Part shown: positions 1 through 64,000 of the stretch, in pieces
Layout of the letters: every line of letters begins with the position of its first letter
Position numbering within the stretch: position 1 is the stretch's first letter
From: a virus
Strand: one strand, 5' to 3'
Length of the DNA stretch: 64,000 nucleotides
IMG/VR virus record: IMGVR_UViG_3300015202_000005
Location: 1 to 64,000 of that record
Translations under genes and position numbers: made by a program
Notes under the pieces: generated by a model
What the model saw: only the letters and a program-made list of their open reading frames with translations
Databases searched by the model: none
What the model was told of the DNA's origin: nothing

Positions 1-723
1 TACACCGCTTGAATTTATCCCACCGCTCGCTGTTAACGTTTTAACCAAATTAACTGAATCAGTAAAAGTTTTATTTCCAACTATTGTCTGTGCGTTTTTA
101 TTTAAAATTTGACCAACGTATAACCATAAACTACCTGTATAATCCCAATTGTATAAATCCCCTGAAGAAGAAACAGCATAACGAGAAATTGCAGGAGGAG
201 TTAGTGCGGGGGGAATACCATTTCCCACGTATTGATAAACTCTTGAAGTATCAAATACATTAGATATTCTTTTTTCAATATCTAATACAGTTGCTCTTTG
301 TATTATTTGCTGTAAAGATGTTGTAATTCCTGATACATATGGTATAATAGAGTTTGCACTATTCTTTTTATAAATAATACCTTGACCTGTTACACTACTG
401 TTTAATGAACTAAAACCTGTTATATTAACTCTGACAACAGGAGTAGTAATACTTGATGTTACTATTGCAGTAATAGGTAATTCATAGGCTTTGTTATCAT
501 TAGTATTAAAAAATATTAATACACAAGAAGTAGTTATATTAGTGCCATCAAATACACCTGATTCATCTGTAAAAGATATACGAATATCTAAGGTAGTAGA
601 TGTTGCTCCAACTTGTGTTAAATTGCCTTTACCTACTACGTAGTCAGCAAGTTGCTTTTGCGCTATACAAATATTGCTAATTAATAGTAATAAAAATAGC
701 GAATATTTATTTAGTTTTTGCAT
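1..723 (-). CDS. Tail fibre-like protein, N-terminal part, with signal-peptide-like start (partial)
   Basis: An open frame of 241 codons has no stop before the left edge, so only the N-terminal part is present. It starts with ATG at 723, one base after the stop of the upstream fibre gene. Residues 1-22 look like a signal peptide: a Lys-containing start, a Leu/Ile core (LFLLLLISNICIA) and a plausible cleavage before Gln, as is common in Bacteroidota. Near residue 214 the motif TIVGNKTFTD resembles the GNKTF repeats of phage tail fibres. The body is rich in Thr, Ser, Val and Ile, as in beta-structured fibres. Its place at the end of the tail cluster supports a receptor-binding fibre. A signal peptide on a fibre is odd and may mark a domain taken from a host adhesin. 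Confidence 0.6.
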   Translation of the reverse strand, partial: MQKLNKYSLFLLLLISNICIAQKQLADYVVGKGNLTQVGATSTTLDIRISFTDESGVFDGTNITTSCVLIFFNTNDNKAYELPITAIVTSSITTPVVRVNITGFSSLNSSVTGQGIIYKKNSANSIIPYVSGITTSLQQIIQRATVLDIEKRISNVFDTSRVYQYVGNGIPPALTPPAISRYAVSSSGDLYNWDYTGSLWLYVGQILNKNAQTIVGNKTFTDSVNLVKTLTASGGINSSGV

Positions 724-724
724 A

Positions 725-1999
725 TTATACACTAGTTAATACAATTAAATAATCGTTACCTACTACCATGTTAGTTTTTCTAAATGTAATAGTGTTAGTA
801 CCTAAACCTATAAAGCCTTGATTTGTTACATTGTATGGTGCTTGATTTATTGCAGAAAATGTACCACCTGGTATTACAATTCCACTTACTGATGGTATTT
901 TATATACACCAGTAGCGCCACCTACATTATTACTATTAACAATAATATTAATCCAATTAGTAGCTCCACTAGCATCAGCACCACTTTGAATATCTCCTGA
1001 TAATGCGTTAACATTTAAGCTAGTACAATGAACTCCTGCTGGTATTGTAACTGTAAATACTCCTGCTGTTTTAGTAGCTGTAACAGTGTTACTGTCAGCT
1101 AATACAAATACACCTGCACCTGCATTATATTTATCTAATAAACCACCACCACCACTACCTGAAATTACTATATTACCTGTTCCCAATAAAGAAGAACCAT
1201 TTACTGTTTTAATATTAGTTCCACTAACTAATGAAGGTTGTTTATTAGTATCTAAACCATTTAAAGCAGATTGTACATCTGTTGTAGTAATTCCACCTGC
1301 TGCTACATTTGCAATATTAGCTGCTGTATAATCATTTGTAGTTGCAACAACAACACCAGTTCTTCCAAATACAGTAGTAATTGCTGCACCACCTCCTCCT
1401 GTTGTACCTACACTTAATTCTTTAAAATTACCAAGTGTAATTGTACTTCCAGATATATGTGCCGTAGTACAACTATAAATTTTATTGTTACTTGTTGTAC
1501 CATCATATACTACATCATTAAGATTGTACGATACACTAGCAGACCAAATTGGTATTGTAGAACTATAAGTTCCATCACCTCTAAATACTCTATTAATATC
1601 AGAAACTCCTGCTGCTGGTATTAAACCTTTAGTTCCTGTTACAGTAGGTGTAGAACCTACTACACTAGGTAGCATAACATTTAACTGTGTTATAGTTAAA
1701 TCTAAAGGATTAGCAGACCCTTCTGTATTATTACCTTTTACTGTTAATGAAGGCATTAACGCCAATTTAGTATTAGTAACTACATTAGTAGCAATAGTTG
1801 TAACACCATTATTAGATGCTCCAATATCACCTGTAAGTCCTACAAAAGAACCACTTCCTCCTGCGTTAGCATTAATGTAATTAATCAATGCTACATGAAA
1901 CGCTTGTTCATATTTTCTATCACTAGCAGTATCTAAACTTAATGCTATTCTACTTGCATCTATAAGTTCTGATGCTGTAACTACTTCTGAAAAAAGCAT
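725..1999 (-). CDS. Tail fibre protein
   Basis: This 424-residue protein has the composition of a trimeric phage fibre: rich in Gly, Thr, Asn and Val, low in charge, with Gly runs (GGGG near 200 and 285). The middle carries the familiar fibre/collagen-repeat phrases TTDVQSALNGLDTNKQ and SGTNIKTVNGSSLLGTGNIV. The N-terminal 45 residues (DASRIALSLDTASDRKYEQAF) look like an attachment helix. It lies between a small tail-module gene and the next fibre, all read in one direction with gaps of a few bases. Its likely role is host receptor contact. The fibre class is clear from composition; the ligand cannot be inferred. Confidence 0.75.
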   Translation of the reverse strand: MLFSEVVTASELIDASRIALSLDTASDRKYEQAFHVALINYINANAGGSGSFVGLTGDIGASNNGVTTIATNVVTNTKLALMPSLTVKGNNTEGSANPLDLTITQLNVMLPSVVGSTPTVTGTKGLIPAAGVSDINRVFRGDGTYSSTIPIWSASVSYNLNDVVYDGTTSNNKIYSCTTAHISGSTITLGNFKELSVGTTGGGGAAITTVFGRTGVVVATTNDYTAANIANVAAGGITTTDVQSALNGLDTNKQPSLVSGTNIKTVNGSSLLGTGNIVISGSGGGGLLDKYNAGAGVFVLADSNTVTATKTAGVFTVTIPAGVHCTSLNVNALSGDIQSGADASGATNWINIIVNSNNVGGATGVYKIPSVSGIVIPGGTFSAINQAPYNVTNQGFIGLGTNTITFRKTNMVVGNDYLIVLTSV

Positions 2000-2005
2000 A
2001 GTTAT

Positions 2006-2680
2006 TTATTTATTAGTTAAAAAATTAGTAAGTTCGCCATTTAAATTATTAAAACTATTTGCACCATTATTAATAAGTAAATCAATACCCATACTTTGTA
2101 ATGACAATATAGTATCAAATTTATAAGGTATTAATGATTTTTTATTACCACTTAATACTACCATAATATTGCTATTAACAATGTAGGTTTCTCGTTGTCT
2201 CCAAATTCCTATTTTATCTACTATAACTGATACTAATTTCATATTACCATTATAGGTTAATAAAATATCAGTTAATCCTTTATCATACATTACTTCACAC
2301 CAAGATAATTCTTCTGATATAAATGCTTTAATCTCTTGGTCATTTAATTTTAATTTGTCTTTATCTAAATACCTATTAACACTTTGTAAATTTACACAAG
2401 CTAGCATTACTATAAACTTTCTAAACAATTCTACTTTTTCTACATTTATAATTCTTTTAGTTTGTAAACCATAATGAGATTCTTTTAAAGATTTTAACTT
2501 TATAATATAATTATGATTTTTTAAATCATCAAAACTTACAAGCTCAACCTTATTAATACGTCTTACTAAAAACTTAACTACGCTTTCTGCGAGTTCGTTA
2601 TTTTTAAGTAATGCTACCATAAATATCCCTGTTCCACCACCTATTGCTATCCATAAATCTGTTGCTAAATTAACTTGCAT
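2006..2680 (-). CDS. Tail-module protein of unknown function
   Basis: This 224-residue protein is not recognised. The N-terminus has a Gly-rich hydrophobic stretch (LWIAIGGGTGIFMVALL, about residues 8-24) that could be a membrane-inserting or packing helix. The rest is an ordinary mixed Lys/Leu/Asn protein without a visible catalytic motif. It sits 5-6 bases from both neighbours, between the glycosyltransferase-like gene and the fibre genes. A virion or fibre-assembly role is inferred from position only. Confidence 0.45.
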   Translation of the reverse strand: MQVNLATDLWIAIGGGTGIFMVALLKNNELAESVVKFLVRRINKVELVSFDDLKNHNYIIKLKSLKESHYGLQTKRIINVEKVELFRKFIVMLACVNLQSVNRYLDKDKLKLNDQEIKAFISEELSWCEVMYDKGLTDILLTYNGNMKLVSVIVDKIGIWRQRETYIVNSNIMVVLSGNKKSLIPYKFDTILSLQSMGIDLLINNGANSFNNLNGELTNFLTNK

Positions 2681-2685
2681 TATTT

Positions 2686-3540
2686 CTATTTTAATTTATT
2701 ATAAGTTCCCTCAATTTGTAAACAAACTGATTCTAGTGCTTTAGCATCTACTGTTGGATTTACGTATCCTAGTCCTCTTAATTCATTAATATCATAAATA
2801 TTGTTTACATAAGGAAACAATGTAATAGGGGTATTTGATATATTATAACTGTATACTTTTGCTGCTATATAATAACGTTCCATCATTATATTAATAACAC
2901 TAATTTGTGGTATTGTTAAATAGTAATAATCTAAACCTAATAATAAAGACAAAGCATCATTTGCAAACTGTTGTATAAATGTAAGATTTATACTACCTAT
3001 AATATTGCAATTATACGCTGTTCTTCCACTTACAGGGAGAAACGAATATTGTAATAATGCTGTATCTGTAAATACACTATTTATATAACTAATACCATTA
3101 CTATAAAAATCTGTTGTTATACTTTCTACATTTTGTACTACACAATCATGTGTATATAACACAAGGGCTTCGTTATTAATATATGTTTGATTTCTAATAA
3201 AAAATACATCACTATTAATATGTATAAATGGCAATGTTTCTGTTAATATACTTGTTAGTTTAGCTATTAATGGTAAACCATTTGGAACAGCATTACCATT
3301 ACGTAATAACAATGAATCATAAACATTATGTATTTCATCAAACGCTATAAAACCCTGATTAACAAATCTCTCAATACCTGCTGTATCTGAATAAAATACA
3401 GTTGTACCAAAATGTCGCTTTGCTTGCATTACAGCAAGTTTAAAACTTACTAGTTCATAATATGAAGTAGTATAACCATCAGTAGCCAATGCTGGATTAT
3501 TAGTTATTGGTTGTGACCAATATGTAAATACTGCTCTCAT
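2686..3540 (-). CDS. Glycosyltransferase-like protein (DUF6734-type, GT-A-like)
   Basis: The N-terminus MRAVFTYWSQP, the central HINSD (residues 107-111) inside FIHINSDVFF and the flanking layout resemble the DUF6734 group of Bacteroidota proteins. I recall that group as GT-A-fold, glycosyltransferase-like, with HxDxD at the metal site; here the first Asp is replaced by Asn. It has 284 residues, no signal peptide and no membrane segment. It lies inside the tail cluster between a small structural gene and the fibres, which suggests glycosylation of a virion protein or of a host surface sugar. The family assignment is from memory of the pattern, and the altered metal site means activity is uncertain. 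Confidence 0.5.
   Translation of the reverse strand: MRAVFTYWSQPITNNPALATDGYTTSYYELVSFKLAVMQAKRHFGTTVFYSDTAGIERFVNQGFIAFDEIHNVYDSLLLRNGNAVPNGLPLIAKLTSILTETLPFIHINSDVFFIRNQTYINNEALVLYTHDCVVQNVESITTDFYSNGISYINSVFTDTALLQYSFLPVSGRTAYNCNIIGSINLTFIQQFANDALSLLLGLDYYYLTIPQISVINIMMERYYIAAKVYSYNISNTPITLFPYVNNIYDINELRGLGYVNPTVDAKALESVCLQIEGTYNKLK
3021..3041 (+). repeat. Dispersed TTACAG hairpin motif, copy 1
   Basis: TTCTTC, loop CACTTACAG, GGAGAA: six pairs with one wobble. It lies inside the glycosyltransferase-like gene, antisense to it. Confidence 0.6.
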
Positions 3541-3545
3541 ATCAT

Positions 3546-4001
3546 TTAATAATTTAATAATGCAATTCCAATAGCTGTTTGATTAATACTTTGTTGAATT
3601 GGGTATACAGGTGTTGTTGGATTAAATGTGTTATTATAACTTGGGTCATGTATATCTGTCGGTAATACTAAATCATTTCTATAAGTTGTATTACCAAACC
3701 ATTCATCAAATTGAACAGGACTATTTGTATAATAATGACGCATTAAATCAAACTTCCATTTTACACTGAAATCAACTGTATTATATTCTCTTCTATTATT
3801 ATTAACATCTTGTACAATTAAACCACAATAGGCTTTTAATAAACATTGTTTTATTAATAACAATTTCTCTTGTTTAGTATCTACCGAATATTTTTGTTTA
3901 TTAAGCATAAATTTGTACTGTTCAAATAACGTAGTATATGCATAATTTGCACTTACATTATTATCGTAATTTTTTGCTTCTAATACGTCATCAATTATCA
4001 T
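3546..4001 (-). CDS. Small tail/connector-module protein
   Basis: This 151-residue protein is unrecognised by sequence. It is Tyr- and Asn-rich, with a helical N-terminal half (residues 15-65) and a C-terminal half that looks extended. Its ATG overlaps the TGA of the upstream 493-residue gene (ATGA), so translation is probably coupled. In crAss-like phages this position between the large beta-rich tail protein and the fibres holds tail components, so a structural role is inferred. Confidence 0.5.
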   Translation of the reverse strand: MIIDDVLEAKNYDNNVSANYAYTTLFEQYKFMLNKQKYSVDTKQEKLLLIKQCLLKAYCGLIVQDVNNNRREYNTVDFSVKWKFDLMRHYYTNSPVQFDEWFGNTTYRNDLVLPTDIHDPSYNNTFNPTTPVYPIQQSINQTAIGIALLNY

Positions 4002-5479
4002 TTTTTAAGGTTTAGTATAGATGAAATAATTGAGTTCCATTGAATCATTTGAACATCAAAATCAGGTCTGAAATCACTGTAAGATAAGTCAGAAGCAAAG
4101 AACTTTTTAAGCGAAACTTCTAACATAGAAGTTAAAAAAAAGTACCTTGAATAAGCTGAAAATGGCTCACATTGACACGACTTTTTACCACAGCTACATT
4201 GTAATTTTAGTGTACTTTCTATATTCTCTTCTATTGCATTACTTATTATATTTGCTGCATTTTCATAGGCTACAAAAGGATATGTAACACCATTAATAAT
4301 GGCTTTATGAAAACCATCAGCTGTAACAAAGTTTAATACGTCGTTATAGTTTAAAGTTTGATTTAGGGTTTCAACAAATGTTGTTCCATTAAATTCTTGA
4401 ATACTTACTACTTGAGATGTAGTTGTATTATTTAATATTCTAAAACTATTAAGTCCTAGATTTCTAATAGTTATAGAACTATTAGATATTAAATCTAATG
4501 TTTTAAATGTGTTTGCATATTGGTTTAAATATACAGAGTATTTAATACGGTATCTAGTTGCTTTTGTTAACTGAATTAAATTGTAGTAATACGTTACTGA
4601 ATTATCAGTAATCTGTGGTACTACTTTTATAAACGTTCTATCTACTTTTTGTAAAAAGTAATCATATACCTCAACACCTAATGTTAAAGAGGCATAAGGC
4701 ATATTTGTTGTACCATTAATTAAAAACTTAGTAACATTTGTATAGTTAACTAAATAATTAAGTACTTGCGTTTTATCAAATAAAGAATTGCCTGTATTTA
4801 CATAAGCATTGTACTCTGGATATAATACAATACTAAAAGGTGTAAAAGTTGAAGTACAACTGTTTACTATACTACTTAATATATTGTTTCCATTATTATC
4901 TTTATTATAAGTAATAACTGTATTAAATACAGGTAATAATGTGTTGCTAATGTAGTTTTGATTAGTACCTAATACTACACTATTTTCAGTCCAAGATTGT
5001 ATACCTGTACAAGAATTTAAATTGTAATAGTAGTTTGTATTTGTATTAGGGTCACACAAATATAGTATATTACTGTATGAACCTATCAATGTATTTTTTA
5101 TTAAAACAATGTTCTCAAAAGGATTGTGACTAAAGTTGTTTACATCATAACCATATATACGTATTGTATTTTTATAGCTAATATAACCTGAACAACTTGC
5201 CGCTATCGTTACATCTATGTATTCATTAATTAATAGTATAGCATTAATTTGAATAATGGAAGTACCTGAAAAGATTGTACGTAGTATTGTAACATTTGTA
5301 GTACCTACAATTCCTGCATATATTGTATTTGCAGTTGCAGATGTATTTGTTACAATAAGATTTCCATTTATACTAATACTTACTGTTGTAGTATTAGGGT
5401 CTAATACAGATAAGGTTTGATTGCATAATAAATGCGCACTTCCCTCTGTTACTTCCATTACTGCAAATTTGAATATCAT
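3998..5479 (-). CDS. Beta-rich virion (tail/appendage) protein with Cys cluster
   Basis: This 493-residue protein is dominated by Thr, Asn, Ile, Val and Tyr, typical of beta-sandwich tail or appendage proteins. A late domain (about residues 425-445) has a tight Cys cluster, CSCGKKSCQCEP, that could bind metal or form disulfides. The last 50 residues look helical. It has no signal peptide or enzyme motif. It is read in line with the connector genes upstream and overlaps the next gene by four bases. Its exact place in the virion is not known to me. Confidence 0.55.
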   Translation of the reverse strand: MIFKFAVMEVTEGSAHLLCNQTLSVLDPNTTTVSISINGNLIVTNTSATANTIYAGIVGTTNVTILRTIFSGTSIIQINAILLINEYIDVTIAASCSGYISYKNTIRIYGYDVNNFSHNPFENIVLIKNTLIGSYSNILYLCDPNTNTNYYYNLNSCTGIQSWTENSVVLGTNQNYISNTLLPVFNTVITYNKDNNGNNILSSIVNSCTSTFTPFSIVLYPEYNAYVNTGNSLFDKTQVLNYLVNYTNVTKFLINGTTNMPYASLTLGVEVYDYFLQKVDRTFIKVVPQITDNSVTYYYNLIQLTKATRYRIKYSVYLNQYANTFKTLDLISNSSITIRNLGLNSFRILNNTTTSQVVSIQEFNGTTFVETLNQTLNYNDVLNFVTADGFHKAIINGVTYPFVAYENAANIISNAIEENIESTLKLQCSCGKKSCQCEPFSAYSRYFFLTSMLEVSLKKFFASDLSYSDFRPDFDVQMIQWNSIISSILNLKK

Positions 5480-5489
5480 AATCGTATTA

Positions 5490-6479
5490 CTATGCTGTTA
5501 AATTAATAGTATCAATAGTACCTTCTTGGCTACTTTCACCTACAAATAAATTACCAAATAATGTTACTAAAGTTCCTTCAATAGCACTACCTGTTGGTAC
5601 AAATACCTTGAATATTGCAACACCTACATTTCGTACATTTAATGGGTCAACAATTTCTTGTGACTGTTGAAATGTCCAACCTGTATATGTTGTACCAGCA
5701 ACAACTAATGATTGTTCTTTAAACCAAAAGTTGTGAGCATAATAACGGAAACTGTCTCCCTGTACTAGGAAGCCTTCCTGTTCTTCTAAAGCAACTTGAG
5801 TGCTTGTATTACGACCTGAATTAAATAATACAGAACCGTTAGTACCATCTGTGTAAACACTTGCACTTGTAGAAATTCCACTAACTCCTACACCGTATAC
5901 GCGATTATCCTTTGCTGTCAAAGTAATGCCTGTTGTAACACCACCTAATACAATAGCAGCTGCTGTCATATCACTATTAGTGTTAGCATTAATCATTGCA
6001 ATCAGTCTGTCAAGAATTTTGTTTGACGTATCAGTTGCATAAGTAACCACAGCATAACGACGTGGAATCGTATGAATTAAATAACTAGGTGTCTTTGAAT
6101 AAATAGAAAAATCAAGTGTTTGACCATCTATAAATACAGATGGAAAACCAAATGAACCTACACTTGTTGCAACATTACCAATTGTAATTACTTGAATTGC
6201 AGGAGCATGATACAAACTTTTAGTTTGTATTGGTGCGTCTTTCTTAATTATTCCTGTTACTTTAAAGTTACCTGGATTTGCTGTTCCACAATATACTTTA
6301 AAACCTTTAGCATTAGCAAGTGCTGTATTTGTTGCACCAGCAGGAATTAAAATTCCATCTGAATCAACTAAAGCAATTGCACCTGTATCTAATAACCCGA
6401 CGTCTGATGCTACACTAATTGTACCACCACCACGTTTTGCTAAATAGCCCACACTCTGCGCAACTATAACTTGTTCCAT
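5490..6479 (-). CDS. Virion structural protein (crAss-like, tail or head-decoration)
   Basis: The 329-residue product is rich in Gly, Ala, Val and Thr and better balanced in codons than the fibre genes, as expected for an abundant virion protein. It starts MEQVIVAQSVGYLAKRGGGT and has a long beta-rich middle. It lies two genes downstream of the major capsid protein side of the operon, with spacings of 1 and 10 bases to its neighbours. No catalytic motif is visible. A tail-barrel, sheath-like or capsid-decoration role would all fit; the sequence alone does not decide. Confidence 0.55.
   Translation of the reverse strand: MEQVIVAQSVGYLAKRGGGTISVASDVGLLDTGAIALVDSDGILIPAGATNTALANAKGFKVYCGTANPGNFKVTGIIKKDAPIQTKSLYHAPAIQVITIGNVATSVGSFGFPSVFIDGQTLDFSIYSKTPSYLIHTIPRRYAVVTYATDTSNKILDRLIAMINANTNSDMTAAAIVLGGVTTGITLTAKDNRVYGVGVSGISTSASVYTDGTNGSVLFNSGRNTSTQVALEEQEGFLVQGDSFRYYAHNFWFKEQSLVVAGTTYTGWTFQQSQEIVDPLNVRNVGVAIFKVFVPTGSAIEGTLVTLFGNLFVGESSQEGTIDTINLTA
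5754..5773 (-). repeat. Dispersed TTACAG hairpin motif, copy 2
   Basis: On the minus strand GCTTCC-TAGTACAG-GGAGAC, an 8-base loop variant, codes for FLVQGD in the virion protein. Confidence 0.45.
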
Positions 6480-6480
6480 A

Positions 6481-7533
6481 TTAATTATTATTATTATTAT
6501 TTAAACTTACCTCGCCTTGTGCATTTGCACCACCAATTCTAAGTGCTATTGTATAAACAGCTAAATCTACAATTCGTGTTGCTATTGCATTTTTAGAACC
6601 ATATGTACTTCCTAATTCAGTCGTCTGGTCATTTCTTAAACTAATCATTTTAGGATTACGTATGTAATCTAAATTAATAGTTTTAATGCCCTTATCTGGT
6701 TTATGTAAATTAAATAGTTTACCTGCTGCAAGTTCTACTACATTATTAATTGCACTAGGTCTTGAGAAAGGATTTTGTACTATGTAATTTATATCTTCGT
6801 GTGCTACTAATCTATTTGGTATTTCTACTTCATCTTTACCAGAATAGAATAATACACCTGATACACCTGTTGGCATATAGTCATATTTAAACTCTATACC
6901 ATTTGCATTTTTATACTTTAAATTTAAACGTTTAAGTAAAAAAGAAGAATCGCAAGTAACCTTATAAATTCCCTTACCTTCATAAGTTGCATTAATACCT
7001 TGCTTTACATTATTAATAGAATCTAATATAAAATTCTTTAAATAGTAATAAGTATCAACATCAGCTAATAAAGATGTAAGATTTATTGTATCACTTAAAT
7101 TGCATATCGGAAAATTCGGTATTTCTCTACTTGATATATTAATACTCAAATCTGTTATTGGTATAACAGGTACTAAAAATTTTATACTAAGTTGTTGATA
7201 CGCCCTTGTCTGAATATCGCAAGTTATTACACTTCTACTTTCTATATACTCCAAGAAATTCTGCGGTAATTCTATACCTACTTTCTTATCATTTATAATA
7301 TAAGGATATAAAGTATAACCTCTTACTATTAAATTCTCTAGGTCTGTATAAGTAATCGAATTTGCCTCAAAACCTTTTTGTTTATCTTTATTACGTAAGT
7401 ACCCACGTATTAAATTTATTTGTGCTTCATTAAGTGCTAAATCAATTTCATCCTCACTAAAAGTACCAAAATCATAACTACCTTGTCTTTGAAAGGAAGT
7501 CCTGAAATCTATGTGCATTTCTTCTACTCTCAT
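6481..7533 (-). CDS. Connector/ring-type structural protein with oligo-Asn tail
   Basis: The 350-residue protein begins with a helical segment (FSEDEIDLALNEAQINLIRGYL, in two parts) like those at the start of head-tail connector proteins. It lies in the ring/connector position, two genes after the major capsid protein. The gene ends in a short AAT microsatellite that encodes an oligo-Asn tail after VSL. Such a repeat is prone to slippage, so tail length may vary among relatives. The function is inferred from position and the N-terminal helix pattern. Confidence 0.5.
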   Translation of the reverse strand: MRVEEMHIDFRTSFQRQGSYDFGTFSEDEIDLALNEAQINLIRGYLRNKDKQKGFEANSITYTDLENLIVRGYTLYPYIINDKKVGIELPQNFLEYIESRSVITCDIQTRAYQQLSIKFLVPVIPITDLSINISSREIPNFPICNLSDTINLTSLLADVDTYYYLKNFILDSINNVKQGINATYEGKGIYKVTCDSSFLLKRLNLKYKNANGIEFKYDYMPTGVSGVLFYSGKDEVEIPNRLVAHEDINYIVQNPFSRPSAINNVVELAAGKLFNLHKPDKGIKTINLDYIRNPKMISLRNDQTTELGSTYGSKNAIATRIVDLAVYTIALRIGGANAQGEVSLNNNNNN

Positions 7534-7535
7534 AA

Positions 7536-8438
7536 CTATAATTGTGAATATTTAACTCTTAATGTTTCTTTGGTTACGGCGTTTTCTGCTAAGTTTAACC
7601 ACAATACAGCTTTATCTAAATTAGGAGCAATAGGAACATTATCATACATAACAGATGTAGTACCTAATGGTCTATATAAGAAACCTACTCGTATATAACG
7701 TTCAATCATTGCTTTATCAGTTATACTTTTATCCTTAGCTATTTCTAAAAATGTCGTAGGTTGTTCTTCTGAAAATTTAGCAAGCTGAATACGTAATTCA
7801 GTAATTGTCCCTGTATAAGGTAAGCCGCCAAGTAATAGCACATCTTTAACTAATACTTCATCTCTCTGTATTTGCATACGTTTAATAATAGCCTCGTCTT
7901 TTAAATCTTGGCTTTCTTTTTCACGTTTAATCTGCTCTTCTCTACTCCATAAATAAGCACGTATTCTTCCACTTTTAGAAACGTCATCTTTTGAATTAGC
8001 TACCTCACCATACTTTAAACAGTAATGATATAATATATAGTGAAAATAATCAATAGGAGTTCCTACTCTATCTTCTACATTTATATGTCTTGTACTAACA
8101 TTTAATTCCATACCTCCATAAGGTATTGCAACTAAAAAATTATGCCAATATTCATCTAACTTACTATCCCATTCAATATGACTATTAGATACACCAACAA
8201 CCTTTGGCATAAGACGACGTTCCTCTTCTTCACTAAATATCGTTCGACCTAAAGGTCTGTTGCTAGTTCTAGATGCGTGAGCACCCCCTATATATACACG
8301 ATAATCTTCTGCGGAACTAACAGACATTCCTACTTCTGGAAGTATTGATTGTCTGTGTCGTCTTAATAACCAAATTTTCTTTTCTTTTGTATAAGGATAT
8401 TTAGTTTCTATTGCCACAACGGCTACTTTCTCTTCCAT
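7536..8438 (-). CDS. Head/connector-module protein following the major capsid gene
   Basis: This 300-residue protein sits immediately downstream of the major capsid gene. It has a basic, Arg-rich first third (KIWLLRRHRQS), a charged helix near 170-195 (SREEQIKREKESQDLKDEA) and no enzyme motif. crAss-like phages carry a conserved structural gene at this site. The codon for Met at 8438 follows a short gap after the capsid gene. A virion role is likely from its place; its exact position in the particle is unknown. Confidence 0.5.
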   Translation of the reverse strand: MEEKVAVVAIETKYPYTKEKKIWLLRRHRQSILPEVGMSVSSAEDYRVYIGGAHASRTSNRPLGRTIFSEEEERRLMPKVVGVSNSHIEWDSKLDEYWHNFLVAIPYGGMELNVSTRHINVEDRVGTPIDYFHYILYHYCLKYGEVANSKDDVSKSGRIRAYLWSREEQIKREKESQDLKDEAIIKRMQIQRDEVLVKDVLLLGGLPYTGTITELRIQLAKFSEEQPTTFLEIAKDKSITDKAMIERYIRVGFLYRPLGTTSVMYDNVPIAPNLDKAVLWLNLAENAVTKETLRVKYSQL

Positions 8439-8458
8439 TATTGTTTATTTATAAATTA

Positions 8459-9952
8459 TTAATAACCTGTAATTGATGGTAGTAATTTAAACGAGTGCGT
8501 ATCTTTTAACATTTGAATACCCAATGTACACATATAATGTATACTAGATTGGTCTTGCTCAGTTGCTAAAGATAGCATATTCATATTACTTGTATAAGCA
8601 CTATCACTATAACCACCACCTCTTAGTTGTGACATACCTTGATGTACTCCACGAATCTCTTGACGACCTTCTTCATGTACCATCATTAAATTCTTTTGAC
8701 CATCATAAGTAGACATATCTACAAAGTATGCTTCATAAGATGATAGTGGAAATGATGATGTTGGATGTTTACCAGAACGGTCTGCATATGCACCTACATC
8801 TAAAAAAGGTAAACGACGTAATGTAATAATATGTCCGTCAACATGTTTGTAAGATGTAAAATATCCACCTAGTTGTAAACCATCTCCTGACTTACGTACA
8901 AAATTATCAGTAAAGCCTTGACCTGCTGATACAATTGTAAATAACGCACTGCCTTTCATTGCAATATCAAACTCCTCTTGAAAACCACTACCACAAAAGA
9001 TTTCAACTTTCATTAAATCAGTGTCTGCAACACCTCTAAATACATCACCTACAATTTGACGAATTAATTTCTCGCTTAACTTAGTATAAGTCGCATCATT
9101 AACAATCTGTTCCATTAACCCAGAACCTTCTGGTACAGGTAATTGTAAATCATTATCAATACGTACAATGTTACCATTGTTGTCTCTGTTGTATTTAGAT
9201 GTCCATAACGTCATTTCTTTGCGTTCTTTCCAAGCAATCATTTGTTGTAACTCTACGTGTTCTAACCAGTAACTAGTCATACCGTTTGTAGAATTAACAA
9301 TTTGAAACTCTACCTTTTTGTTACTAATATTACCTGCAATTCTGTAAGATTGACGTAGTAAAGAAATCTGATTTTTACGTCTACCTGGTGTCTGATGCGG
9401 CTCATATGTTCCCATCGAACGTGATTCAGTTACTGCATTACCACCAACTCTACCCCAAATTGCACCTGAAATCATATCAGAATAAGGAATAGTTGCACTT
9501 CTATCAGCACCACTTAATTTTAACTCATAACGATAACCATTAGATACAGGTGTAGGCTCTGAAAGTACATAAGCCTGTGCGCCACTTGCACTAATTAAAG
9601 CCGAACCTTTTGGAAACCATTTAGAAGCAAATACAACATATACAGGCTCTAAATACAAACCAATTGTATCAGTTGAACTGTAAGATGTTTCTACTACTGT
9701 TTCTGTTGTTTTTAAACGACCCATTACGTTGTACTCGTATTGGATATTGTTTATTCCTTTACTACCACCTTCTGCTCCTTCTGTCAAGAATGACAATGGA
9801 AATCTGTTAGAGTAGTTACCTGTTAACATTGTAACAAGTGGTGTTAGAATATCTGGTCTATCTTGCATAGCCCTTACTAACGAATTCTGGTCTGTAAATC
9901 CACTAGTATCATAACCTTCTGGATGTACAACTATATTTGACCTTATACTCAT
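8459..9952 (-). CDS. Major capsid protein
   Basis: The 497-residue protein matches the crAss-like HK97-fold capsid pattern as I know it. The N-terminal segment mentions a loaded-test region (GFTDQNSLVRAMQDRPDILT) followed by extended-loop-type sequence, and a long balanced body rich in Gly, Ser and Thr follows. Codon use is richer in G+C than in most neighbours, fitting high expression. Gene order (terminase, portal, intervening protein, this gene, connectors) strongly supports the call. It should assemble into the icosahedral head around the portal. Confidence 0.85.
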   Translation of the reverse strand: MSIRSNIVVHPEGYDTSGFTDQNSLVRAMQDRPDILTPLVTMLTGNYSNRFPLSFLTEGAEGGSKGINNIQYEYNVMGRLKTTETVVETSYSSTDTIGLYLEPVYVVFASKWFPKGSALISASGAQAYVLSEPTPVSNGYRYELKLSGADRSATIPYSDMISGAIWGRVGGNAVTESRSMGTYEPHQTPGRRKNQISLLRQSYRIAGNISNKKVEFQIVNSTNGMTSYWLEHVELQQMIAWKERKEMTLWTSKYNRDNNGNIVRIDNDLQLPVPEGSGLMEQIVNDATYTKLSEKLIRQIVGDVFRGVADTDLMKVEIFCGSGFQEEFDIAMKGSALFTIVSAGQGFTDNFVRKSGDGLQLGGYFTSYKHVDGHIITLRRLPFLDVGAYADRSGKHPTSSFPLSSYEAYFVDMSTYDGQKNLMMVHEEGRQEIRGVHQGMSQLRGGGYSDSAYTSNMNMLSLATEQDQSSIHYMCTLGIQMLKDTHSFKLLPSITGY

Positions 9953-9984
9953 AATTATTAATTAAATTAAAAAATTCCTGTTAT

Positions 9985-11247
9985 CTAAACTATATTATTA
10001 AGTCGCAAATTGTCATAGTTTTTAGGATTGTTAATTCTTGTAGTTGGTATACTACTTTCAGTAGTAACCTTTGCTAAACGCCTACGCAGATTATCAACCT
10101 GTTGATTTTGTATTGCTTTTTTAACTACTGTATCTAAGTTTAAACCTTTAAACAAAAAGTAATCAATCTTTAATCTTTGTTCAGTAGCTAATGTCTCATA
10201 CGCAGATATTGCTTTAGTCTTACCATTACCAGAATCTTTACCTATAAAATCAAAAAACGATTGACGCTCATTCTCTGGTATTGCAATATCTTCTAATTTG
10301 CCTTTCATTACTATTTCTCTTACACCTGTCCAATGTTTATCTGTACTTTCTTTTAATCGCTGCACTTCATTAACACGTTCAGTTTCCTCATACTTAGTAT
10401 TGTTTATGCTCCAATTCTTTAAACCATCAATAGCTACTTTAACTAACTCTTTAGATTGTCCTGAATCAATTGCCATTTTAATAAAAGCATTTGCAGATGT
10501 TTCATCTAAATTTGATACTTTAGTATAATACTCTAATAAAGCTAGTTTAACTTGATTAGGATTAGCTTCGTCTATTTGTAAGTTAGAATAGTCTGGTGTT
10601 TGTAATTTTGATTGATAAAAATCTAATGGGTTTTTCCCTGTAATAATATGCTCCATCAATGCCTTAACTTCTGGCATCTGTTCTATCGTTTGCTTAAACT
10701 TAGTTTCATAAGATTTATTAGCAACATATTCTGTTAATGCTTTTATACTTTCACCATCATCTGTAAACTCTAAACTTGCACCATTTGCATCTTTAAAGTC
10801 AAAACCCTTTTCTGTATAATAATCTAATACAGACTTTAATCTAGATTCTGGTTTTAATACAATAATACCATCTTTATCTTCTGTATAATCGCCTTTCTTT
10901 TTTACTATTGTACCATCTTCTTGTACTAAATCTCCTGTGTCTTCATTAATATAGTAAACAGGTTCAATAGCTTTTGCTTCTGTATTTACTTGTTGTTCAG
11001 TAGGTCTGCTTTGTAACTCTTTAAGTTTTTGAATACCAGCTGCTTTATCTAATATTACATTACCTGTATTATTAATTAAATTACCATTAACATCAAAAAC
11101 AAAACCTCCTAATTCCTTTGCATTATCACTAGTATACATTGCTGTATCAAAACTTTCATTTTGTGTTACAACAGGTTGTGCTAATGGAGTTGCTTCTCTA
11201 TGTGCCGAACTTAACGATAAGTTATCGTAACTTGTATCACCTGACAT
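9985..11247 (-). CDS. Scaffold-like or head-assembly protein between portal and capsid genes
   Basis: This 420-residue acidic, Lys/Glu-rich protein sits directly between the portal and major capsid genes, the usual site for scaffold or assembly proteins. The first 90 residues look disordered, and helical segments dominate after residue 150. The C-terminus is basic (NLRRRLAKVT, about 388-397), as in many scaffolds whose end binds capsid. It starts 1 base after the portal stop. No protease motif is visible. Scaffold is an inference from position and composition. Confidence 0.5.
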   Translation of the reverse strand: MSGDTSYDNLSLSSAHREATPLAQPVVTQNESFDTAMYTSDNAKELGGFVFDVNGNLINNTGNVILDKAAGIQKLKELQSRPTEQQVNTEAKAIEPVYYINEDTGDLVQEDGTIVKKKGDYTEDKDGIIVLKPESRLKSVLDYYTEKGFDFKDANGASLEFTDDGESIKALTEYVANKSYETKFKQTIEQMPEVKALMEHIITGKNPLDFYQSKLQTPDYSNLQIDEANPNQVKLALLEYYTKVSNLDETSANAFIKMAIDSGQSKELVKVAIDGLKNWSINNTKYEETERVNEVQRLKESTDKHWTGVREIVMKGKLEDIAIPENERQSFFDFIGKDSGNGKTKAISAYETLATEQRLKIDYFLFKGLNLDTVVKKAIQNQQVDNLRRRLAKVTTESSIPTTRINNPKNYDNLRLNNIV

Positions 11248-11248
11248 A

Positions 11249-13588
11249 TTATTTATTATTTATTTGTGATTTCTGAATATTAATCTTTTGTTGTTCTAAT
11301 CCTAGCTTTTGCTGTTTTTCCGTTTCTGAAACTTGATTTTTTCTCATTGTCTCAGATAACTTCGCAGCTTCTAAAGCTCTATTGTAATGACGTTGTATAA
11401 TTTCTTCACTATCACCTATACCATCATGGTCTGCATCTCCTCCTGCTGCATTAAATGAATCAGCTAATATCAATGATTGTTCTGTCTTACCATCAGCACT
11501 TATTTGTGCCACTTTAATCATTGCATCAGTTTTCATCTTTTCACGTTCCATTGCAAAGTTCTGTAATGTTTGTTCGTGTGTCTGCTGTAATTTAGCTGCA
11601 TCTTGTTGTACAGATTGTTGTATTTTTTCACCTTCTCTAATTAACTGTTTAATCTTAGAAACGTTAGTACAATCTACAATTTCAGCAATAGTCGAAGCAG
11701 GTACACCATTTTGTAACATAGGTTGAAACAACTCTTTAAGAGTATTAATCTTAGCTTGTTCATCAACACCATTAGATACGTGTACACTAAATTGACAATC
11801 CATATGTGTTGCACCATCTATATCTAACATACTACGGTCTCCTGTACTAGTAGTAAACATTTCTTGTTTACCACCTATCCAAGCCATCTTACTGTAATCT
11901 AATAAACCATCTAATTCAACTTCTCTATATCTTTCAAACATAGCTATCATTTCACGATTAGCTATTGCACTTCTAAATACAGCTTGTTCAGTTACAGACT
12001 TTCTATCAGATGCTTGTACTTCTCCATAACGTTGTCTATTCATTCCAACTACATCCCAAAACTCGTCTTTTATTTCTTTCATAAAAGACCACATCTCTTT
12101 CATATATTGACCTAATGATAAATCTATTTCTTTTATCGAGTTATAAGCAGCTAACGCCTTATCAGAACTTTCATCAAAAAACGCTATACTAAAAGCCGAT
12201 ATACTGTAAAACCATTTATCTGTGTCCCAACCTTTATCAGTAGGTATTAAACCTAATGGGAATAGTAATAGTTTGTCTTTGTTTTTAGCTAACGTTAACT
12301 CAAATCTGTAATGAAATATATTGTATAATAACTGGTATGATAAACCTTTACTTACAATACCTTCAATCGCATCTTTAGTATAACCCCAATAAGCACCGTT
12401 ATAAGGTAACTTACAAATAGATGTATTGTTTATTTGTGTACGTTGTACTTGTCCTACTCCATACTTAATATAACATTTTTCATCTACCATTAAACTATTA
12501 CCTACTCTCCATATTTCCCACCATTCATTTTCCCAAACCCATTGAACATCTAAATCACCTTTATCAGTTTCAATCTTGTAAAACTCATCTACTTCAGTTT
12601 CGTTAGGTTGACCAGTTTCATCTATGTAAGTAAGAATACCGCGTTTACTAAATGATTTCCAAACTATATGTTCTACTGTTATTAATCCTGATGCATTAAG
12701 TGATACTGTATTACCACCACGTAATTCATAAAAAGGTGAATTACCTAAACCTAATTCTTTATTTAATGTTAAATAATCAATTTGTTCATCTGATAAATAC
12801 TCTCTAAACTTATCTATTATTGTACTCATATTCCAATAGTATCTAGCTACTATTGCTTCTGCATCTTCTGCAAACTGTGAAGATGTGTCCCAACCTGCTA
12901 CTGATATTTGTTGAGGATGTATTACCTCAAATGTAACGTCTTTATGATTTATGTCTTTAAATGAAAATGACCAACCACATATTAAAAAGTTGTAGTATAA
13001 TCTTTGAAATTTAGATTCTAAATCTTGTGTACTATCTATATACTCTAAAGCCGTTTGTCCTCTAATAGCACGTTGGTCTAAATATGGTGTTTCTAATTCT
13101 TTCTCTAATTCTGATTTATCAACTTGTTGTTGTGCCTGTACATCAAACCCGTATTTCTTTAACTCCGATAAATACAATTCCGTAAGATGTTTTTTTACTA
13201 AGTTATCGTGATAATCTTTCTGTAAAGACAATACATCCGAGTTGTTAACTGCTACCGATATTGTATTAGGGCGTTCTTTACGTTCTCCTAATAACCTAAC
13301 TATAACAGGTTTAATTATATCATAGTTTCTTAACTTAGCAGGATAATCCTTTTTGGCATCTCCCTGTACAGCATAAGGATTAGTTACATATTCATAATCA
13401 TCTGGATTTATTAATCCTTTTGCTATATCAAAATCTGATTGAATCCTTAAATGTTCTGTTGATAAAAAACCATTGTATTGTACCCAATACAAAGCATTTT
13501 CTTTTATCCAAGCTGGTACAGATGCTCCATTTACTAATTCTAATTTCTTTGCTAATGGTAACTTCTGTAACGGTTTTATTGTACCCAT
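11249..13588 (-). CDS. Portal protein
   Basis: The 779-residue protein lies directly after the large terminase gene and before the capsid genes, and its length fits crAss-like portals. The middle (about 350-560) is rich in Trp and Tyr and holds the mixed helix/wing pattern of portals. The last 170 residues are a long Gln/Lys/Glu-rich coiled coil (for example QQSVQQDAAKLQQTHEQTLQ) that would form the portal barrel. A short DADHDGIGDSEE stretch (about 722-733) looks like a Ca-binding loop of the dockerin/EF-hand type. It would act as the dodecameric DNA gate at the head vertex. Confidence 0.85.
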   Translation of the reverse strand: MGTIKPLQKLPLAKKLELVNGASVPAWIKENALYWVQYNGFLSTEHLRIQSDFDIAKGLINPDDYEYVTNPYAVQGDAKKDYPAKLRNYDIIKPVIVRLLGERKERPNTISVAVNNSDVLSLQKDYHDNLVKKHLTELYLSELKKYGFDVQAQQQVDKSELEKELETPYLDQRAIRGQTALEYIDSTQDLESKFQRLYYNFLICGWSFSFKDINHKDVTFEVIHPQQISVAGWDTSSQFAEDAEAIVARYYWNMSTIIDKFREYLSDEQIDYLTLNKELGLGNSPFYELRGGNTVSLNASGLITVEHIVWKSFSKRGILTYIDETGQPNETEVDEFYKIETDKGDLDVQWVWENEWWEIWRVGNSLMVDEKCYIKYGVGQVQRTQINNTSICKLPYNGAYWGYTKDAIEGIVSKGLSYQLLYNIFHYRFELTLAKNKDKLLLFPLGLIPTDKGWDTDKWFYSISAFSIAFFDESSDKALAAYNSIKEIDLSLGQYMKEMWSFMKEIKDEFWDVVGMNRQRYGEVQASDRKSVTEQAVFRSAIANREMIAMFERYREVELDGLLDYSKMAWIGGKQEMFTTSTGDRSMLDIDGATHMDCQFSVHVSNGVDEQAKINTLKELFQPMLQNGVPASTIAEIVDCTNVSKIKQLIREGEKIQQSVQQDAAKLQQTHEQTLQNFAMEREKMKTDAMIKVAQISADGKTEQSLILADSFNAAGGDADHDGIGDSEEIIQRHYNRALEAAKLSETMRKNQVSETEKQQKLGLEQQKINIQKSQINNK
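13358..13380 (-). repeat. Dispersed TTACAG hairpin motif, copy 3 (weak)
   Basis: Minus strand keeps TACAGGGAGAT, but the left arm pairs poorly. It lies in the portal gene and codes for AVQGD. Confidence 0.3.
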
Positions 13589-13601
13589 AATTTATATATC
13601 A

Positions 13602-15932
13602 TTAAGAAGTCTTACCCCACATTCTACTAAAGAATTTATCTTTGCTACTATGTGTCGGTTCTATTAATATACTATCTGTTATTTCTAAGTCTTGAAACTC
13701 TCCAACTATCATAGCTGAAATACAATCAAAATTACCTTTCATATTCCAACGTAAACTTTCTCTTAGTAACCTTTTACAAGAAATTGTATCTACAAAAGCA
13801 ATATCATGTCCATTTACATCTTTACCTACAACTCTACCAAAATGGTCACATAACATCTTTGCACCTTCCATCTTTCTTCTTAAATTTTTACCTATTGAAA
13901 ATCCATATACACGACCTGTCTTTCCACTTATCTCTTTTAAACTTGACATCTCTGGTTCTTCCTGTAACCACTTAGTCGCATTGTGTTGTTTAAAATAAGG
14001 TGCTACTTGTCCTCTATCATTTTCAAATAACATCTTAGCGTTGTAATACATACACAAAAGTAATAGTTGTTCGTTGTATTCATCTGTTGTTGCAGGTCTT
14101 CCAATCCATGACGCTACTATACGGTCTCCTTTTGACGTTGTTGCATTATTTGTCCTTTCGTGAACGTATGCTACACCTAATGAGCTAACTGATGAAATAT
14201 CATCTATGTCTTTATCTGTCGCATAAGGGTCGTGTTTTACATAATATAGGTTGCTCGGAGTATACTGTCTATACTCTTCTTTATCCTTTTCAGTTAACTT
14301 AAACGGAGATTCATACTCAATTATACAACCATGTAAATCATAACTCTTACCTAATATATCGTTTGTATCTGTAATAGGTAAGTGATACGCATACTCCTTA
14401 AATTCATCTAACGTCTTTAATCTAACTATACCTTTTAATACTTCTAATTTACCATACCTTGCATATCCTTTATAAATAGGAGACGATAGTATATTAAGAC
14501 GTGCTTGTATTTTGTCTGAATGTATTCTAAACAAATTCTGCGTACCTCTATTAAAAGCCTCTCTTGGAGTTATAGCACGTTCTGCAACCCACTTCATATA
14601 AGCACTTGCATTTGATTGTTCGTACTTTATAATCTTTCTTTTGTCATAATCTATCTTTGCACTTTCTAAATCTGAATTACCAAACTTATCAATGTGACCT
14701 TCGTAATTTTGTATGTGACCAAACCATAAACCACAAGGTGTATTTATTTGATTTTCATCAAATGTATTATTAAAAGGTAAACAGTTATAACCTGTTGGAT
14801 TGTAGAATATTTCAGATAAACCTGCGTAGTCTGCATCAGCACTACCAACTGTTCCCCAATATGTAGATTGTCCTACTGTGTACCCACCTGATTCAGCTGT
14901 TGATGATGTAGCTTCTATTGTTTCTAATAAATTAGGAAACGAACCACACTCCTCATATTTAATCTTACGTGCCATCTTACCACGTGCACAGTCTGGATTA
15001 TCAGCTGCTGATAAAGCTAATACCTTACTTAAATAACCAAATTCTCCTGACTGTCCTCTATATCTATAACCAAACTTTAATTCTGTTTCATTCTCTGTCA
15101 ACCTTCTTTTATTCCAATCTGTATGTAAATTAATAAAATCACTGTACTTATAAATCATGTTCATTATCCCATCACCTTTAGTCATGTATTTAGAATCATG
15201 CGCTATTAGTAATACAGTAATTTGTTTATTTAAATCAATCTCATCAAAAGCATCCCATGCACCTATATACGAAAAACCTTTACGACGGCTTTTACCTACT
15301 GCTATATCTAGTCCTATGTTTTCTGCAAACTTCATAGCTAACCAAGTATGATAGTGACCATCCCAAAAGTCTGGAAAATCATACGTAATCTCAGCCGTTG
15401 TTTTATCTGATAAACCTTTAAAAAACATACGTAATGTCTCTTCTGATTTATCTTTATTTTGTTGGTCAAAGCTATTTAACGTTGCATCTCTTACACTAAT
15501 CTCGTCTGGGTCTTTAGTTCTAGTAATAGGTGCAAAGTTTAAAAATCCTACCATTTTTGGAGGTATCCATAAGTTTTCAATATCTGTATCTGAATTACCG
15601 CCACTTTCATCTTTCCATTTTACAGGTAAAAATATACCGTTTCTTCTTCTATATTCCCACCTATCCCAAAACTCTTTATATGCTCTAGGATTCTTGTTAG
15701 CATCTATACTATGATACGTACCATATTTTTTATGATAAATTGCTGCATTACTTATTAAATGGGTATTTATAAATTTAATGTTTTCCCATTTATACAATTT
15801 AACTTTATTAGTAGTATCAAATGTATTAGTATAATAATCCTTTACCCATTTATAACCATCAATTATATGTTCTTGCATATATTGTTTTTCTTCCGAAAAG
15901 GTCATATTATACATTAACCTGTTGTTTGACAT
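13602..15932 (-). CDS. terL: Terminase large subunit (packaging ATPase/nuclease)
   Basis: The 776-residue protein has the terminase order of motifs. A divergent Walker A, AVGKSRRKGFSY, lies near residue 215, and Walker B with catalytic Glu (KIKYEECGS) near residue 335. The C-terminal RNase H-like nuclease starts with YVKHDPYATDKD near 595, followed by FENDRGQVAPYF and a late DxxSxKR segment. It would pump DNA into the head through the portal encoded next. The start at 15932 overlaps the upstream lysis-candidate gene by 26 bases; internal Met codons at residues 7 and 10 are alternatives. Confidence 0.9.
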   Translation of the reverse strand: MSNNRLMYNMTFSEEKQYMQEHIIDGYKWVKDYYTNTFDTTNKVKLYKWENIKFINTHLISNAAIYHKKYGTYHSIDANKNPRAYKEFWDRWEYRRRNGIFLPVKWKDESGGNSDTDIENLWIPPKMVGFLNFAPITRTKDPDEISVRDATLNSFDQQNKDKSEETLRMFFKGLSDKTTAEITYDFPDFWDGHYHTWLAMKFAENIGLDIAVGKSRRKGFSYIGAWDAFDEIDLNKQITVLLIAHDSKYMTKGDGIMNMIYKYSDFINLHTDWNKRRLTENETELKFGYRYRGQSGEFGYLSKVLALSAADNPDCARGKMARKIKYEECGSFPNLLETIEATSSTAESGGYTVGQSTYWGTVGSADADYAGLSEIFYNPTGYNCLPFNNTFDENQINTPCGLWFGHIQNYEGHIDKFGNSDLESAKIDYDKRKIIKYEQSNASAYMKWVAERAITPREAFNRGTQNLFRIHSDKIQARLNILSSPIYKGYARYGKLEVLKGIVRLKTLDEFKEYAYHLPITDTNDILGKSYDLHGCIIEYESPFKLTEKDKEEYRQYTPSNLYYVKHDPYATDKDIDDISSVSSLGVAYVHERTNNATTSKGDRIVASWIGRPATTDEYNEQLLLLCMYYNAKMLFENDRGQVAPYFKQHNATKWLQEEPEMSSLKEISGKTGRVYGFSIGKNLRRKMEGAKMLCDHFGRVVGKDVNGHDIAFVDTISCKRLLRESLRWNMKGNFDCISAMIVGEFQDLEITDSILIEPTHSSKDKFFSRMWGKTS

Positions 15933-16536
15933 TGTCTATATCTTTTTCATTAATTAATGTATAAGTAAACTTAGGTACATAACCTACTTGTTTAGTCTTA
16001 TTTATAATACTCATAAATTCATCAAAATCATCAATGTTGTTAACTACTTGACAACCTGCTGAATATCTACCAACTACATCTACTAAACTATTAACAGCTG
16101 CATGATGTATTTGAATATCAAAAAATCCAAAATCACTGCTCCCCATAATAGGAAAACCTTGCGCCAACCTGTTCCTATTGACTGTCAACGGCTTAATTTG
16201 AACCAAACAGGAATATTGACCTTTGTGTAATCCAAGCCCAAATGCCCCTAAATATTGACCTTCAACTAAAGAAGCTGTGCCTTCCTTATTTATAGGATGT
16301 TCGTAATAATACAAACCTGCATCAACAGTAGCTACATACTGCTTACAAACCCAGCCAGACCCATCAAAAAAAGATACAGTAATCAAATCATTAAAACTGT
16401 CAAGTACAAAATCTTTACTTCTAATACCTACAATGTTTAAATCGTATTTACTACCATTGTCAAACCATTTAAAACCTTTATTGATAACTACTTTTTTTAT
16501 CGTAGCTACCGCAATACTATCATCTAATTTTTTCAT
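15907..16536 (-). CDS. Putative peptidoglycan-active protein (L,D-transpeptidase-like pattern)
   Basis: The 209-residue protein has the phrase IQIHHA (His 144-145) followed after about 13 residues by RYSAGCQVV (Ser159, Cys162). This H...SxGC layout is reminiscent of YkuD-type L,D-transpeptidase active sites and of phage proteins annotated as cell-wall peptidases. There is no signal peptide, so export would need a holin. The upstream gene has one hydrophobic segment and could play that part. A strong terminator separates the two. The enzyme class is a pattern-based guess. Confidence 0.4.
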   Translation of the reverse strand: MKKLDDSIAVATIKKVVINKGFKWFDNGSKYDLNIVGIRSKDFVLDSFNDLITVSFFDGSGWVCKQYVATVDAGLYYYEHPINKEGTASLVEGQYLGAFGLGLHKGQYSCLVQIKPLTVNRNRLAQGFPIMGSSDFGFFDIQIHHAAVNSLVDVVGRYSAGCQVVNNIDDFDEFMSIINKTKQVGYVPKFTYTLINEKDIDNVKQQVNV

Positions 16537-16551
16537 ATTATATTTTTTACA

Positions 16552-16586
16552 TAAAAAAAACCCTATACAAATATCTTTGCATAGGG
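16552..16586 (-). terminator. Strong intrinsic terminator inside the late operon
   Basis: Read on the minus strand, CCCTATGCAAA, a GATA loop and TTTGTATAGGG form an 11-bp stem with one G-T wobble, followed by eight T. It lies between the 111-residue gene and the 209-residue gene. It should cut transcription from the 19.1-kb promoter before the packaging and capsid genes, unless readthrough or antitermination occurs. Confidence 0.85.
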
Positions 16587-16612
16587 CAACTTTACAACTT
16601 GTCCGCTATAAC

Positions 16613-16948
16613 TTAACTTACTTTTTCATTGTTTATTAAACCTAATGGTATAGGATTTATACCTGAACCTCTTAATGATATTACAATATCCCATATTAAC
16701 GATAGTATTGTTTTTAGTATATTAAAGTAGGCTGCCCACTTAAAAGGATTAAACCATTGTAAACTAAAATTACCATTTGAATCAAATGCTGCATCTTTTA
16801 CATAAGCTAATAGAATAACTAATTTATCAATAAACGATACATTGATTTTTGGATTGATTCCTGTTAAAAACATCTGGTTGTTTACTTCTGTTAACTGACT
16901 TTTTATAAGTGCTAAGTTATCATTTGCCGATACAAAACTTTGTTGCAT
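16613..16948 (-). CDS. Small protein with one hydrophobic segment (holin candidate)
   Basis: This 111-residue protein has a single long hydrophobic, Trp/Phe-containing segment (about residues 68-90, AYFNILKTILSLIWDIVISL) and a polar N-terminal half with a further Leu/Val-rich stretch (IDKLVILLAYVKDA, about 40-53). This is compatible with a small holin or other membrane-associated lysis factor, and it precedes a putative peptidoglycan-active gene. There is no family motif that I recognise, so the lysis role is inferred from neighbours. Confidence 0.35.
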   Translation of the reverse strand: MQQSFVSANDNLALIKSQLTEVNNQMFLTGINPKINVSFIDKLVILLAYVKDAAFDSNGNFSLQWFNPFKWAAYFNILKTILSLIWDIVISLRGSGINPIPLGLINNEKVS

Positions 16949-16952
16949 AATA

Positions 16953-17978
16953 TTAATTTAATTGTGTATAACGATGATTTAATAAATCTGTACAATCTTG
17001 TTCTAAGTAATTTAATCTATAAACTACTGGAGTATGTTCAATGCGTTCACCTGCATTATCTAATATTGGATTACCTATCTTATCTAACTTAGTTCTAAAA
17101 TGACAAAGTATAATACCTTTACATTTTAAACCCCAAGATTCTACTATTAAAGCGTATAAACTTAACTGTAAAGTGTACGTACTTCCTTTACAAGCAGGTA
17201 AATGTTCTAAGGGAAATTTTAAACCTTTATTTGTATTAACAAATTCATCAGTTTCAATTTTTACTGTGCGTTCTTTATTCCACACTTTTTTGTAGTACCC
17301 TTCCTCAAACTTTAATTCTTTTTTATTTGTCTTCCAATCCAATATAATAAACTGCTTATCTTTAACTAGTAAAATATCTATTGTACCAGCTACTCTATAT
17401 TTTGAATGATAAACACGTTTCTCTGCATATATAATCCAACCATTAGTTAGATATTCACATAACTTATTATGTATTATAGGATAAACATCTTTTAACTGCG
17501 AATCTTTAAATTCAGCTATTGTTGTTATCTTATAAGCAAATTTAGATTTTGTATTTACTAAATTATGTATTTTTATTTTTTGCTTTTCATCATCATTAAC
17601 TACATTAACACAATCTTCTAAAAACTTGTGTTTGGAATTTCCCCATATACAAGAATCCATTGTAATTTGTTCCCATATATTTAATATGTTATTAGCAGCA
17701 TTAATAACTGGTAATGTATCTTTAGTGTAAAAACTAAGTGGTAGTTTATGTCTCTTGTTGTTTATTAAACATTCAATTTCTTTTGTTTCGTAAAAAGGTC
17801 TTGGTCTATAATTTGCTTTATCTAAAGCCCTATACACCGCCCAATATACTTTATCAAAATCTTGTTCAACTTTACCTATTAACGTAGTTACACTTATATA
17901 GTCATAACCTTTTTCATCTTTATATTTATGAGTAGGTTCGTCAAATTGTATATTACGTAACTCTGATTTATCTAGCAT
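16953..17978 (-). CDS. PD-(D/E)XK nuclease (RecB/Cas4-like)
   Basis: The 341-residue protein has the core of a RecB/Cas4-type nuclease: RVAGTIDILLV followed by FIILDWKTNKKEL (about residues 195-220), giving the D...DxK signature, plus a downstream Gln/Tyr helix (TLQLSLYALIVE) typical of the QxxxY motif. It begins VTTLIGKVEQDFD-like after a short N-terminal segment. I prefer ATG at 17978, one base after the preceding stop, over the upstream GTG codons. It may process DNA for packaging or pair with the RecT-like protein encoded at 39 kb. Confidence 0.75.
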   Translation of the reverse strand: MLDKSELRNIQFDEPTHKYKDEKGYDYISVTTLIGKVEQDFDKVYWAVYRALDKANYRPRPFYETKEIECLINNKRHKLPLSFYTKDTLPVINAANNILNIWEQITMDSCIWGNSKHKFLEDCVNVVNDDEKQKIKIHNLVNTKSKFAYKITTIAEFKDSQLKDVYPIIHNKLCEYLTNGWIIYAEKRVYHSKYRVAGTIDILLVKDKQFIILDWKTNKKELKFEEGYYKKVWNKERTVKIETDEFVNTNKGLKFPLEHLPACKGSTYTLQLSLYALIVESWGLKCKGIILCHFRTKLDKIGNPILDNAGERIEHTPVVYRLNYLEQDCTDLLNHRYTQLN

Positions 17979-17979
17979 A

Positions 17980-18636
17980 TTATTCTCGGTTATAAGGATT
18001 GCCACCACCAACTACTTCTATCTTTTTTTGTTGTTCAGTACGCATCCTATTTTCTAAAGATTCAATTTCTGATAATGCTTTTTCTAATTTAGCAGGTGCT
18101 TCAAGTAATACTTTACTTGCATTTGCTAATACAGTATTTAACAATTCTTCCTGTGTTATAATTTGGTCTAAAGCATCTGGTTGAGCAGATGTAGCTTCTA
18201 AATTTAATTTAACTAAAGTATCATTATGTCTCTCTACTTGTTTACCTAAGTTTTCATAATACAATGCTGTATTTCTTAATCCTCGTTTTAATGCAATTAA
18301 TGCTTTAGCTGTTGGACTATAATCTTGTTGTATCTTAATATATTTATCAACAGCTCTTTTTATCAGTTCATCAGCTTCCCATTTTACAGGGAGTTCACAA
18401 GCCTCCTTAGCTGCTAAATTTCTTTCTTTATCACTTAAATTTACAAACTGATTATTGTCTGACCAATCAGCCATATAAAATATATACTCAATCTCTTTTA
18501 TAAAATTGATACGTCTTTCGTTTAATACAACTTGTCCTTTTCTCTTTACTACTTCTCTTATTTCAGTTACATAAAATATACTATCTAAATTAATTTCTAT
18601 GCTACCTGTTGCTTTATTGAACTTGATAAGTTCCAT
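17980..18636 (-). CDS. Helical protein of unknown function upstream of nuclease gene
   Basis: This 218-residue protein is mostly helical. The last third (about 150-205) is a coiled coil rich in Leu, Glu and Lys (LEKALSEIESLENRMR), ending in a Gly/Asn-rich tail. It lies in the first genes of the leftward transcript, before the nuclease and terminase. A small-terminase or packaging-adaptor role would fit the position but no motif proves it. Confidence 0.45.
   Translation of the reverse strand: MELIKFNKATGSIEINLDSIFYVTEIREVVKRKGQVVLNERRINFIKEIEYIFYMADWSDNNQFVNLSDKERNLAAKEACELPVKWEADELIKRAVDKYIKIQQDYSPTAKALIALKRGLRNTALYYENLGKQVERHNDTLVKLNLEATSAQPDALDQIITQEELLNTVLANASKVLLEAPAKLEKALSEIESLENRMRTEQQKKIEVVGGGNPYNRE
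18375..18393 (+). repeat. Dispersed TTACAG hairpin motif, copy 4
   Basis: CTTCCC-ATTTTACA-GGGAG in the 218-residue gene, antisense to it, where the coding strand reads ELPVKWE. Confidence 0.45.
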
Positions 18637-18833
18637 ATGTTTATTAATTTAGTTTTTGTATTATTTATATTTACAAATATACACTTGCTTATGTTAGCAT
18701 CTGATATTCCTTTGTTTCTTGCATTATCTAAAAACGCAATAGCTTGGTCATTATCAACAACTTTATTATTAATCGTAATTTCCGTTCTCAATTCCAAGAT
18801 TAAATATTTTAAGTCTTCTATTAACGTTTGCAT
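18597..18833 (-). CDS. Small protein of unknown function
   Basis: A 78-residue protein with no recognised domain. It starts at ATG 18833, inside the end of the preceding gene (65-base overlap), and ends 40 bases inside the next gene. Overlap on both sides and shared direction suggest tight translational coupling at the head of the leftward operon. Confidence 0.45.
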   Translation of the reverse strand: MQTLIEDLKYLILELRTEITINNKVVDNDQAIAFLDNARNKGISDANISKCIFVNINNTKTKLINIWNLSSSIKQQVA

Positions 18834-19107
18834 CTTCTTTTTGTTTTATAATGTTATAAGTATCATTCTCTATAAATTCTACATTTTTTTTACCATATCT
18901 ATTTGTTAATAGTTCTGGTACTAATGCAAATTTTCCTATGTAAGCTATTGGCGCTTCCTGCTGTGCCTCAATAGCCTGCATAGCAAAAAAAGATTGATGT
19001 TCAATTAGTTTCTTTATCTGTATTGTAGAAAACTTAAAATTAAAATCTTCTAACAACATCTGTTTTATTCCTTCAATTATTTCTTCCTGAACTGTATCAA
19101 AAACCAT
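18769..19107 (-). CDS. First gene of the leftward late transcript, unknown function
   Basis: The frame is open from TTG at 19128, but ATG at 19107 is the better start because the promoter -7 box covers 19126-19133. This gives a 112-residue protein beginning MVFDTVQEEIIEGIKQ. It is helical and charged, with no motif I recognise. It follows a near-consensus Bacteroidota promoter with a leader of only about a dozen bases. Being first in the operon, it could be a small terminase or a regulator; this is inference. Confidence 0.5.
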   Translation of the reverse strand: MVFDTVQEEIIEGIKQMLLEDFNFKFSTIQIKKLIEHQSFFAMQAIEAQQEAPIAYIGKFALVPELLTNRYGKKNVEFIENDTYNIIKQKEDANVNRRLKIFNLGIENGNYD

Positions 19108-19125
19108 AACTTTATAATTATAAAA

Positions 19126-19157
19126 CAAAGATACACCCTATTGTACTATTTTACAAA
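19126..19157 (-). promoter_or_regulatory. Bacteroidota-type promoter, leftward
   Basis: On the minus strand, TTTG (19157-19154), a 20-bp spacer and TATCTTTG (19133-19126) match the Bacteroidota primary sigma consensus TTTG/TAnnTTTG. The predicted start lies about 12 bases before ATG at 19107. It is arranged divergently from the rightward promoter about 100 bp away. Confidence 0.75.
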
Positions 19158-19237
19158 TTATTACCTTATTTATTTACTTCTCCCCTTAGTACAGAACCTT
19201 TATATCTACCTACTGTTTATATACAGCGTATTTATAA

Positions 19238-19269
19238 TTTTGTAATGTCTGGAGTTAACCGTATATTTG
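19238..19269 (+). promoter_or_regulatory. Bacteroidota-type promoter, rightward
   Basis: TTTTG (19238-19242), a 19-bp spacer and TATATTTG (19262-19269) match the Bacteroidota promoter consensus closely. It lies 38 bases before the ATG of the first small rightward gene at 19307. A second -7-like box, TAATTTTG, overlaps at 19235-19242. Confidence 0.75.
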
Positions 19270-19306
19270 TATTAGCAATTTTGCTGTAACTACTCAATAT
19301 CTAATT

Positions 19307-19435
19307 ATGCCTAATGCAATTATTGATAATGACACATTCTGGAACGCCACACCAACACCAAATAAATCGGAACCAATCTTAACAGATGAAGAAAATCTAG
19401 CCTACACCGAACGCAATAAAGCCCTGAAACAGTAA
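19307..19435 (+). CDS. 42-residue small protein, first rightward gene
   Basis: ATG at 19307 lies directly downstream of the best rightward promoter. The 42-residue product (starts MPNAIIDNDTFWNATPTPNK) is hydrophilic, with Pro and Glu, and its codons are richer in C and G than the surroundings. That argues for real coding rather than AT-rich noise. No known motif is visible. As the first product after the promoter it may act early in infection. Confidence 0.5.
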   Translation: MPNAIIDNDTFWNATPTPNKSEPILTDEENLAYTERNKALKQ

Positions 19436-19473
19436 TAACCGCAATCCTATTTTTTTTATTAAACACAATAAAT

Positions 19474-19608
19474 ATGACAATAATAAGTAAAAAACAAAGC
19501 AAAATTAAAGCATCAATGTATTATGTAAGAAGTAGATTAAAACAAATCTACAAAGAAGAAGTTAGACAAATTATTAAAACAATAAAAATTAAAAACAATG
19601 GAATTTGA
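19474..19608 (+). CDS. 44-residue basic small protein
   Basis: The product (MTIISKKQSKIKASMYYVRS...) is strongly basic with many Lys, Arg, Ile and Tyr, which could suit nucleic-acid or membrane-surface binding. Its last codons overlap the start of the next small gene (ATG at 19598), as expected for coupled translation. No family is recognised. Confidence 0.4.
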   Translation: MTIISKKQSKIKASMYYVRSRLKQIYKEEVRQIIKTIKIKNNGI

Positions 19609-19690
19609 TATTCAAAAATTAACTAAATTAATAGTAGCAGGATTTATAGTCCTATTAATTATTATAGTTGCATTATTATTAAATAGATAA
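19598..19690 (+). CDS. 30-residue single-pass membrane microprotein
   Basis: After a polar start (MEFDIQKLTK) the rest is one hydrophobic helix of about 18 residues ending NR. The layout is a classic single-span microprotein. It overlaps the preceding gene by 11 bases, and the next ATG follows 3 bases after its stop. Confidence 0.4.
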   Translation: MEFDIQKLTKLIVAGFIVLLIIIVALLLNR

Positions 19691-19693
19691 ACA

Positions 19694-19807
19694 ATGATAT
19701 TAGAAATAGTACAGCACATCATGGTAATAGCATTAATAGGTTTATTACATTATTGGATATTATCAGAAATGTTAGCATTAATATTAAGATATAAAAAACA
19801 AGTATGA
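19694..19807 (+). CDS. 37-residue membrane microprotein
   Basis: The product is mostly hydrophobic (IVQHIMVIALIGLLHYWIL) with a basic end (RYKKQV), giving the positive-inside pattern of a small inner-membrane protein. Its TGA overlaps the next ATG (ATGA). Together with the preceding microprotein it suggests a small membrane-acting set made early. Confidence 0.4.
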   Translation: MILEIVQHIMVIALIGLLHYWILSEMLALILRYKKQV

Positions 19808-19896
19808 TAGTAATAGAAGTTTTAATAACAAAATACTGTTTATTTATGTTGGGGTATTTACAAATTGACCAGGATAAAAATATAAGAAAAAAATAG
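19804..19896 (+). CDS. 30-residue microprotein
   Basis: ATG overlaps the preceding stop (ATGA). The product starts with a short hydrophobic stretch (MIVIEVLITKYCLFML) and ends in a Lys/Arg-rich tail. It is the last of five small frames after the rightward promoter, and the tandem repeat array begins just after it. Confidence 0.35.
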   Translation: MIVIEVLITKYCLFMLGYLQIDQDKNIRKK

Positions 19897-19908
19897 GAAA
19901 GGAGAAAA

Positions 19909-19999
19909 GGACTAGTTAATATAATTAGTAAGTAGGACTAGTTAATAGGACTAGTTAATAAAACTGGTAAATAAAACTGGTAGTAATTGGTAAGTAGGA
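19909..19999. repeat. 13-bp tandem repeat array (iteron- or operator-like)
   Basis: Three exact copies of GGACTAGTTAATA start at 19909, 19935 and 19948, so they are in phase on a 13-bp grid. The block at 19922 is a degenerate copy, and the blocks at 19961 and 19974 keep an ACTGGT variant of the core. A 13-bp unit is not a codon multiple. An A-rich stretch follows to about 20040, which could be an unwinding element if this is an origin. Confidence 0.7.
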
Positions 20000-20039
20000 T
20001 TGGAAAATAAAAAATAGAAAAAAAATAGAAAAAAATTTA

Positions 20040-20119
20040 AGTGAGGTAGAGTAATAGGGTGTAACCCACATCAATCTTATACGTGCGGCTAAAACTTGAG
20101 TTGCCAATTCCCCCTCACT
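20040..20119. other. Structured element with closing stem and inner hairpin
   Basis: AGTGAGG (20040-20046) pairs with CCTCACT (20113-20119), enclosing an inner GGGT-GTA-ACCC hairpin (20057-20067). The 80-base size recalls a tRNA, but the D, anticodon and T arms do not fit. The plan resembles the element at 22461-22520. Confidence 0.4.
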
Positions 20120-20175
20120 AAATAACAAATTCCAAAATCGGGATTTAGTATTAGTGAATTAATATTAGCAACTAT

Positions 20176-20218
20176 CATAGTTTTAATTGTGAACTAACAA
20201 GTTCTCAATCAAACTATG
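20176..20218. repeat. Nested inverted repeat
   Basis: CATAGTTT (20176-20183) pairs with AAACTATG (20211-20218), and inside it GAACT-AACA-AGTTC forms a second perfect stem. It lies in the 534-base gap between the microprotein genes and the next gene. Confidence 0.55.
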
Positions 20219-20223
20219 GTACA

Positions 20224-20302
20224 ACAACACAATCAGTGTTGTATTATAATTGTTTAGTGATATAATCTATCATTTACAATTACATTACACTGATTGTGTT
20301 GT
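20224..20302. repeat. Perfect 16-bp inverted repeat
   Basis: ACAACACAATCAGTGT (20224-20239) is the exact reverse complement of 20287-20302. The 47-base loop holds an inner TAATTGT/ACAATTA pair. This is the longest perfect inverted repeat I found in the window, and could form a cruciform or an RNA stem. The half-site AACAACACAATCA recurs near 22589. Confidence 0.7.
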
Positions 20303-20337
20303 TTCAAATCGTTAGCAAAAGATTGGTTTATTGATTA

Positions 20338-20363
20338 GGCATACAGCGATGTGTGCCTTTTTT
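20338..20363 (+). terminator. Intrinsic terminator
   Basis: GGCATACA, a GCGA loop and TGTGTGCC form an 8-bp stem with one wobble, followed by TTTTTT. It ends the control region before the next rightward gene. Confidence 0.75.
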
Positions 20364-20430
20364 GTTTAACCTATAAAGATATTTAGTGGCAATGATGCTA
20401 CTAATTTTATTCACCTATTTTAATTACATT

Positions 20431-20943
20431 ATGATATTTATTAACAAAGACGCTTTCGCAGCGTTAACTCAGGAAGACAAAGACATTTACACTTCAAGAA
20501 GTGTATCTTTTAAATTAAAGGCAAATGGTTATGTAGTAAACAACGCAACAATTCTGTCTGCACGACCACTAAGCAATGGTAATGTACTTATGACACTTAA
20601 TGATAAGACAATTATGACTGTAATCGTTCCAAAAACGATAGCCGAAAATGCTTATAGAAATGGTGTTTCTGCGGGGGTATCCCGTATGATACCAAACTTG
20701 ACGCACTGTTTAATATCATTTACAGCTGCAGTTAGTTTGACAGGAGAAACTTGGACAGACAAAAATGGTGTTGTGTCAAAAAGAACAAGCAACACCTTAA
20801 CACCTACCGTTACAACATTAAAACCAAATTCTAGTTTGTTAATGATACTGGAAACAGTATCAGAAACAATTAGTAGAGATGTATTAACTGCACAACGTGC
20901 TCCAATCGTCCATGCGGATGAATTAGCACGTGTAGACGATTAG
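20431..20943 (+). CDS. Protein of unknown function in accessory module
   Basis: I start it at ATG 20431 (170 residues, MIFINKDAFAALTQEDKD). Earlier in-frame starts (GTG 20386, ATG 20392 and 20395) would add a hydrophobic stretch that may only reflect AT-rich DNA. The body is balanced, with Thr, Val and Ala-rich beta-type segments and an acidic end (HADELARVDD). Codons are G+C-richer than in the replication genes. A TAG stop is used. A covarying hairpin starts 8 bases after the stop. No family is recognised. Confidence 0.5.
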   Translation: MIFINKDAFAALTQEDKDIYTSRSVSFKLKANGYVVNNATILSARPLSNGNVLMTLNDKTIMTVIVPKTIAENAYRNGVSAGVSRMIPNLTHCLISFTAAVSLTGETWTDKNGVVSKRTSNTLTPTVTTLKPNSSLLMILETVSETISRDVLTAQRAPIVHADELARVDD

Positions 20944-20950
20944 TCTACAC

Positions 20951-20999
20951 AACAGGTTATGTAGAGTAAACCACTAAGGTTGCTCTACATAGTTCTGTT
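20951..20999 (+). ncRNA. Conserved 3'-UTR hairpin, copy 1
   Basis: AACAG/CTGTT outer stem, ATGTAGAG/CTCTACAT middle stem, then a T-G pair, one bulged A, AACC/GGTT and an ACTAA loop. It begins 8 bases after a stop codon. Copies 2 and 3 (21755, 21821) share the upper stem and bulge but have different middle stems with pairing kept. Confidence 0.7.
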
Positions 21000-21033
21000 A
21001 ATTAATCAATAGACAATTAAACAATTAAAAATT

Positions 21034-21492
21034 ATGAAAGTTTGTATTTTAAACAACAAAATCTTCAATTATGAACACATTAGCTCTTTAAAAGAGGAGC
21101 TAAACTCAGTTTCCGTTGTTATAAGCCAAAGCGCCATAATAGGCAACAACGTAAAATTTGGCAAAAACGTAACAATAGGTGATGACGTTAGAATAAATAG
21201 CGACGTAACAATAGGTGACAACACCTACATTGGTGATGACGTTACGATAGGCGAAAACGCCTATATTGATGACAATTCAACTATTAAAAGAAGCGTTGTT
21301 ATAACAGCACACAGATTTACTGTATGCTGGTATAGCAATGGCTATATTCAAATAGGATGTAAAACACTTTCCATTCAGCAGTGGCAAGACCACTACATCC
21401 AAATAGGAATGGAGTTCGAGGCAACTACTAAAGAGATAGCAGAATATAAAGGCTACATTGACTTCTGCGCATCAATGCAGAAGTTAGTTTAA
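21034..21492 (+). CDS. Left-handed beta-helix (hexapeptide repeat) protein
   Basis: Residues about 30-90 form a run of hexapeptide repeats with I/V-G-[DN]-[DN] steps (IIGNNVKFGKNVTIGDDVRI and onward), the mark of a left-handed parallel beta-helix seen in acyltransferases. The repeat faces carry many Asp, so the solenoid is strongly acidic. A C-terminal domain has GYIQIGCKTLSIQQW and TKEIAEYKGYI, a pattern I know from small Bacteroidota and phage hexapeptide proteins. No clear transferase His motif in the repeat coils is certain. It has 152 residues. A structural or DNA-mimic role is as possible as an enzyme. Confidence 0.65.
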   Translation: MKVCILNNKIFNYEHISSLKEELNSVSVVISQSAIIGNNVKFGKNVTIGDDVRINSDVTIGDNTYIGDDVTIGENAYIDDNSTIKRSVVITAHRFTVCWYSNGYIQIGCKTLSIQQWQDHYIQIGMEFEATTKEIAEYKGYIDFCASMQKLV

Positions 21493-21531
21493 TTTATTAG
21501 TTTTCAATTTTTTACATTTTAAAATACTTTT

Positions 21532-21753
21532 ATGATAGTGTTTTTAAGAACAGAATCTGCATCTCATACATGCGGATGCAGTGGTTGTACACAATGTGCA
21601 GCCACTGGTTACCACTATATCTTAGTGGATGATGCAAAGTATTTTGCGTCATTTATGTGTAGGGAAGGGAACACAGAGCCATTCTATTTGGAAGAAGGCG
21701 AAACAGAATCCGCTATTATTGCGGATGAAACTAGGTGGATACTTTGGGACTAA
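21532..21753 (+). CDS. Cys-rich small protein
   Basis: A 73-residue acidic protein with CGCSGCTQC (about residues 14-22), a tight cluster suited to metal binding, and one further Cys later. The C-terminal half is rich in Glu and aromatic residues (EEGETESAI, RWILWD). It lies between two genes whose downstream gaps hold the covarying hairpins. The family is not recognised. Confidence 0.5.
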   Translation: MIVFLRTESASHTCGCSGCTQCAATGYHYILVDDAKYFASFMCREGNTEPFYLEEGETESAIIADETRWILWD

Positions 21754-21754
21754 T

Positions 21755-21799
21755 GCAGGTTATATAGAGTAAACCACTAAGGTTACTCTATATAATTCT
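21755..21799 (+). ncRNA. Conserved 3'-UTR hairpin, copy 2
   Basis: TATATAGAGT (21761-21770) pairs with ACTCTATATA (21785-21794); after one bulged A, AACC/GGTT closes an ACTAA loop. Compared with copy 1 the middle stem has changed on both sides (GT to AT, AC to AT), so pairing is preserved. It starts right after the TAA stop at 21753. Confidence 0.75.
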
Positions 21800-21820
21800 A
21801 TAAATAGAACTATAACAATC

Positions 21821-21850
21821 CACAAGGTAAACCATTTAGGTTGCCTTGTG
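21821..21850 (+). ncRNA. Conserved intergenic hairpin, copy 3
   Basis: CACAAGG (21821-21827) pairs with CCTTGTG (21844-21850). A T-G pair, one bulged A, AACC/GGTT and an ATTTA loop follow, the same upper architecture as copies 1 and 2 on an unrelated lower stem. Confidence 0.7.
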
Positions 21851-21929
21851 TGATTTGTTGTAAAACAACAAAACCAACTTGAAACTAAAACTTGAAACTA
21901 TATTATTAACAATAATAAATACATAACGT

Positions 21930-22454
21930 ATGCTTAATATAATACAACAAAAACTTACGGAATCACCATTAGAGTATGCAATATTATTTGTACTTTGTAC
22001 AATACTAGTAGCAATTACTATTGAACGAATCGTTCACTTAGTAAGAATTCACAAAGAATTTAAACTAGCTCTTATTGAGCTAGCTACTAAATATAAAACA
22101 CCAATTACCCAAACTATTACTCAAACCAGTACACCAATTACCCAAACAGATACCCAAACAGATACACCAGTAACAGTGTATGATTACTTTATTACACAAT
22201 TACAAACAAGTAATTGGAGTAATGATATGAAAGGTAATTTAAAAGACTGTGTGTATAAACCATCAGTATCAAGACAAGTACATTGGTACAGTGATACATT
22301 TGTATCATATGTTATCAATGGTAGAGGAAATGTTAAGGTACTGAATATAACCAATAGTGGTTATGTTTATGCAATTAGTAATGACAATACAATGCGGAAA
22401 GGTTTTTTCATTAAGATAGGAAATATTAGTTATTTCTTATTAGATACTAAGTAA
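21930..22454 (+). CDS. Membrane-anchored protein with Thr/Gln repeat linker
   Basis: The 174-residue protein has one membrane helix (about residues 15-33, YAILFVLCTILVAITIERIV), then a short charged region and a repetitive linker made of ITQT/TDTQTDTP units (about 58-78). A C-terminal globular domain of about 90 residues follows, with Trp, Tyr and Val-rich beta segments. The plan is an anchor, a flexible spacer and a functional head. The topology (N-terminus in, head likely outside) is inferred. No family is recognised. Confidence 0.5.
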   Translation: MLNIIQQKLTESPLEYAILFVLCTILVAITIERIVHLVRIHKEFKLALIELATKYKTPITQTITQTSTPITQTDTQTDTPVTVYDYFITQLQTSNWSNDMKGNLKDCVYKPSVSRQVHWYSDTFVSYVINGRGNVKVLNITNSGYVYAISNDNTMRKGFFIKIGNISYFLLDTK

Positions 22455-22460
22455 TAAATA

Positions 22461-22520
22461 TAGGAGAAGTATAGTAATGATATAGTGTAACGTTGTTACA
22501 CACAAACCACACTTCTCCTA
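22461..22520. other. Structured element with 10-bp closing stem
   Basis: TAGGAGAAGT (22461-22470) and ACTTCTCCTA (22511-22520) are exact reverse complements. Inside, GTGTAAC-GTT-GTTACAC makes a second perfect stem (22485-22501). The 5' internal part, ATAGTAATGATATA, resembles that of the element at 20040. Confidence 0.6.
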
Positions 22521-22553
22521 ACCTTCTTTCTATTCCAAATTCAATACAAATTT

Positions 22554-22711
22554 ATAGTTGTTAAACACATAGTTTTACAACTATTTAATAACAACACAAT
22601 CAACAGTATTTAACTTGAAATAACAATACAGTATAAAACACTGTATACTAAATAAAATAACCTACATTTAATCATTAAAAAATAACAAATCATCCTTGAT
22701 TTTAGTTATTT
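22554..22711. repeat. Run of hairpins upstream of the 22735 gene
   Basis: Three stems follow one another: ATAGTTGT/ACAACTAT (22554-22584), ATACAGT/ACTGTAT (22626-22646) and AATAAC-AAATC/GATTT-GTTATT (22681-22710, with a 2-base bulge). The stretch is otherwise A+T-rich and holds no gene. Confidence 0.5.
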
Positions 22712-22734
22712 AATCACAATTTAAACACAAACTA

Positions 22735-23265
22735 ATGGTACTAAAGTACGACAAAACTTATTATGTATTTGATGTTATTGCATCAAACATAATCAACTGG
22801 TTAACACCAGTAGCATCTAACAACAATAAAGCAGGAAGTTGGAGTTTTTATTCATCGAAAAAAACCAATCTACGTTTCAGTAACCACTGGAACAATAAAA
22901 AAGGTGGTTTTTATGCTACAAAAGCACTACTTCTTTGCATTGACTGTAAAGCAGACGAATGTGATGTAATGTTCAATGGCGCATGTTACAAAATATTAGT
23001 AGATTTATCTACTAATGTTAAAACATATAACTGTTGCACTGCTTTCAATTGGCCAACTTGTACAACACAATACAAATCTTGGAGAAATCTAGGATACGAT
23101 ATTGACGGCTCTTTATGCCGTACAATGTCATATAAAAATGACATGACAGAAAACAAAGATAGGGTTTCTATTAGTGAAAGCAATTTTACTAACAGTGATA
23201 TTCTAACTTTCATAGAATACAACAACAGTTTTTGCAATGATAAACAAATACACAATGATGTGTAA
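22735..23265 (+). CDS. Cys- and Trp-rich protein of unknown function
   Basis: The 176-residue protein starts MVLKYDKTYYVFDVIASN. It has eight or more Cys, mostly in two groups (CIDCKADECDVMF near 70; NCCTAFNWPTC near 103), which suggests metal binding. There is no signal peptide. Codons such as GGC, CGT and TGC are more frequent than in the replication genes. It ends 29 bases inside the next frame. The family is unknown. Confidence 0.5.
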   Translation: MVLKYDKTYYVFDVIASNIINWLTPVASNNNKAGSWSFYSSKKTNLRFSNHWNNKKGGFYATKALLLCIDCKADECDVMFNGACYKILVDLSTNVKTYNCCTAFNWPTCTTQYKSWRNLGYDIDGSLCRTMSYKNDMTENKDRVSISESNFTNSDILTFIEYNNSFCNDKQIHNDV

Positions 23266-23428
23266 ATTGTGTTGGTTTCCAATGATAAAATCAATGGAAA
23301 TACAAAACAAAGTATATTATATTGAAAGTACTGACCCATTTGGAAGTACATTAACTACTACTTTAGAACACGCTAAATTAGTAGATTGTATGAAATGTCC
23401 AAAATGTGGTCATGCTGTTACAATATAA
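23237..23428 (+). CDS. Small zinc-ribbon protein
   Basis: A 63-residue frame with two Cys pairs, CKLC (residues 9-12) and CPKCGH (about 54-59), preceded by another Cys: the layout of a small zinc ribbon. Met at residues 7 or 8 (23255, 23258) would reduce overlap with the preceding gene and may be the true start. Such proteins often bind nucleic acid or a polymerase, but this is inference. Confidence 0.5.
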   Translation: MINKYTMMCKLCWFPMIKSMEIQNKVYYIESTDPFGSTLTTTLEHAKLVDCMKCPKCGHAVTI

Positions 23429-23435
23429 CGTTTTT

Positions 23436-23710
23436 ATCTATGTACGTTAACATAGATTACAATATCAGCCTCGTTGATTGAGGACAATATAAAACTGTAC
23501 TTGCGCTTACAAACAAGTTCTTATCAGATAGTTAATTTTTAACTAACAGTTTGGCAGCAAACTAATTAATAGTCTAATCAACTATACCTAAATTTGCCTA
23601 TTACAACTAAAAGTGTAATAGTATATATACTAAATAGTATATAATTGTGCGGGATTATCTATTGATACGATAATTAATATTTTTAATACAAATAACACCT
23701 GTCAAGGTGT
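23436..23710. repeat. Array of six hairpins in a 300-base gap
   Basis: Between 23429 and 23728 there is no gene but six stems in a row: ATCTATGT/ACATAGAT (23436-23457), CCTC/GAGG (23469-23483), ACTTG/CAAGT (about 23498-23520), CTATTACA/TGTAATAG (23598-23621), TATATACT/AGTATATA (23624-23643) and ACACCT/AGGTGT (23695-23710). An ATTATC/GATAAT pair lies between the last two. None ends in a long T run. Confidence 0.6.
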
Positions 23711-23728
23711 ATAAATATATGAGATAAT

Positions 23729-24271
23729 ATGAATATTATAGAAATTAAAAAATCATTAGCTGCAATACGTAACTATTGCAAGTCACACATTATCATCGTA
23801 GTAGGTGATGGTGTCGGTATTAAAGTTGATGCTAGAAAAGTAGAATTTGCAGCAACAACATTACCTAGTAACTTTACACTAGATTTAGGTGTAATCAATG
23901 CTGTTCCTGTAACAAGAGCTACATCAGTCGGTGTTATTGGATTTACAAGTAATAACAAAACAGTCTATTTAAACGACTGTGTTTCTTATAAAGAAATGTA
24001 TAATAGCAATAACAGTAGTGATTTAAGAGCTGGTATTCCATTAATGGATATACCTGGAAGTGAAAATTGTAAGTTCATACTTATATGTGAGTACAACAGG
24101 TTTGACAACAATGAAATAGCATATACCTATACTTTGTATATTTCACCTGATATTAAAGCTGCAATAGCCTCTGAGGAAGAGGCTGACAAAGCACGTTGGA
24201 ACAGTGCATATCAAAGCACAAAAAATTACCATATACCTGGTAAAAATAACAGAGGTGGAGGTGGTAAGTAA
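23729..24271 (+). CDS. Protein of unknown function
   Basis: The 180-residue protein begins MNIIEIKKSLAAIRNYCKSH, has Val/Gly-rich segments (IIIVVGDGVGIKVDARKV) that look beta-structured, and ends in a basic Gly tail (NNRGGGGK). There is no signal peptide and no enzyme motif. It is preceded by the six-hairpin gap and followed by a good terminator, so it may be a single-gene unit. The family is not recognised. Confidence 0.45.
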   Translation: MNIIEIKKSLAAIRNYCKSHIIIVVGDGVGIKVDARKVEFAATTLPSNFTLDLGVINAVPVTRATSVGVIGFTSNNKTVYLNDCVSYKEMYNSNNSSDLRAGIPLMDIPGSENCKFILICEYNRFDNNEIAYTYTLYISPDIKAAIASEEEADKARWNSAYQSTKNYHIPGKNNRGGGGK

Positions 24272-24277
24272 CAACAG

Positions 24278-24315
24278 CAACACTTAATAGAAATATTAAG
24301 TGTTGTTTATTTTTT
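24278..24315 (+). terminator. Intrinsic terminator
   Basis: CAACACTTAAT and ATTAAGTGTTG form a perfect 11-bp stem with a 6-base loop, followed by TTTATTTTTT, directly after the stop at 24271. Confidence 0.8.
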
Positions 24316-24415
24316 AACATTTAAATTAAAGCGTATGGTAAGATTTGTATATATTAAACAAATCAAACAAAATGAGTGGGATATTAAAACTATTACATTA
24401 ATACCAACAATTAGT

Positions 24416-25279
24416 ATGGAAATTAAAAAAGGAATAGTAATATTCCTTAGTGCATTATCTTTAATATTGCTAATATCAATATTAACAGAGAAAAATGTAA
24501 CTACTCCTACTAAAGTGATACAGCTACCTGAAGAGGTAGTTGATGAAATAATAGAAATGGCAATAGATAAAAAGAAAGTTGCTAAACATAGCAATGCTTA
24601 TTTAAAATCTAAAGCTAAAAAAACAACAGTAATTAATAATGAAATTACAGCCATTCAGGTGTTAAATAAAGGCGAAGGCTTTTATTCTATCCCTTATTGG
24701 GATAATAAGCAATATAGCGTTGGCTATGGCTCTTATATTAGTTATGAAGACTGTAAAATCATATGGAAACGTATGAAAATTACAGAAATAACAGGTAAAG
24801 CAATTGCCTGGAGAATTCATTCTCTATCTAATACTAGAAATGGTTATAAGAAAGTAATGCAAATATGCAATACTTTTAAAACTTATAAAGGTAGCCTTAC
24901 TGAGAAGGAAGCATGTACTATGCGAAACAAAGAACTTAACAAGTTCTATGTTTTAGTTAATGGTAAATTTCCAAACTTACCAAGTGTACAAAAGCAAGTA
25001 TTAACTTGTACAGTGTATAACACTGGTTGGTTTGGTTTTATAGGTGGTAAATCTACTACACACCATATTATACCAAAGAGCGCATTGTGTCATGCTTTAG
25101 AAACAAATCATTACTTTAGTAAACCTGTTTACACAGCATATACTAAATTAAAAATTTGTTCTAACGGTAAGTTTAACAAAGGATTATTGCGTCGTAGATG
25201 TCTCGAAAGAGACCAATTTATGGCAAATAAAGATGTAGCTTCCCTTTCTGCTTTTAAAAAACGTTATAACAACTTTTAA
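24416..25279 (+). CDS. GH24-like lysozyme (muramidase) with N-terminal membrane anchor
   Basis: From ATG 24416 the protein has 287 residues; an upstream ATG at 24335 would add 27. Residues 6-23 are a hydrophobic segment (IVIFLSALSLILLISIL) after a Lys-rich start, so it is a signal or signal-anchor. The catalytic region GEGFYSIPYWDNKQYSVGYG shows the GH24 pattern: Glu87, Asp96 and Ser101 in place of the usual Thr. YNTGWFGFIGG and LLRRRCLERDQF match the later conserved parts of T4/P22-type lysozymes. It would cut peptidoglycan after export through the host Sec route, without a holin channel. It sits far from the late lysis candidates, in the rightward module. Confidence 0.75.
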   Translation: MEIKKGIVIFLSALSLILLISILTEKNVTTPTKVIQLPEEVVDEIIEMAIDKKKVAKHSNAYLKSKAKKTTVINNEITAIQVLNKGEGFYSIPYWDNKQYSVGYGSYISYEDCKIIWKRMKITEITGKAIAWRIHSLSNTRNGYKKVMQICNTFKTYKGSLTEKEACTMRNKELNKFYVLVNGKFPNLPSVQKQVLTCTVYNTGWFGFIGGKSTTHHIIPKSALCHALETNHYFSKPVYTAYTKLKICSNGKFNKGLLRRRCLERDQFMANKDVASLSAFKKRYNNF

Positions 25280-25281
25280 CA

Positions 25282-25380
25282 ATGACAACAGTAACAACGA
25301 TTATGCTTCAAGAAGCATTAAACTATGGTGCTGAATCTTTAGAGATACAGAACCAATTTATTAACAATTTAAATAACTAA
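25282..25380 (+). CDS. 32-residue small protein
   Basis: A short frame lies 2 bases after the lysozyme stop and 5 bases before the next gene. The product (MTTVTTIMLQEALNYGAESL...) is a likely amphipathic helix. Position in a tight operon is the main support. Confidence 0.35.
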   Translation: MTTVTTIMLQEALNYGAESLEIQNQFINNLNN

Positions 25381-25385
25381 TTAGT

Positions 25386-25604
25386 ATGGCTGAAAAAATC
25401 CACGTTCCTGGAAAGTTTAAGGTAAAATCATACCTTAAAAAACAAGAAAAATTACAAGAGCCAAAAGCTAAAGAAGCTAAAGCAATTAATCTTGTAAAAA
25501 AGTTGATAAACAGAATTGAGGTATTGACAAGTACATTGTCATTACCTTTTACAGATAAAATTCAAGTTAATGCACGTATTAATGCATTAAGATTGAGAGT
25601 ATAA
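25386..25604 (+). CDS. 72-residue basic helical protein
   Basis: The product is rich in Lys, Glu and Ala with a coiled-coil-like middle (YLKKQEKLQEPKAKEAKAI) and ends RLRV. It is read in the same unit as the lysozyme and is closed by the terminator at 25637. No family is recognised; a DNA- or lysis-related role cannot be told apart. Confidence 0.45.
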   Translation: MAEKIHVPGKFKVKSYLKKQEKLQEPKAKEAKAINLVKKLINRIEVLTSTLSLPFTDKIQVNARINALRLRV

Positions 25605-25636
25605 GGTGTTTGAATTTCTCATTGGTTAACATTGTG

Positions 25637-25664
25637 CCCCTACTGTAACAAGTAGGGGTTTTTT
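25637..25664 (+). terminator. Intrinsic terminator
   Basis: CCCCTACT and AGTAGGGG form a perfect 8-bp G+C-rich stem with a GTAACA loop, followed by six or more T. It closes the lysozyme unit. Confidence 0.85.
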
Positions 25665-25681
25665 ATTTAAAAAATTAAAGC

Positions 25682-25786
25682 ATGAATACAGTGACATTTT
25701 TCTGTTACATAGTATGCTATGTAATAGTAACATTTGGATTAATTAATTTTCTACTAAAAGTAGAAAAACAAAAGAAAAAATCATGA
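25682..25786 (+). CDS. 34-residue single-pass membrane microprotein
   Basis: After MNTV the product is one hydrophobic span (FFCYIVCYVIVTFGLINFLL) and a Lys-rich end (KVEKQKKKS), a clear small membrane protein. Its TGA overlaps the next ATG (ATGA), supporting real translation. Confidence 0.45.
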   Translation: MNTVTFFCYIVCYVIVTFGLINFLLKVEKQKKKS

Positions 25787-25992
25787 CAGTATATTTATAC
25801 ATATGGTATGAAGTCAACTGTGATTATACTCCTGGTATGATTATAGGAACAGGTACATCTTTAGAAGATGTACGTAGAAAATTCAGTAAAGCATTAAAAG
25901 GCAATTACGACGAAGCAATGATACAAGAACCTAGTAAAATAATACCTGTATTATACGACGATGCAATTGCAACAATTTCAGGAGGTGGATGA
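25783..25992 (+). CDS. 69-residue protein of unknown function
   Basis: The product begins MTVYLYIWYEVNCDYTPGM and is a small mixed protein ending in a Gly tail (SGGG). Its start overlaps the preceding membrane microprotein (ATGA). A 625-base gene-free stretch follows. No family is recognised. Confidence 0.4.
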   Translation: MTVYLYIWYEVNCDYTPGMIIGTGTSLEDVRRKFSKALKGNYDEAMIQEPSKIIPVLYDDAIATISGGG

Positions 25993-26054
25993 TTTATAAC
26001 ATCACTTCTCCCCATAAGCAGGAGTTCTTAATAAATCAACTAATCTACTTAGAA

Positions 26055-26072
26055 CTCTTACTTACAGGGAGA
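26055..26072 (+). repeat. Dispersed TTACAG hairpin motif, copy 5 (intergenic)
   Basis: CTCT, loop TACTTACAG, GGAG in the gene-free stretch before the replication module. This copy is outside any gene. Confidence 0.5.
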
Positions 26073-26373
26073 CACCCAGACTGTACTTTTTCAGTTTTAA
26101 CCCAGCAATCTTAATTCAAAAATAACGTCTTAAACCACCTAAAAACCGCTTTTTTAATCTGTCAAACTTCAATTTTGACTATCCTCCTAATTACCACTTT
26201 TAAACTGTATAATCAAATGATTGTATTTAGTAGTATATTCATGCGACTAAATCATTTTTAAAGCGGCGTGACCTTTAAAACAATCAATTAAGCCATTCAC
26301 TCGGTATTATTTATTTATACTCAAATAAACATAAAAATCAACCATTCACAAAAATTGGTTAAAACCTTGTAGC

Positions 26374-26469
26374 TAATCAATTGATTATCAACAGTTTAAC
26401 AGGTTTTAAAAAGTGCATAAGATGTAATCTTTATGCAATTTTTTACCTTGATAATCAATTGATAATCAA
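26374..26469. repeat. Palindrome and tandem 11-bp repeats (iteron-like)
   Basis: TAATCAATTGATTA (26374-26387) is a perfect 14-bp palindrome containing the variant unit TTGATTATCAA (26381-26391). TTGATAATCAA then occurs twice head to tail at 26448-26458 and 26459-26469. Such repeats next to a possible initiator gene are typical of origins or of initiator autoregulation sites. Confidence 0.6.
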
Positions 26470-26566
26470 TACTTTATCTTTTTATTTTTATCAATAACTG
26501 TAAATTTTTGATTTTTTATGTATGGCCTCCAGATACCGATACAATACAAATAAATCACAGTATTTC

Positions 26567-26598
26567 TGTCAAATTTTGACAATAATGCCATACCTTTG
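26567..26598 (+). promoter_or_regulatory. Promoter with overlapping operator-like palindrome
   Basis: TACCTTTG (26591-26598) matches the Bacteroidota -7 box TAnnTTTG, 20 bases before the preferred ATG. No good -33 TTTG is present at the right distance. Instead, a perfect 15-base palindrome TGTCAAA-T-TTTGACA (26567-26581) covers that area. This suggests a regulated promoter whose -33 contact is replaced by a bound protein, or a repressor site. Confidence 0.5.
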
Positions 26599-26617
26599 TT
26601 TTCTAAATTTAAATAAA

Positions 26618-27232
26618 ATGTTAGATTTTTCAACAGTTAGTAAAGTAAAAAGTAAACAACTTGTAACAAACACAATGAATAGTAAATTTTTAAGTAAAGA
26701 AGACACTATTAAATATAATCTTTTAAATGGTAACTTTAAAGATGTTAACATAAAAAACCCATTTAGAAGTAAAAGAACATTTGAAGTATACTCAAGAACT
26801 AAAAGTATTAAACCATCAAACAACCTTAACGAAGAGCCAACATTAGATAATCCTGTAATAATTCAAGATAAAGGAAAGCTATTAAAATATTTAATAGAAT
26901 CAGATGTATATACTAGAGTATATACTAACGAAACAATAAGAGAACAAATAACAACATGGGAAAATGCAACTAAGCTATTATATTTTTATATAACTTTATA
27001 TATTAATAGAAAAGCAGAAGTTATTGATTTAACGTTTAACGAAGAAACTATGGGAATGTCTATTAATACTTATAAAAAAGCATTAGTAGAATTATTAGAT
27101 GAAGCCGTAATAATTTCTGTATCTAAAATAAAGAATTTGTATTGGGTAGATTTTACTTATATATCCCCAAGTTCAAGAATTGATAAATTTCCTGAATGTA
27201 TGATACAAAGAATAAGAACTAAAAAACTTTAA
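26618..27232 (+). CDS. Possible replication initiator/winged-helix protein, first gene of replication module
   Basis: I choose ATG 26618 because the promoter box ends at 26598; this gives 204 residues (MLDFSTVSKVKSKQLVTN). An upstream frame to 26522 would run through the promoter. The C-terminal half (about 110-185) has a helix-helix-strand pattern (NATKLLYFYITLYINRKAEV, SINTYKKALVELLDEAVI) like winged-helix domains of RepA/DnaD-type initiators. Iteron-like repeats lie 150-240 bases upstream. The initiator role is inferred from fold impression and context. Confidence 0.4.
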   Translation: MLDFSTVSKVKSKQLVTNTMNSKFLSKEDTIKYNLLNGNFKDVNIKNPFRSKRTFEVYSRTKSIKPSNNLNEEPTLDNPVIIQDKGKLLKYLIESDVYTRVYTNETIREQITTWENATKLLYFYITLYINRKAEVIDLTFNEETMGMSINTYKKALVELLDEAVIISVSKIKNLYWVDFTYISPSSRIDKFPECMIQRIRTKKL

Positions 27233-27248
27233 TTAAACAAATAACATA

Positions 27249-27635
27249 ATGAATCAAGAAGAGAAAGAAAAAAAATATGGTAAAAATCCTTTTATACCAG
27301 AACAAAATACAGAGAATTTAGAAAACATTTTAAACGCATCAGCTACAATAACAATTAATGGAATAGTAATAGATGCTTCTAATCATACAGAAATACTACA
27401 AGACAACTCTAGTGATTTTATAAATGATTCTATTAAATTATTTAAAAAAATTAAAGAAGTAAATACACTATACTATAAATTTAAAATAAAACATCTAAGT
27501 TTTGACAATCAAAAAGTAGGAGATTTATTTAATGAATTAGAAGAAGGTTTGATATTAACATTAAATAGTATGAATAATACTACTTGTTTTATTCCACCAA
27601 CTTGTATAATTGATAATTATAACGATGAAATATAA
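27249..27635 (+). CDS. Protein of unknown function
   Basis: A 128-residue, Asn- and Glu-rich protein that starts MNQEEKEKKYGKNPFIPEQN, 17 bases after the preceding gene. A helical middle (FINDSIKLFKKIKEV) is visible. It carries no recognised motif. It is closed by a weak terminator-like hairpin about 57 bases downstream. Confidence 0.4.
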   Translation: MNQEEKEKKYGKNPFIPEQNTENLENILNASATITINGIVIDASNHTEILQDNSSDFINDSIKLFKKIKEVNTLYYKFKIKHLSFDNQKVGDLFNELEEGLILTLNSMNNTTCFIPPTCIIDNYNDEI

Positions 27636-27691
27636 ACAATAAAAATAAAGAGCAAACATACTATAATTAAGTAACATGTAAGCGAGGTTTA

Positions 27692-27720
27692 GTAGTTACC
27701 CTAACAAAACTACATTTTTT
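27692..27720 (+). terminator. Weak terminator-like hairpin
   Basis: GTAGTT and AACTAC make a 6-bp stem with a 10-base loop, then A and six T. It lies in the 105-base gap before the next gene. Confidence 0.35.
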
Positions 27721-27740
27721 AATAATAAACAATAAACAAT

Positions 27741-27992
27741 ATGGATGAAAAACACAGATTAATAATTGACCTATCAGATAAACTAATAAACTATTGTAAA
27801 TACAGTAACAGTAGATTTGATGTTAGTTTATACAGCTTATATACTAAAATTATAAAAAATAATTTAGTAGATGAAGCAAACCAGGAGTTTAAAGAATTGA
27901 GTAAGTACCTGCATGAATCCTACTTACGTCAGTTAGAAGGTTATAAACAATGTTTTATTAACTTATATAAAGTACACAATAACAATGTATAA
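27741..27992 (+). CDS. 83-residue helical protein
   Basis: The product begins MDEKHRLIIDLSDKLINYCK and is mostly helix-forming with many Tyr and Lys. It overlaps the next small gene by 8 bases. No family is recognised. Confidence 0.4.
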   Translation: MDEKHRLIIDLSDKLINYCKYSNSRFDVSLYSLYTKIIKNNLVDEANQEFKELSKYLHESYLRQLEGYKQCFINLYKVHNNNV

Positions 27993-28158
27993 AACATTAA
28001 ACAACGAACAACTACTAATTGAATACAAATTAGTAGCAAAACAATATGATGATTTTGTATTCCCTAAATATGCTACAAATAAGCATAGATTAGAAGAAGC
28101 AAGACTTCATGCAAACTTAAAACTTATTAATAACGAATTAAAAAAACGAAAGTTATGA
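27985..28158 (+). CDS. 57-residue helical small protein
   Basis: ATG at 27985 lies inside the end of the preceding gene, and its TGA overlaps the next ATG (ATGA at 28155). The product (MYKTLNNEQLLIEYKLVAKQ...) is a charged helical protein ending in a basic KKRKL. Overlaps on both sides support real translation. Confidence 0.5.
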   Translation: MYKTLNNEQLLIEYKLVAKQYDDFVFPKYATNKHRLEEARLHANLKLINNELKKRKL

Positions 28159-28346
28159 CACATGAAGAAAAAGTATTAGATAGCTGGTCACAAGACCTAA
28201 ACAACAACATTAGCAGACTAGCTGCTCAAAACGAACTGTTAAAAACAGAAAATGAAGAGTTAAAAGCCTTCATTGAAATACTAAAGAAAAAAAAACAAGA
28301 TGTAAAAAAAGAACACGCTCTTTACCTACATTCACTATTTTATTAA
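28155..28346 (+). CDS. 63-residue coiled-coil protein
   Basis: The product has a heptad-like run (ISRLAAQNELLKTENEELKA) followed by a Lys block, typical of a small dimeric coiled coil. It is translationally coupled to the preceding gene. The role is unknown. Confidence 0.45.
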   Translation: MTHEEKVLDSWSQDLNNNISRLAAQNELLKTENEELKAFIEILKKKKQDVKKEHALYLHSLFY

Positions 28347-28369
28347 TTAACAATTTAAACATATAACAT

Positions 28370-28801
28370 ATGTATAAGATTTTTACAACAATACTACTAT
28401 TAGTTGCATTAACATCAAATGCTCAGGTAGTAAACGCTTTACTTATAGAAAAAGTAAAGAACGGAGTAACATCCGATATTAATGATTTTATTATAGTACA
28501 TTACGATTCAATGTATTATAGTATAGAAGGTAAAAACTTCAGTTTTAGTAAAAATGATGCACACGGAATTGCATTAGCAAACGGTGTTGGTATTATTAAA
28601 ATTAGAACAAATAAACATCTATTACAATATGTAGTAGATATTTATGACCGTAGTAAAATACTGTATGTATGGCACTATAATAAAATTGATAATTCGTTTG
28701 TTTCTTATACCACAGATGGTATAAATAAACAGGCAATACTAGATTATGTTATTAGATTTATAGAAGTACCAGAAGGTATTACTATTACATATAACAAATA
28801 A
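28370..28801 (+). CDS. Secreted or periplasmic protein of unknown function
   Basis: The 143-residue protein starts with a clear signal peptide (MYKIFTTILLLVALTSNAQ), with cleavage likely before Gln19 as in many Bacteroidota exports. The mature part has beta-type segments and no Cys, so no lipobox or disulfide. A strong terminator follows directly. Exported phage proteins at such positions can act in superinfection exclusion or envelope modification; here that is only a suggestion. Confidence 0.55.
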   Translation: MYKIFTTILLLVALTSNAQVVNALLIEKVKNGVTSDINDFIIVHYDSMYYSIEGKNFSFSKNDAHGIALANGVGIIKIRTNKHLLQYVVDIYDRSKILYVWHYNKIDNSFVSYTTDGINKQAILDYVIRFIEVPEGITITYNK

Positions 28802-28830
28802 GGTTTGAGTTGAAATTAAATAAATTGTCG

Positions 28831-28867
28831 AAGCCGTAGTAACGAATTATTATTACGGCTTTTTTTA
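28831..28867 (+). terminator. Intrinsic terminator
   Basis: AAGCCGTA and TACGGCTT make an 8-bp stem, extendable inside through TAA/TTA, followed by seven T. It ends the unit with the exported protein. Confidence 0.8.
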
Positions 28868-28891
28868 TTAAACAATTAATAATCAAGAAAT

Positions 28892-29341
28892 ATGGGGTTA
28901 CTAAATTTAGTGAACAAACCAATATTTGAACAACCAATAAAAAAGATTGAACATAGTAAACTAATACTGTCAATCGAACAGATTAAACAGTTGAAGAAAG
29001 TACTAGACAATTATAGATTGTTTAGTAATATGTCCTATTATTCTTCTATTATTAAAATAACAGAAGATGCACTAAATACTAGTGGATTAATGCAAGCCTT
29101 AAATACTAGTGGGATAAAACTAATACAAACATCTGAACTTACACATCAAATTATACTTGAATTTAAAAATAAAATACTTGTATATATTTATTGTAATAGT
29201 ATTAAAGACAAGTTTATAGTTACAGTTAAAACTGATAACTACGACGAAATCAATGATATTGAAGATGAAAGTGTAGTATTTGAAAAGGAGTATGTAAATC
29301 CGTTTATAATATCACAAAACTATAAAAGAATAAAAAAATGA
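28892..29341 (+). CDS. Protein of unknown function before helicase
   Basis: This 149-residue protein is unrecognised; it begins MGLLNLVNKPIFEQPIKKIE and contains a duplicated phrase, ALNTSGLMQ and ALNTSGIKL (about residues 65-80), from a DNA repeat of about 27 bases. Its TGA overlaps the helicase ATG (ATGA), so the two are probably made together. Confidence 0.45.
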   Translation: MGLLNLVNKPIFEQPIKKIEHSKLILSIEQIKQLKKVLDNYRLFSNMSYYSSIIKITEDALNTSGLMQALNTSGIKLIQTSELTHQIILEFKNKILVYIYCNSIKDKFIVTVKTDNYDEINDIEDESVVFEKEYVNPFIISQNYKRIKK

Positions 29342-30840
29342 CAAAAATACAATATAATACTGAACAAATAAATCTACTAAACTCAGTAGATGTTTTTTTA
29401 GCAACCAACAGTGTGGAATTTTCCATACGAGGAATTGGCGGTTCTGGTAAAACAGAAATGATTAAAGCTATAATTGATAAATACAACAATGTTGGTATTT
29501 GTGCTATGACACATAAAGCCAGAACTGTACTTGAAGAACGTACAGGAAAAGTAGCTAGAACAGCTCAATCAATTCATGGTTTTAAAGCCGACGCTGATTT
29601 ATTAGATATTAACCCTAATAAATTATCATTTATTAAAACAGGAAAACCTGCTTATGATGGTATAAAAATAATGATATACGACGAGATGTCAGCTTGTCAA
29701 AAAGTACTGTATGATATAATCATTGAAGATGCAATAGAGTATAATGTAAAATGTATATTCGTTGGAGACGAATATCAACTACCTCCAATTAAAGAGAAAC
29801 AAGATAAGAACGATAATTACCATATTTCACACGCTTTAAGGTCTGTTGATAATGCTTGTTTAACCGTTCCTATTAGACAGGCTATTACTAACCCGATATC
29901 CTACTTACTTGCAGCACTTCGACACGATATTTCAGTTCGTGTTGTTGGTGTACAACTATTAGATACTGTATTTAATTTAACACAACAATTCAACCTAAAA
30001 GTTACATATGAAGAATTATACGACAACAGCAATGGACTGTTTAAGTACTTGTTATTTAAAAGTCCTATAAACTACACAGCAAATAAAGAAGGTTATTTGA
30101 AACTATCAGATTTTGATAAATTTCAAAACAATATAGTTAAAGCATATGACAACGATATAAATACTAAGTATCTAGCTTATACTAATGATACTATTAAAAA
30201 AGCTAACAACTTTATACATAGAAATATTGGATTAATAGATATGTTAAATATTAATGATGTACTGTTATGTTATAGAACTATAACAAATCAGGATAAAACT
30301 TCACTATTTTCAAATAGTGAAGAATATAGAGTAACTGATGTTAGAGATGATACAGTTACACTAATAGATACTAACAAGATACCTTATTACTTTGAAACAT
30401 ATGAAGTAGTTTTGACTAAAAACAGCACCGCAGCCAAGAATCCGATTTTTCACAAAATTTCGTTTATAAAACCTGAATCTTACGAGGCATATATGTCCTA
30501 CGTCTGTTCTTGTGTCTTGTACGCCACTAAGAATGGTGGAAGGCAGTATTGGGCAAAGTATTATAATTTTGTCTCCAGTTACCTTATAATGGATAATATG
30601 GAATCGGTGAAATTTAAAACTAAATTTCAAAGTAAGGATTTGCGTACTAAAGACTTTGACTACGCATATGCACAAACCACACATAAGGCACAAGGTTCAA
30701 CATACAAGAACATTATAGTAGATGTAAAAGATATGGAGATTTGCCTTAAATATGCAAGTACTGAAAATGAAGTAAATTATTATAAACTAATTTATACAGC
30801 TTTAAGTCGTGCTAGTAATAGCGCAATAATATATTGCTAA
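29338..30840 (+). CDS. SF1 DNA helicase (Dda/RecD/Pif1-like)
   Basis: The 500-residue protein carries the SF1B motif set: Walker A GIGGSGKT (residues 32-39), motif Ia GICAMTHKARTVLEE, Walker B MIYDEMSA (near 117), motif III FVGDEYQLPPI (near 141-151), and late motifs TTHKAQGSTYKNIIVD and YTALSRASN near the C-terminus. This matches T4 Dda-like and RecD2-like 5'-3' helicases. It would act at forks or in recombination. It is coupled to the upstream gene by ATGA and overlaps a micro-frame at its end. Confidence 0.88.
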   Translation: MTKIQYNTEQINLLNSVDVFLATNSVEFSIRGIGGSGKTEMIKAIIDKYNNVGICAMTHKARTVLEERTGKVARTAQSIHGFKADADLLDINPNKLSFIKTGKPAYDGIKIMIYDEMSACQKVLYDIIIEDAIEYNVKCIFVGDEYQLPPIKEKQDKNDNYHISHALRSVDNACLTVPIRQAITNPISYLLAALRHDISVRVVGVQLLDTVFNLTQQFNLKVTYEELYDNSNGLFKYLLFKSPINYTANKEGYLKLSDFDKFQNNIVKAYDNDINTKYLAYTNDTIKKANNFIHRNIGLIDMLNINDVLLCYRTITNQDKTSLFSNSEEYRVTDVRDDTVTLIDTNKIPYYFETYEVVLTKNSTAAKNPIFHKISFIKPESYEAYMSYVCSCVLYATKNGGRQYWAKYYNFVSSYLIMDNMESVKFKTKFQSKDLRTKDFDYAYAQTTHKAQGSTYKNIIVDVKDMEICLKYASTENEVNYYKLIYTALSRASNSAIIYC

Positions 30841-30917
30841 TGATAATATCTGTTAACAAGATTAACTACGTTAAAGGAAATAAAAAAAAAATTAAAATAT
30901 TAAATAAAGATACTTAG
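30840..30917 (+). CDS. 25-residue basic micro-frame
   Basis: ATG overlaps the helicase stop (TAATG). The 25-residue product (MIISVNKINYVKGNKKKIKI...) is Lys-rich and ends in TAG one base before the glycosyltransferase ATG. It may be a real micropeptide or the stub of a gene displaced by the incoming glycosyltransferase. Confidence 0.3.
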   Translation: MIISVNKINYVKGNKKKIKILNKDT

Positions 30918-30918
30918 T

Positions 30919-31839
30919 ATGAAGGTTTACCCAATCGTTCTTTTCGCTTACAATAAGTATGAACTAACAAACAGAGTATTATCAGCCCTTTCTAATAATA
31001 CATTAGCTAAGGATTCTGATTTAATCGTTTTCTTGGATGTGCCTATTGTAAGTGATTTAATTAAAACGAAGCAGTTGCACGATTTAATTATGAGTTACGC
31101 AAAAAAATTTAAATCATTAACAATAAATCAAAGAGACCATAATTTTGGTCTTTTCGGTAATATTACTTCTGGGATAACAGAAGTGTTGAACAACCACGCC
31201 GCCTGCATAGTTTTAGAGGATGACATAATAACGTCACCCTTTTTCCTAAAATATATGAACGACGGATTATTGTTTTATAAAAATAACAAAGATGTATTTT
31301 CGCTGTCGTCCTTAAACTTTTTTACAGGTACAGTTGGGGAGACCTTCTTTTCCGAAATTGCAGACTGTTGGGGGTTCGCAATATGGAAACGCTCTTGGGA
31401 TTTAATTGATTTTGATGCTCAAGAATTATTAAACAAAATTAATTCACGAGAACCATTTGGGAATTATATTTTTTTTGATATTGACCTAAATGTAGGTAAT
31501 ACGTATGATTGGTATAAACTTCTGGAAGACACCGCGAACGGTGTTAAAAACTCTTGGGCTGTATGTATGCACGCAAGTGCTATACTTTATAAAATGTTAT
31601 CACTGTATCCTGGTGTTTGTTTGTCTCAACATATCGGAGACCCTAATTCTGAAAACGGTCAATCTACTATAAAATTTAAAGTGTCGTTCAGACCTATTTC
31701 CGTAACCTCGCAGGAGGTTATAGTTTATGAACACAACAGAAGTAAAATTAGAGAGGCGTACAGAAAAGAAAATTCTATTTTCTCAAAAATTAAAAGAAGG
31801 TTACACAAAATATTTAAACAGGTTTCTTTACATTATTAA
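30919..31839 (+). CDS. GT2-family glycosyltransferase, probably horizontally acquired
   Basis: The 306-residue protein starts with the GT-A nucleotide-binding pattern MKVYPIVLFAYNKYELTNRV, has a DxP-type turn (VFLDVP) and the metal-binding EDD at residues 100-102 in CIVLEDDIITSPFF. CWGFAIWKRSWDLI is a typical acceptor-side segment in capsule-type transferases. Codons are clearly richer in G and C than in the neighbours. It interrupts the helicase-polymerase order and overlaps the next frame by 113 bases. Likely role: changing surface sugars of host or virion. The sugar is unknown. Confidence 0.75.
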   Translation: MKVYPIVLFAYNKYELTNRVLSALSNNTLAKDSDLIVFLDVPIVSDLIKTKQLHDLIMSYAKKFKSLTINQRDHNFGLFGNITSGITEVLNNHAACIVLEDDIITSPFFLKYMNDGLLFYKNNKDVFSLSSLNFFTGTVGETFFSEIADCWGFAIWKRSWDLIDFDAQELLNKINSREPFGNYIFFDIDLNVGNTYDWYKLLEDTANGVKNSWAVCMHASAILYKMLSLYPGVCLSQHIGDPNSENGQSTIKFKVSFRPISVTSQEVIVYEHNRSKIREAYRKENSIFSKIKRRLHKIFKQVSLHY

Positions 31840-31993
31840 ATTTCCTTTTGTGTACATAATAGTATTAACAGAAGTAGATTATCAAAGTGCTGTTCAATCT
31901 CCTTTAAAATTCGATGATTGGTTAATAGAAGAAAGAAAAACTAAAAATAGTATTCCTATTAATAAATATCTAATGAATTATTCTTTAAATTAA
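31727..31993 (+). CDS. 88-residue protein overlapping the glycosyltransferase end
   Basis: The start at 31727 is backed by an unusually strong Shine-Dalgarno (AGGAGG at 31712-31717, 9 bases before ATG), rare in a Bacteroidota context. The first 37 codons overlap the glycosyltransferase. The remainder has a hydrophobic stretch (FLYIIKFPFVYIIVL, about residues 33-47) and a polar tail. It could be a membrane partner of the transferase or the remainder of a resident phage gene fused to transferred DNA. Confidence 0.45.
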   Translation: MNTTEVKLERRTEKKILFSQKLKEGYTKYLNRFLYIIKFPFVYIIVLTEVDYQSAVQSPLKFDDWLIEERKTKNSIPINKYLMNYSLN

Positions 31994-31999
31994 AAAAAC

Positions 32000-32800
32000 A
32001 TGATAGAATTTGAATACGAAGACTTTGTAGTTAATATACAGGAACATATAAATGCTTCTGATAGTATTAAAGCAAATACAAAAATACATAATTATGAAAA
32101 CTCGTTGAATAACAAGTTATACTTAGTTAGTATTACATCATACGAAGATTTAGTACATACTAAATTTAGCTATGGATTAAAAGAATCTAAAATACACGCT
32201 AAAAAAATAATACTAGATGAATTGTCTAATATTCATCTAGAAGAAATGGATGGCTATTTCTTTAATATAAGACAGTATTCTTGGACAGATTCTCCAAGAG
32301 AAGGAAGAGAAGATAGCAAGTTAGCTATTTATCATAAAAAATATAACTTTGTAAATGAAACAGAATTTAACACAGATAATTATGATTCATGGCGTGAATT
32401 AAAACAAGCATTTATAGCTGATGCTCCAATAGCTGTTATACTACCAGTTTATATGTATGAACATTCAGGTTATGTATTTTCTACTACACCATTTGGTTGC
32501 AATTTTGACAGTGGTAAAGTAGGTTATATTTTTATGACTAAAAGTAAAGCATATGAAATTTTTAAATGCAAAAGATTATCAAAATCGTTAATAGCTAAAA
32601 TTAATGAATGGTTAATATCGGATTTAAGTGATTATTCTTATTGGTGTAATAACGATGTATATGATTATATTTTAGTAGATAAAGATTATAATATAGTTCG
32701 TAACTTTGCAGATGGTAATATATATGGATATTCTGAGACTATTGATGATATTAAAAAAACAATAAATGATTTATCTATTAGCAAAAAATGCGGAGGTTAA
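32000..32800 (+). CDS. Protein of unknown function before DNA polymerase
   Basis: The 266-residue protein is acidic and Tyr/Asp-rich, with aromatic segments (NIRQYSWTDSPRE, IAVILPVYMYEHSGYVFSTT). It has no motif I can name. Its last 35 bases overlap the polymerase start. Similar soluble proteins sit in phage and mobile-element replication clusters, but I cannot assign a role. Confidence 0.45.
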   Translation: MIEFEYEDFVVNIQEHINASDSIKANTKIHNYENSLNNKLYLVSITSYEDLVHTKFSYGLKESKIHAKKIILDELSNIHLEEMDGYFFNIRQYSWTDSPREGREDSKLAIYHKKYNFVNETEFNTDNYDSWRELKQAFIADAPIAVILPVYMYEHSGYVFSTTPFGCNFDSGKVGYIFMTKSKAYEIFKCKRLSKSLIAKINEWLISDLSDYSYWCNNDVYDYILVDKDYNIVRNFADGNIYGYSETIDDIKKTINDLSISKKCGG

Positions 32801-35045
32801 TAGCATTTATCAAATTTTAGAACAAGATGAATTCTTAAATGTTTTAAAATTAGAAATTAGTAAAGTGTCTAACGTAATGTTAGACACTGAAACTAACGGA
32901 TTAGATGCACATAAGAATAGGATACTACTTATAAGTATTGGTGCTGGTAATAATCAATTTGTAATTGATTGTTCGACTACTGACAATATTACAGTAGTTA
33001 CAGCTCTTTCCTATTTACAGGGAAACACTAAACTAATAATAGGACACAATATAAAGTTTGATTATAAAATGATAGCAATAAACTATCAAGTTAGATTAAA
33101 CAAAGTATGGGATACTATGTTAGTAGAACAAGTGTTAAATAGAGGTAATGGTGTATCAACAGATAATCCATTAGGTATATTATTTTCTCTTGAAGAAACA
33201 ACTACTAGGTATGTTAAAACAGCAGTGTTTTATAAAGACATACGTAAGGAATTTATAGGTGTAGATATAGAACGTTATAAAATTAAAGTTGAACATATTA
33301 CTTATGCAGCTTATGATGTTGTACATCTTGAAACTATAAAGACTAAACAGCTTGTTAAATTAGAACAATACAAATTACTATGGTATGTTAAAACAATAGC
33401 TAATCCTTTGTTAAAAGTAGCAGCTGAAATAGAACTAGCAGGTTTTTATTTAGATAAAAATGCTTGGAATAAAAATACTAGAAATAATGAAGTGTTGTCA
33501 CATAACTTGCAACTAGAACTAGACAACTATGTACGATATGAAAAGAATAAAGGAAATGCAAGTCTAAAGCTAAATTTTAGCAGCTTTAAATATAACAAAG
33601 AAAGGATATTTAAAGTAGAAACTAATGTAACAGATTTATTTGGTAATACTACAATTGATAGTTTAACTTTAAATAGTCAATTAGTTAATTGGAAATCAAT
33701 TGATGACATTATAGAAATTTATGCTAAGTTTAATCAGCTTCTCCCTGTAAAGCAGAAACTAAAGTTAATTTACAAAATACCGACATTCAAACAAGTATTA
33801 CTAAAAGGTCGTCTAACTACTAAGTTAGACAAACTAGACAAAGATAATACTTATACTACTAACAGTAATGAATTAGAACAATACATACTTTTATATAAAG
33901 ATATACCACAATATGAAATCGGTGTAAACATTGCTATTCTTTTATTAAAACTAAGAACAGCAGAACACAGTGTTACATCATTTGGTGATTCTTTTATTAA
34001 TAAAGTAAATACTGTTACTAATAACATTCATACACTGTTTAGAACAGAAACAGCTATTACTGGTAGACTACAATCAGGTGGAGGAAAACACGATAAAGAA
34101 TGTGTAAATTTCCAAAATCTACCACGAGACCCTTCATTTAGAACACCGTTTACAGTGGAAAACCCGCTAACCCATAATATTTTAACAATTGATTTAGCTG
34201 GCGCAGAAGTAGTTATTATGTGTGATAAAGCACATGACATTAAACTATACAAATGGGCAGTAGAACAAGATGATGCTCACAGTCCTATTGCTACTAAATG
34301 TTGGCGTATGATATTTCTATATAGAGCAGGCCTAGCAAACTCTAGTTGGAAAACAGCAGAACAAATGATAGCTTGTGAAAACAAGCTACAAACACTATTT
34401 AATATTAAACACAGTAAGATTCCTGATGTAATTTTTAACTACAATTTATACTGTACATTTCTTATTGATAAACACAATAATAAAAGTATGCGTACAGATT
34501 TTAAACCTATTACATTTGGAACTGTATATGGTATGTATCCTAATAAATGTGCTAGAAGTTTGAACATTAAAGTAGAAGAAGCTAAAGTAGTTTTAACTAC
34601 TATTAAAACAACAATACCTGATACATTTAAAATGGTAGAAGATAATGTAAACTTTGCATTATCAAATGGTTTTCTTAAACTAAATGATAGAAGTAATAAT
34701 ATTATACATTTTAAAGAAGTTAAAGATGCTATACTATTAGGTAAAAAAATTGAATACGATTTAGAAGTTAAAGTTACTGGAATAGCAAGAAATGCGCCAA
34801 TTCAAGGAACTCAAGCAGACATGATTAAAGAAGCATTAATTGCTGTACATTCTTATAATGTACACAATAAATTAGATTCACAAATTTTAAATACAGTACA
34901 TGATGAATTAGTTATTAAATTTAATGTAAATATACCTGATTATGGAGAAGCAATTAAGAAATTAATGTGTGATACTTGTAATCAATATCTTAACTATTAT
35001 AAAATATCAGCTGATTATCATGTTGCTAAAACATGGGTAAAATAA
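32766..35045 (+). CDS. Family A DNA polymerase with 3'-5' exonuclease
   Basis: The exonuclease domain has Exo I LDTET (Asp40, Glu42), Exo II IIGHNIKFDYKM and Exo III TYAAYDVVHLE. The polymerase domain has motif A LTIDLAGAEVVIM (Asp476), motif B RTDFKPITFGTVYGM (near 576-590) and motif C TVHDELVIKF (HDE at 712-714). At 759 residues it is the length of T7-type phage PolA enzymes. It would replicate the phage genome with the primase, helicases and annealing protein encoded nearby. The start overlaps the preceding gene by 35 bases; no better ATG is near. Confidence 0.93.
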   Translation: MIYLLAKNAEVNSIYQILEQDEFLNVLKLEISKVSNVMLDTETNGLDAHKNRILLISIGAGNNQFVIDCSTTDNITVVTALSYLQGNTKLIIGHNIKFDYKMIAINYQVRLNKVWDTMLVEQVLNRGNGVSTDNPLGILFSLEETTTRYVKTAVFYKDIRKEFIGVDIERYKIKVEHITYAAYDVVHLETIKTKQLVKLEQYKLLWYVKTIANPLLKVAAEIELAGFYLDKNAWNKNTRNNEVLSHNLQLELDNYVRYEKNKGNASLKLNFSSFKYNKERIFKVETNVTDLFGNTTIDSLTLNSQLVNWKSIDDIIEIYAKFNQLLPVKQKLKLIYKIPTFKQVLLKGRLTTKLDKLDKDNTYTTNSNELEQYILLYKDIPQYEIGVNIAILLLKLRTAEHSVTSFGDSFINKVNTVTNNIHTLFRTETAITGRLQSGGGKHDKECVNFQNLPRDPSFRTPFTVENPLTHNILTIDLAGAEVVIMCDKAHDIKLYKWAVEQDDAHSPIATKCWRMIFLYRAGLANSSWKTAEQMIACENKLQTLFNIKHSKIPDVIFNYNLYCTFLIDKHNNKSMRTDFKPITFGTVYGMYPNKCARSLNIKVEEAKVVLTTIKTTIPDTFKMVEDNVNFALSNGFLKLNDRSNNIIHFKEVKDAILLGKKIEYDLEVKVTGIARNAPIQGTQADMIKEALIAVHSYNVHNKLDSQILNTVHDELVIKFNVNIPDYGEAIKKLMCDTCNQYLNYYKISADYHVAKTWVK
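33007..33025 (+). repeat. Dispersed TTACAG hairpin motif, copy 6
   Basis: TTTCC, loop TATTTACAG, GGAAA: perfect 5-bp stem in the polymerase gene, sense strand, coding YLQGN. Confidence 0.65.
33739..33758 (-). repeat. Dispersed TTACAG hairpin motif, copy 7
   Basis: Minus strand TTTCT, loop GCTTTACAG, GGAGA with wobble pairs; the polymerase coding strand reads LLPVKQK. Confidence 0.5.
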
Positions 35046-35058
35046 TAAATAATAAACA

Positions 35059-35409
35059 ATGACAAGAACAGAATTTTTGATAAAGATTAAAGAATTAGAT
35101 TCTAAATTAGAATCTAATATAAGTACTCTAAGAAAAGAATACTACAAAAATTTTGCTAATATCGACCAAGACAATTCTTTAGAAATTGAAAATACAAAAA
35201 AAGAATTTATTAATGCAGAAAAAATTGTAAGTATTGATGACATTGTATTTGGTAAAAATAATTACATAATAAAAGCAATTTCAGTTAGAAATAACGGAAC
35301 ACTTCTTTATGATTTATTTGAGTTACAAAAAAACAATGTTAAAACAATAGGTAAAAAGATGGTAATAACAGAAGAAGAATTATTAATTTTATTAAAAACT
35401 AAAGAATGA
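35059..35409 (+). CDS. 116-residue protein, unknown function
   Basis: The first half is a charged helix (MTRTEFLIKIKELDSKLESN and on), and the second half holds an ISIDDIVFGKNNYIIKAI-like small beta domain typical of proteins with SH3-like or KOW-like barrels. The TGA overlaps the next start. It lies directly after the polymerase. No family is named with confidence. Confidence 0.4.
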   Translation: MTRTEFLIKIKELDSKLESNISTLRKEYYKNFANIDQDNSLEIENTKKEFINAEKIVSIDDIVFGKNNYIIKAISVRNNGTLLYDLFELQKNNVKTIGKKMVITEEELLILLKTKE

Positions 35410-35825
35410 ATACTGTAATAAAAAACAATTACGTAAAATATGATAGATTATTAGAACTATTTAATTTTACAGAAGAAAGAGAAAAAAGAGGATTATTTGA
35501 CTTTAAACTATTTTCAAGAAATGGTACTCAAGTAATATATAATATTAAAGAAGTTACCTGTGGTAGCACTTGTTGTATTGTAGGTAATGTATCATTACTT
35601 TTTCCAAAGTTAAAATTACTAACAAAACAAAATTTAAACAATAGAGAAAATATAGGAAGAATATGTAAATTTTTATTTATTAATCCTGATATGTATGCTT
35701 GTTTATTTTATGGAAGTTCGTATCTTGATTTTGATGTTGAATGGATAGAACTAGAGTCTAGCTTTCCTGTTATAAAAGAAAGGTATTTGAGAGCAATAGA
35801 ACTGTTTAATAACAAGCCAGCATGA
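35406..35825 (+). CDS. 139-residue protein, unknown function
   Basis: Starts at ATGA overlap with the previous gene and ends with the same kind of overlap to the SF2 helicase. It has a single CGSTCC cluster near residue 56 and aromatic-rich C-terminal half. Coupling suggests a helper of the helicase or polymerase, but no motif shows it. Confidence 0.4.
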   Translation: MNTVIKNNYVKYDRLLELFNFTEEREKRGLFDFKLFSRNGTQVIYNIKEVTCGSTCCIVGNVSLLFPKLKLLTKQNLNNRENIGRICKFLFINPDMYACLFYGSSYLDFDVEWIELESSFPVIKERYLRAIELFNNKPA

Positions 35826-37291
35826 CTAAATCAGAAAGAATAGAAATAGGTATTGAAAAATGGAGAATTAACAAAGGTTTAGGTGGTTTAAAATGGCCAA
35901 CAGGATTTGGTAAAACTACTGGAGCACTTAACATAGTAAAAAATATGGTTAATAAAAATCCAGAATTACGTGTACTTATACTAGTTCATTCAACTACTTT
36001 AAAAGACCAATGGTCTGATAAAATAGAAGAACTTGGATTAAGTAAACATTGTAAAGTAAGAACAATACAAAAAATTCAGATGATGCAGAAAAGAATACAA
36101 CGAACGTACTCTTTTCATTTACTAATTATTGATGAAGTAGATGAATTCTACTCACAAGATAGAAGTAACAGTTGGAACAGTAATTGGATAAGATATAAAT
36201 ACTGTTTGTGGCTATCAGCTACACCTGAAACTAAAGATAATAGACATTTAGAAATGTTTAAAATACTTCCTATTGTAGATGAAATTACAAGAGATGAGGC
36301 ATTGCATAATAAATGGATAGAAGAATTTAGAGAGTTTAATTTAGCTGTACCGTTTACAACTAAAGAAAAAGATGCGTATATTAAATATAGTGAAGAGATT
36401 ACAAATCTCTTAGCTAAGTTTCAAAGCAACTTTGCAATAGCTGCTAAATGTTTAGGTTATATTGAAAAAGGTAAACATATAGCAGCTTATACAGCAAGTA
36501 CTCATTGGGCTAGACAAATGGGTTGGAGTTCAGATATCGAACTAATAACTAAATCGCCTAAACAGCCTTTTGTTAAAAAGGAAACATATGATACTTATAT
36601 TGCAATAAACGAAACTTGGCATCCTAGTAAAATACTAGGATATGCAGCTAGATTAATGAAATATACTAAAGAACGTAAAAAACTATGCTATTATGCAACA
36701 AATAAACTAAAAGTTATTGAAAGTATAATAGAAAATCAAAACAAGAAAACTATTGTATTTAATGAAGCTACTGAAGTATGTGATAATCTGTATTCCAAAT
36801 TAAAGGAATCATACAATGTTGGAATTTATCATTCTAATATAAAATCACAAGCTATGTATAGAAATGTAGACAACGAAGCTACATTAAAAAATACAGGAGA
36901 ATTTGTTTTGACAAAAAACACATCTAAAAGTTTTAATGTACCTAAAATGTATAGCACTAAATGGATTAATAAAATGAATCTTGAAGCCTTTGCTAATAAT
37001 GAATTATCTGTATTAATTGCAGGTAAAGGATTAGATAAAGGTTTAGATATTCCTGATATAACATTAGCTATTATTGCATCATACAACTCTACATTAACCC
37101 AATATATTCAAAGACTAGGCAGGATTACTCGTATTAATATTGATAAACCTGAACCTGTTATTGTTGTAAACTTATATGTACCAGACACTATTGAACATAG
37201 TACATTAAGATATAACAACAAAGGATATTGGATAGATAGTTATAAAGAGATAAAATTAGATTACACACCGCCATTTTCACTATTGTTTTAA
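35822..37291 (+). CDS. SF2 DEAD/DEAH-type helicase
   Basis: The 489-residue protein has Walker A TGFGKTT (residues 27-33), motif Ia ILVHSTTLKDQW, DEVD (104-107), SAT motif LSATPE, and the helicase C part with LIAGKGLDKGLDIPDITLAI and QYIQRLGRITRI (Q..R..R). This is the UvsW/RadD-like SF2 pattern common in crAss-like replication modules. It likely acts in fork remodelling or recombination. It is coupled to the genes on both sides. Confidence 0.88.
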   Translation: MTKSERIEIGIEKWRINKGLGGLKWPTGFGKTTGALNIVKNMVNKNPELRVLILVHSTTLKDQWSDKIEELGLSKHCKVRTIQKIQMMQKRIQRTYSFHLLIIDEVDEFYSQDRSNSWNSNWIRYKYCLWLSATPETKDNRHLEMFKILPIVDEITRDEALHNKWIEEFREFNLAVPFTTKEKDAYIKYSEEITNLLAKFQSNFAIAAKCLGYIEKGKHIAAYTASTHWARQMGWSSDIELITKSPKQPFVKKETYDTYIAINETWHPSKILGYAARLMKYTKERKKLCYYATNKLKVIESIIENQNKKTIVFNEATEVCDNLYSKLKESYNVGIYHSNIKSQAMYRNVDNEATLKNTGEFVLTKNTSKSFNVPKMYSTKWINKMNLEAFANNELSVLIAGKGLDKGLDIPDITLAIIASYNSTLTQYIQRLGRITRINIDKPEPVIVVNLYVPDTIEHSTLRYNNKGYWIDSYKEIKLDYTPPFSLLF

Positions 37292-37293
37292 TT

Positions 37294-37872
37294 ATGGAAA
37301 TACAACAGCAAATTAATCTGTTAATTAAATATGAAATTGATGAACGTCAATTATTGTTTCTTAATATATTATACAACTTTTCTATTAATGAAAAATTAAA
37401 TAATATAGACACATTAATAAATCATCTTGGAGTTTCCTCTTTACAGGGAAACAGGAAAGTATTAAGTTCGTTACAACAACGTAACGACCTTATAGAAAAA
37501 GGCTTACTTAGAGCTAATACAATAACTAACAGTTATTCGTTAACTGATTTATTCATTAGTGAACTAGAAAATAAGCGAGAATTAATACAAGACATCTGGG
37601 ATATATACCCAGACTTTGGACTTATTAAAGGTGTGAAAATTCCACTAAAAAACGCTAATAAAGAAGAAGTAGGAAAAATTTATCTTAAGAATATTAAAAG
37701 TTCAAGAAAAGAACACTTAGAAGTAATTAAAGATATTCAATATACTCTTGTTAATGAACCTATTGTTTTAAATATAAAGAACTTTATAGTATCTGAACTA
37801 TATTTATCTTATCGTAAACAAAGAGAAGATAAACCTACTACTAATATATTAGTAAACGACGAAGATTTATGA
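37294..37872 (+). CDS. Protein preceding the DnaB-like ATPase, possibly helicase-associated
   Basis: The 192-residue protein has a helix-turn-helix-like N-terminal region (IDTLINHLGVSSLQGNRKVL, about 43-62) and an acidic C-terminus. It overlaps the DnaB-like gene (ATGA), consistent with a loader or adaptor for it. A copy of the dispersed hairpin motif lies within its coding sequence at 37432. The function is inferred from coupling alone. Confidence 0.4.
   Translation: MEIQQQINLLIKYEIDERQLLFLNILYNFSINEKLNNIDTLINHLGVSSLQGNRKVLSSLQQRNDLIEKGLLRANTITNSYSLTDLFISELENKRELIQDIWDIYPDFGLIKGVKIPLKNANKEEVGKIYLKNIKSSRKEHLEVIKDIQYTLVNEPIVLNIKNFIVSELYLSYRKQREDKPTTNILVNDEDL
37432..37452 (+). repeat. Dispersed TTACAG hairpin motif, copy 8
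   Basis: GTTTCC, loop TCTTTACAG, GGAAAC: perfect 6-bp stem, coding SSLQGN in the 192-residue gene. Confidence 0.7.
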
Positions 37873-39080
37873 GCAATCCAAGATTACAACCAATACTATT
37901 TAATATAGGTACAAAACATGCTATAAATTCAATAAAAGAAGAAGCATCTGGTAAACAGTTAGGAATGTACAGTAGATACGAACCTTTTAATAGAATCTTT
38001 ACTAAGTATTTTAGATATGATAGAATACTACTAATTGGTGGTAACAGTAGTGGCGGTAAATCTTACTTAAAGTCTAAGCTAAAGCTAGACTTTACAGATA
38101 CTCAAGATTTAATACTTCCTATTGATAAAACTAAAACTAAATTAATAGAACAACTTACAACAATAGGTGAATTCTATTTAGATGGTGATAATTTAGTAAA
38201 ACCATCAATTAATAGTAAATATCATAAACCTGTATTGTTTATAGATTTTTCATTTGAAATGTCTATTGAATCAGAAATGCACAGACTAATATCAATCTAT
38301 ACAGGATATAATACAGAATACTTAAAGTCATCATTAATGATAAATGGTAAGTATGAAACTATTAAAGACGAATCAGTTGAATTTATAGAAAGTTTGTTAA
38401 CTGGATTAACTAAACAAAAACAACACTCTATTATAACATTTAATAGAGCAGGTACAGCATTAGAAATTCAAGAGGTTATCTTACATTTTGCAAAGATATT
38501 TCCTGAACATCAAATTATATCATCTATTGACCATTCGTTATTAACTAAAAGACACGACGAACGTTCAGATTTAGAATTACAAAATAACTTAATTAAAACT
38601 AGTATAGATACAAAGGCAATGCTAGGTGATAGATTAATGCAAATAATATTACTACAAATGAATAGTGATATTGAAGACGACAATAGACGTACTAAACCAG
38701 CACTACATTATCCTATACAAGCAGATTTGTATATGGGTGGACAAATGTTTCAAGGGGCTGATAATGTACTTGTTTTGTATAGTCCTAGTAAAGCACACAT
38801 AGAATACTATGGCACAACAAAAACACCAACCGTTGTATTAGATAGTCAAGTTAAAAACTTAATAGAATCTAGTGTACCTGATTTAAAAAGAAAGCTAATA
38901 CACGCCTCTATTATAAAAAATAGAGATGGCGATTTAGGTCAGACATGGTTTCTTAATGATTTACGTAAAGGTAAAATAACACCTATCCGTAGAGAAGTTA
39001 TTAGTGAAGATAATCACTACATATTTAGTGAACGACCTAATTATTTAGATTATATAAAATATAAAAGGTTAGGTTATTAG
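37869..39080 (+). CDS. DnaB-like replicative helicase / RecA-fold ATPase
   Basis: The 403-residue protein has a Walker A GGNSSGGKS (57-65), a Walker B-like hydrophobic stretch PVLFIDFSFEM (near 120-130) and a late segment SIIKNRDGDLGQTWFL close to the arginine-finger region of DnaB/gp4 helicases. The order, after primer and polymerase factors and before the RecT-like gene, supports a replicative role. The N-terminal DnaB scaffold domain is absent, so hexamer loading may use the upstream protein. Confidence 0.7.
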   Translation: MSNPRLQPILFNIGTKHAINSIKEEASGKQLGMYSRYEPFNRIFTKYFRYDRILLIGGNSSGGKSYLKSKLKLDFTDTQDLILPIDKTKTKLIEQLTTIGEFYLDGDNLVKPSINSKYHKPVLFIDFSFEMSIESEMHRLISIYTGYNTEYLKSSLMINGKYETIKDESVEFIESLLTGLTKQKQHSIITFNRAGTALEIQEVILHFAKIFPEHQIISSIDHSLLTKRHDERSDLELQNNLIKTSIDTKAMLGDRLMQIILLQMNSDIEDDNRRTKPALHYPIQADLYMGGQMFQGADNVLVLYSPSKAHIEYYGTTKTPTVVLDSQVKNLIESSVPDLKRKLIHASIIKNRDGDLGQTWFLNDLRKGKITPIRREVISEDNHYIFSERPNYLDYIKYKRLGY

Positions 39081-39105
39081 AAAATATAATAGTAAATTTG
39101 TGACA

Positions 39106-39888
39106 ATGGAAAGAAACGATAATAAAGGATTAGCTAACGTCGAAACACATATAACAGCATTTACTGATTTTGGGAATATGAACGCCCTTATCGAGTACTG
39201 TAAGCCCTTATGTGGAAGCGGATTACATGATGGCACTCCAGCTGAACTAGCAAGTAAAGTCTTGTTCGCTTGTGGCTTAGGCATCAAACCTGAAAGAGTT
39301 TTTGCAATAGCTAAACGTTTGATGATTATAAAAAATCAAATAGTCGCAGACGTTCAGTTAATGCAAGCATTAGTAAGAAAAGCAAACATAAAGTATGAAA
39401 CAATAGAAGATGGTATTCAACTATTTCAATATACTGGAAACATAGAGTTTGCAAAAGATGGGACAATCCTAAAACAAGGTATTACGTTATCACATGATGA
39501 ATGTTATAACAATCCTAAAATAGCGATTTACTTTACACCAGGACATTATACAAGTAATATTCAATCTGACTTAGATAAAGGTGTATTGTCAGTTATTAGG
39601 AATAAAGCGTTCTATGACATTAGAACAAAAATTAAGTTTACAAGAATTGTAGGCAATTCTAGTATAATAGAATATGGTATATTTTCTTATAACGATGCAG
39701 TGTCAATGGAATTAACAACTAAAGATAATTGGAAAAAGATGCCTAGACAAATGTTGTATGCTAGAGCATCATCACTAGGTATAAGAAGAATTGCACCAGA
39801 TGTTGTTAATGGTTTGTACACACTAGATGAAATGAATCCTGATATATCATATCAGGAGAAAGAATATACAAGTCACGAAGACTTGTAA
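39106..39888 (+). CDS. RecT-like single-strand annealing protein
   Basis: I start at ATG 39106; a GTG six bases earlier is possible. The 260-residue protein shows the RecT-family core. The end NWKKMPRQMLYARASSLGIR followed by RIAPDVVNGLYTLDE is the conserved RecT closing segment, and ACGLGIKPERVFAIAKR matches the early part. It would anneal complementary strands in recombination-dependent replication. A RecE/lambda-exo partner is not adjacent; the nuclease at 16953 could serve. Confidence 0.8.
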   Translation: MERNDNKGLANVETHITAFTDFGNMNALIEYCKPLCGSGLHDGTPAELASKVLFACGLGIKPERVFAIAKRLMIIKNQIVADVQLMQALVRKANIKYETIEDGIQLFQYTGNIEFAKDGTILKQGITLSHDECYNNPKIAIYFTPGHYTSNIQSDLDKGVLSVIRNKAFYDIRTKIKFTRIVGNSSIIEYGIFSYNDAVSMELTTKDNWKKMPRQMLYARASSLGIRRIAPDVVNGLYTLDEMNPDISYQEKEYTSHEDL

Positions 39889-39920
39889 TGTGTTTTTAAT
39901 AATAATTTAATTTAGAAAAA

Positions 39921-40706
39921 ATGGGCTTTATTAGCTTAGCAGGAAGTGGTAGCATAGTTGCTACAAGTGGAAAGAAAACAACTGACACAGTACCTTTAAT
40001 TTATCCATCTACAAATGATGGCGCACCAATGGTTTCTATTAGTGCAGGTATGTTGGAATTTATGGGATTACATAAAAGACAACGTATTAACAGCCTAGTT
40101 ATCATTGATAACGAAGAGGCACATAAAACTTTTGGGACAACTAACGTACAGCAAAAACCGTTAGGTGGTGTAAAAACAATTACAGTTCTTCTAACAAAAG
40201 GCGTGTTGTCTAACTATGACGTTTTTGAAGACAAAGTTAGAGCATCAATGGGTGTTGAAGAATTTAAAGCAGATGGTGCAGCTGCAATTAACAAATTTAT
40301 GGATGGCGCGGTACGTACTAAATCAGTAGGTGACCGTATTCTTTCAAATGGTTTTAGTTCAACTAATACTGTAAGAGCATTACGTTCTTCTGATGGTGGT
40401 CGTTTGAATTACACAGTATCAACAATTTATGGCGTAGCTGTAATAGATGAAAAAGGAACAGAAATTATTATTACAAAAGAAACACCATTAACATTACCTG
40501 CTTTAGCATATTATCATTTAGTAACCAATGATGTTGGTTCTTTTGACGTTGTAAAAAACCATAACGTTAAAGAGGTCTTGACACACAATCCTTTCTTTGT
40601 GTTAATACCTACTGAAGTTAAAAGTAAAGTAGAAAAAACCACAGAAGTTGATAGCTTAGATGAATTAGAAGAATATAACTTTAGTGCTGATAACACAACA
40701 CTTTAA
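39921..40706 (+). CDS. Abundant-looking replication-module protein, unknown
   Basis: The 261-residue protein starts MGFISLAGSGSIVATSGKKT and ends in an acidic tail (SLDELEEYNFSADNTTL). Codons are more balanced than in neighbours, suggesting high expression. It is followed at once by a strong terminator. Its place between the annealing protein and the SSB-like candidate would fit a DNA-binding accessory factor, but no motif proves it. Confidence 0.45.
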   Translation: MGFISLAGSGSIVATSGKKTTDTVPLIYPSTNDGAPMVSISAGMLEFMGLHKRQRINSLVIIDNEEAHKTFGTTNVQQKPLGGVKTITVLLTKGVLSNYDVFEDKVRASMGVEEFKADGAAAINKFMDGAVRTKSVGDRILSNGFSSTNTVRALRSSDGGRLNYTVSTIYGVAVIDEKGTEIIITKETPLTLPALAYYHLVTNDVGSFDVVKNHNVKEVLTHNPFFVLIPTEVKSKVEKTTEVDSLDELEEYNFSADNTTL

Positions 40707-40732
40707 GTTGTTAAACAATTATTATTAACAAG

Positions 40733-40760
40733 AAGCGGTGAATAAAATCACCGCTTTTTT
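40733..40760 (+). terminator. Intrinsic terminator
   Basis: AAGCGGTGA and TCACCGCTT form a perfect 9-bp stem around ATAAAA, followed by TTTT. It lies 27 bases after the stop of the 261-residue gene. Confidence 0.85.
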
Positions 40761-40771
40761 AATTTAAAACA

Positions 40772-41581
40772 ATGTTAGATTTATTAAATGTAAAGGAAAT
40801 ACTCCCAAAGTTTCCTATTGAAACTTATTATAAAGAGTATAAAGAAAATAAGCGTGATAATCCATTTTCAACAGTAGTAATTGATGCAATTCATTTTGGC
40901 ACATATGTTGATAAATCATTCACATTGTTACCTGGTATCCAGTTAGAGGCAAATAAAAAGCCTACTTCAAAACAAGTAACAGCGTCAAGCTATGTTCCAA
41001 CTATTACTGTTGATCTAAAATCAGTAGATGGTTCATATGCCTGTTCTACTATTATATGGGGTCTTGACACTAAGATAGCTAAGGCTAAGGATATAAACAA
41101 ATTGCAAAGAAGATTAGTTAATTTAGTTTTAGGTGTTGCTGATATTGATATGGAAGAATTAAAGAATCAGCTAAGTGTAGAACATTTGTCTGAATTAATA
41201 AACAAACCTATTGAAGTAATAGCAAGTGATACAATGACAGAAATTGATGCTAAAGCATTGACAGTAAGTAATCAGTTTGAAGGTATTGTAGCTGTACTTA
41301 ATCAAGATGGTTTTTTTCATAAAGGTAGCGAGAAGTTTCCTTATTGTGCAAAGTTAGTACGTAAATACAATGATGTTGTATACAATAATGTAGAACTTTG
41401 CAATCTAGGCTTTGTTATTCAAAAAGAAAAACCAGATATGGTTTTAAAAATTGAATTAACAACAAAAGATGTATATACTTTACATACAGCACCATCAGCT
41501 TCTTTAATAGCACCGCAAGCAAATTTACATAACGACATTGCATCAAGTTGGAGAGATGTTGACCCAAATGTACCATTCTAA
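40772..41581 (+). CDS. Possible single-stranded DNA-binding protein
   Basis: The 269-residue protein has beta-rich segments in the first half and ends WRDVDPNVPF, close to the D-x-D-x-x-PF tip of bacterial SSB that recruits partner proteins. It is a stand-alone transcript-sized unit between two strong terminators, in the replication module. No OB-fold signature can be read by eye, so the SSB role rests on the C-terminal tip and context. Confidence 0.45.
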   Translation: MLDLLNVKEILPKFPIETYYKEYKENKRDNPFSTVVIDAIHFGTYVDKSFTLLPGIQLEANKKPTSKQVTASSYVPTITVDLKSVDGSYACSTIIWGLDTKIAKAKDINKLQRRLVNLVLGVADIDMEELKNQLSVEHLSELINKPIEVIASDTMTEIDAKALTVSNQFEGIVAVLNQDGFFHKGSEKFPYCAKLVRKYNDVVYNNVELCNLGFVIQKEKPDMVLKIELTTKDVYTLHTAPSASLIAPQANLHNDIASSWRDVDPNVPF

Positions 41582-41611
41582 GAGTTTTTCATGTATAAAT
41601 AGATTTTGTTT

Positions 41612-41645
41612 AAGCCTGTATGCAATATGTGTACAGGCTTTTTTT
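41612..41645 (+). terminator. Intrinsic terminator
   Basis: AAGCCTGTA and TACAGGCTT form a perfect 9-bp stem with an 11-base loop, followed by five T. Confidence 0.85.
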
Positions 41646-41661
41646 ATATCTAATACAACTT

Positions 41662-42735
41662 ATGCTAAACTTTAATAAAATTGACAAAGATTATATCTTA
41701 TCTAAAATTTCACAAATTGAACTATTTAGTTACTATCTACCTATAAGTATTAGTGATATACAAGATTGCCTTTATAAAAACAAACTTATATGTAGTCCAC
41801 TAAGAACAGATAAAAATCCTACTTGTGGCTTTTATTCTGATTCTAAAGGTAAGATAAGATTTAGTGATTTTGCTGGGTTTTTTCATGGAGATTGTTTTGA
41901 TGTAGTTGCATATCATAAAAACTTAAATGCTAGTAATAGTCGAGACTTTAATATTATACTAGAATCAATAGCTATTGATTTTAAGTTAATACAAGGTGGA
42001 ATTTCAACTAATACAGTTAATGTTTTAAATACTAATATTTATAAAAAAAAGAAACCTGTAATAACTGTCCAACCTAGAGAATGGAATATTACTGATATTT
42101 ACTATTTTAACAAAGGTGGCATAACTACACATACATTAGATAAAATGGGTGTGTATCCTGTATATATAGCTTGGATTAATGAAGAGATATTATACAGCTT
42201 TTCATTTAGAGACCCATGCTATGCTATTAGAGTAGGTTTTTATGATGGTATTGATAATTGGAAATTATATTTTCCAACTAGAGAATCACATAGATTTATA
42301 ACTAATAATAGATACATGATGTCTATGAATTTAATAACTAAAGCAAACTTTGGTATAATAACTAAATCATTTAAAGACGTTGCCGTATTTAGACAAATGG
42401 GTATTCAAGCAATAGCTGTTGCAGGAGAAAGTATATATCCTTATTTAAAAGAAATAGAGTATATAAAATCTATGTGGACACATGTTTTTGTTTTAATGGA
42501 TTTTGACTATACAGGCATAAAGATGACAAAGTATTTAAATAAGAAATACAACTTTAAGTATTTCTTTTTTACTAATGGTAAATTTAATACATTTAACTAT
42601 GAAGTAAAAGATGCTTTTGAATTTACATGTATGTATAATTTAAATACATTAATAGAATTAGTTAAATATATTATAGAAAACAAAAACACAAATACATCAG
42701 ATTATTATGACTTTTTAAATTATTTATTAAAGTGA
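41662..42735 (+). CDS. DNA primase with TOPRIM domain
   Basis: Start at ATG 41662 avoids the upstream terminator that an earlier ATG (41620) would overlap; 357 residues. The N-terminal part has CSPLRTDKNPTCGFYSD and RFSDFAGFFHGDCFDVVAYH, the primase core of crAss-like and other phages without a classical zinc finger. The second half has a TOPRIM-like ITKSFKDV (near 235) and LMDFDYTGIKMTKYL (DxD). It would prime lagging-strand synthesis. Its stop overlaps the GTG start of the next gene. Confidence 0.8.
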   Translation: MLNFNKIDKDYILSKISQIELFSYYLPISISDIQDCLYKNKLICSPLRTDKNPTCGFYSDSKGKIRFSDFAGFFHGDCFDVVAYHKNLNASNSRDFNIILESIAIDFKLIQGGISTNTVNVLNTNIYKKKKPVITVQPREWNITDIYYFNKGGITTHTLDKMGVYPVYIAWINEEILYSFSFRDPCYAIRVGFYDGIDNWKLYFPTRESHRFITNNRYMMSMNLITKANFGIITKSFKDVAVFRQMGIQAIAVAGESIYPYLKEIEYIKSMWTHVFVLMDFDYTGIKMTKYLNKKYNFKYFFFTNGKFNTFNYEVKDAFEFTCMYNLNTLIELVKYIIENKNTNTSDYYDFLNYLLK

Positions 42736-43217
42736 GAATATTACTAAAAGTTGATGAAAACGTTTATACTTATATCGAAGGTATAAACGAAGAGAAAGCA
42801 CTACAATTTATAAAGATTGTAGAAATAAATCCTAATGTTATAGCAGTAATAGATGGAGTAAGATTTAGATTCTCAGATATTATAATAGGTTCTATTGATG
42901 AATTAGAACAATCTGAAGAATATATACATTCAATTACTTTACCTGTTATACTATGGAAAAAGAAGCCTATATGGTTTGTATATTGTTTAACTAAAAAAAT
43001 AGTCAACTATAAGTTTGGACAAGTAATAACAAATAGTAAAAGTGGGTTTAGATATAATACACATAAAGAAATAGATGGGTATTATCATGTACTTGGTGCT
43101 GAACCAGGTATAAAAACATACGAAGAATTTATAAGGAACATTACACAATTGTTATCACAAAAGTATGTGATAATATACAAATTAAATGAACATGGAGAAC
43201 CCATTTCTTGTGGTTGA
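42732..43217 (+). CDS. 161-residue protein, unknown function
   Basis: Starts with GTG at 42732, overlapping the primase stop (GTGA). Two small beta-type segments and a charged C-terminus are visible, but no known domain. It overlaps the next gene by 32 bases. Confidence 0.4.
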   Translation: MRILLKVDENVYTYIEGINEEKALQFIKIVEINPNVIAVIDGVRFRFSDIIIGSIDELEQSEEYIHSITLPVILWKKKPIWFVYCLTKKIVNYKFGQVITNSKSGFRYNTHKEIDGYYHVLGAEPGIKTYEEFIRNITQLLSQKYVIIYKLNEHGEPISCG

Positions 43218-44049
43218 AATACCACAATACATTCGTTCTATAAAAATAGCTAATAGTAGAAATGCTATTTACTACGAATGTGGTATAAATAGAGAAGTTT
43301 TACTTAAAAAAGGTAAAAAAGTAAAACAACAATATTTACATAATCACGCAAAAACATTAGTAAAAGCAGGTAAAACTTTGTTTTATATTTATGACTTTGT
43401 ACCTGATAAATATACAATAGGTATATATAAAGGCACAATATTAGTAGATTGGCTATTGTCCTATACTCATGTAAGCACTAATGCTGGTGTTAGTTTTGTA
43501 AGTTATAAAGATAAAAATGTTAAATTTAGAGTAATAGATATAGTAACTAAAAAGCCTGTTATTGTAAACGAAAAAACAGTCGGTACACCTAGACATAAAA
43601 TTATATCTGGACAAGATATATACAATGGAACTATTCGACCTGAAATGCGTGCATCTATTATGCAAGCAATTAAAGAGGATTATATTAGTAAAATGCCAAT
43701 TCTCCCTGTAATAGAGAAGTCCTTGCTACCTTGCTTAATTCAATTAACAGTATATGACGTTATTGGAGATGGTACTTGGGATATTGATAATAGAAGTTTT
43801 CTTTACAGTAAAGCATTTAACGACTTAATGTGTAAAGGAACAACAGGTAAAAAGAATGGTAATAAACTACCAATTAAATACTTTACACCTATACTTCCTG
43901 ATGACAATGTTAAATTTGTAACTCAAGCAGGTGGTGCTAGATTTATAGAAGTAGAAAAAGAAGAAGAAAGAAAACTAGTATTTTCTTTTTATAAAGACAA
44001 TTATGTACCACAATTTAAAATTAATAAACAACAAAAGTTATGGGGTTAA
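43186..44049 (+). CDS. Protein of unknown function in replication module
   Basis: The 287-residue protein may start at ATG 43186 or 43192; the overlap with the previous gene does not decide. It is basic, Lys/Tyr-rich, with no named motif. It overlaps the DUF932 gene by 10 bases, so it is made with that gene. A dispersed hairpin copy lies inside it at 43700. Confidence 0.4.
   Translation: MNMENPFLVVEIPQYIRSIKIANSRNAIYYECGINREVLLKKGKKVKQQYLHNHAKTLVKAGKTLFYIYDFVPDKYTIGIYKGTILVDWLLSYTHVSTNAGVSFVSYKDKNVKFRVIDIVTKKPVIVNEKTVGTPRHKIISGQDIYNGTIRPEMRASIMQAIKEDYISKMPILPVIEKSLLPCLIQLTVYDVIGDGTWDIDNRSFLYSKAFNDLMCKGTTGKKNGNKLPIKYFTPILPDDNVKFVTQAGGARFIEVEKEEERKLVFSFYKDNYVPQFKINKQQKLWG
43700..43718 (-). repeat. 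Dispersed TTACAG hairpin motif, copy 9
   Basis: Minus strand TTCTCT-ATTACAG-GGAGAA, six pairs with a shorter loop; coding strand reads ILPVIEK. Confidence 0.6.
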
Positions 44050-44918
44050 TAAATGAAAAATTGCAACAAGCAATTACTAAAGCTGATTTAGCTTTTGAAG
44101 CTGTAAAAGTACCATGTGCTTATAATGACTATAATGGAAATTATAGAGTATTTGGAAATAGATTTGTAACAACTAGAAAAGATAATGGTCATCCATTTGA
44201 AGTTGTATCAAGTACTTATAAGATTCGGCAACACGTTGAATCATTTAACTTTCTAGAAGATTTAGGAGTTGTTGATATTACAAAATGTGATTCAGTTAAT
44301 TATGGTGCTAGAATGATTATCCAAGCTAAATTACCTAATAATTTGTTATTAGAGAATGGAGACGAAATTGGTAGATATATTACCTGTGTAAACTCACATG
44401 ACAGAAGTAGTAGTTCTGTTATTACTATATCACCTATTAGGTTTAAATGTATGAATCAGTTTAATATGTTTACTAGAAGTAAAGGTAAAGATGGTTGGAT
44501 ATCTATAAGACACAACGACCAATCTGATATTAAGTTTTCAGATATTAAAAAAATACTAGGATTAATAGACAATTCATTTGACAAAGTAGTAGAACAACAA
44601 AACAAGTTATTAGAAATTAATATAGAACGTAGAAACGTATCTGGATATGTACGTACACTATTTTGTACCAAAGAAGAATTAATTGCCTTTGAACAAAAAG
44701 GTGCAAATGCTTTTTCTAATACTAAGTTAACAAGGTTAAAAAATATTGTTAAATGTTTTAACACAGGAACAGGTCAATCTGAATTAGAAGACAATGCTTA
44801 TAGGTTTTTTAATGGTATTACATATTATCTAAACCATGAAGTTAACAACAGTCCAACTGCTTTAATAGAAGGCACAAAAACAGAAATTATTAACAATTGT
44901 TATAAATTATTTATTTAA
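44040..44918 (+). CDS. DUF932 phage/plasmid-like protein
   Basis: The 292-residue protein fits DUF932 in order and phrases: an early YRVFGNRFVTTRKDNGHPFE with the conserved D/N-G-x-P turn, VSSTYKIRQHVESFNFL, the central VNSHDRSSSSVITISPIRFKCMN (split here), and a helical end with GTKTEIINN. DUF932 proteins are common in phage and plasmid replication regions; their molecular role is not established. Its last base is the first base of the next gene. Confidence 0.8.
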   Translation: MGLINEKLQQAITKADLAFEAVKVPCAYNDYNGNYRVFGNRFVTTRKDNGHPFEVVSSTYKIRQHVESFNFLEDLGVVDITKCDSVNYGARMIIQAKLPNNLLLENGDEIGRYITCVNSHDRSSSSVITISPIRFKCMNQFNMFTRSKGKDGWISIRHNDQSDIKFSDIKKILGLIDNSFDKVVEQQNKLLEINIERRNVSGYVRTLFCTKEELIAFEQKGANAFSNTKLTRLKNIVKCFNTGTGQSELEDNAYRFFNGITYYLNHEVNNSPTALIEGTKTEIINNCYKLFI

Positions 44919-45376
44919 TGGAAAAGGATAAAGAAAAAGAACTAATTGAATTAGTAGTTAAACACACAGTAGGATATACTGCTAAAATATTAACAGAAAG
45001 GTTGGATTATATTAATTCTTTAGTAGATGAAAATACTAAGTTAAAACTTAGTAATAAAGAATTAACAATTGACGTAAATCAACTAACTACTAATTGTGAA
45101 GAATCAGATAATTATTGGAAAAAATCTATAATCCAAGTTAAAGGATTAACAGCTGAACTTGAAGTTAAAGGAAGACACTATGACTATAAAGTAAAACAAC
45201 TTGATTCATTGGAAAATAATTACAATAATTTAAATGATACATATAGAACATTACTAGCTAGTAAAATTGTACTAGATGTTTTATATAAAGATGCAATTGT
45301 AGATGGTAAAAAAGCAGCAAAAAGAATTGAAAGATTGTCAATAGAGAATAAAAGTTTAAAAGTAATTAAACAATGA
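44918..45376 (+). CDS. Coiled-coil protein
   Basis: This 152-residue protein is mostly coiled coil (heptad-like from about 25 to 145, for example LVDENTKLKLSNKELTIDVN), with a Lys-rich end. It overlaps the Gp157-like gene (ATGA). Such proteins often pair with the adjacent nuclease-inhibitor or single-strand factors; this is inference. Confidence 0.45.
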   Translation: MEKDKEKELIELVVKHTVGYTAKILTERLDYINSLVDENTKLKLSNKELTIDVNQLTTNCEESDNYWKKSIIQVKGLTAELEVKGRHYDYKVKQLDSLENNYNNLNDTYRTLLASKIVLDVLYKDAIVDGKKAAKRIERLSIENKSLKVIKQ

Positions 45377-46011
45377 ATAAATCATTAATGGGTATTCAAG
45401 AAGAATACATAAAAACAATTGAAGAATTAGAAGATTATTTAATTGAAAACGAAACTGATGTAATACCAGAAGAGTTTATCGAACGGTTAAATATTAACTC
45501 AAACGAAGTAGAAGAAAAGGTTGATAATTACAGACTTGCTATTAATAGTATTTTATCTGAAAAAATAGCTATTGAAATAGAAGTTAAAAGATTAGAAGCT
45601 ATAAAGAAAAAGAAAGAAAAAACAATTGAATATTTAAAACAACGAGTATTTGATGCTGTTGAATTATTTGGTAGTAAAAATGGTGAAAAAGGTGGACTAA
45701 AATTAAAAACTACAAAAAGTAGTGTAACATTAATTAGAAGTTCATCTGTTGTTATTGATGATATTAATATGATAGATGATATGTATATTAATGTAGAGTT
45801 TAATAAAATATCTGCTGATGCTTATGTAAAAATGACACACATACTATTTGATTTAGGACAAGAAGCTATTTCACAGTTTTTCTTGAATTTGATTAAAGAT
45901 AGAGTACCAGATAAAGTAGCAATTAAAAAAGCTATTGATGTACTTCCTGAAACAGAAATGTTTGAAGGTGCGCATATAGACAAAGTAGTAGGTTATATAA
46001 AATTTAGTTAA
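45373..46011 (+). CDS. Siphovirus Gp157-like protein
   Basis: The 212-residue protein has the Gp157 plan: an N-terminal helical region, a long Lys/Glu coiled coil (IAIEIEVKRLEAIKKKKEKT) and a C-terminal beta part beginning KLKTTKSSVTLIRSS. Members of this family are described as resistance or nuclease-inhibitor-linked proteins next to recombination genes. It is coupled to the preceding coiled-coil gene. Confidence 0.6.
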   Translation: MNKSLMGIQEEYIKTIEELEDYLIENETDVIPEEFIERLNINSNEVEEKVDNYRLAINSILSEKIAIEIEVKRLEAIKKKKEKTIEYLKQRVFDAVELFGSKNGEKGGLKLKTTKSSVTLIRSSSVVIDDINMIDDMYINVEFNKISADAYVKMTHILFDLGQEAISQFFLNLIKDRVPDKVAIKKAIDVLPETEMFEGAHIDKVVGYIKFS

Positions 46012-46650
46012 ATGTTACACGTAGTTAATTTAGACGAATTGAATGTCTGGGCAAAGCAGCAAAACGCAATTATTACTCCAATCATAGATTCCAATATTAC
46101 TGGGAAATCTCAAGTAATAGGATTTAAGACACCTAAAGATTCTATCTATTGTAAATTTCATATAGTTAAACCTATTATTAGTAAACAATTAACAGCTAAA
46201 CTATATAAATGTTTAATTGATTTTACTATTAATAATCAAGATGTTGTTGGACATATAGACAACATAATAGATACTATTGTAATTAATTTACCAGAATCTT
46301 TAGAACAAATAGTAAGTAAAGAAATACTTATATTTGATAACAAAATTGAAGTAATTAAAGATTACGATTTTGATAAAAAACAAAATGAACTAATAAATAA
46401 TATTCTTAATTCTTATAAAGAGTTGATGATACTAGGATATGGTTTAATTATTCCAGAACTTATTAATAATAACCATAAGAAGTATTTAAAGAATTGTATG
46501 TTTACTGAGAACGAAGCATTAAACTATGTATCTAAATACAAAAACAGATTTACTATTAATAAATGCAAACTACAAGGTTACGAACAATATTTTTTATTGT
46601 TTTGTAAAAACACAAATTCATACTATAAAAAAGACAACGATGGAAGATAA
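46012..46650 (+). CDS. Protein of unknown function
   Basis: The 212-residue protein follows the Gp157-like gene without a gap and overlaps the MazG-like gene by 11 bases. It is Asn/Ile/Lys-rich and mainly helical after residue 100, with no motif I can name. Confidence 0.4.
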   Translation: MLHVVNLDELNVWAKQQNAIITPIIDSNITGKSQVIGFKTPKDSIYCKFHIVKPIISKQLTAKLYKCLIDFTINNQDVVGHIDNIIDTIVINLPESLEQIVSKEILIFDNKIEVIKDYDFDKKQNELINNILNSYKELMILGYGLIIPELINNNHKKYLKNCMFTENEALNYVSKYKNRFTINKCKLQGYEQYFLLFCKNTNSYYKKDNDGR

Positions 46651-47257
46651 AGTATTGCCTAGTTCAATAAGTCAGGTAGAAGAATTTCATACAGCATTTA
46701 ACTGTGAAAATAAACAAACAATTATTACAGTTAAAACAAACACAGATGTCAAACTAGTAAATCTAAGAATAGGATTAATACTAGAAGAATTAACAGAATT
46801 AATGTGTTGTTTTAATGAAGACGTATTAATAGAATCTCTTAGTTTGTTATTAAAAGCAAAAGCAGTAGTTAGTACAAAATTGCGAATAGTTGAAAACGTA
46901 GATATGCCAATAGATCAGAGAGAAATACTAGACGCACTGTGTGACTTACAATATGTACTAGATGGCACTAAATTATCATTTGGATATGGAGACATATTCG
47001 ATGAAGCATTTGCAGCTGTACATAAAAATAATATGTCAAAATTATGTATTGACCACGAAGACGCAGAAGTTTCTGTAATGCATTACGACAAACTAGGAAT
47101 TGAAACATTTATAGAACCTACACATTTAAACAAACATACTGTGCGATATATTGTAAAAAGAAAATCAGATAATAAAGTACTTAAAAGTATAAACTATGTA
47201 CCTGTTTTTAATGACTTGCAATGTATTGTAGATATTAAGAATAACAGAACAATTTAA
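46640..47257 (+). CDS. MazG-like nucleotide pyrophosphohydrolase
   Basis: I start at ATG 46640 (205 residues), leaving an 11-base overlap; an earlier frame to 46526 lies inside the previous gene. The all-alpha NTP-PPase pattern is clear: SQVEEFHTAFN, then LRIGLILEELTELM (ExxEL metal ligands, about 40-53) and REILDALCDLQYVLDG (second acidic helix). Such phage enzymes hydrolyse NTPs or alarmones such as ppGpp or clean the nucleotide pool. A C-terminal extension (HTVRYIVKRKSDNKVL) is extra. Confidence 0.72.
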   Translation: MEDKVLPSSISQVEEFHTAFNCENKQTIITVKTNTDVKLVNLRIGLILEELTELMCCFNEDVLIESLSLLLKAKAVVSTKLRIVENVDMPIDQREILDALCDLQYVLDGTKLSFGYGDIFDEAFAAVHKNNMSKLCIDHEDAEVSVMHYDKLGIETFIEPTHLNKHTVRYIVKRKSDNKVLKSINYVPVFNDLQCIVDIKNNRTI

Positions 47258-47284
47258 TTTTTAAACATTAAAATTTCATTTAAA

Positions 47285-47731
47285 ATGAATGTTACTAAAG
47301 CAGTAAGAAAAATTAAGACTACAAAAGTAGTTATTACTAGTAAAGATTTACTATCACATTTACCGTTAAAAAATAACAGTAAAATTAGTAACGGCTCAGG
47401 TATATTACAACCTGATGAAGTAAACGACAAACCTCGTACTCCTAAACAAAAACAGGAAGAGGAAGAAACACACAATTATAGCTTTGATGATAATGTTACT
47501 CCATTAGAAGAAGAGCATCCACTTGAAATCTTTAATTCTGATTTAGAACCAAAAGAAGAAGAGGAAGAAGACGACGAAGACGAAGATGATTTAGATGAAG
47601 AGGATGATGAAGATGATGAAGATAATTACTATGATGAAGGTAATTACTATGATGCCGAAGATGAAGATGAAAATGAAGAGCCAGAAGAAAGAGAAGAAGA
47701 ACAAGAATTAGTAACTAACGATCAAAATTAA
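47285..47731 (+). CDS. Highly acidic protein, possible DNA mimic
   Basis: The 148-residue protein has a basic first third (MNVTKAVRKIKTTKVVITSK) and then an extremely acidic Glu/Asp tail from about residue 93 to 145, broken by two NYYD repeats. Such a bipolar plan fits a protein that competes for DNA-binding partners or binds a basic protein. No family match is evident. Confidence 0.5.
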   Translation: MNVTKAVRKIKTTKVVITSKDLLSHLPLKNNSKISNGSGILQPDEVNDKPRTPKQKQEEEETHNYSFDDNVTPLEEEHPLEIFNSDLEPKEEEEEDDEDEDDLDEEDDEDDEDNYYDEGNYYDAEDEDENEEPEEREEEQELVTNDQN

Positions 47732-47754
47732 TATGAATAAAAAAAATAGAAATT

Positions 47755-48021
47755 ATGTATTTAGTTGGTATAATTAAAGATGTGCATACAGGCGATAGAT
47801 ATTGGACTGATTTACGTACTGTTAAACAAGAGGCTTTAGAAAATTAAACTAGACGTACAAATATAATAAAAGCTGTTGAAGCTGGTATGTATAAACAGTT
47901 TGATATTAAAGTAGATGCACAAACACTAGTTGATAATGAAATGGACAGAGCAGAAGCTGATGGAATGGATTGGGCGCAAATGTGGCGTTCTGAGACACTT
48001 TCTTTTAAACCCAACAACTAA
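47755..48021 (+). pseudogene. Gene interrupted by an in-frame TAA
   Basis: From ATG 47755 a coding-like frame runs 30 codons (MYLVGIIKDVHTGDRYWTDL...), meets TAA at 47845-47847 and then continues in the same frame for another 57 codons, including DAQTLVDNEMDRAEADGMDW, to a TAA at 48021. The change C to T of a CAA codon would explain it. An ATG at 47888 could restart the second part. Whether it is a nonsense mutation, an assembly error or a real two-piece gene is open. Confidence 0.5.
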
Positions 48022-48074
48022 TACTAGGTTTTAATAATTACGTCTCTAATCGTTTCCAAACTAGCCACAAAAGA

Positions 48075-48114
48075 AAAGCCGTATAGTCTCTCGATTGTAC
48101 GGCTTTCTTTTTTT
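48075..48114. terminator. Bidirectional terminator between converging modules
   Basis: AAAGCCGTA and TACGGCTTT pair perfectly over 9 bases, with a run of T on the plus side (CTTTTTTTT) and A-rich sequence on the other side. It sits between the last rightward gene and the end of the leftward giant gene, so it can stop both. Confidence 0.8.
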
Positions 48115-48143
48115 AACCTACTATTAAAAAATTTATGCGGCTA

Positions 48144-51100
48144 CTACTGTGTCTTTGATTTATCACCTATTAAATATCCGTATGTATCTTCTACATTTCT
48201 ATTTATTTGATTTATATAAGGAAAGGCATGATTAAACTTATTCATTAGTTTATAATGTCCTTTTAATTTACCTGTTTTATAAACTTCTAATGGATGTATT
48301 AATTGTTCTGTAAATTTACCTACACTGTCAATTATATCCATACTAGCTGATAATGATTTAACATTACGCCATTGTTCTAATGGGTTTATATAACCTAATA
48401 ATTCATTACGCATACGCATTGCTAAAAACAATAGAAAGTACGATGTAGGTCTTACAATTCCATCTTTAGGTAATTCCTTTCTAAAATGTGCAAACACCTC
48501 ACTAAGTACAGCTAATGTAATTATACTTCCTAGTTCCCAACAAGCTCTACGTATATTAGCTACCTCCATTCTTGAGTATTCATTCATTACATCTCCATAA
48601 GCATTTTTAAGTTGTGTAAGCCTAGCTTTATTATACCATAACTCTTTACGTATTGCATAAACTGTTTTAGTTAATTCAACAGATGCTCTTATAGCTGATG
48701 TATATGTACCTTCTTGAAAATGTCCTTTAGCTCTACTGTAAAACATATCCTCTGATTTCAAATCTTTACGAGATATACCAACTGTACTAATACCTAATAA
48801 CCGTTGTCTATATGTTTCAGGTAACCAACCTCTCATACTAAATACTAACTTAGCATAAAAATACATCTTAGCTAATGGTGTTTTACTTTCAGCATATTGT
48901 CCTTGTGATGATGCACGTAAATCAGCAATTTTTCTACTTACAACTTTTAATGATTGTTTATTTAAAGGTAAATTGTATTCACTCATTCGTAAATTACCAG
49001 CATGTGTAGGTGCGTCTATTGTCATTACACCATTTCTAGCTTTTAATACATCATTAAGTGTTAATGCTTTGCTTTCATCTTCTGTTGTTCCTGTTGCTGT
49101 TACATATTGTCCTACTTCATTTAACAGTTTTACATCTAATAGTATAGCATACATAATTTCCCCTGTAATAGCATGCTCTCCTGCATTGTGCATAAATCCA
49201 CCTAAATCACTATTTAAATACTGCTTTGCCATATTATCAGCACTATACCTTCTATTTATAGGCTGATTACCTTGATGTATATTTAGCTGTTCCATTAAAA
49301 CATTAGTACGACTACGTTGTATAAAGTTTTGTTTATCTCTAAGTAAATTAAACATCTGATAACCTTTTTCATTAGCAGCGTCTTGTTTTACTGCTAACAA
49401 GTCTCCAGCATATATTTTTCTACCTGCTTTTAATTTCTTTCTATTAAAATCCATACCACCAGCAGACTGTAATCTTAAATTCCATGTACCTGCAACATAG
49501 TTAACACCAGCACTTAAATAGTTAAATCCTAAAAATACTTGTGATGTATAATTAAGTGCAAGTTTAGTTACTCTGTCTGCTTGTTTATTTGTACGAGATT
49601 TAATACCGTATATTCTATTTTCAACTATACCTGTCATTAATTTATAAGCATTAGATTGATTTACATTTTGACTACTTTGTTCTAATACATCTGCTCTAGT
49701 TCCACTTAAATCTTGTTGTAATTTATTTAAACCACTAAACATACCGTTACTTTTTACTTTAGGAACTTCACGTAATCCTATTAAATCACGAGCCATTTCC
49801 ATATCCTCTTTAATGTCTGTTTTATTAGCATAATTAGTAGCCATCCATCTGTTTTGAACCATTAAAGATGGTACATCAAAAGATTGATTTTCATACTCAT
49901 TTGCATACCTAAAATAAATAGGTACACTAAATCTAGTATCACCTTTCTCATTAGATGCTACAACTGATGTTCTATCTGCAATACTTTCTCTTGTATCTCC
50001 AGCTTGTTCTCCACCATAATCAGTAGATGTTTTTCTAACAAATGAATTTTTAATATTTTGAGTTAATCCACCTACTACACCTTCTGTACCAAATCTCTCT
50101 GCATTTTCTTTTTGACTAGATGGTAGCTTTGTATTTGTAATTCTACCACCTCTATATCTATAATCAGTATTTGATTTAGCCCAAACAGGTAATGCTTTAT
50201 CATCTTCTTGTAAACCAGTTAATGATGTTTTATACATTTTCCATTCTTCACTACCTATAAAAGTAGGTTCATTTAAACCATTTAATTGCATACCTCCTTT
50301 TAGTTCTTCTTTTAACAATTCAGTATATTGAGGATTTAACCATTTATCTATTGGTTTATCAATATCACTGTATTGAACATCATTTGCATATCTAAGTTTT
50401 ACTCTACTATAACCTGGTCTAAATGTTGAATGTAAATCTGCATATTCATTATAATTTTTATTAACTATTGGATTAGATGCTAATAGTTTTGCAAATTCTG
50501 CTTCATTTTTATCATATATTGCACGTATTGTTTTAGGTAAAACACTGCTATCAAATATAACATCTTTTTTGTTTATATATTGTTTAGCATATTTATTTAA
50601 TATAAATTTTCTTTTGTTTAATATAGGCTTTAATAACCTACGTTCAGCAATAGGTAAACTATCTATTACATCTGTATATTCTTTATTATACTGTTGTACT
50701 GTGTTTTCTCTTTTAAATTTTAAATATTTACTATAAGCCTTTTGTACATCTTCATCTGTAAATTCAGAGTTACCTAGTTTGTTTTCATAGTCTCTATGTA
50801 ATTCATCATATTGAAGTTTAAATTGACTGTGATACTCATTTACTATATGTTGACTACGTCTTAATGGGTTTTTTGTTATAGTGCCATCTTCATTATGTAA
50901 CCATTCATGTTCTAACATTTTATCATACAATGTAAATACATCAGAACTTTTTACTTTGTTTTGTAAATCTTTAAACAAACCTGCATAGTCTCTATAAGCC
51001 TGGTCTGTTACATGTTGTGTATCATAATCTTTACTATCTAAAGTTTCTGTTAATGTTTGTATTAAATCATCATCTGCTGAATCAGCTCCTAATAAATAAG

Positions 51101-52745
51101 TAGAAGCCCAACTAATATCTCTACTACCTTTTGTTAATAAATCTACATAATGTTTTGATTCATCTAAGTAAATCTTATCACGCATTGCATCAATTTGATT
51201 ATTAACAGCTATTGCTCTATCTTTTAAAAACTGGTCTCTGTTATAACGTTTAGATAAACCATCTAATTGAACAATAGTTCCTATTTTTTTATCATTTTCT
51301 TTATCATACTTTGTTTCTAAATCTCTACGTGCTTCAGCTTCTTTTCTACCTCTACCCATTCTAGCTAATCTATCTCCTAGATTTAATTTAGCTAATTCTA
51401 TTGTATCTAATTTAATTTTAGTAATACGACCTTGTAATTCTTTTAATGTTTCTAACTGTCCTGCATCTTTAATAAAATCTTGTAATTCTTTATCCTCAAT
51501 TACTTCTTTTTGTATTTCTTGTATTATTTCATAAGACGATAAATAGTTTAATAGCTTCTTTAACGTTTTCATTGATACAGTTTCTACATCAATTTCATTG
51601 TTGTATATTGGGTTTTTTATATCAGCAATTCTTTGTTCTAATGCTGTTATATTAGAATAACTGTTTTCAAGAAACTGTAAAAATCCTCCACGTAAATCCT
51701 TTTTAATTAATTCATTAACAGCTTCAATACCTTCTGCTTTTTTATCTTCTGGTATATTTGTTGAATTTTGAATTAAATTAATAGCATTTTTTCTGTCTTC
51801 TATTTTAGATATTACAGTGTCTAAAGCATCTTGTGTTCCTATAAAATTATCATACGTTGCACTTATTTCATGTTCTTTAAAATACAATTTTAATTTAAGT
51901 GTTATTGTATTTCTAGCATCATGTATTATCTTTATCTGATTAGTTATGTTTTTATCAATAAACCTAAAATCAGCTCGGTGTTGTGCATTTAATTCAGTAC
52001 GTATATTTATGTTGTTGTATATCTTAGCATTTATTAAATTATGTGCTAATGTTTCTATTATATCTTTGTTAGAACCTAACTTATCAGCTATTTTACGGAA
52101 AAATGAATTAAGCCATAGCTGCCAAGAAGACTTTTTAGACTGTTCAGTAAATAATTGGTCAGCCCTTACTGATACCGCTGTGGTTAGTAATTCTTTGTTA
52201 AATTGACGCAAATCTAGGTCTGGGTACAATTTTTTCATATCAGATTCAAGTTTTGAACCAGAAAGTTGAGAAATCCCCTGCTGTATCATTTCACCATTAT
52301 AAGGTAATGATTCAATTAGTACGTGACCTAGTTCATGTATTAGTGTTTCTTTCTTTTGTAATTCTGGGTTTATTGTTATAGTAAATGTACCATTACTATT
52401 CTTTATTTCACCTGGTACTGATAACTTTGCATCCTCCCTGTAAATAAGAGGAATATCTAGTTTAGCTAATTTGGCTTGAATTTTAGCAAATAGTAACGCA
52501 TCTTTCCTTTTTACAGGGAGAACCTCATTTTCTGCATTTATAATTAAATTGTTATCTTTAATCCATTCTATTGTTGGCTCTTTATTATTATCTAGTTTAA
52601 TTGTATTACCATACTGATTTTTAACAAAATCACTATTAGCTGTAATATAAGTATCTAGTGCAATTTTATGACCATACTCCTGTAATACATTATTGTATAA
52701 TTCTGATTTCTCACCATTAGGTGCTTTATATTTACAATCTGACAT
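48144..52745 (-). CDS. Large virion/ejection protein with zincin metallopeptidase motif
   Basis: The start at ATG 52745 gives 1533 residues; an open frame to TTG 52772 would run through the upstream terminator. A zincin motif HELGH lies at residues 137-141 within KKETLIHELGHVLIES. Long helical, Lys/Glu-rich regions fill the middle (about 250-650), and a hydrophobic region near the C-terminus (about 1415-1465, LGSIITLAVLSEVFAHF and YFLLFLAMRM) may insert in membrane. In crAss-like phages such giant proteins next to the virion RNA polymerase are packaged and injected with DNA. The peptidase may process them or cut a host target. Confidence 0.65.
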   Translation of the reverse strand: MSDCKYKAPNGEKSELYNNVLQEYGHKIALDTYITANSDFVKNQYGNTIKLDNNKEPTIEWIKDNNLIINAENEVLPVKRKDALLFAKIQAKLAKLDIPLIYREDAKLSVPGEIKNSNGTFTITINPELQKKETLIHELGHVLIESLPYNGEMIQQGISQLSGSKLESDMKKLYPDLDLRQFNKELLTTAVSVRADQLFTEQSKKSSWQLWLNSFFRKIADKLGSNKDIIETLAHNLINAKIYNNINIRTELNAQHRADFRFIDKNITNQIKIIHDARNTITLKLKLYFKEHEISATYDNFIGTQDALDTVISKIEDRKNAINLIQNSTNIPEDKKAEGIEAVNELIKKDLRGGFLQFLENSYSNITALEQRIADIKNPIYNNEIDVETVSMKTLKKLLNYLSSYEIIQEIQKEVIEDKELQDFIKDAGQLETLKELQGRITKIKLDTIELAKLNLGDRLARMGRGRKEAEARRDLETKYDKENDKKIGTIVQLDGLSKRYNRDQFLKDRAIAVNNQIDAMRDKIYLDESKHYVDLLTKGSRDISWASTYLLGADSADDDLIQTLTETLDSKDYDTQHVTDQAYRDYAGLFKDLQNKVKSSDVFTLYDKMLEHEWLHNEDGTITKNPLRRSQHIVNEYHSQFKLQYDELHRDYENKLGNSEFTDEDVQKAYSKYLKFKRENTVQQYNKEYTDVIDSLPIAERRLLKPILNKRKFILNKYAKQYINKKDVIFDSSVLPKTIRAIYDKNEAEFAKLLASNPIVNKNYNEYADLHSTFRPGYSRVKLRYANDVQYSDIDKPIDKWLNPQYTELLKEELKGGMQLNGLNEPTFIGSEEWKMYKTSLTGLQEDDKALPVWAKSNTDYRYRGGRITNTKLPSSQKENAERFGTEGVVGGLTQNIKNSFVRKTSTDYGGEQAGDTRESIADRTSVVASNEKGDTRFSVPIYFRYANEYENQSFDVPSLMVQNRWMATNYANKTDIKEDMEMARDLIGLREVPKVKSNGMFSGLNKLQQDLSGTRADVLEQSSQNVNQSNAYKLMTGIVENRIYGIKSRTNKQADRVTKLALNYTSQVFLGFNYLSAGVNYVAGTWNLRLQSAGGMDFNRKKLKAGRKIYAGDLLAVKQDAANEKGYQMFNLLRDKQNFIQRSRTNVLMEQLNIHQGNQPINRRYSADNMAKQYLNSDLGGFMHNAGEHAITGEIMYAILLDVKLLNEVGQYVTATGTTEDESKALTLNDVLKARNGVMTIDAPTHAGNLRMSEYNLPLNKQSLKVVSRKIADLRASSQGQYAESKTPLAKMYFYAKLVFSMRGWLPETYRQRLLGISTVGISRKDLKSEDMFYSRAKGHFQEGTYTSAIRASVELTKTVYAIRKELWYNKARLTQLKNAYGDVMNEYSRMEVANIRRACWELGSIITLAVLSEVFAHFRKELPKDGIVRPTSYFLLFLAMRMRNELLGYINPLEQWRNVKSLSASMDIIDSVGKFTEQLIHPLEVYKTGKLKGHYKLMNKFNHAFPYINQINRNVEDTYGYLIGDKSKTQ
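52432..52452 (-). repeat. Dispersed TTACAG hairpin motif, copy 10
   Basis: Minus strand TCCTCT, loop TATTTACAG (same loop as copy 6), GGAGGA: six pairs with one wobble on a different stem, coding IYRED. Confidence 0.7.
52503..52521 (+). repeat. Dispersed TTACAG hairpin motif, copy 11
   Basis: TTTCC, loop TTTTTACAG, GGAGA, antisense to the giant gene, 70 bases from copy 10 in the opposite orientation. Confidence 0.65.
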
Positions 52746-52755
52746 AATATTAGAT

Positions 52756-52785
52756 AAAAAACCGCCTGCCAAAATAGCAAGCGGT
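52756..52785 (-). terminator. Intrinsic terminator between the two giant genes
   Basis: On the minus strand ACCGCTTGC and GCAGGCGGT pair over 9 bases with one T-G, followed by six T. It separates the polymerase-type gene from the next giant gene, which then needs readthrough or its own promoter. Confidence 0.75.
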
Positions 52786-52814
52786 ACACTTTAAACAACT
52801 AAAAAAATGGGAAT

Positions 52815-55800
52815 TTATACACAATCTAATCCTTTTTCTTCATCTATTTTACCTTCATTCATCATCTTTACTTTGTTAGCATATATTTCTTCGGACTCGA
52901 CATTTCTAATTTTTACATAGTTTTCATCTATGCCAAGTCCAATAAATTTACCACCTTGTTTAGATATTTCAAAAATTGTATATTTATCTTGAGATTCTTG
53001 TGTTATCACGCCTTTATACAATTTATTAATAATAGTATCACGTTCTTGTCCATATTCATCTGATATTACAGTATTATGTGTAAAGTAGATTTCAGGTGTA
53101 TTATCTATATCTAATTGAGATACCCTACTTCGTGATATTAATATAGTATCCATACCTTCATTAATTTCTTTAATACCTGATAATCTTGGAACTATGTTTA
53201 CATTATCAGAATTATTAATTATAAATAATTCTCTTAAATAAGCATTATAAATATTAAACAATTTGTCATCAACGTTTAGATTTAAAACATCACTATATTC
53301 ATAGTTTTTATTTACATTGTCATTATATACAATCATTTTTCCTGAATAATGTGTACCAAAATCTTCTGCACTACTAAATCCTACTTTCATAGAATCTTGT
53401 AAATCGTACAAGTATTCTGGCATTTTCATTACATTTTCTAAGTATTCAGTAGGTATTATATTATTCCAACTATTAGCATTATATATACCTCCAGCTGTAA
53501 ACATATCATAAGCTATTAAATTTTTACCTAATACTTTCATATAAGGGTTAATCTCGTTATTACCTGTATCACCATATAAAATATCTTCAAAACTTTTAAT
53601 TAAATCTTTATCTAGATTATCAGATACTTTAGGCTTATCAAATACTATATTATGTATTTGCTTTTTATTTATGTTAAACTCATCAATTTCATAGTTTAAA
53701 TAATGTAAAAAAGATGTATTATCTACATCAGCAAATTGCTTTACATAGTACAATTGATTAGCTGCACTTAGTTTTTTAAAATCTTGTATACTTATATCTG
53801 TAATAGCATTTATTTTACCAAGTGTAGGTTTTTTATCTATACCTAATACCTCTTTCTTATCAAAGTCCTGTAAATAAGGACTGTTTAAATAAATAAGTTT
53901 AGTTAAAAATGTATTAGCTATTTTACGAGTTACTTCACTTTTATTAATACCTGTAAGTATATTATCTTGAGCACCTTTAAAATAATTACTTTGTTGTATA
54001 AATAAAGGAGAAAATAATTCTAAAGATGGTACATTACTATTATCAATAAATGCTTTTAATGTTTTGTATCTATGACTATCTTTAGTAAATAATTTATTTA
54101 CTGAAACATCTTGTGTATCCCTTTTTATAGTAATTACAGAATTTCTATTAACACGAGATGCTGTATCAGAAAAACTTTCTGTTGCATCAAATCCTGCTCC
54201 TATTTTATCAGTAGCAAATAAACGTATTGCATCTCCTAATCCGTCTCCTATTTTTTTATAACCTAATTTTAAATTGCCATTCCACAGTTCAAGTAAACGT
54301 AATTGAGTAGTATAAAGATGTATTAATATATCAGTATCTTTTACTCTAACAACTTCATTTAAAGTTATTTGTTTATCTAATTCTTCTTGCGATAAAGCAA
54401 TTTGTCTATCAGGGTCATAACCTAGTATTTTTTCTGTATCAGCTCTTTCTAAATAAAATTTATCATCATTACCATTATACTCCCACTTTTTAGTTTCTTT
54501 ATTAAATGTAAATATACCAGAAGGTTTACCATATGAATCCTTACTTTGTTTTTTCAAGAATTCTTCTGATATTACTTCTTTCTTATGCAATTGTTTTAAC
54601 AACTCTATTTGAAACTGCTTTTTTACTGTACTTATTATTTTTTGTTTATCAGCTGTAATTCCAGTACTTTTCATAGACATATTAGCTAGCTTTTTAATTA
54701 CAGGTTGTGCAATAAACATACCAGCATATTCTATTGGAATACCACTAAGTACCATAGCTGCAAATGTATTATAAGTATATTCATTAATATTTGTCGGCAC
54801 GCCTTCTTTAATAATATCAACAATCATAGCTAACATTTGAGCTAAGTGGTCTGTTGTATTGTTACCTTCAACATTAGTGTACGTACCGTCAACATTGTGT
54901 GCAATATTTTTATGATTAATATAAACTACATTATCATTATATAATACATTATCTTCTCCATATTTTTCTATTAATTGTTTAATATCAAATTTAGACTTAT
55001 CATATTTAACTACAAACCCATCTGTAAATTGTGCTTTTACAATTTGTAATATTGGTGCATAACCATTTATAGAAGCAGCTATTCCTTTTAAACCTATACC
55101 TTTAATAGCTAATTGTCTAAACTTGTCTTGACCAATTATTGTATTAGCATTTATATAATCTTTAATTGGATTAGCAGCTAATTTGTTATACTTAGCTATT
55201 AATGCTTTAGGGTCGTCCATTCTACCGCCTGTTGTTATTTCTCTATAATGATATGGATTACTCCATATAGCTTTATAAATATCAAAGATACGAGAATCTC
55301 TTTGTTGTTTTGTATTTTTTTCTACTGTTTTAGAATCATCATATCTTATAGCATTAATACCATCTTTTGTTTTTTCAACTGCTCTACCCATATTATATAA
55401 ACTATCAACGTCAAAATCCCAACCTGTTTGTGCAACTAATTCATGTGGCAAAATAATACTACTATCCATTTCTTCTGGTAAAAAACCTACTACATCAAAT
55501 AATACGCCACTGTATTTAGCTTCTGTTGGTATTCTATATCCTAAAAACTCACGTAATTCTTGTGGAATATCATTAATAGAAATACGTTCTCCATTGTTAA
55601 AAAATTTCTTAGTCCAAGCTGGTAAAAATGCTTCTGCATTTTGTACTTTACCATTTATTAATTGCATTGTACGCAATCTAAAATTAGGAGATTCATACCG
55701 TTCTTTTATAGAATCATGTATTTCAATACCAGTTGGTAAATTTGTATCTTCTTTTATTTTAGTATTTTTAAACTTAGTAATTAAAGCATCAGAAATTAAA

Positions 55801-58800
55801 GTTACGTGATTACCATTTATTTTTTGAACTGTTACATTATTAGTAAATAATGATGTAAGTACAGCTTCTAATTTATCACTTAATCCTCCATTAAATAATG
55901 GTACTTTAAATCTGCCATCTTTTATTTCAAAACCTTTTAACGTATCTTCTGGTATACCTTTATCAATTGCTTCTTTTATTATTATATCACGTAGTTTATT
56001 TAAATTTTCAAATTTATAACCTTTTCTTGTACTTCTTGCACCTATTCTTTTAAGCAAATTTTGTTTACTTTCTACTATATTAGCAATCTGCATTTTATGT
56101 AGTTCATCTATTATAGCAGTTCCGTTTACTTTATTACCATTTAGTTCGTAAGTAGCTTTAGTATCTAAATTAGATATTGCAATCTTTTGAATTTGTAAAC
56201 CATGTTTATTTACTTCATCTTTTAAATGCGATGGCACATCTAATTGAATACCCCAATCAGCTTCTGGTGTTTCATGTACTGTTACGTTCTTTGCAAAATC
56301 AGGTAATAAATTACCCAAATCATCTGTTAAATTTGAAGTAGGAAACATACCTACTTTTATTGCAGATTGAAAATATAAAGCATCTGCACCAACACTTTTC
56401 ATATTATTTGCAATATCTTCTAACTGTGTTCCTTTTGTAAGTAAAGGTAACAACGTTACAACTGATGTCTTAATTTGCAATGACCGTACACTATTTGTAA
56501 TTGGGTCGTATTTACGAGTATAACTAAAAGGTTTTAATACTTGTAAATAACCATTTATACGAGCTAATTCATTTAACTCAGATTCGTTTAGCTTTTCAGC
56601 ATTTTCAAACTTTGACCAAATAGCATCATACATTACATTCCATCTACCTGCTTTTTTTATTAAGTATTTAGATTGGTCTAATGTAATATAACCTTGAGCA
56701 TCAGCTGTATTAATTTTTAAATATGGCTCAATAGTACTACGTATCAATTCTTCTTTTTTATTACTAGGTGTAAAGTTTTTATTAGTAATATTTTCACTAA
56801 TTAACATATCTTTAAATTCCGGGTTTGTAATATCTAGACTTTCTTTTAATCCTGATACTATTGTACTTATTTCCGAACTTTTAAGTTCTATGTCTTTACC
56901 TATTATATACCTATGATTCTTTTTACCGTTATCTAAAGTAGTTTGACTTGGTGAATCAGTTTGCTTAGAACGTTTGTTTGTATCTTTTACATTTTTATAT
57001 TCTGATACGTTACCTGTAAAAAATCCTTTTTGTTCAGTTAAATGTAAGTAGCCATTTATAGCTATATCACTTATAAACTGTTCAAATTCTACCTTTTCAT
57101 CATCATTACTATAATTATGTAATAACCGTACATTATCAGTATTTTTCATTTTACTAATAATAGGTTGTAAACTCTTATATCTATTAAACGTATCAGTAAC
57201 TAACCAATTAGTAAAACTATTTACATAGTCAACTACTTGAGATGCTACTTGTTGTTTTTTAGCTAAATCTTCTATATATAAATTATGTATGTCTTGACCT
57301 TGTGCATTAACAGCTTTAGTAAATTCAACAGCACCTTTTACTAGCTCCCCATTTTCTTCTTCTTTATCAAACATATTATGTTCTCCATTACCAAGCAGAT
57401 GTTTCATGTTATGAAAATCAAACACACGACCTGTAACAAATACACCTTCATTTTTTATTGAATTTTGAAATAGTATAGGCTTACTGTTATTGTCAAGTTT
57501 TACATAATGATAATATAATTGTTGTCCTACAATATTATCTTTTTCTACTGCTACAAATTTATGGTCATCTGTTTTGTTAATAGAATTGTCAATTAATTTA
57601 ATAATTGCTTTTTCTCCCCTTATATCAGAAACCACGCCTTGTTTACTAGAACTACGTACTATATCCCCAACAGTCATATTAGGTTTTACATCAAATGAAT
57701 TTTCATTAAAATCTGATACATTATATACATTATTTTTATTAGGATTATATGTAGCAAATAAATAGTTACGTGCATTTATCATTCTTTCTTTTTCTTGTAA
57801 ATATGTATTATACATACTTCTAAAAGCTAGACTTGTAGTGTCGTTAAACTTTCTATTTTGTAACACGTATTTACCTTCCTCTATTACAGGGAAATGTACA
57901 CCTTGTATAATCCAGTTGTTTGTACTATCACTTTTTATTTCAACAGGCATTGATACAAAACCTGGCTTACTTGTTAAATATGTAACTAATCTACTTAAAT
58001 AAAAATCATCATCACTTTGCTTATCATATTGATAACCTTTTCCATTTACAGTATCTTTTAATCCATCTGTTTTATGAATATTAAAATTCTCTAAATTGTT
58101 AAGGTTTAAATCATTAATAGTTAATTCTGATAAATCTTTAGTTAATCCATCAGCTGTTAATAACCCATTTTTATTAAAATAGTTACTATGTCTAAATGAA
58201 CTATCTTGTAAATAGTCTTTTAATGTTTCTAATACTTCTTGTTTAGCTCCATCAACATCCATGTTATATACATCAAACACTCTTTTTATTTTATCAAAGA
58301 ATCTTAAACTCCAACTTGGTTTGTTATAACTATAAACAAGATTACCATTAGTATCTAAATAAGATGCTTCTTTACTATCATATAAAAAGTATGAATAAGA
58401 ATCAGCTATTTTATTTAAATTACCACTATCTCTAAATTTTAAATTAGACTTGTTTGTAGTATCTGCAAACACAGTACTTTTTAAAAACTTAAGTTGTTTA
58501 AGTATATTATCATTAAAATAACTAATAATATCACTATTTCTATTATCTGTTTTAGCTTTTATTAATACGTAGCTATTTAATATAGATTTAGTAATTTTAG
58601 CAGGTAAATCAAAACCTATTAATTTAGCAAGTTTTTGTGTTTCAATTACAAGTTCATCTATATTTAATGTTCTTTCTCTTACTTGTTTATCTAATTTCTG
58701 TATTGCATCAGTAGCTTCAATTTCAGAAGCTGTGTTGTATTGTGATGTATATTCATCATTTTGCCTATTAGCATTATGTTCACTTATTAACAACTTAATG

Positions 58801-61800
58801 TTATTAGACCAACTATTAGACAGTGTATGTTCTTTATTACTAATATCACGTTTTATTAATAATCCATCAGGTACAGCTGTTACTCTAACATGTTCAGCTG
58901 TTACATAACTTTTATTAAAGTTAATATACCACTTATTTAAAAACGAATCTTTGTAATCAGTTCTGTTACCCTTTACATCATAATTGGTATTCATTTGATT
59001 AAGTTTTAACCATAGCAATCCTATTGAAGGTTCAACAGTTCTTAATTCAAATAAACGAGACATCATCTCTTTTAAATTACCACTATTAACCATCCTTGCT
59101 TGAAGTAGTGGATATACCCTATCAAAATCTAAGTATTGTGGTAATCCTGCTGGATTTTCATATTGTTCTTTTTTACTAGTATCAAATACTACTTTTTCAC
59201 CGTCAAATGAATAATCAAATTTACTTAGTTTTTGTGTGCTAATTATTAACCACCGTAATTCAGAACTAAATTCTAGTTTTAAAGATTTACGTGCATCTAA
59301 TTTATCATCCCAACTTTTCTTTTGCTCTGGACTAAAATCTACTGTATCGTCATTGACATAACTTACGTCTTCATTAATATTTAATTTAATATCTAACTTA
59401 AGTTTTACTTTATCTTTTAACGCATTTAATAATTCACTATTTTTACCTTTCTTTACATCTTCTATTATTCTAGTTAATGCCAACTGTTTTACAACATCAG
59501 TAGAACTTTTTAAAGAATTAACTAACCCAGCCATTACAACTTCATTTGATGTTATAATTGGTAGTACAGTTTTATCATTTATTATAGCTAACTTAGCTAA
59601 TTCTGCATTATTATATATCGCAAATTTAGAATACCATTCTGCTGTTTTACCAAACATATAATTAGTATATGCTTCTGTTTCTTGTGGTGTAAAATCATTA
59701 GCTAATGATTCCTCTGTCATATAATTTGTAATACCAGAACTAGTATTATTTGTAGTTCTAAAAACACCACTGTTTACACCTCTAAACAAGTTATCAATAC
59801 TTGTGTTACCTAGTATATTATTTATGTAATATAATATTTTATCAAAGAAATTACGTATTGCATTTAATAAAGGATAATCAGTATCTTTATTATTAGCATA
59901 ACTTCTAAACTCTTCAGCTAGAGATTCATCTAGATTTGCACTTTTACCATAACGTGATTTAGCTTCTGCTAATACTGCTGACTTTTCATCATTAGTTAAT
60001 GATAAATCCATTATACGGTGAAATGCCTCATGATACTCTACACCTCTAGGACTAAACCTTGCTATTGTTATCATATCATTATGATACATACCATATAGCT
60101 TAGTACCATTGTGTACTAAGTTTTCAACTATTTGTGTATTATTGTTTTTTCCTAATATACGGTTTATGTTGTTTTTTATTACAACTTCATCTTGTTTAAT
60201 AGGAGTTTCTAAAATGCCACTTTGGCGCATAAAATCTCCATCAAGTCCAGACTGTGGGGCTTCATAATCAGTAGAACGCTCAACAACAACCGAATCCAAA
60301 TTAGATGTATTAATAGGTGTTTTTTCCTCAAAAACGCTGTTAGAAGTCGGTAAATCAGCCGTTTTAACACTGTTTACAGTCTCAGTTTCAATAGTAGGTA
60401 TTAGTTCCACTTCTGATTTTTCAGAAGCCACAACGTCTGATTTTGACCCAGAATCGGTAATTTTGCCAGATAATTCAATTCTAAAATTGCCCTTTGCTTT
60501 TTCACCACTACCTAATTTACTTATAAAATTACTTATTTTATTACCTTTACTATCTAATAAAACACCTGCATTTGTAAGTAATCTACCTTTTAATTCAGTA
60601 ATTACTTTTGATTTTTCTGCACTTGTTAATGCATCATCTTCAAATGATTTAGTTAAACTATAAGGTATATTATATTGTAATGTACCTAATGTTTTAGTAA
60701 GTTCTTCTATTATATTATTATAACCAGTATCTCCAATATCACTTAATAATTTTTCTTTTTTTACTTCTGCTTTTGTTTCAAATTCTTCTTTATTAGTATA
60801 CTGTTTTTGTACATTTTTTAATGATTGTAATTCTAAATAAATATTATCTTTTATTTTAAGTGATGCAAGTTTAGTACCATCATCATAAATAAAATCAATA
60901 CCGTTCTCTGTTACTTTAAATGTAGGTGAATAAAATATACCTGAAGAATCTAATACAGTATTAGTTCTAATAATACTTTTTATATCTTTTAAATGATTTT
61001 TAATTACAGCACTATCAAATCTAATTGTTGTACCATTTCTATTTGCATTTTGCATTAATGTAATTAAATCAATAATTGAATTTTTCAATTTATTTGTATC
61101 ATTAGAATTAACTGTTGCAGTATTTAAATAAATAGGTATATCCTTACCATCTAATCCTTTTACCATTGCATACATAAGACCTTCAGTATATGCTCTGTCT
61201 GCATTATAATAAATAGAATTACTACCAACAGGTGCATAATGCTCTTTACCATCTTTTATTGATTCCAATGTATAACTATCTTTTACTTGGAATAATTCAT
61301 ACGGTGTTAATTTATCATTTAGTGGAGACCATTCATTTTCTATTAAAGTTCCACTAGTTTTTGTAGTTACAACAGTTGTAAATTCTTTACCAGTTAAAAC
61401 TTGAGGTATTACTGTTTCTAAGAATTGTATAGTTAGTCGTTCTTTTTTTAGTAAATCAGTTAATGATGATACTGGAGATTTAGTTTTATTAGCAGTTTCA
61501 ATTAATGTTAAAGTTTTATTAATTCCATTATTAACACCTGCTATTGTATTTAATTTACCAATAGTTACACCATTACTAATTATATGAATAGGTCTAATTT
61601 TATATTTAGTTTCATAAGGATTAGGTTTACCTTCTTTTATTGTTACTGTATCTCCTTCTTTAATATTACGTAATTCTTTATAAGCAGGTTCTAATTCTTT
61701 AGTTAAAGAATAACTACCGTCATTGTTTTTAATTAATTCACCGCCATCTATATTATCTGCTGTTGATGCTAATGTTGGAATAAAAAATGAAGTATCAGGT

Positions 61801-64000
61801 AAATTATTAATTATAGTTTGAGCATTTGCACTTAAATCTGATTTAACTACATCTCGTATAATTGATTTAGGTACAGGATTTTCTTCTTTTTTAATTCCTA
61901 ATTCTTCTATTGCATCAATATTTATTTTTTGTTCAGCTTGAGATTCCCCTTTTACAGGGAAACCAACTTCTTTTTTAGGTCTGTCACGTTTCTTTTTTTC
62001 TTGTTCTACTGTTATTGGTTTAACAACTTCCATTAACTCTTCAGCAATTGTAGACTTATCTTCTACTTTTTCTTTTACTAATTCTTCTTCCTGGTCTTTA
62101 GTAATTTTAGCTTGTTCCTCTTCTTTACTAATATTGTTTTCTAATTTATAAATTTCATCGTTAATATCGTTTAACTTTTTATTTATTTTTTCATTGTTTT
62201 TAAAATCAACCTGTAAATCTTCAATGTCATTTTTTAGATTTGTTAATCTAATTACTTTTTCATCATTACTTTCTGTATTTTTTGCATTTTTATATGTTGC
62301 ATTATGTGAATTAATTAAAGACTCTAAAGCATAATCTCCATTACCTACCTCACTGTCTTTACTATCTATATTTTCCTCAACATTCTCTACCTTTTTTTCT
62401 TCAGTTTTAGCAGATGTATTTACTGTATCTGTACTTCTATTATTATATCTATTAGTAGCACTATCAATTATACGTCTAGCTTCTTCTTTTTTATCAATAT
62501 CATAATCAGCAAATTCATCTCTTTTTTTATTTAAATATTCAAGATTTACTTTTCCTGTATTTTCAGCTGTTATAATATCAGAATGTAATTTATCAATTCC
62601 TTTAGTTTCTTCAACTGTTTTAATATTAGCTTGTTCTGCTCTAATCATTTTGATTAAATTAAAACCTACTAATTTACTGTGCGCTTTCTCTGATATATTA
62701 GATAATGATTTTAAATAAGTAGCTTCTACTTTAGCTTTAACAACACTACCGTCAACTCTGTTAATAACTTCATCCATTGTTTCATCTAAATATTTAGATG
62801 AATTGTTAGTATGGTAATCATCTAAAAACTTAGATTGCTCCTCTAGTTTTGCAATCTCATTATTAATCAGTTCTTTTTTCTCTGCATTTACTTTATTATC
62901 AGTCTTTACTTTTTCTAATTGTTGAATAGTAGCTCTAATACCTATTTTGTTTAAAGCGTTATTACCATTTTCAATACTTTGTAAATCCTGGTTTTCTCCC
63001 TGTAAAAGGGAACTCTTGGTTTCTGATAATTTAACTCTGTCTCTTAAATCATTATTATTTAACTCACTAATTACATATCTTTGTAATGCATAATCTTTTA
63101 CAGATTGGTCTGCATTTTCTGATGCTAATTTGCTAGCATATTTGTCATATATTCTTTGTGTAGTTTCTATTTTATGTATAAAATCATTAGCTATATTTGC
63201 ATGGTCTTCATCTGTTAAATTCTGTTGAGTAGCATTACTTAATGTTTTTAATTCATCACCACCTTTACTACTTTCTAACATATCTTTTAACAACTCACTG
63301 TTACCATGTTTAGCTGCATTTAAGCTAAGACTAACTGCTAGGTTGTCTTTTACATTAGCAACACTAGTAGTAAAATCTTCATCAGTTATTTTGCCATCTT
63401 TCTTTTGTTGTACTAACGCATTAATATCTGCATTTGCTGTTTTAATTGTAACTGCTCTATCTTTAATTTCATTAATACGTTGTGTTTCTGGTGTAACTAA
63501 ATTAGGGTGAAACATTTTATCAACTCTACTTAGTATTTTTGGAGCTACGCCACTAAATACCATACCACCTAATAAACCAAAAAATCCTGCTTCATGTGCT
63601 TTACTATCAGCCAAACTTTCTACATATTGATTTGTAATATCACTACCAGTTATATTTCCTTTATTATTTAATTCTTTATCAGCTTTCTTTTCTCCTAATT
63701 TTGTAGAATAATAATTTTGAAATTCCTCTAAATACTCACTACCAGATTCTACTGCTAAATATTTTGTATAATTACCTAACTGCTTTGCTCTACTTGCAGC
63801 TGTGTATTCTTTACCCATACTTTCAGCTTGTGCTTTAGCAATACCATGTGTCATTTCTTCACTTTCAGAAGCTAAGTGACTACCTAGTAATCCTGCCATT
63901 TTATAAGCTGCAAATACTTCTAATACATCAAATACTAAGTTTACAGAGTTAGCTTTATAGTCAACAAATGCTGCTTTATTTGCCATAAATTTAGCAAATT
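52815..64000 (-). CDS. Giant virion RNA polymerase-type protein (5' end beyond the window)
   Basis: The frame stays open past the first Met in view (63986) to the right edge, so the protein is longer than the 3723 residues counted from there. The decisive motif is WDFDVDSLYN: Asp 2857, 2859 and 2861 match the DxDxD metal-binding loop of crAss-like virion RNA polymerases, a single-chain relative of two-barrel polymerases. A zincin-like HEAFH sits at 1319-1323. The N-terminal part (about 1-1000) is largely helical and coiled. It would be packaged and injected to transcribe early genes. The dispersed hairpin motif occurs three times inside. Confidence 0.8.
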   Translation of the reverse strand, partial: FAKFMANKAAFVDYKANSVNLVFDVLEVFAAYKMAGLLGSHLASESEEMTHGIAKAQAESMGKEYTAASRAKQLGNYTKYLAVESGSEYLEEFQNYYSTKLGEKKADKELNNKGNITGSDITNQYVESLADSKAHEAGFFGLLGGMVFSGVAPKILSRVDKMFHPNLVTPETQRINEIKDRAVTIKTANADINALVQQKKDGKITDEDFTTSVANVKDNLAVSLSLNAAKHGNSELLKDMLESSKGGDELKTLSNATQQNLTDEDHANIANDFIHKIETTQRIYDKYASKLASENADQSVKDYALQRYVISELNNNDLRDRVKLSETKSSLLQGENQDLQSIENGNNALNKIGIRATIQQLEKVKTDNKVNAEKKELINNEIAKLEEQSKFLDDYHTNNSSKYLDETMDEVINRVDGSVVKAKVEATYLKSLSNISEKAHSKLVGFNLIKMIRAEQANIKTVEETKGIDKLHSDIITAENTGKVNLEYLNKKRDEFADYDIDKKEEARRIIDSATNRYNNRSTDTVNTSAKTEEKKVENVEENIDSKDSEVGNGDYALESLINSHNATYKNAKNTESNDEKVIRLTNLKNDIEDLQVDFKNNEKINKKLNDINDEIYKLENNISKEEEQAKITKDQEEELVKEKVEDKSTIAEELMEVVKPITVEQEKKKRDRPKKEVGFPVKGESQAEQKINIDAIEELGIKKEENPVPKSIIRDVVKSDLSANAQTIINNLPDTSFFIPTLASTADNIDGGELIKNNDGSYSLTKELEPAYKELRNIKEGDTVTIKEGKPNPYETKYKIRPIHIISNGVTIGKLNTIAGVNNGINKTLTLIETANKTKSPVSSLTDLLKKERLTIQFLETVIPQVLTGKEFTTVVTTKTSGTLIENEWSPLNDKLTPYELFQVKDSYTLESIKDGKEHYAPVGSNSIYYNADRAYTEGLMYAMVKGLDGKDIPIYLNTATVNSNDTNKLKNSIIDLITLMQNANRNGTTIRFDSAVIKNHLKDIKSIIRTNTVLDSSGIFYSPTFKVTENGIDFIYDDGTKLASLKIKDNIYLELQSLKNVQKQYTNKEEFETKAEVKKEKLLSDIGDTGYNNIIEELTKTLGTLQYNIPYSLTKSFEDDALTSAEKSKVITELKGRLLTNAGVLLDSKGNKISNFISKLGSGEKAKGNFRIELSGKITDSGSKSDVVASEKSEVELIPTIETETVNSVKTADLPTSNSVFEEKTPINTSNLDSVVVERSTDYEAPQSGLDGDFMRQSGILETPIKQDEVVIKNNINRILGKNNNTQIVENLVHNGTKLYGMYHNDMITIARFSPRGVEYHEAFHRIMDLSLTNDEKSAVLAEAKSRYGKSANLDESLAEEFRSYANNKDTDYPLLNAIRNFFDKILYYINNILGNTSIDNLFRGVNSGVFRTTNNTSSGITNYMTEESLANDFTPQETEAYTNYMFGKTAEWYSKFAIYNNAELAKLAIINDKTVLPIITSNEVVMAGLVNSLKSSTDVVKQLALTRIIEDVKKGKNSELLNALKDKVKLKLDIKLNINEDVSYVNDDTVDFSPEQKKSWDDKLDARKSLKLEFSSELRWLIISTQKLSKFDYSFDGEKVVFDTSKKEQYENPAGLPQYLDFDRVYPLLQARMVNSGNLKEMMSRLFELRTVEPSIGLLWLKLNQMNTNYDVKGNRTDYKDSFLNKWYINFNKSYVTAEHVRVTAVPDGLLIKRDISNKEHTLSNSWSNNIKLLISEHNANRQNDEYTSQYNTASEIEATDAIQKLDKQVRERTLNIDELVIETQKLAKLIGFDLPAKITKSILNSYVLIKAKTDNRNSDIISYFNDNILKQLKFLKSTVFADTTNKSNLKFRDSGNLNKIADSYSYFLYDSKEASYLDTNGNLVYSYNKPSWSLRFFDKIKRVFDVYNMDVDGAKQEVLETLKDYLQDSSFRHSNYFNKNGLLTADGLTKDLSELTINDLNLNNLENFNIHKTDGLKDTVNGKGYQYDKQSDDDFYLSRLVTYLTSKPGFVSMPVEIKSDSTNNWIIQGVHFPVIEEGKYVLQNRKFNDTTSLAFRSMYNTYLQEKERMINARNYLFATYNPNKNNVYNVSDFNENSFDVKPNMTVGDIVRSSSKQGVVSDIRGEKAIIKLIDNSINKTDDHKFVAVEKDNIVGQQLYYHYVKLDNNSKPILFQNSIKNEGVFVTGRVFDFHNMKHLLGNGEHNMFDKEEENGELVKGAVEFTKAVNAQGQDIHNLYIEDLAKKQQVASQVVDYVNSFTNWLVTDTFNRYKSLQPIISKMKNTDNVRLLHNYSNDDEKVEFEQFISDIAINGYLHLTEQKGFFTGNVSEYKNVKDTNKRSKQTDSPSQTTLDNGKKNHRYIIGKDIELKSSEISTIVSGLKESLDITNPEFKDMLISENITNKNFTPSNKKEELIRSTIEPYLKINTADAQGYITLDQSKYLIKKAGRWNVMYDAIWSKFENAEKLNESELNELARINGYLQVLKPFSYTRKYDPITNSVRSLQIKTSVVTLLPLLTKGTQLEDIANNMKSVGADALYFQSAIKVGMFPTSNLTDDLGNLLPDFAKNVTVHETPEADWGIQLDVPSHLKDEVNKHGLQIQKIAISNLDTKATYELNGNKVNGTAIIDELHKMQIANIVESKQNLLKRIGARSTRKGYKFENLNKLRDIIIKEAIDKGIPEDTLKGFEIKDGRFKVPLFNGGLSDKLEAVLTSLFTNNVTVQKINGNHVTLISDALITKFKNTKIKEDTNLPTGIEIHDSIKERYESPNFRLRTMQLINGKVQNAEAFLPAWTKKFFNNGERISINDIPQELREFLGYRIPTEAKYSGVLFDVVGFLPEEMDSSIILPHELVAQTGWDFDVDSLYNMGRAVEKTKDGINAIRYDDSKTVEKNTKQQRDSRIFDIYKAIWSNPYHYREITTGGRMDDPKALIAKYNKLAANPIKDYINANTIIGQDKFRQLAIKGIGLKGIAASINGYAPILQIVKAQFTDGFVVKYDKSKFDIKQLIEKYGEDNVLYNDNVVYINHKNIAHNVDGTYTNVEGNNTTDHLAQMLAMIVDIIKEGVPTNINEYTYNTFAAMVLSGIPIEYAGMFIAQPVIKKLANMSMKSTGITADKQKIISTVKKQFQIELLKQLHKKEVISEEFLKKQSKDSYGKPSGIFTFNKETKKWEYNGNDDKFYLERADTEKILGYDPDRQIALSQEELDKQITLNEVVRVKDTDILIHLYTTQLRLLELWNGNLKLGYKKIGDGLGDAIRLFATDKIGAGFDATESFSDTASRVNRNSVITIKRDTQDVSVNKLFTKDSHRYKTLKAFIDNSNVPSLELFSPLFIQQSNYFKGAQDNILTGINKSEVTRKIANTFLTKLIYLNSPYLQDFDKKEVLGIDKKPTLGKINAITDISIQDFKKLSAANQLYYVKQFADVDNTSFLHYLNYEIDEFNINKKQIHNIVFDKPKVSDNLDKDLIKSFEDILYGDTGNNEINPYMKVLGKNLIAYDMFTAGGIYNANSWNNIIPTEYLENVMKMPEYLYDLQDSMKVGFSSAEDFGTHYSGKMIVYNDNVNKNYEYSDVLNLNVDDKLFNIYNAYLRELFIINNSDNVNIVPRLSGIKEINEGMDTILISRSRVSQLDIDNTPEIYFTHNTVISDEYGQERDTIINKLYKGVITQESQDKYTIFEISKQGGKFIGLGIDENYVKIRNVESEEIYANKVKMMNEGKIDEEKGLDCV
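57876..57893 (+). repeat. Dispersed TTACAG hairpin motif, copy 12
   Basis: TTCC, loop TCTATTACAG, GGAA, antisense to the polymerase-type gene where the coding strand reads FPVIEEG. Confidence 0.5.
61944..61961 (+). repeat. Dispersed TTACAG hairpin motif, copy 13
   Basis: TTCCC-CTTTTACA-GGGAA, five pairs with an 8-base loop, antisense to the coding phrase FPVKGE. Confidence 0.5.
62994..63012 (-). repeat. Dispersed TTACAG hairpin motif, copy 14
   Basis: Minus strand TTCC, loop CTTTTACAG, GGAG; it codes for SLLQGEN in the polymerase-type gene. Confidence 0.5.

Follow-up and report, generated by a model that had tools for sequence, protein, structure and literature searches.

The 64-kb window analysed here, part of a 79,856-bp viral record, carries many copies of a short motif, TACAGGGR, whose relatives recur in the genomes of crAss-like phages and, in most of them, are spaced evenly along each strand. 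Our preferred reading, a tentative one, is that the copies are dispersed single-strand initiation (priming) sites recognised by one of the phage's replication proteins, probably the primase. During copying of the phage genome, each strand could become exposed as a single-stranded template, and a copy on the exposed strand (core TACAGGGA, in many cases preceded by a pyrimidine tract able to fold onto GGGA) would be recognised by a replication protein that the phage encodes; its own DnaG-family primase is the most plausible one. A primer laid at the copy would then let complementary-strand synthesis begin at regular intervals on either strand. The distribution of the copies is observed directly; what we infer is that the process moving along the DNA is replication, that the primase does the recognising and that the sites serve for priming. 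The exact replication mode of the Crassvirales was described as unknown in a 2023 review (PMC10136315). The findings suggest that the motif marks a hitherto undescribed point of control, most likely over crAss-like DNA copying, and its presence across families of the order and in cultured phages, such as crAss002 of B. xylanisolvens and 'Rudgehvirus jaberico' of B. cellulosilyticus, offers a concrete handle on Crassvirales replication. An incomplete literature search returned no published description of such motifs in crAss-like phages, and an earlier description is possible.

Enrichment and form of the motif in the window

There are 17 matches to TACAGGGR in the window, compared with 1.45 expected from dinucleotide shuffles (0 of 100 reach 17), and 20 in the whole record. 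The 8-mer TACAGGGA is the most over-represented of the record by likelihood ratio and is present 19 times, against a mean of 2.35 and a maximum of 6 in 300 codon-preserving shuffles in which the proteins were held constant. The original prediction had put its count of 14 far above the approximately one match due to chance and had proposed a codon-preserving comparison; the excess is confirmed, and it holds in that comparison as well. All 14 of its copies are present, with coordinates that mark the starts of ~20-nt hairpins, ~9–10 nt from the core. The window contains three core matches beyond these (7815−, 10642− and 49167−, the last being TACAGGGG), and the record past the window contains three more (72608−, 76520+ and 76870−). 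The core behaves as an all-or-none unit: none of 24 one-mismatch variants is enriched, and their stems never exceed 4 pairs. The motif is without a match in Rfam, and a pattern scan of IMG/VR with the G000 form returned 55 contigs, none comparably enriched among the 47 checked.

Relative to genes, the scored sites of the window's genome divide into 9 sense and 9 antisense copies, and the peptides encoded across the window copies differ. The mixed orientation and the varying peptides that had been reported from the window alone are both borne out, as is the view that selection acts at the DNA level on an element independent of protein sequence and transcription direction. These results support selection on DNA or on single-stranded nucleic acid, independent of protein and of the direction of transcription.

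A pyrimidine-rich arm that is complementary to GGGAR lies 5′ of the core in ~16 of the 20 copies, with a loop of 7–8 nt, in agreement with the arm pairing originally described. The four arm-less copies (7815, 10642, 13368 and 49167) may be chance matches. In the window's genome, the arm pairing score is 11.3, compared with 4.45 for random flanks. When left arms are permuted among copies, pairing is 10.7 against the actual 11.3 (p = 0.043), and the same permutation gives no significant stem covariation in eight other genomes. Arm variation consists mostly of C/T changes opposite fixed Gs, giving G·T wobbles. The earlier claim that stem bases change together is accordingly not sustained, with permuted arms pairing nearly as well as the real ones, and the hairpin as the defining feature is likewise unsupported, as two relatives (G061 and G064, described below) retain the TACAGGG(A) core but have no arms to match those of the window copies. 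A foldback hairpin is possible as a secondary feature, and complementary arms would lend themselves to recognition in single-stranded DNA.

A separate, ~40-nt hairpin is found in two copies in the window (20953–21011 and 21756–21814) that are 83% identical; the copies read TATGTAGAGTAAACC...GGTTGCTCTACATA and TATATAGAGTAAACC...GGTTACTCTATATA, and the stem changes are apparently compensatory.

Table 1. Motif copies and replication or identification genes located in the window
Feature	Position	Strand	Remarks
Copy with pyrimidine arm	3021..3041	+	TTCTTCCACTTACAGGGAGAA
Copy with pyrimidine arm	5754..5774	-	CTTCCTAGTACAGGGAGAC
Core without pairing arm	7808..7815	-	TACAGGGA; possibly chance
Core without pairing arm	10635..10642	-	TACAGGGA; possibly chance
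Core without pairing arm	13358..13378	-	TACAGGGAGA; may be chance
Copy	18375..18395	+	CTTCCCATTTTACAGGGAG
Copy	26053..26073	+	CTCTTACTTACAGGGAGA; outside called ORFs
Copy	33006..33026	+	Within PolA-type DNA polymerase gene, sense
Copy	33739..33759	-	Within DNA polymerase gene, antisense
Copy	37432..37452	+	GTTTCCTCTTTACAGGGAAAC; 7 contiguous pairs
Copy	43700..43720	-	CTTCTCTATTACAGGGAGAA
Core variant without arm	49160..49167	-	TACAGGGG; possibly chance
Copy	52432..52452	-	TCCTCTTATTTACAGGGAGGA; inverted pair with 52512
Copy	52502..52522	+	TTTCCTTTTTACAGGGAGAA
Copy	57875..57895	+	CTTCCTCTATTACAGGGAAAT
Copy	61943..61963	+	TTCCCCTTTTACAGGGAAAC
Copy	62994..63014	-	GTTCCCTTTTACAGGGAGAA
Large terminase	13602..15932	-	phrog_6681; places the phage among crAss-like phages
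DNA polymerase, PolA-type	32766..35045	+	phrog_17; matches crAss001 DNA polymerase I
DnaB-like helicase	37869..39080	+	PF03796, 31 bits; crAss001 replicative helicase profile search, E 1e-42
crAss-type DnaG-family primase	41620..42735	+	Candidate motif recogniser; profile search, E 4e-105; tree

Related motifs in crAss-like phages

Judged from its predicted proteins, the window genome is that of a crAss-like phage, as originally assigned: three proteins, the portal, the large terminase and the major head protein, have matches among crAss-phage PHROG families, and the terminase finds its best matches in the phage collection among crAss-like phages (~25–30% identity). All Intestiviridae genomes tested, among them p-crAssphage, crAss002 and 'Rudgehvirus jaberico', carry related motifs (YTCCTYTAYRGGGGRR, in genus-specific versions) at 10–36 copies each, as do one Crevaviridae genome and several environmental relatives, with site thresholds set from simulated genomes so that fewer than one false site is expected per genome. 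This wide occurrence in the Crassvirales and the even spacing on each strand were not visible to the original prediction. The nearest IMG/VR relative of the window genome (G061; terminase 40% identity) has 15 copies of TTACAGGG in 44 kb, compared with 0.8 expected, and an 86-kb crAss-like contig binned in a MAG (G064; terminase 35%) has 21 copies of TACAGGGA. Two environmental genomes, G062 and G063, carry a CTAYGGGCAAG-type and a CTANGGGGGAAA-type motif, respectively. The phage p-crAssphage, the commonest human gut virus, has ~32 copies of ATCCTCYACGGGGRGTC, and cr3_1 has 34 of TTCCTCTACGGGGGAAC. Counts in the remaining carriers are 34 in cr110_1, 35 in cr11_1, 20 in cr271_1, 28 in cr8_1 (CCTTTTACGGGGCGGCT), 22 in ctbg_1 (CCTTTACGGGCCAG), 33 in crAss002 and 36 in cr107_1 (CTCCTTTAYGGGGGAA), 30 in 'Rudgehvirus jaberico' (TCCTTTACAGGGG) and 10 in cr127_1, where the version is ~35 nt long (specified sequence about 35–40 nt). 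No motif of this kind turned up in cr85_1, cr116_1, cr114_1, the Azobacteroides phage or FpV4.

The version of the motif shifts genus by genus, with all copies shifting together, and this concerted change implies a phage-encoded recogniser, in line with a co-evolving factor that acts in trans. The version present and the positions of its copies could be used to mark genera when crAss-like genomes are classified.

Several further observations were made in these genomes. In crAss001, CTTCTGGAG is enriched, with 40 copies of CTTCTGGA against 7 expected and 34 of TTCTGGAG against 6, and its 20 best sites show fairly even per-strand spacing (p 0.006); it is possibly the Steigviridae counterpart of the motif. 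Four p-crAssphage copies (6026, 28076, 28177 and 58726) have a GC-rich hairpin-like sequence just 3′ (for example, GCGTAGCGAAGCGGAGCG and GGACGAAAGTCC). Words of the CCATAACC/CCATCACC type are strongly repeated in the genome G053 (13 against 0.4 expected), where they probably form a tandem coding repeat. No relatives of the p-crAssphage PolB were found in IMG/VR. Two crAss-like contigs of 86 and 72 kb, L240 (G064:C25) and L241, lie in MAGs labelled Bdellovibrionales and Rickettsiales, probably through misbinning or as unrecognised host links.

Spacing on each strand and competing explanations

Across 14 genomes, same-strand gaps are more even than random placement would give (Fisher p = 1.6e-25) and also more even than the same positions with strands relabelled (Fisher p = 2e-20). 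Because evenness is lost on relabelling, the regularity belongs to each strand. Same-strand spacing is typically 5–9 kb, for the most part 5–8 kb, and ~17 kb in cr127_1. In each Intestiviridae genome, and likewise in G062 and in G063, all p values against the uniform null are ≤0.0006. In G061 and G064, the evenness is not significant in either genome alone (p 0.08–0.15, a range that includes the window's genome), and the window's own genome displays only a trend (p = 0.08–0.14), so that the claim of even spacing for the window genome rests on its relatives. The two strands are independent in most genomes; opposite-strand sites are closer than expected in G062, G063 and cr127_1, and pairs less than 300 bp apart are nearly all of opposite orientation.

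Sites that are evenly spaced on each strand, whatever the genes, the transcription and the opposite strand, are best explained by a process that runs along one strand. Priming fits this spacing because no exposed stretch of template would then be further than a set distance from a start site. Counting against priming, a spacing of 5–17 kb is long for ordinary lagging-strand priming. A compositional gradient between successive same-strand sites, sought as a footprint of replication in what is a weak test, gave nothing convincing.

A Chi-like site would account equally well for the orientation-specific even spacing. A helicase-nuclease moving in from a DNA end would meet this directional signal and switch from degradation to recombination, and the site would mark the phage DNA as self; with sites evenly spaced in both orientations, ends would be protected wherever they arose. 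Chi (RecBCD/AddAB) and the motif share a short, asymmetric, G-rich core (7–8 nt here), orientation specificity and a density of ~1 per 5 kb per strand. Genes of the recombination type are also present: the window has an exonuclease-family match, a weak RecT match, a Dda-like helicase and Gp157, RecT and GAM-like annotations are found in p-crAssphage and crAss002, and the PD-(D/E)XK nucleases of most crAss-like phages (PMC7886860) are counted on the same side. The crAss-like motif is, however, longer than Chi, with a specified sequence of 15–25 nt (more in cr127_1, as given above), partly dyad-symmetric and genus-specific within phages. Its versions differ even among phages that share a host genus, a phage of B. 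cellulosilyticus having TACAGGGG and one of B. xylanisolvens TAYGGGGG, which makes a host enzyme unlikely as the reader, and the 11-mer TTTACAGGGAR is confined to the phage contig in the MAG of G064, a bin that may not be the host. A phage-specific Chi-like role is the main rival to priming and is possible, if unlikely; were it true, the motif would be a phage-encoded mark of self and non-self.

With respect to genes, 146 copies are sense, 114 antisense and 89 intergenic, compared with 30 expected intergenic; most copies lie inside ORFs, and almost half of the genic copies are antisense. The intergenic excess, the concerted genus-wide change of all copies, the opposite-orientation pairs and the closeness of opposite-strand sites in three genomes would all suit dispersed binding sites for a direction-reading phage protein that organises or segregates DNA or regulates genes. 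A protein that binds double-stranded DNA has no obvious need for per-strand evenness with mostly independent strands, and the sites, unlike stoperators, have no preferred orientation with respect to transcription; we consider such sites quite unlikely to be the answer. Stoperators exert their effect on transcription elongation and are oriented along it, whereas the orientation of the motif is independent of transcription and its sites are mostly inside genes. What the motif shares with the stoperators of mycobacteriophages (PMC9283540) is the presence of many asymmetric sites across a phage genome.

The balance of sense and antisense copies argues against a function in mRNA and against transcription-linked models. 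It thus weighs on the proposal of an RNA element that acts in transcripts from either strand as a signal for processing, termination or protection, which would account for the complementary arms with G·U-type pairs and for the loop of C(UACG)G type seen in cr3_1 and p-crAssphage. The arms are without covariation, and sense copies occur within very long genes of essential type (for example, two in the RNA polymerase gene of p-crAssphage), making an RNA element improbable. Similar to N4-type phages, whose virion RNA polymerase uses hairpin promoters, crAss-like phages have a giant virion RNA polymerase and single-stranded sites capable of forming hairpins. The motif differs from such promoters in that it is not at gene starts, in addition to its high proportion of antisense copies.

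Sites are in the same place in relatives of ~90% identity or above (31 of 32, 32 of 33 and 20 of 20 aligned sites). Between genera, few positions can be aligned, of which some are shared and others lost, mostly by substitution. The original prediction had suggested a palindromic mini-element, and genic copies in both orientations, together with a gap at the site in a few between-genus alignments, would be expected of one inserted in genes in the manner of REP or Rickettsia palindromic elements. Those elements, too, are small palindromic repeats found in either orientation, but the motif is without visible mobility and sits evenly spaced at fixed places in conserved genes. Near-total positional conservation, losses that are mostly by substitution rather than as clean insertions, even spacing per strand and an invariant core without decayed copies make a mobile element very improbable.

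Replication genes and the candidate recogniser

Priming at particular single-strand sites has its nearest parallels in single-strand initiation (ssi) systems, which include ssiA and ssiB of the IncQ plasmid RSF1010 with its primase RepB′, the complementary-strand origin of phage G4 and mitochondrial OriL. Strand specificity, a possible stem-loop and inverted pairs at short distance are shared with the crAss-like motif. The ssi sites are read by a primase that the element encodes, whereas the crAss primase is here a candidate reader only, and the crAss-like motif differs in having 10–36 copies placed evenly genome-wide, on both strands and mostly in genes.

Primase is regarded as the universal replication protein of the Crassvirales (PMC10136315). 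The window primase matches no Pfam family, and only an iterative profile search that started from the annotated primases of crAss001 and crAss002 detected it, an approach used because the DnaG_N Pfam model lacks the sensitivity needed for primases of this type. Every near-complete motif-bearing genome tested has a crAss primase gene, and the primases of motif bearers form a single branch of the primase tree (84/90). This branch is suggestive of a link, although it may only mirror phage phylogeny, and the motif-poor phages crAss001, cr85_1 and cr114_1 also carry the primase, which counts against the link. Two other proteins were considered and rejected: RepL as recogniser, which has no correlation with the motif, and DnaB as a correlate, which is present in the window's clade but for which the Intestiviridae and Crevaviridae genomes tested gave no match. 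The N terminus of the window primase apparently lacks the usual zinc-binding cysteines and histidine. The primases of motif-bearing phages have an extra N-terminal insertion compared with those of crAss001, cr85_1, cr114_1, FpV4 and MT835492.
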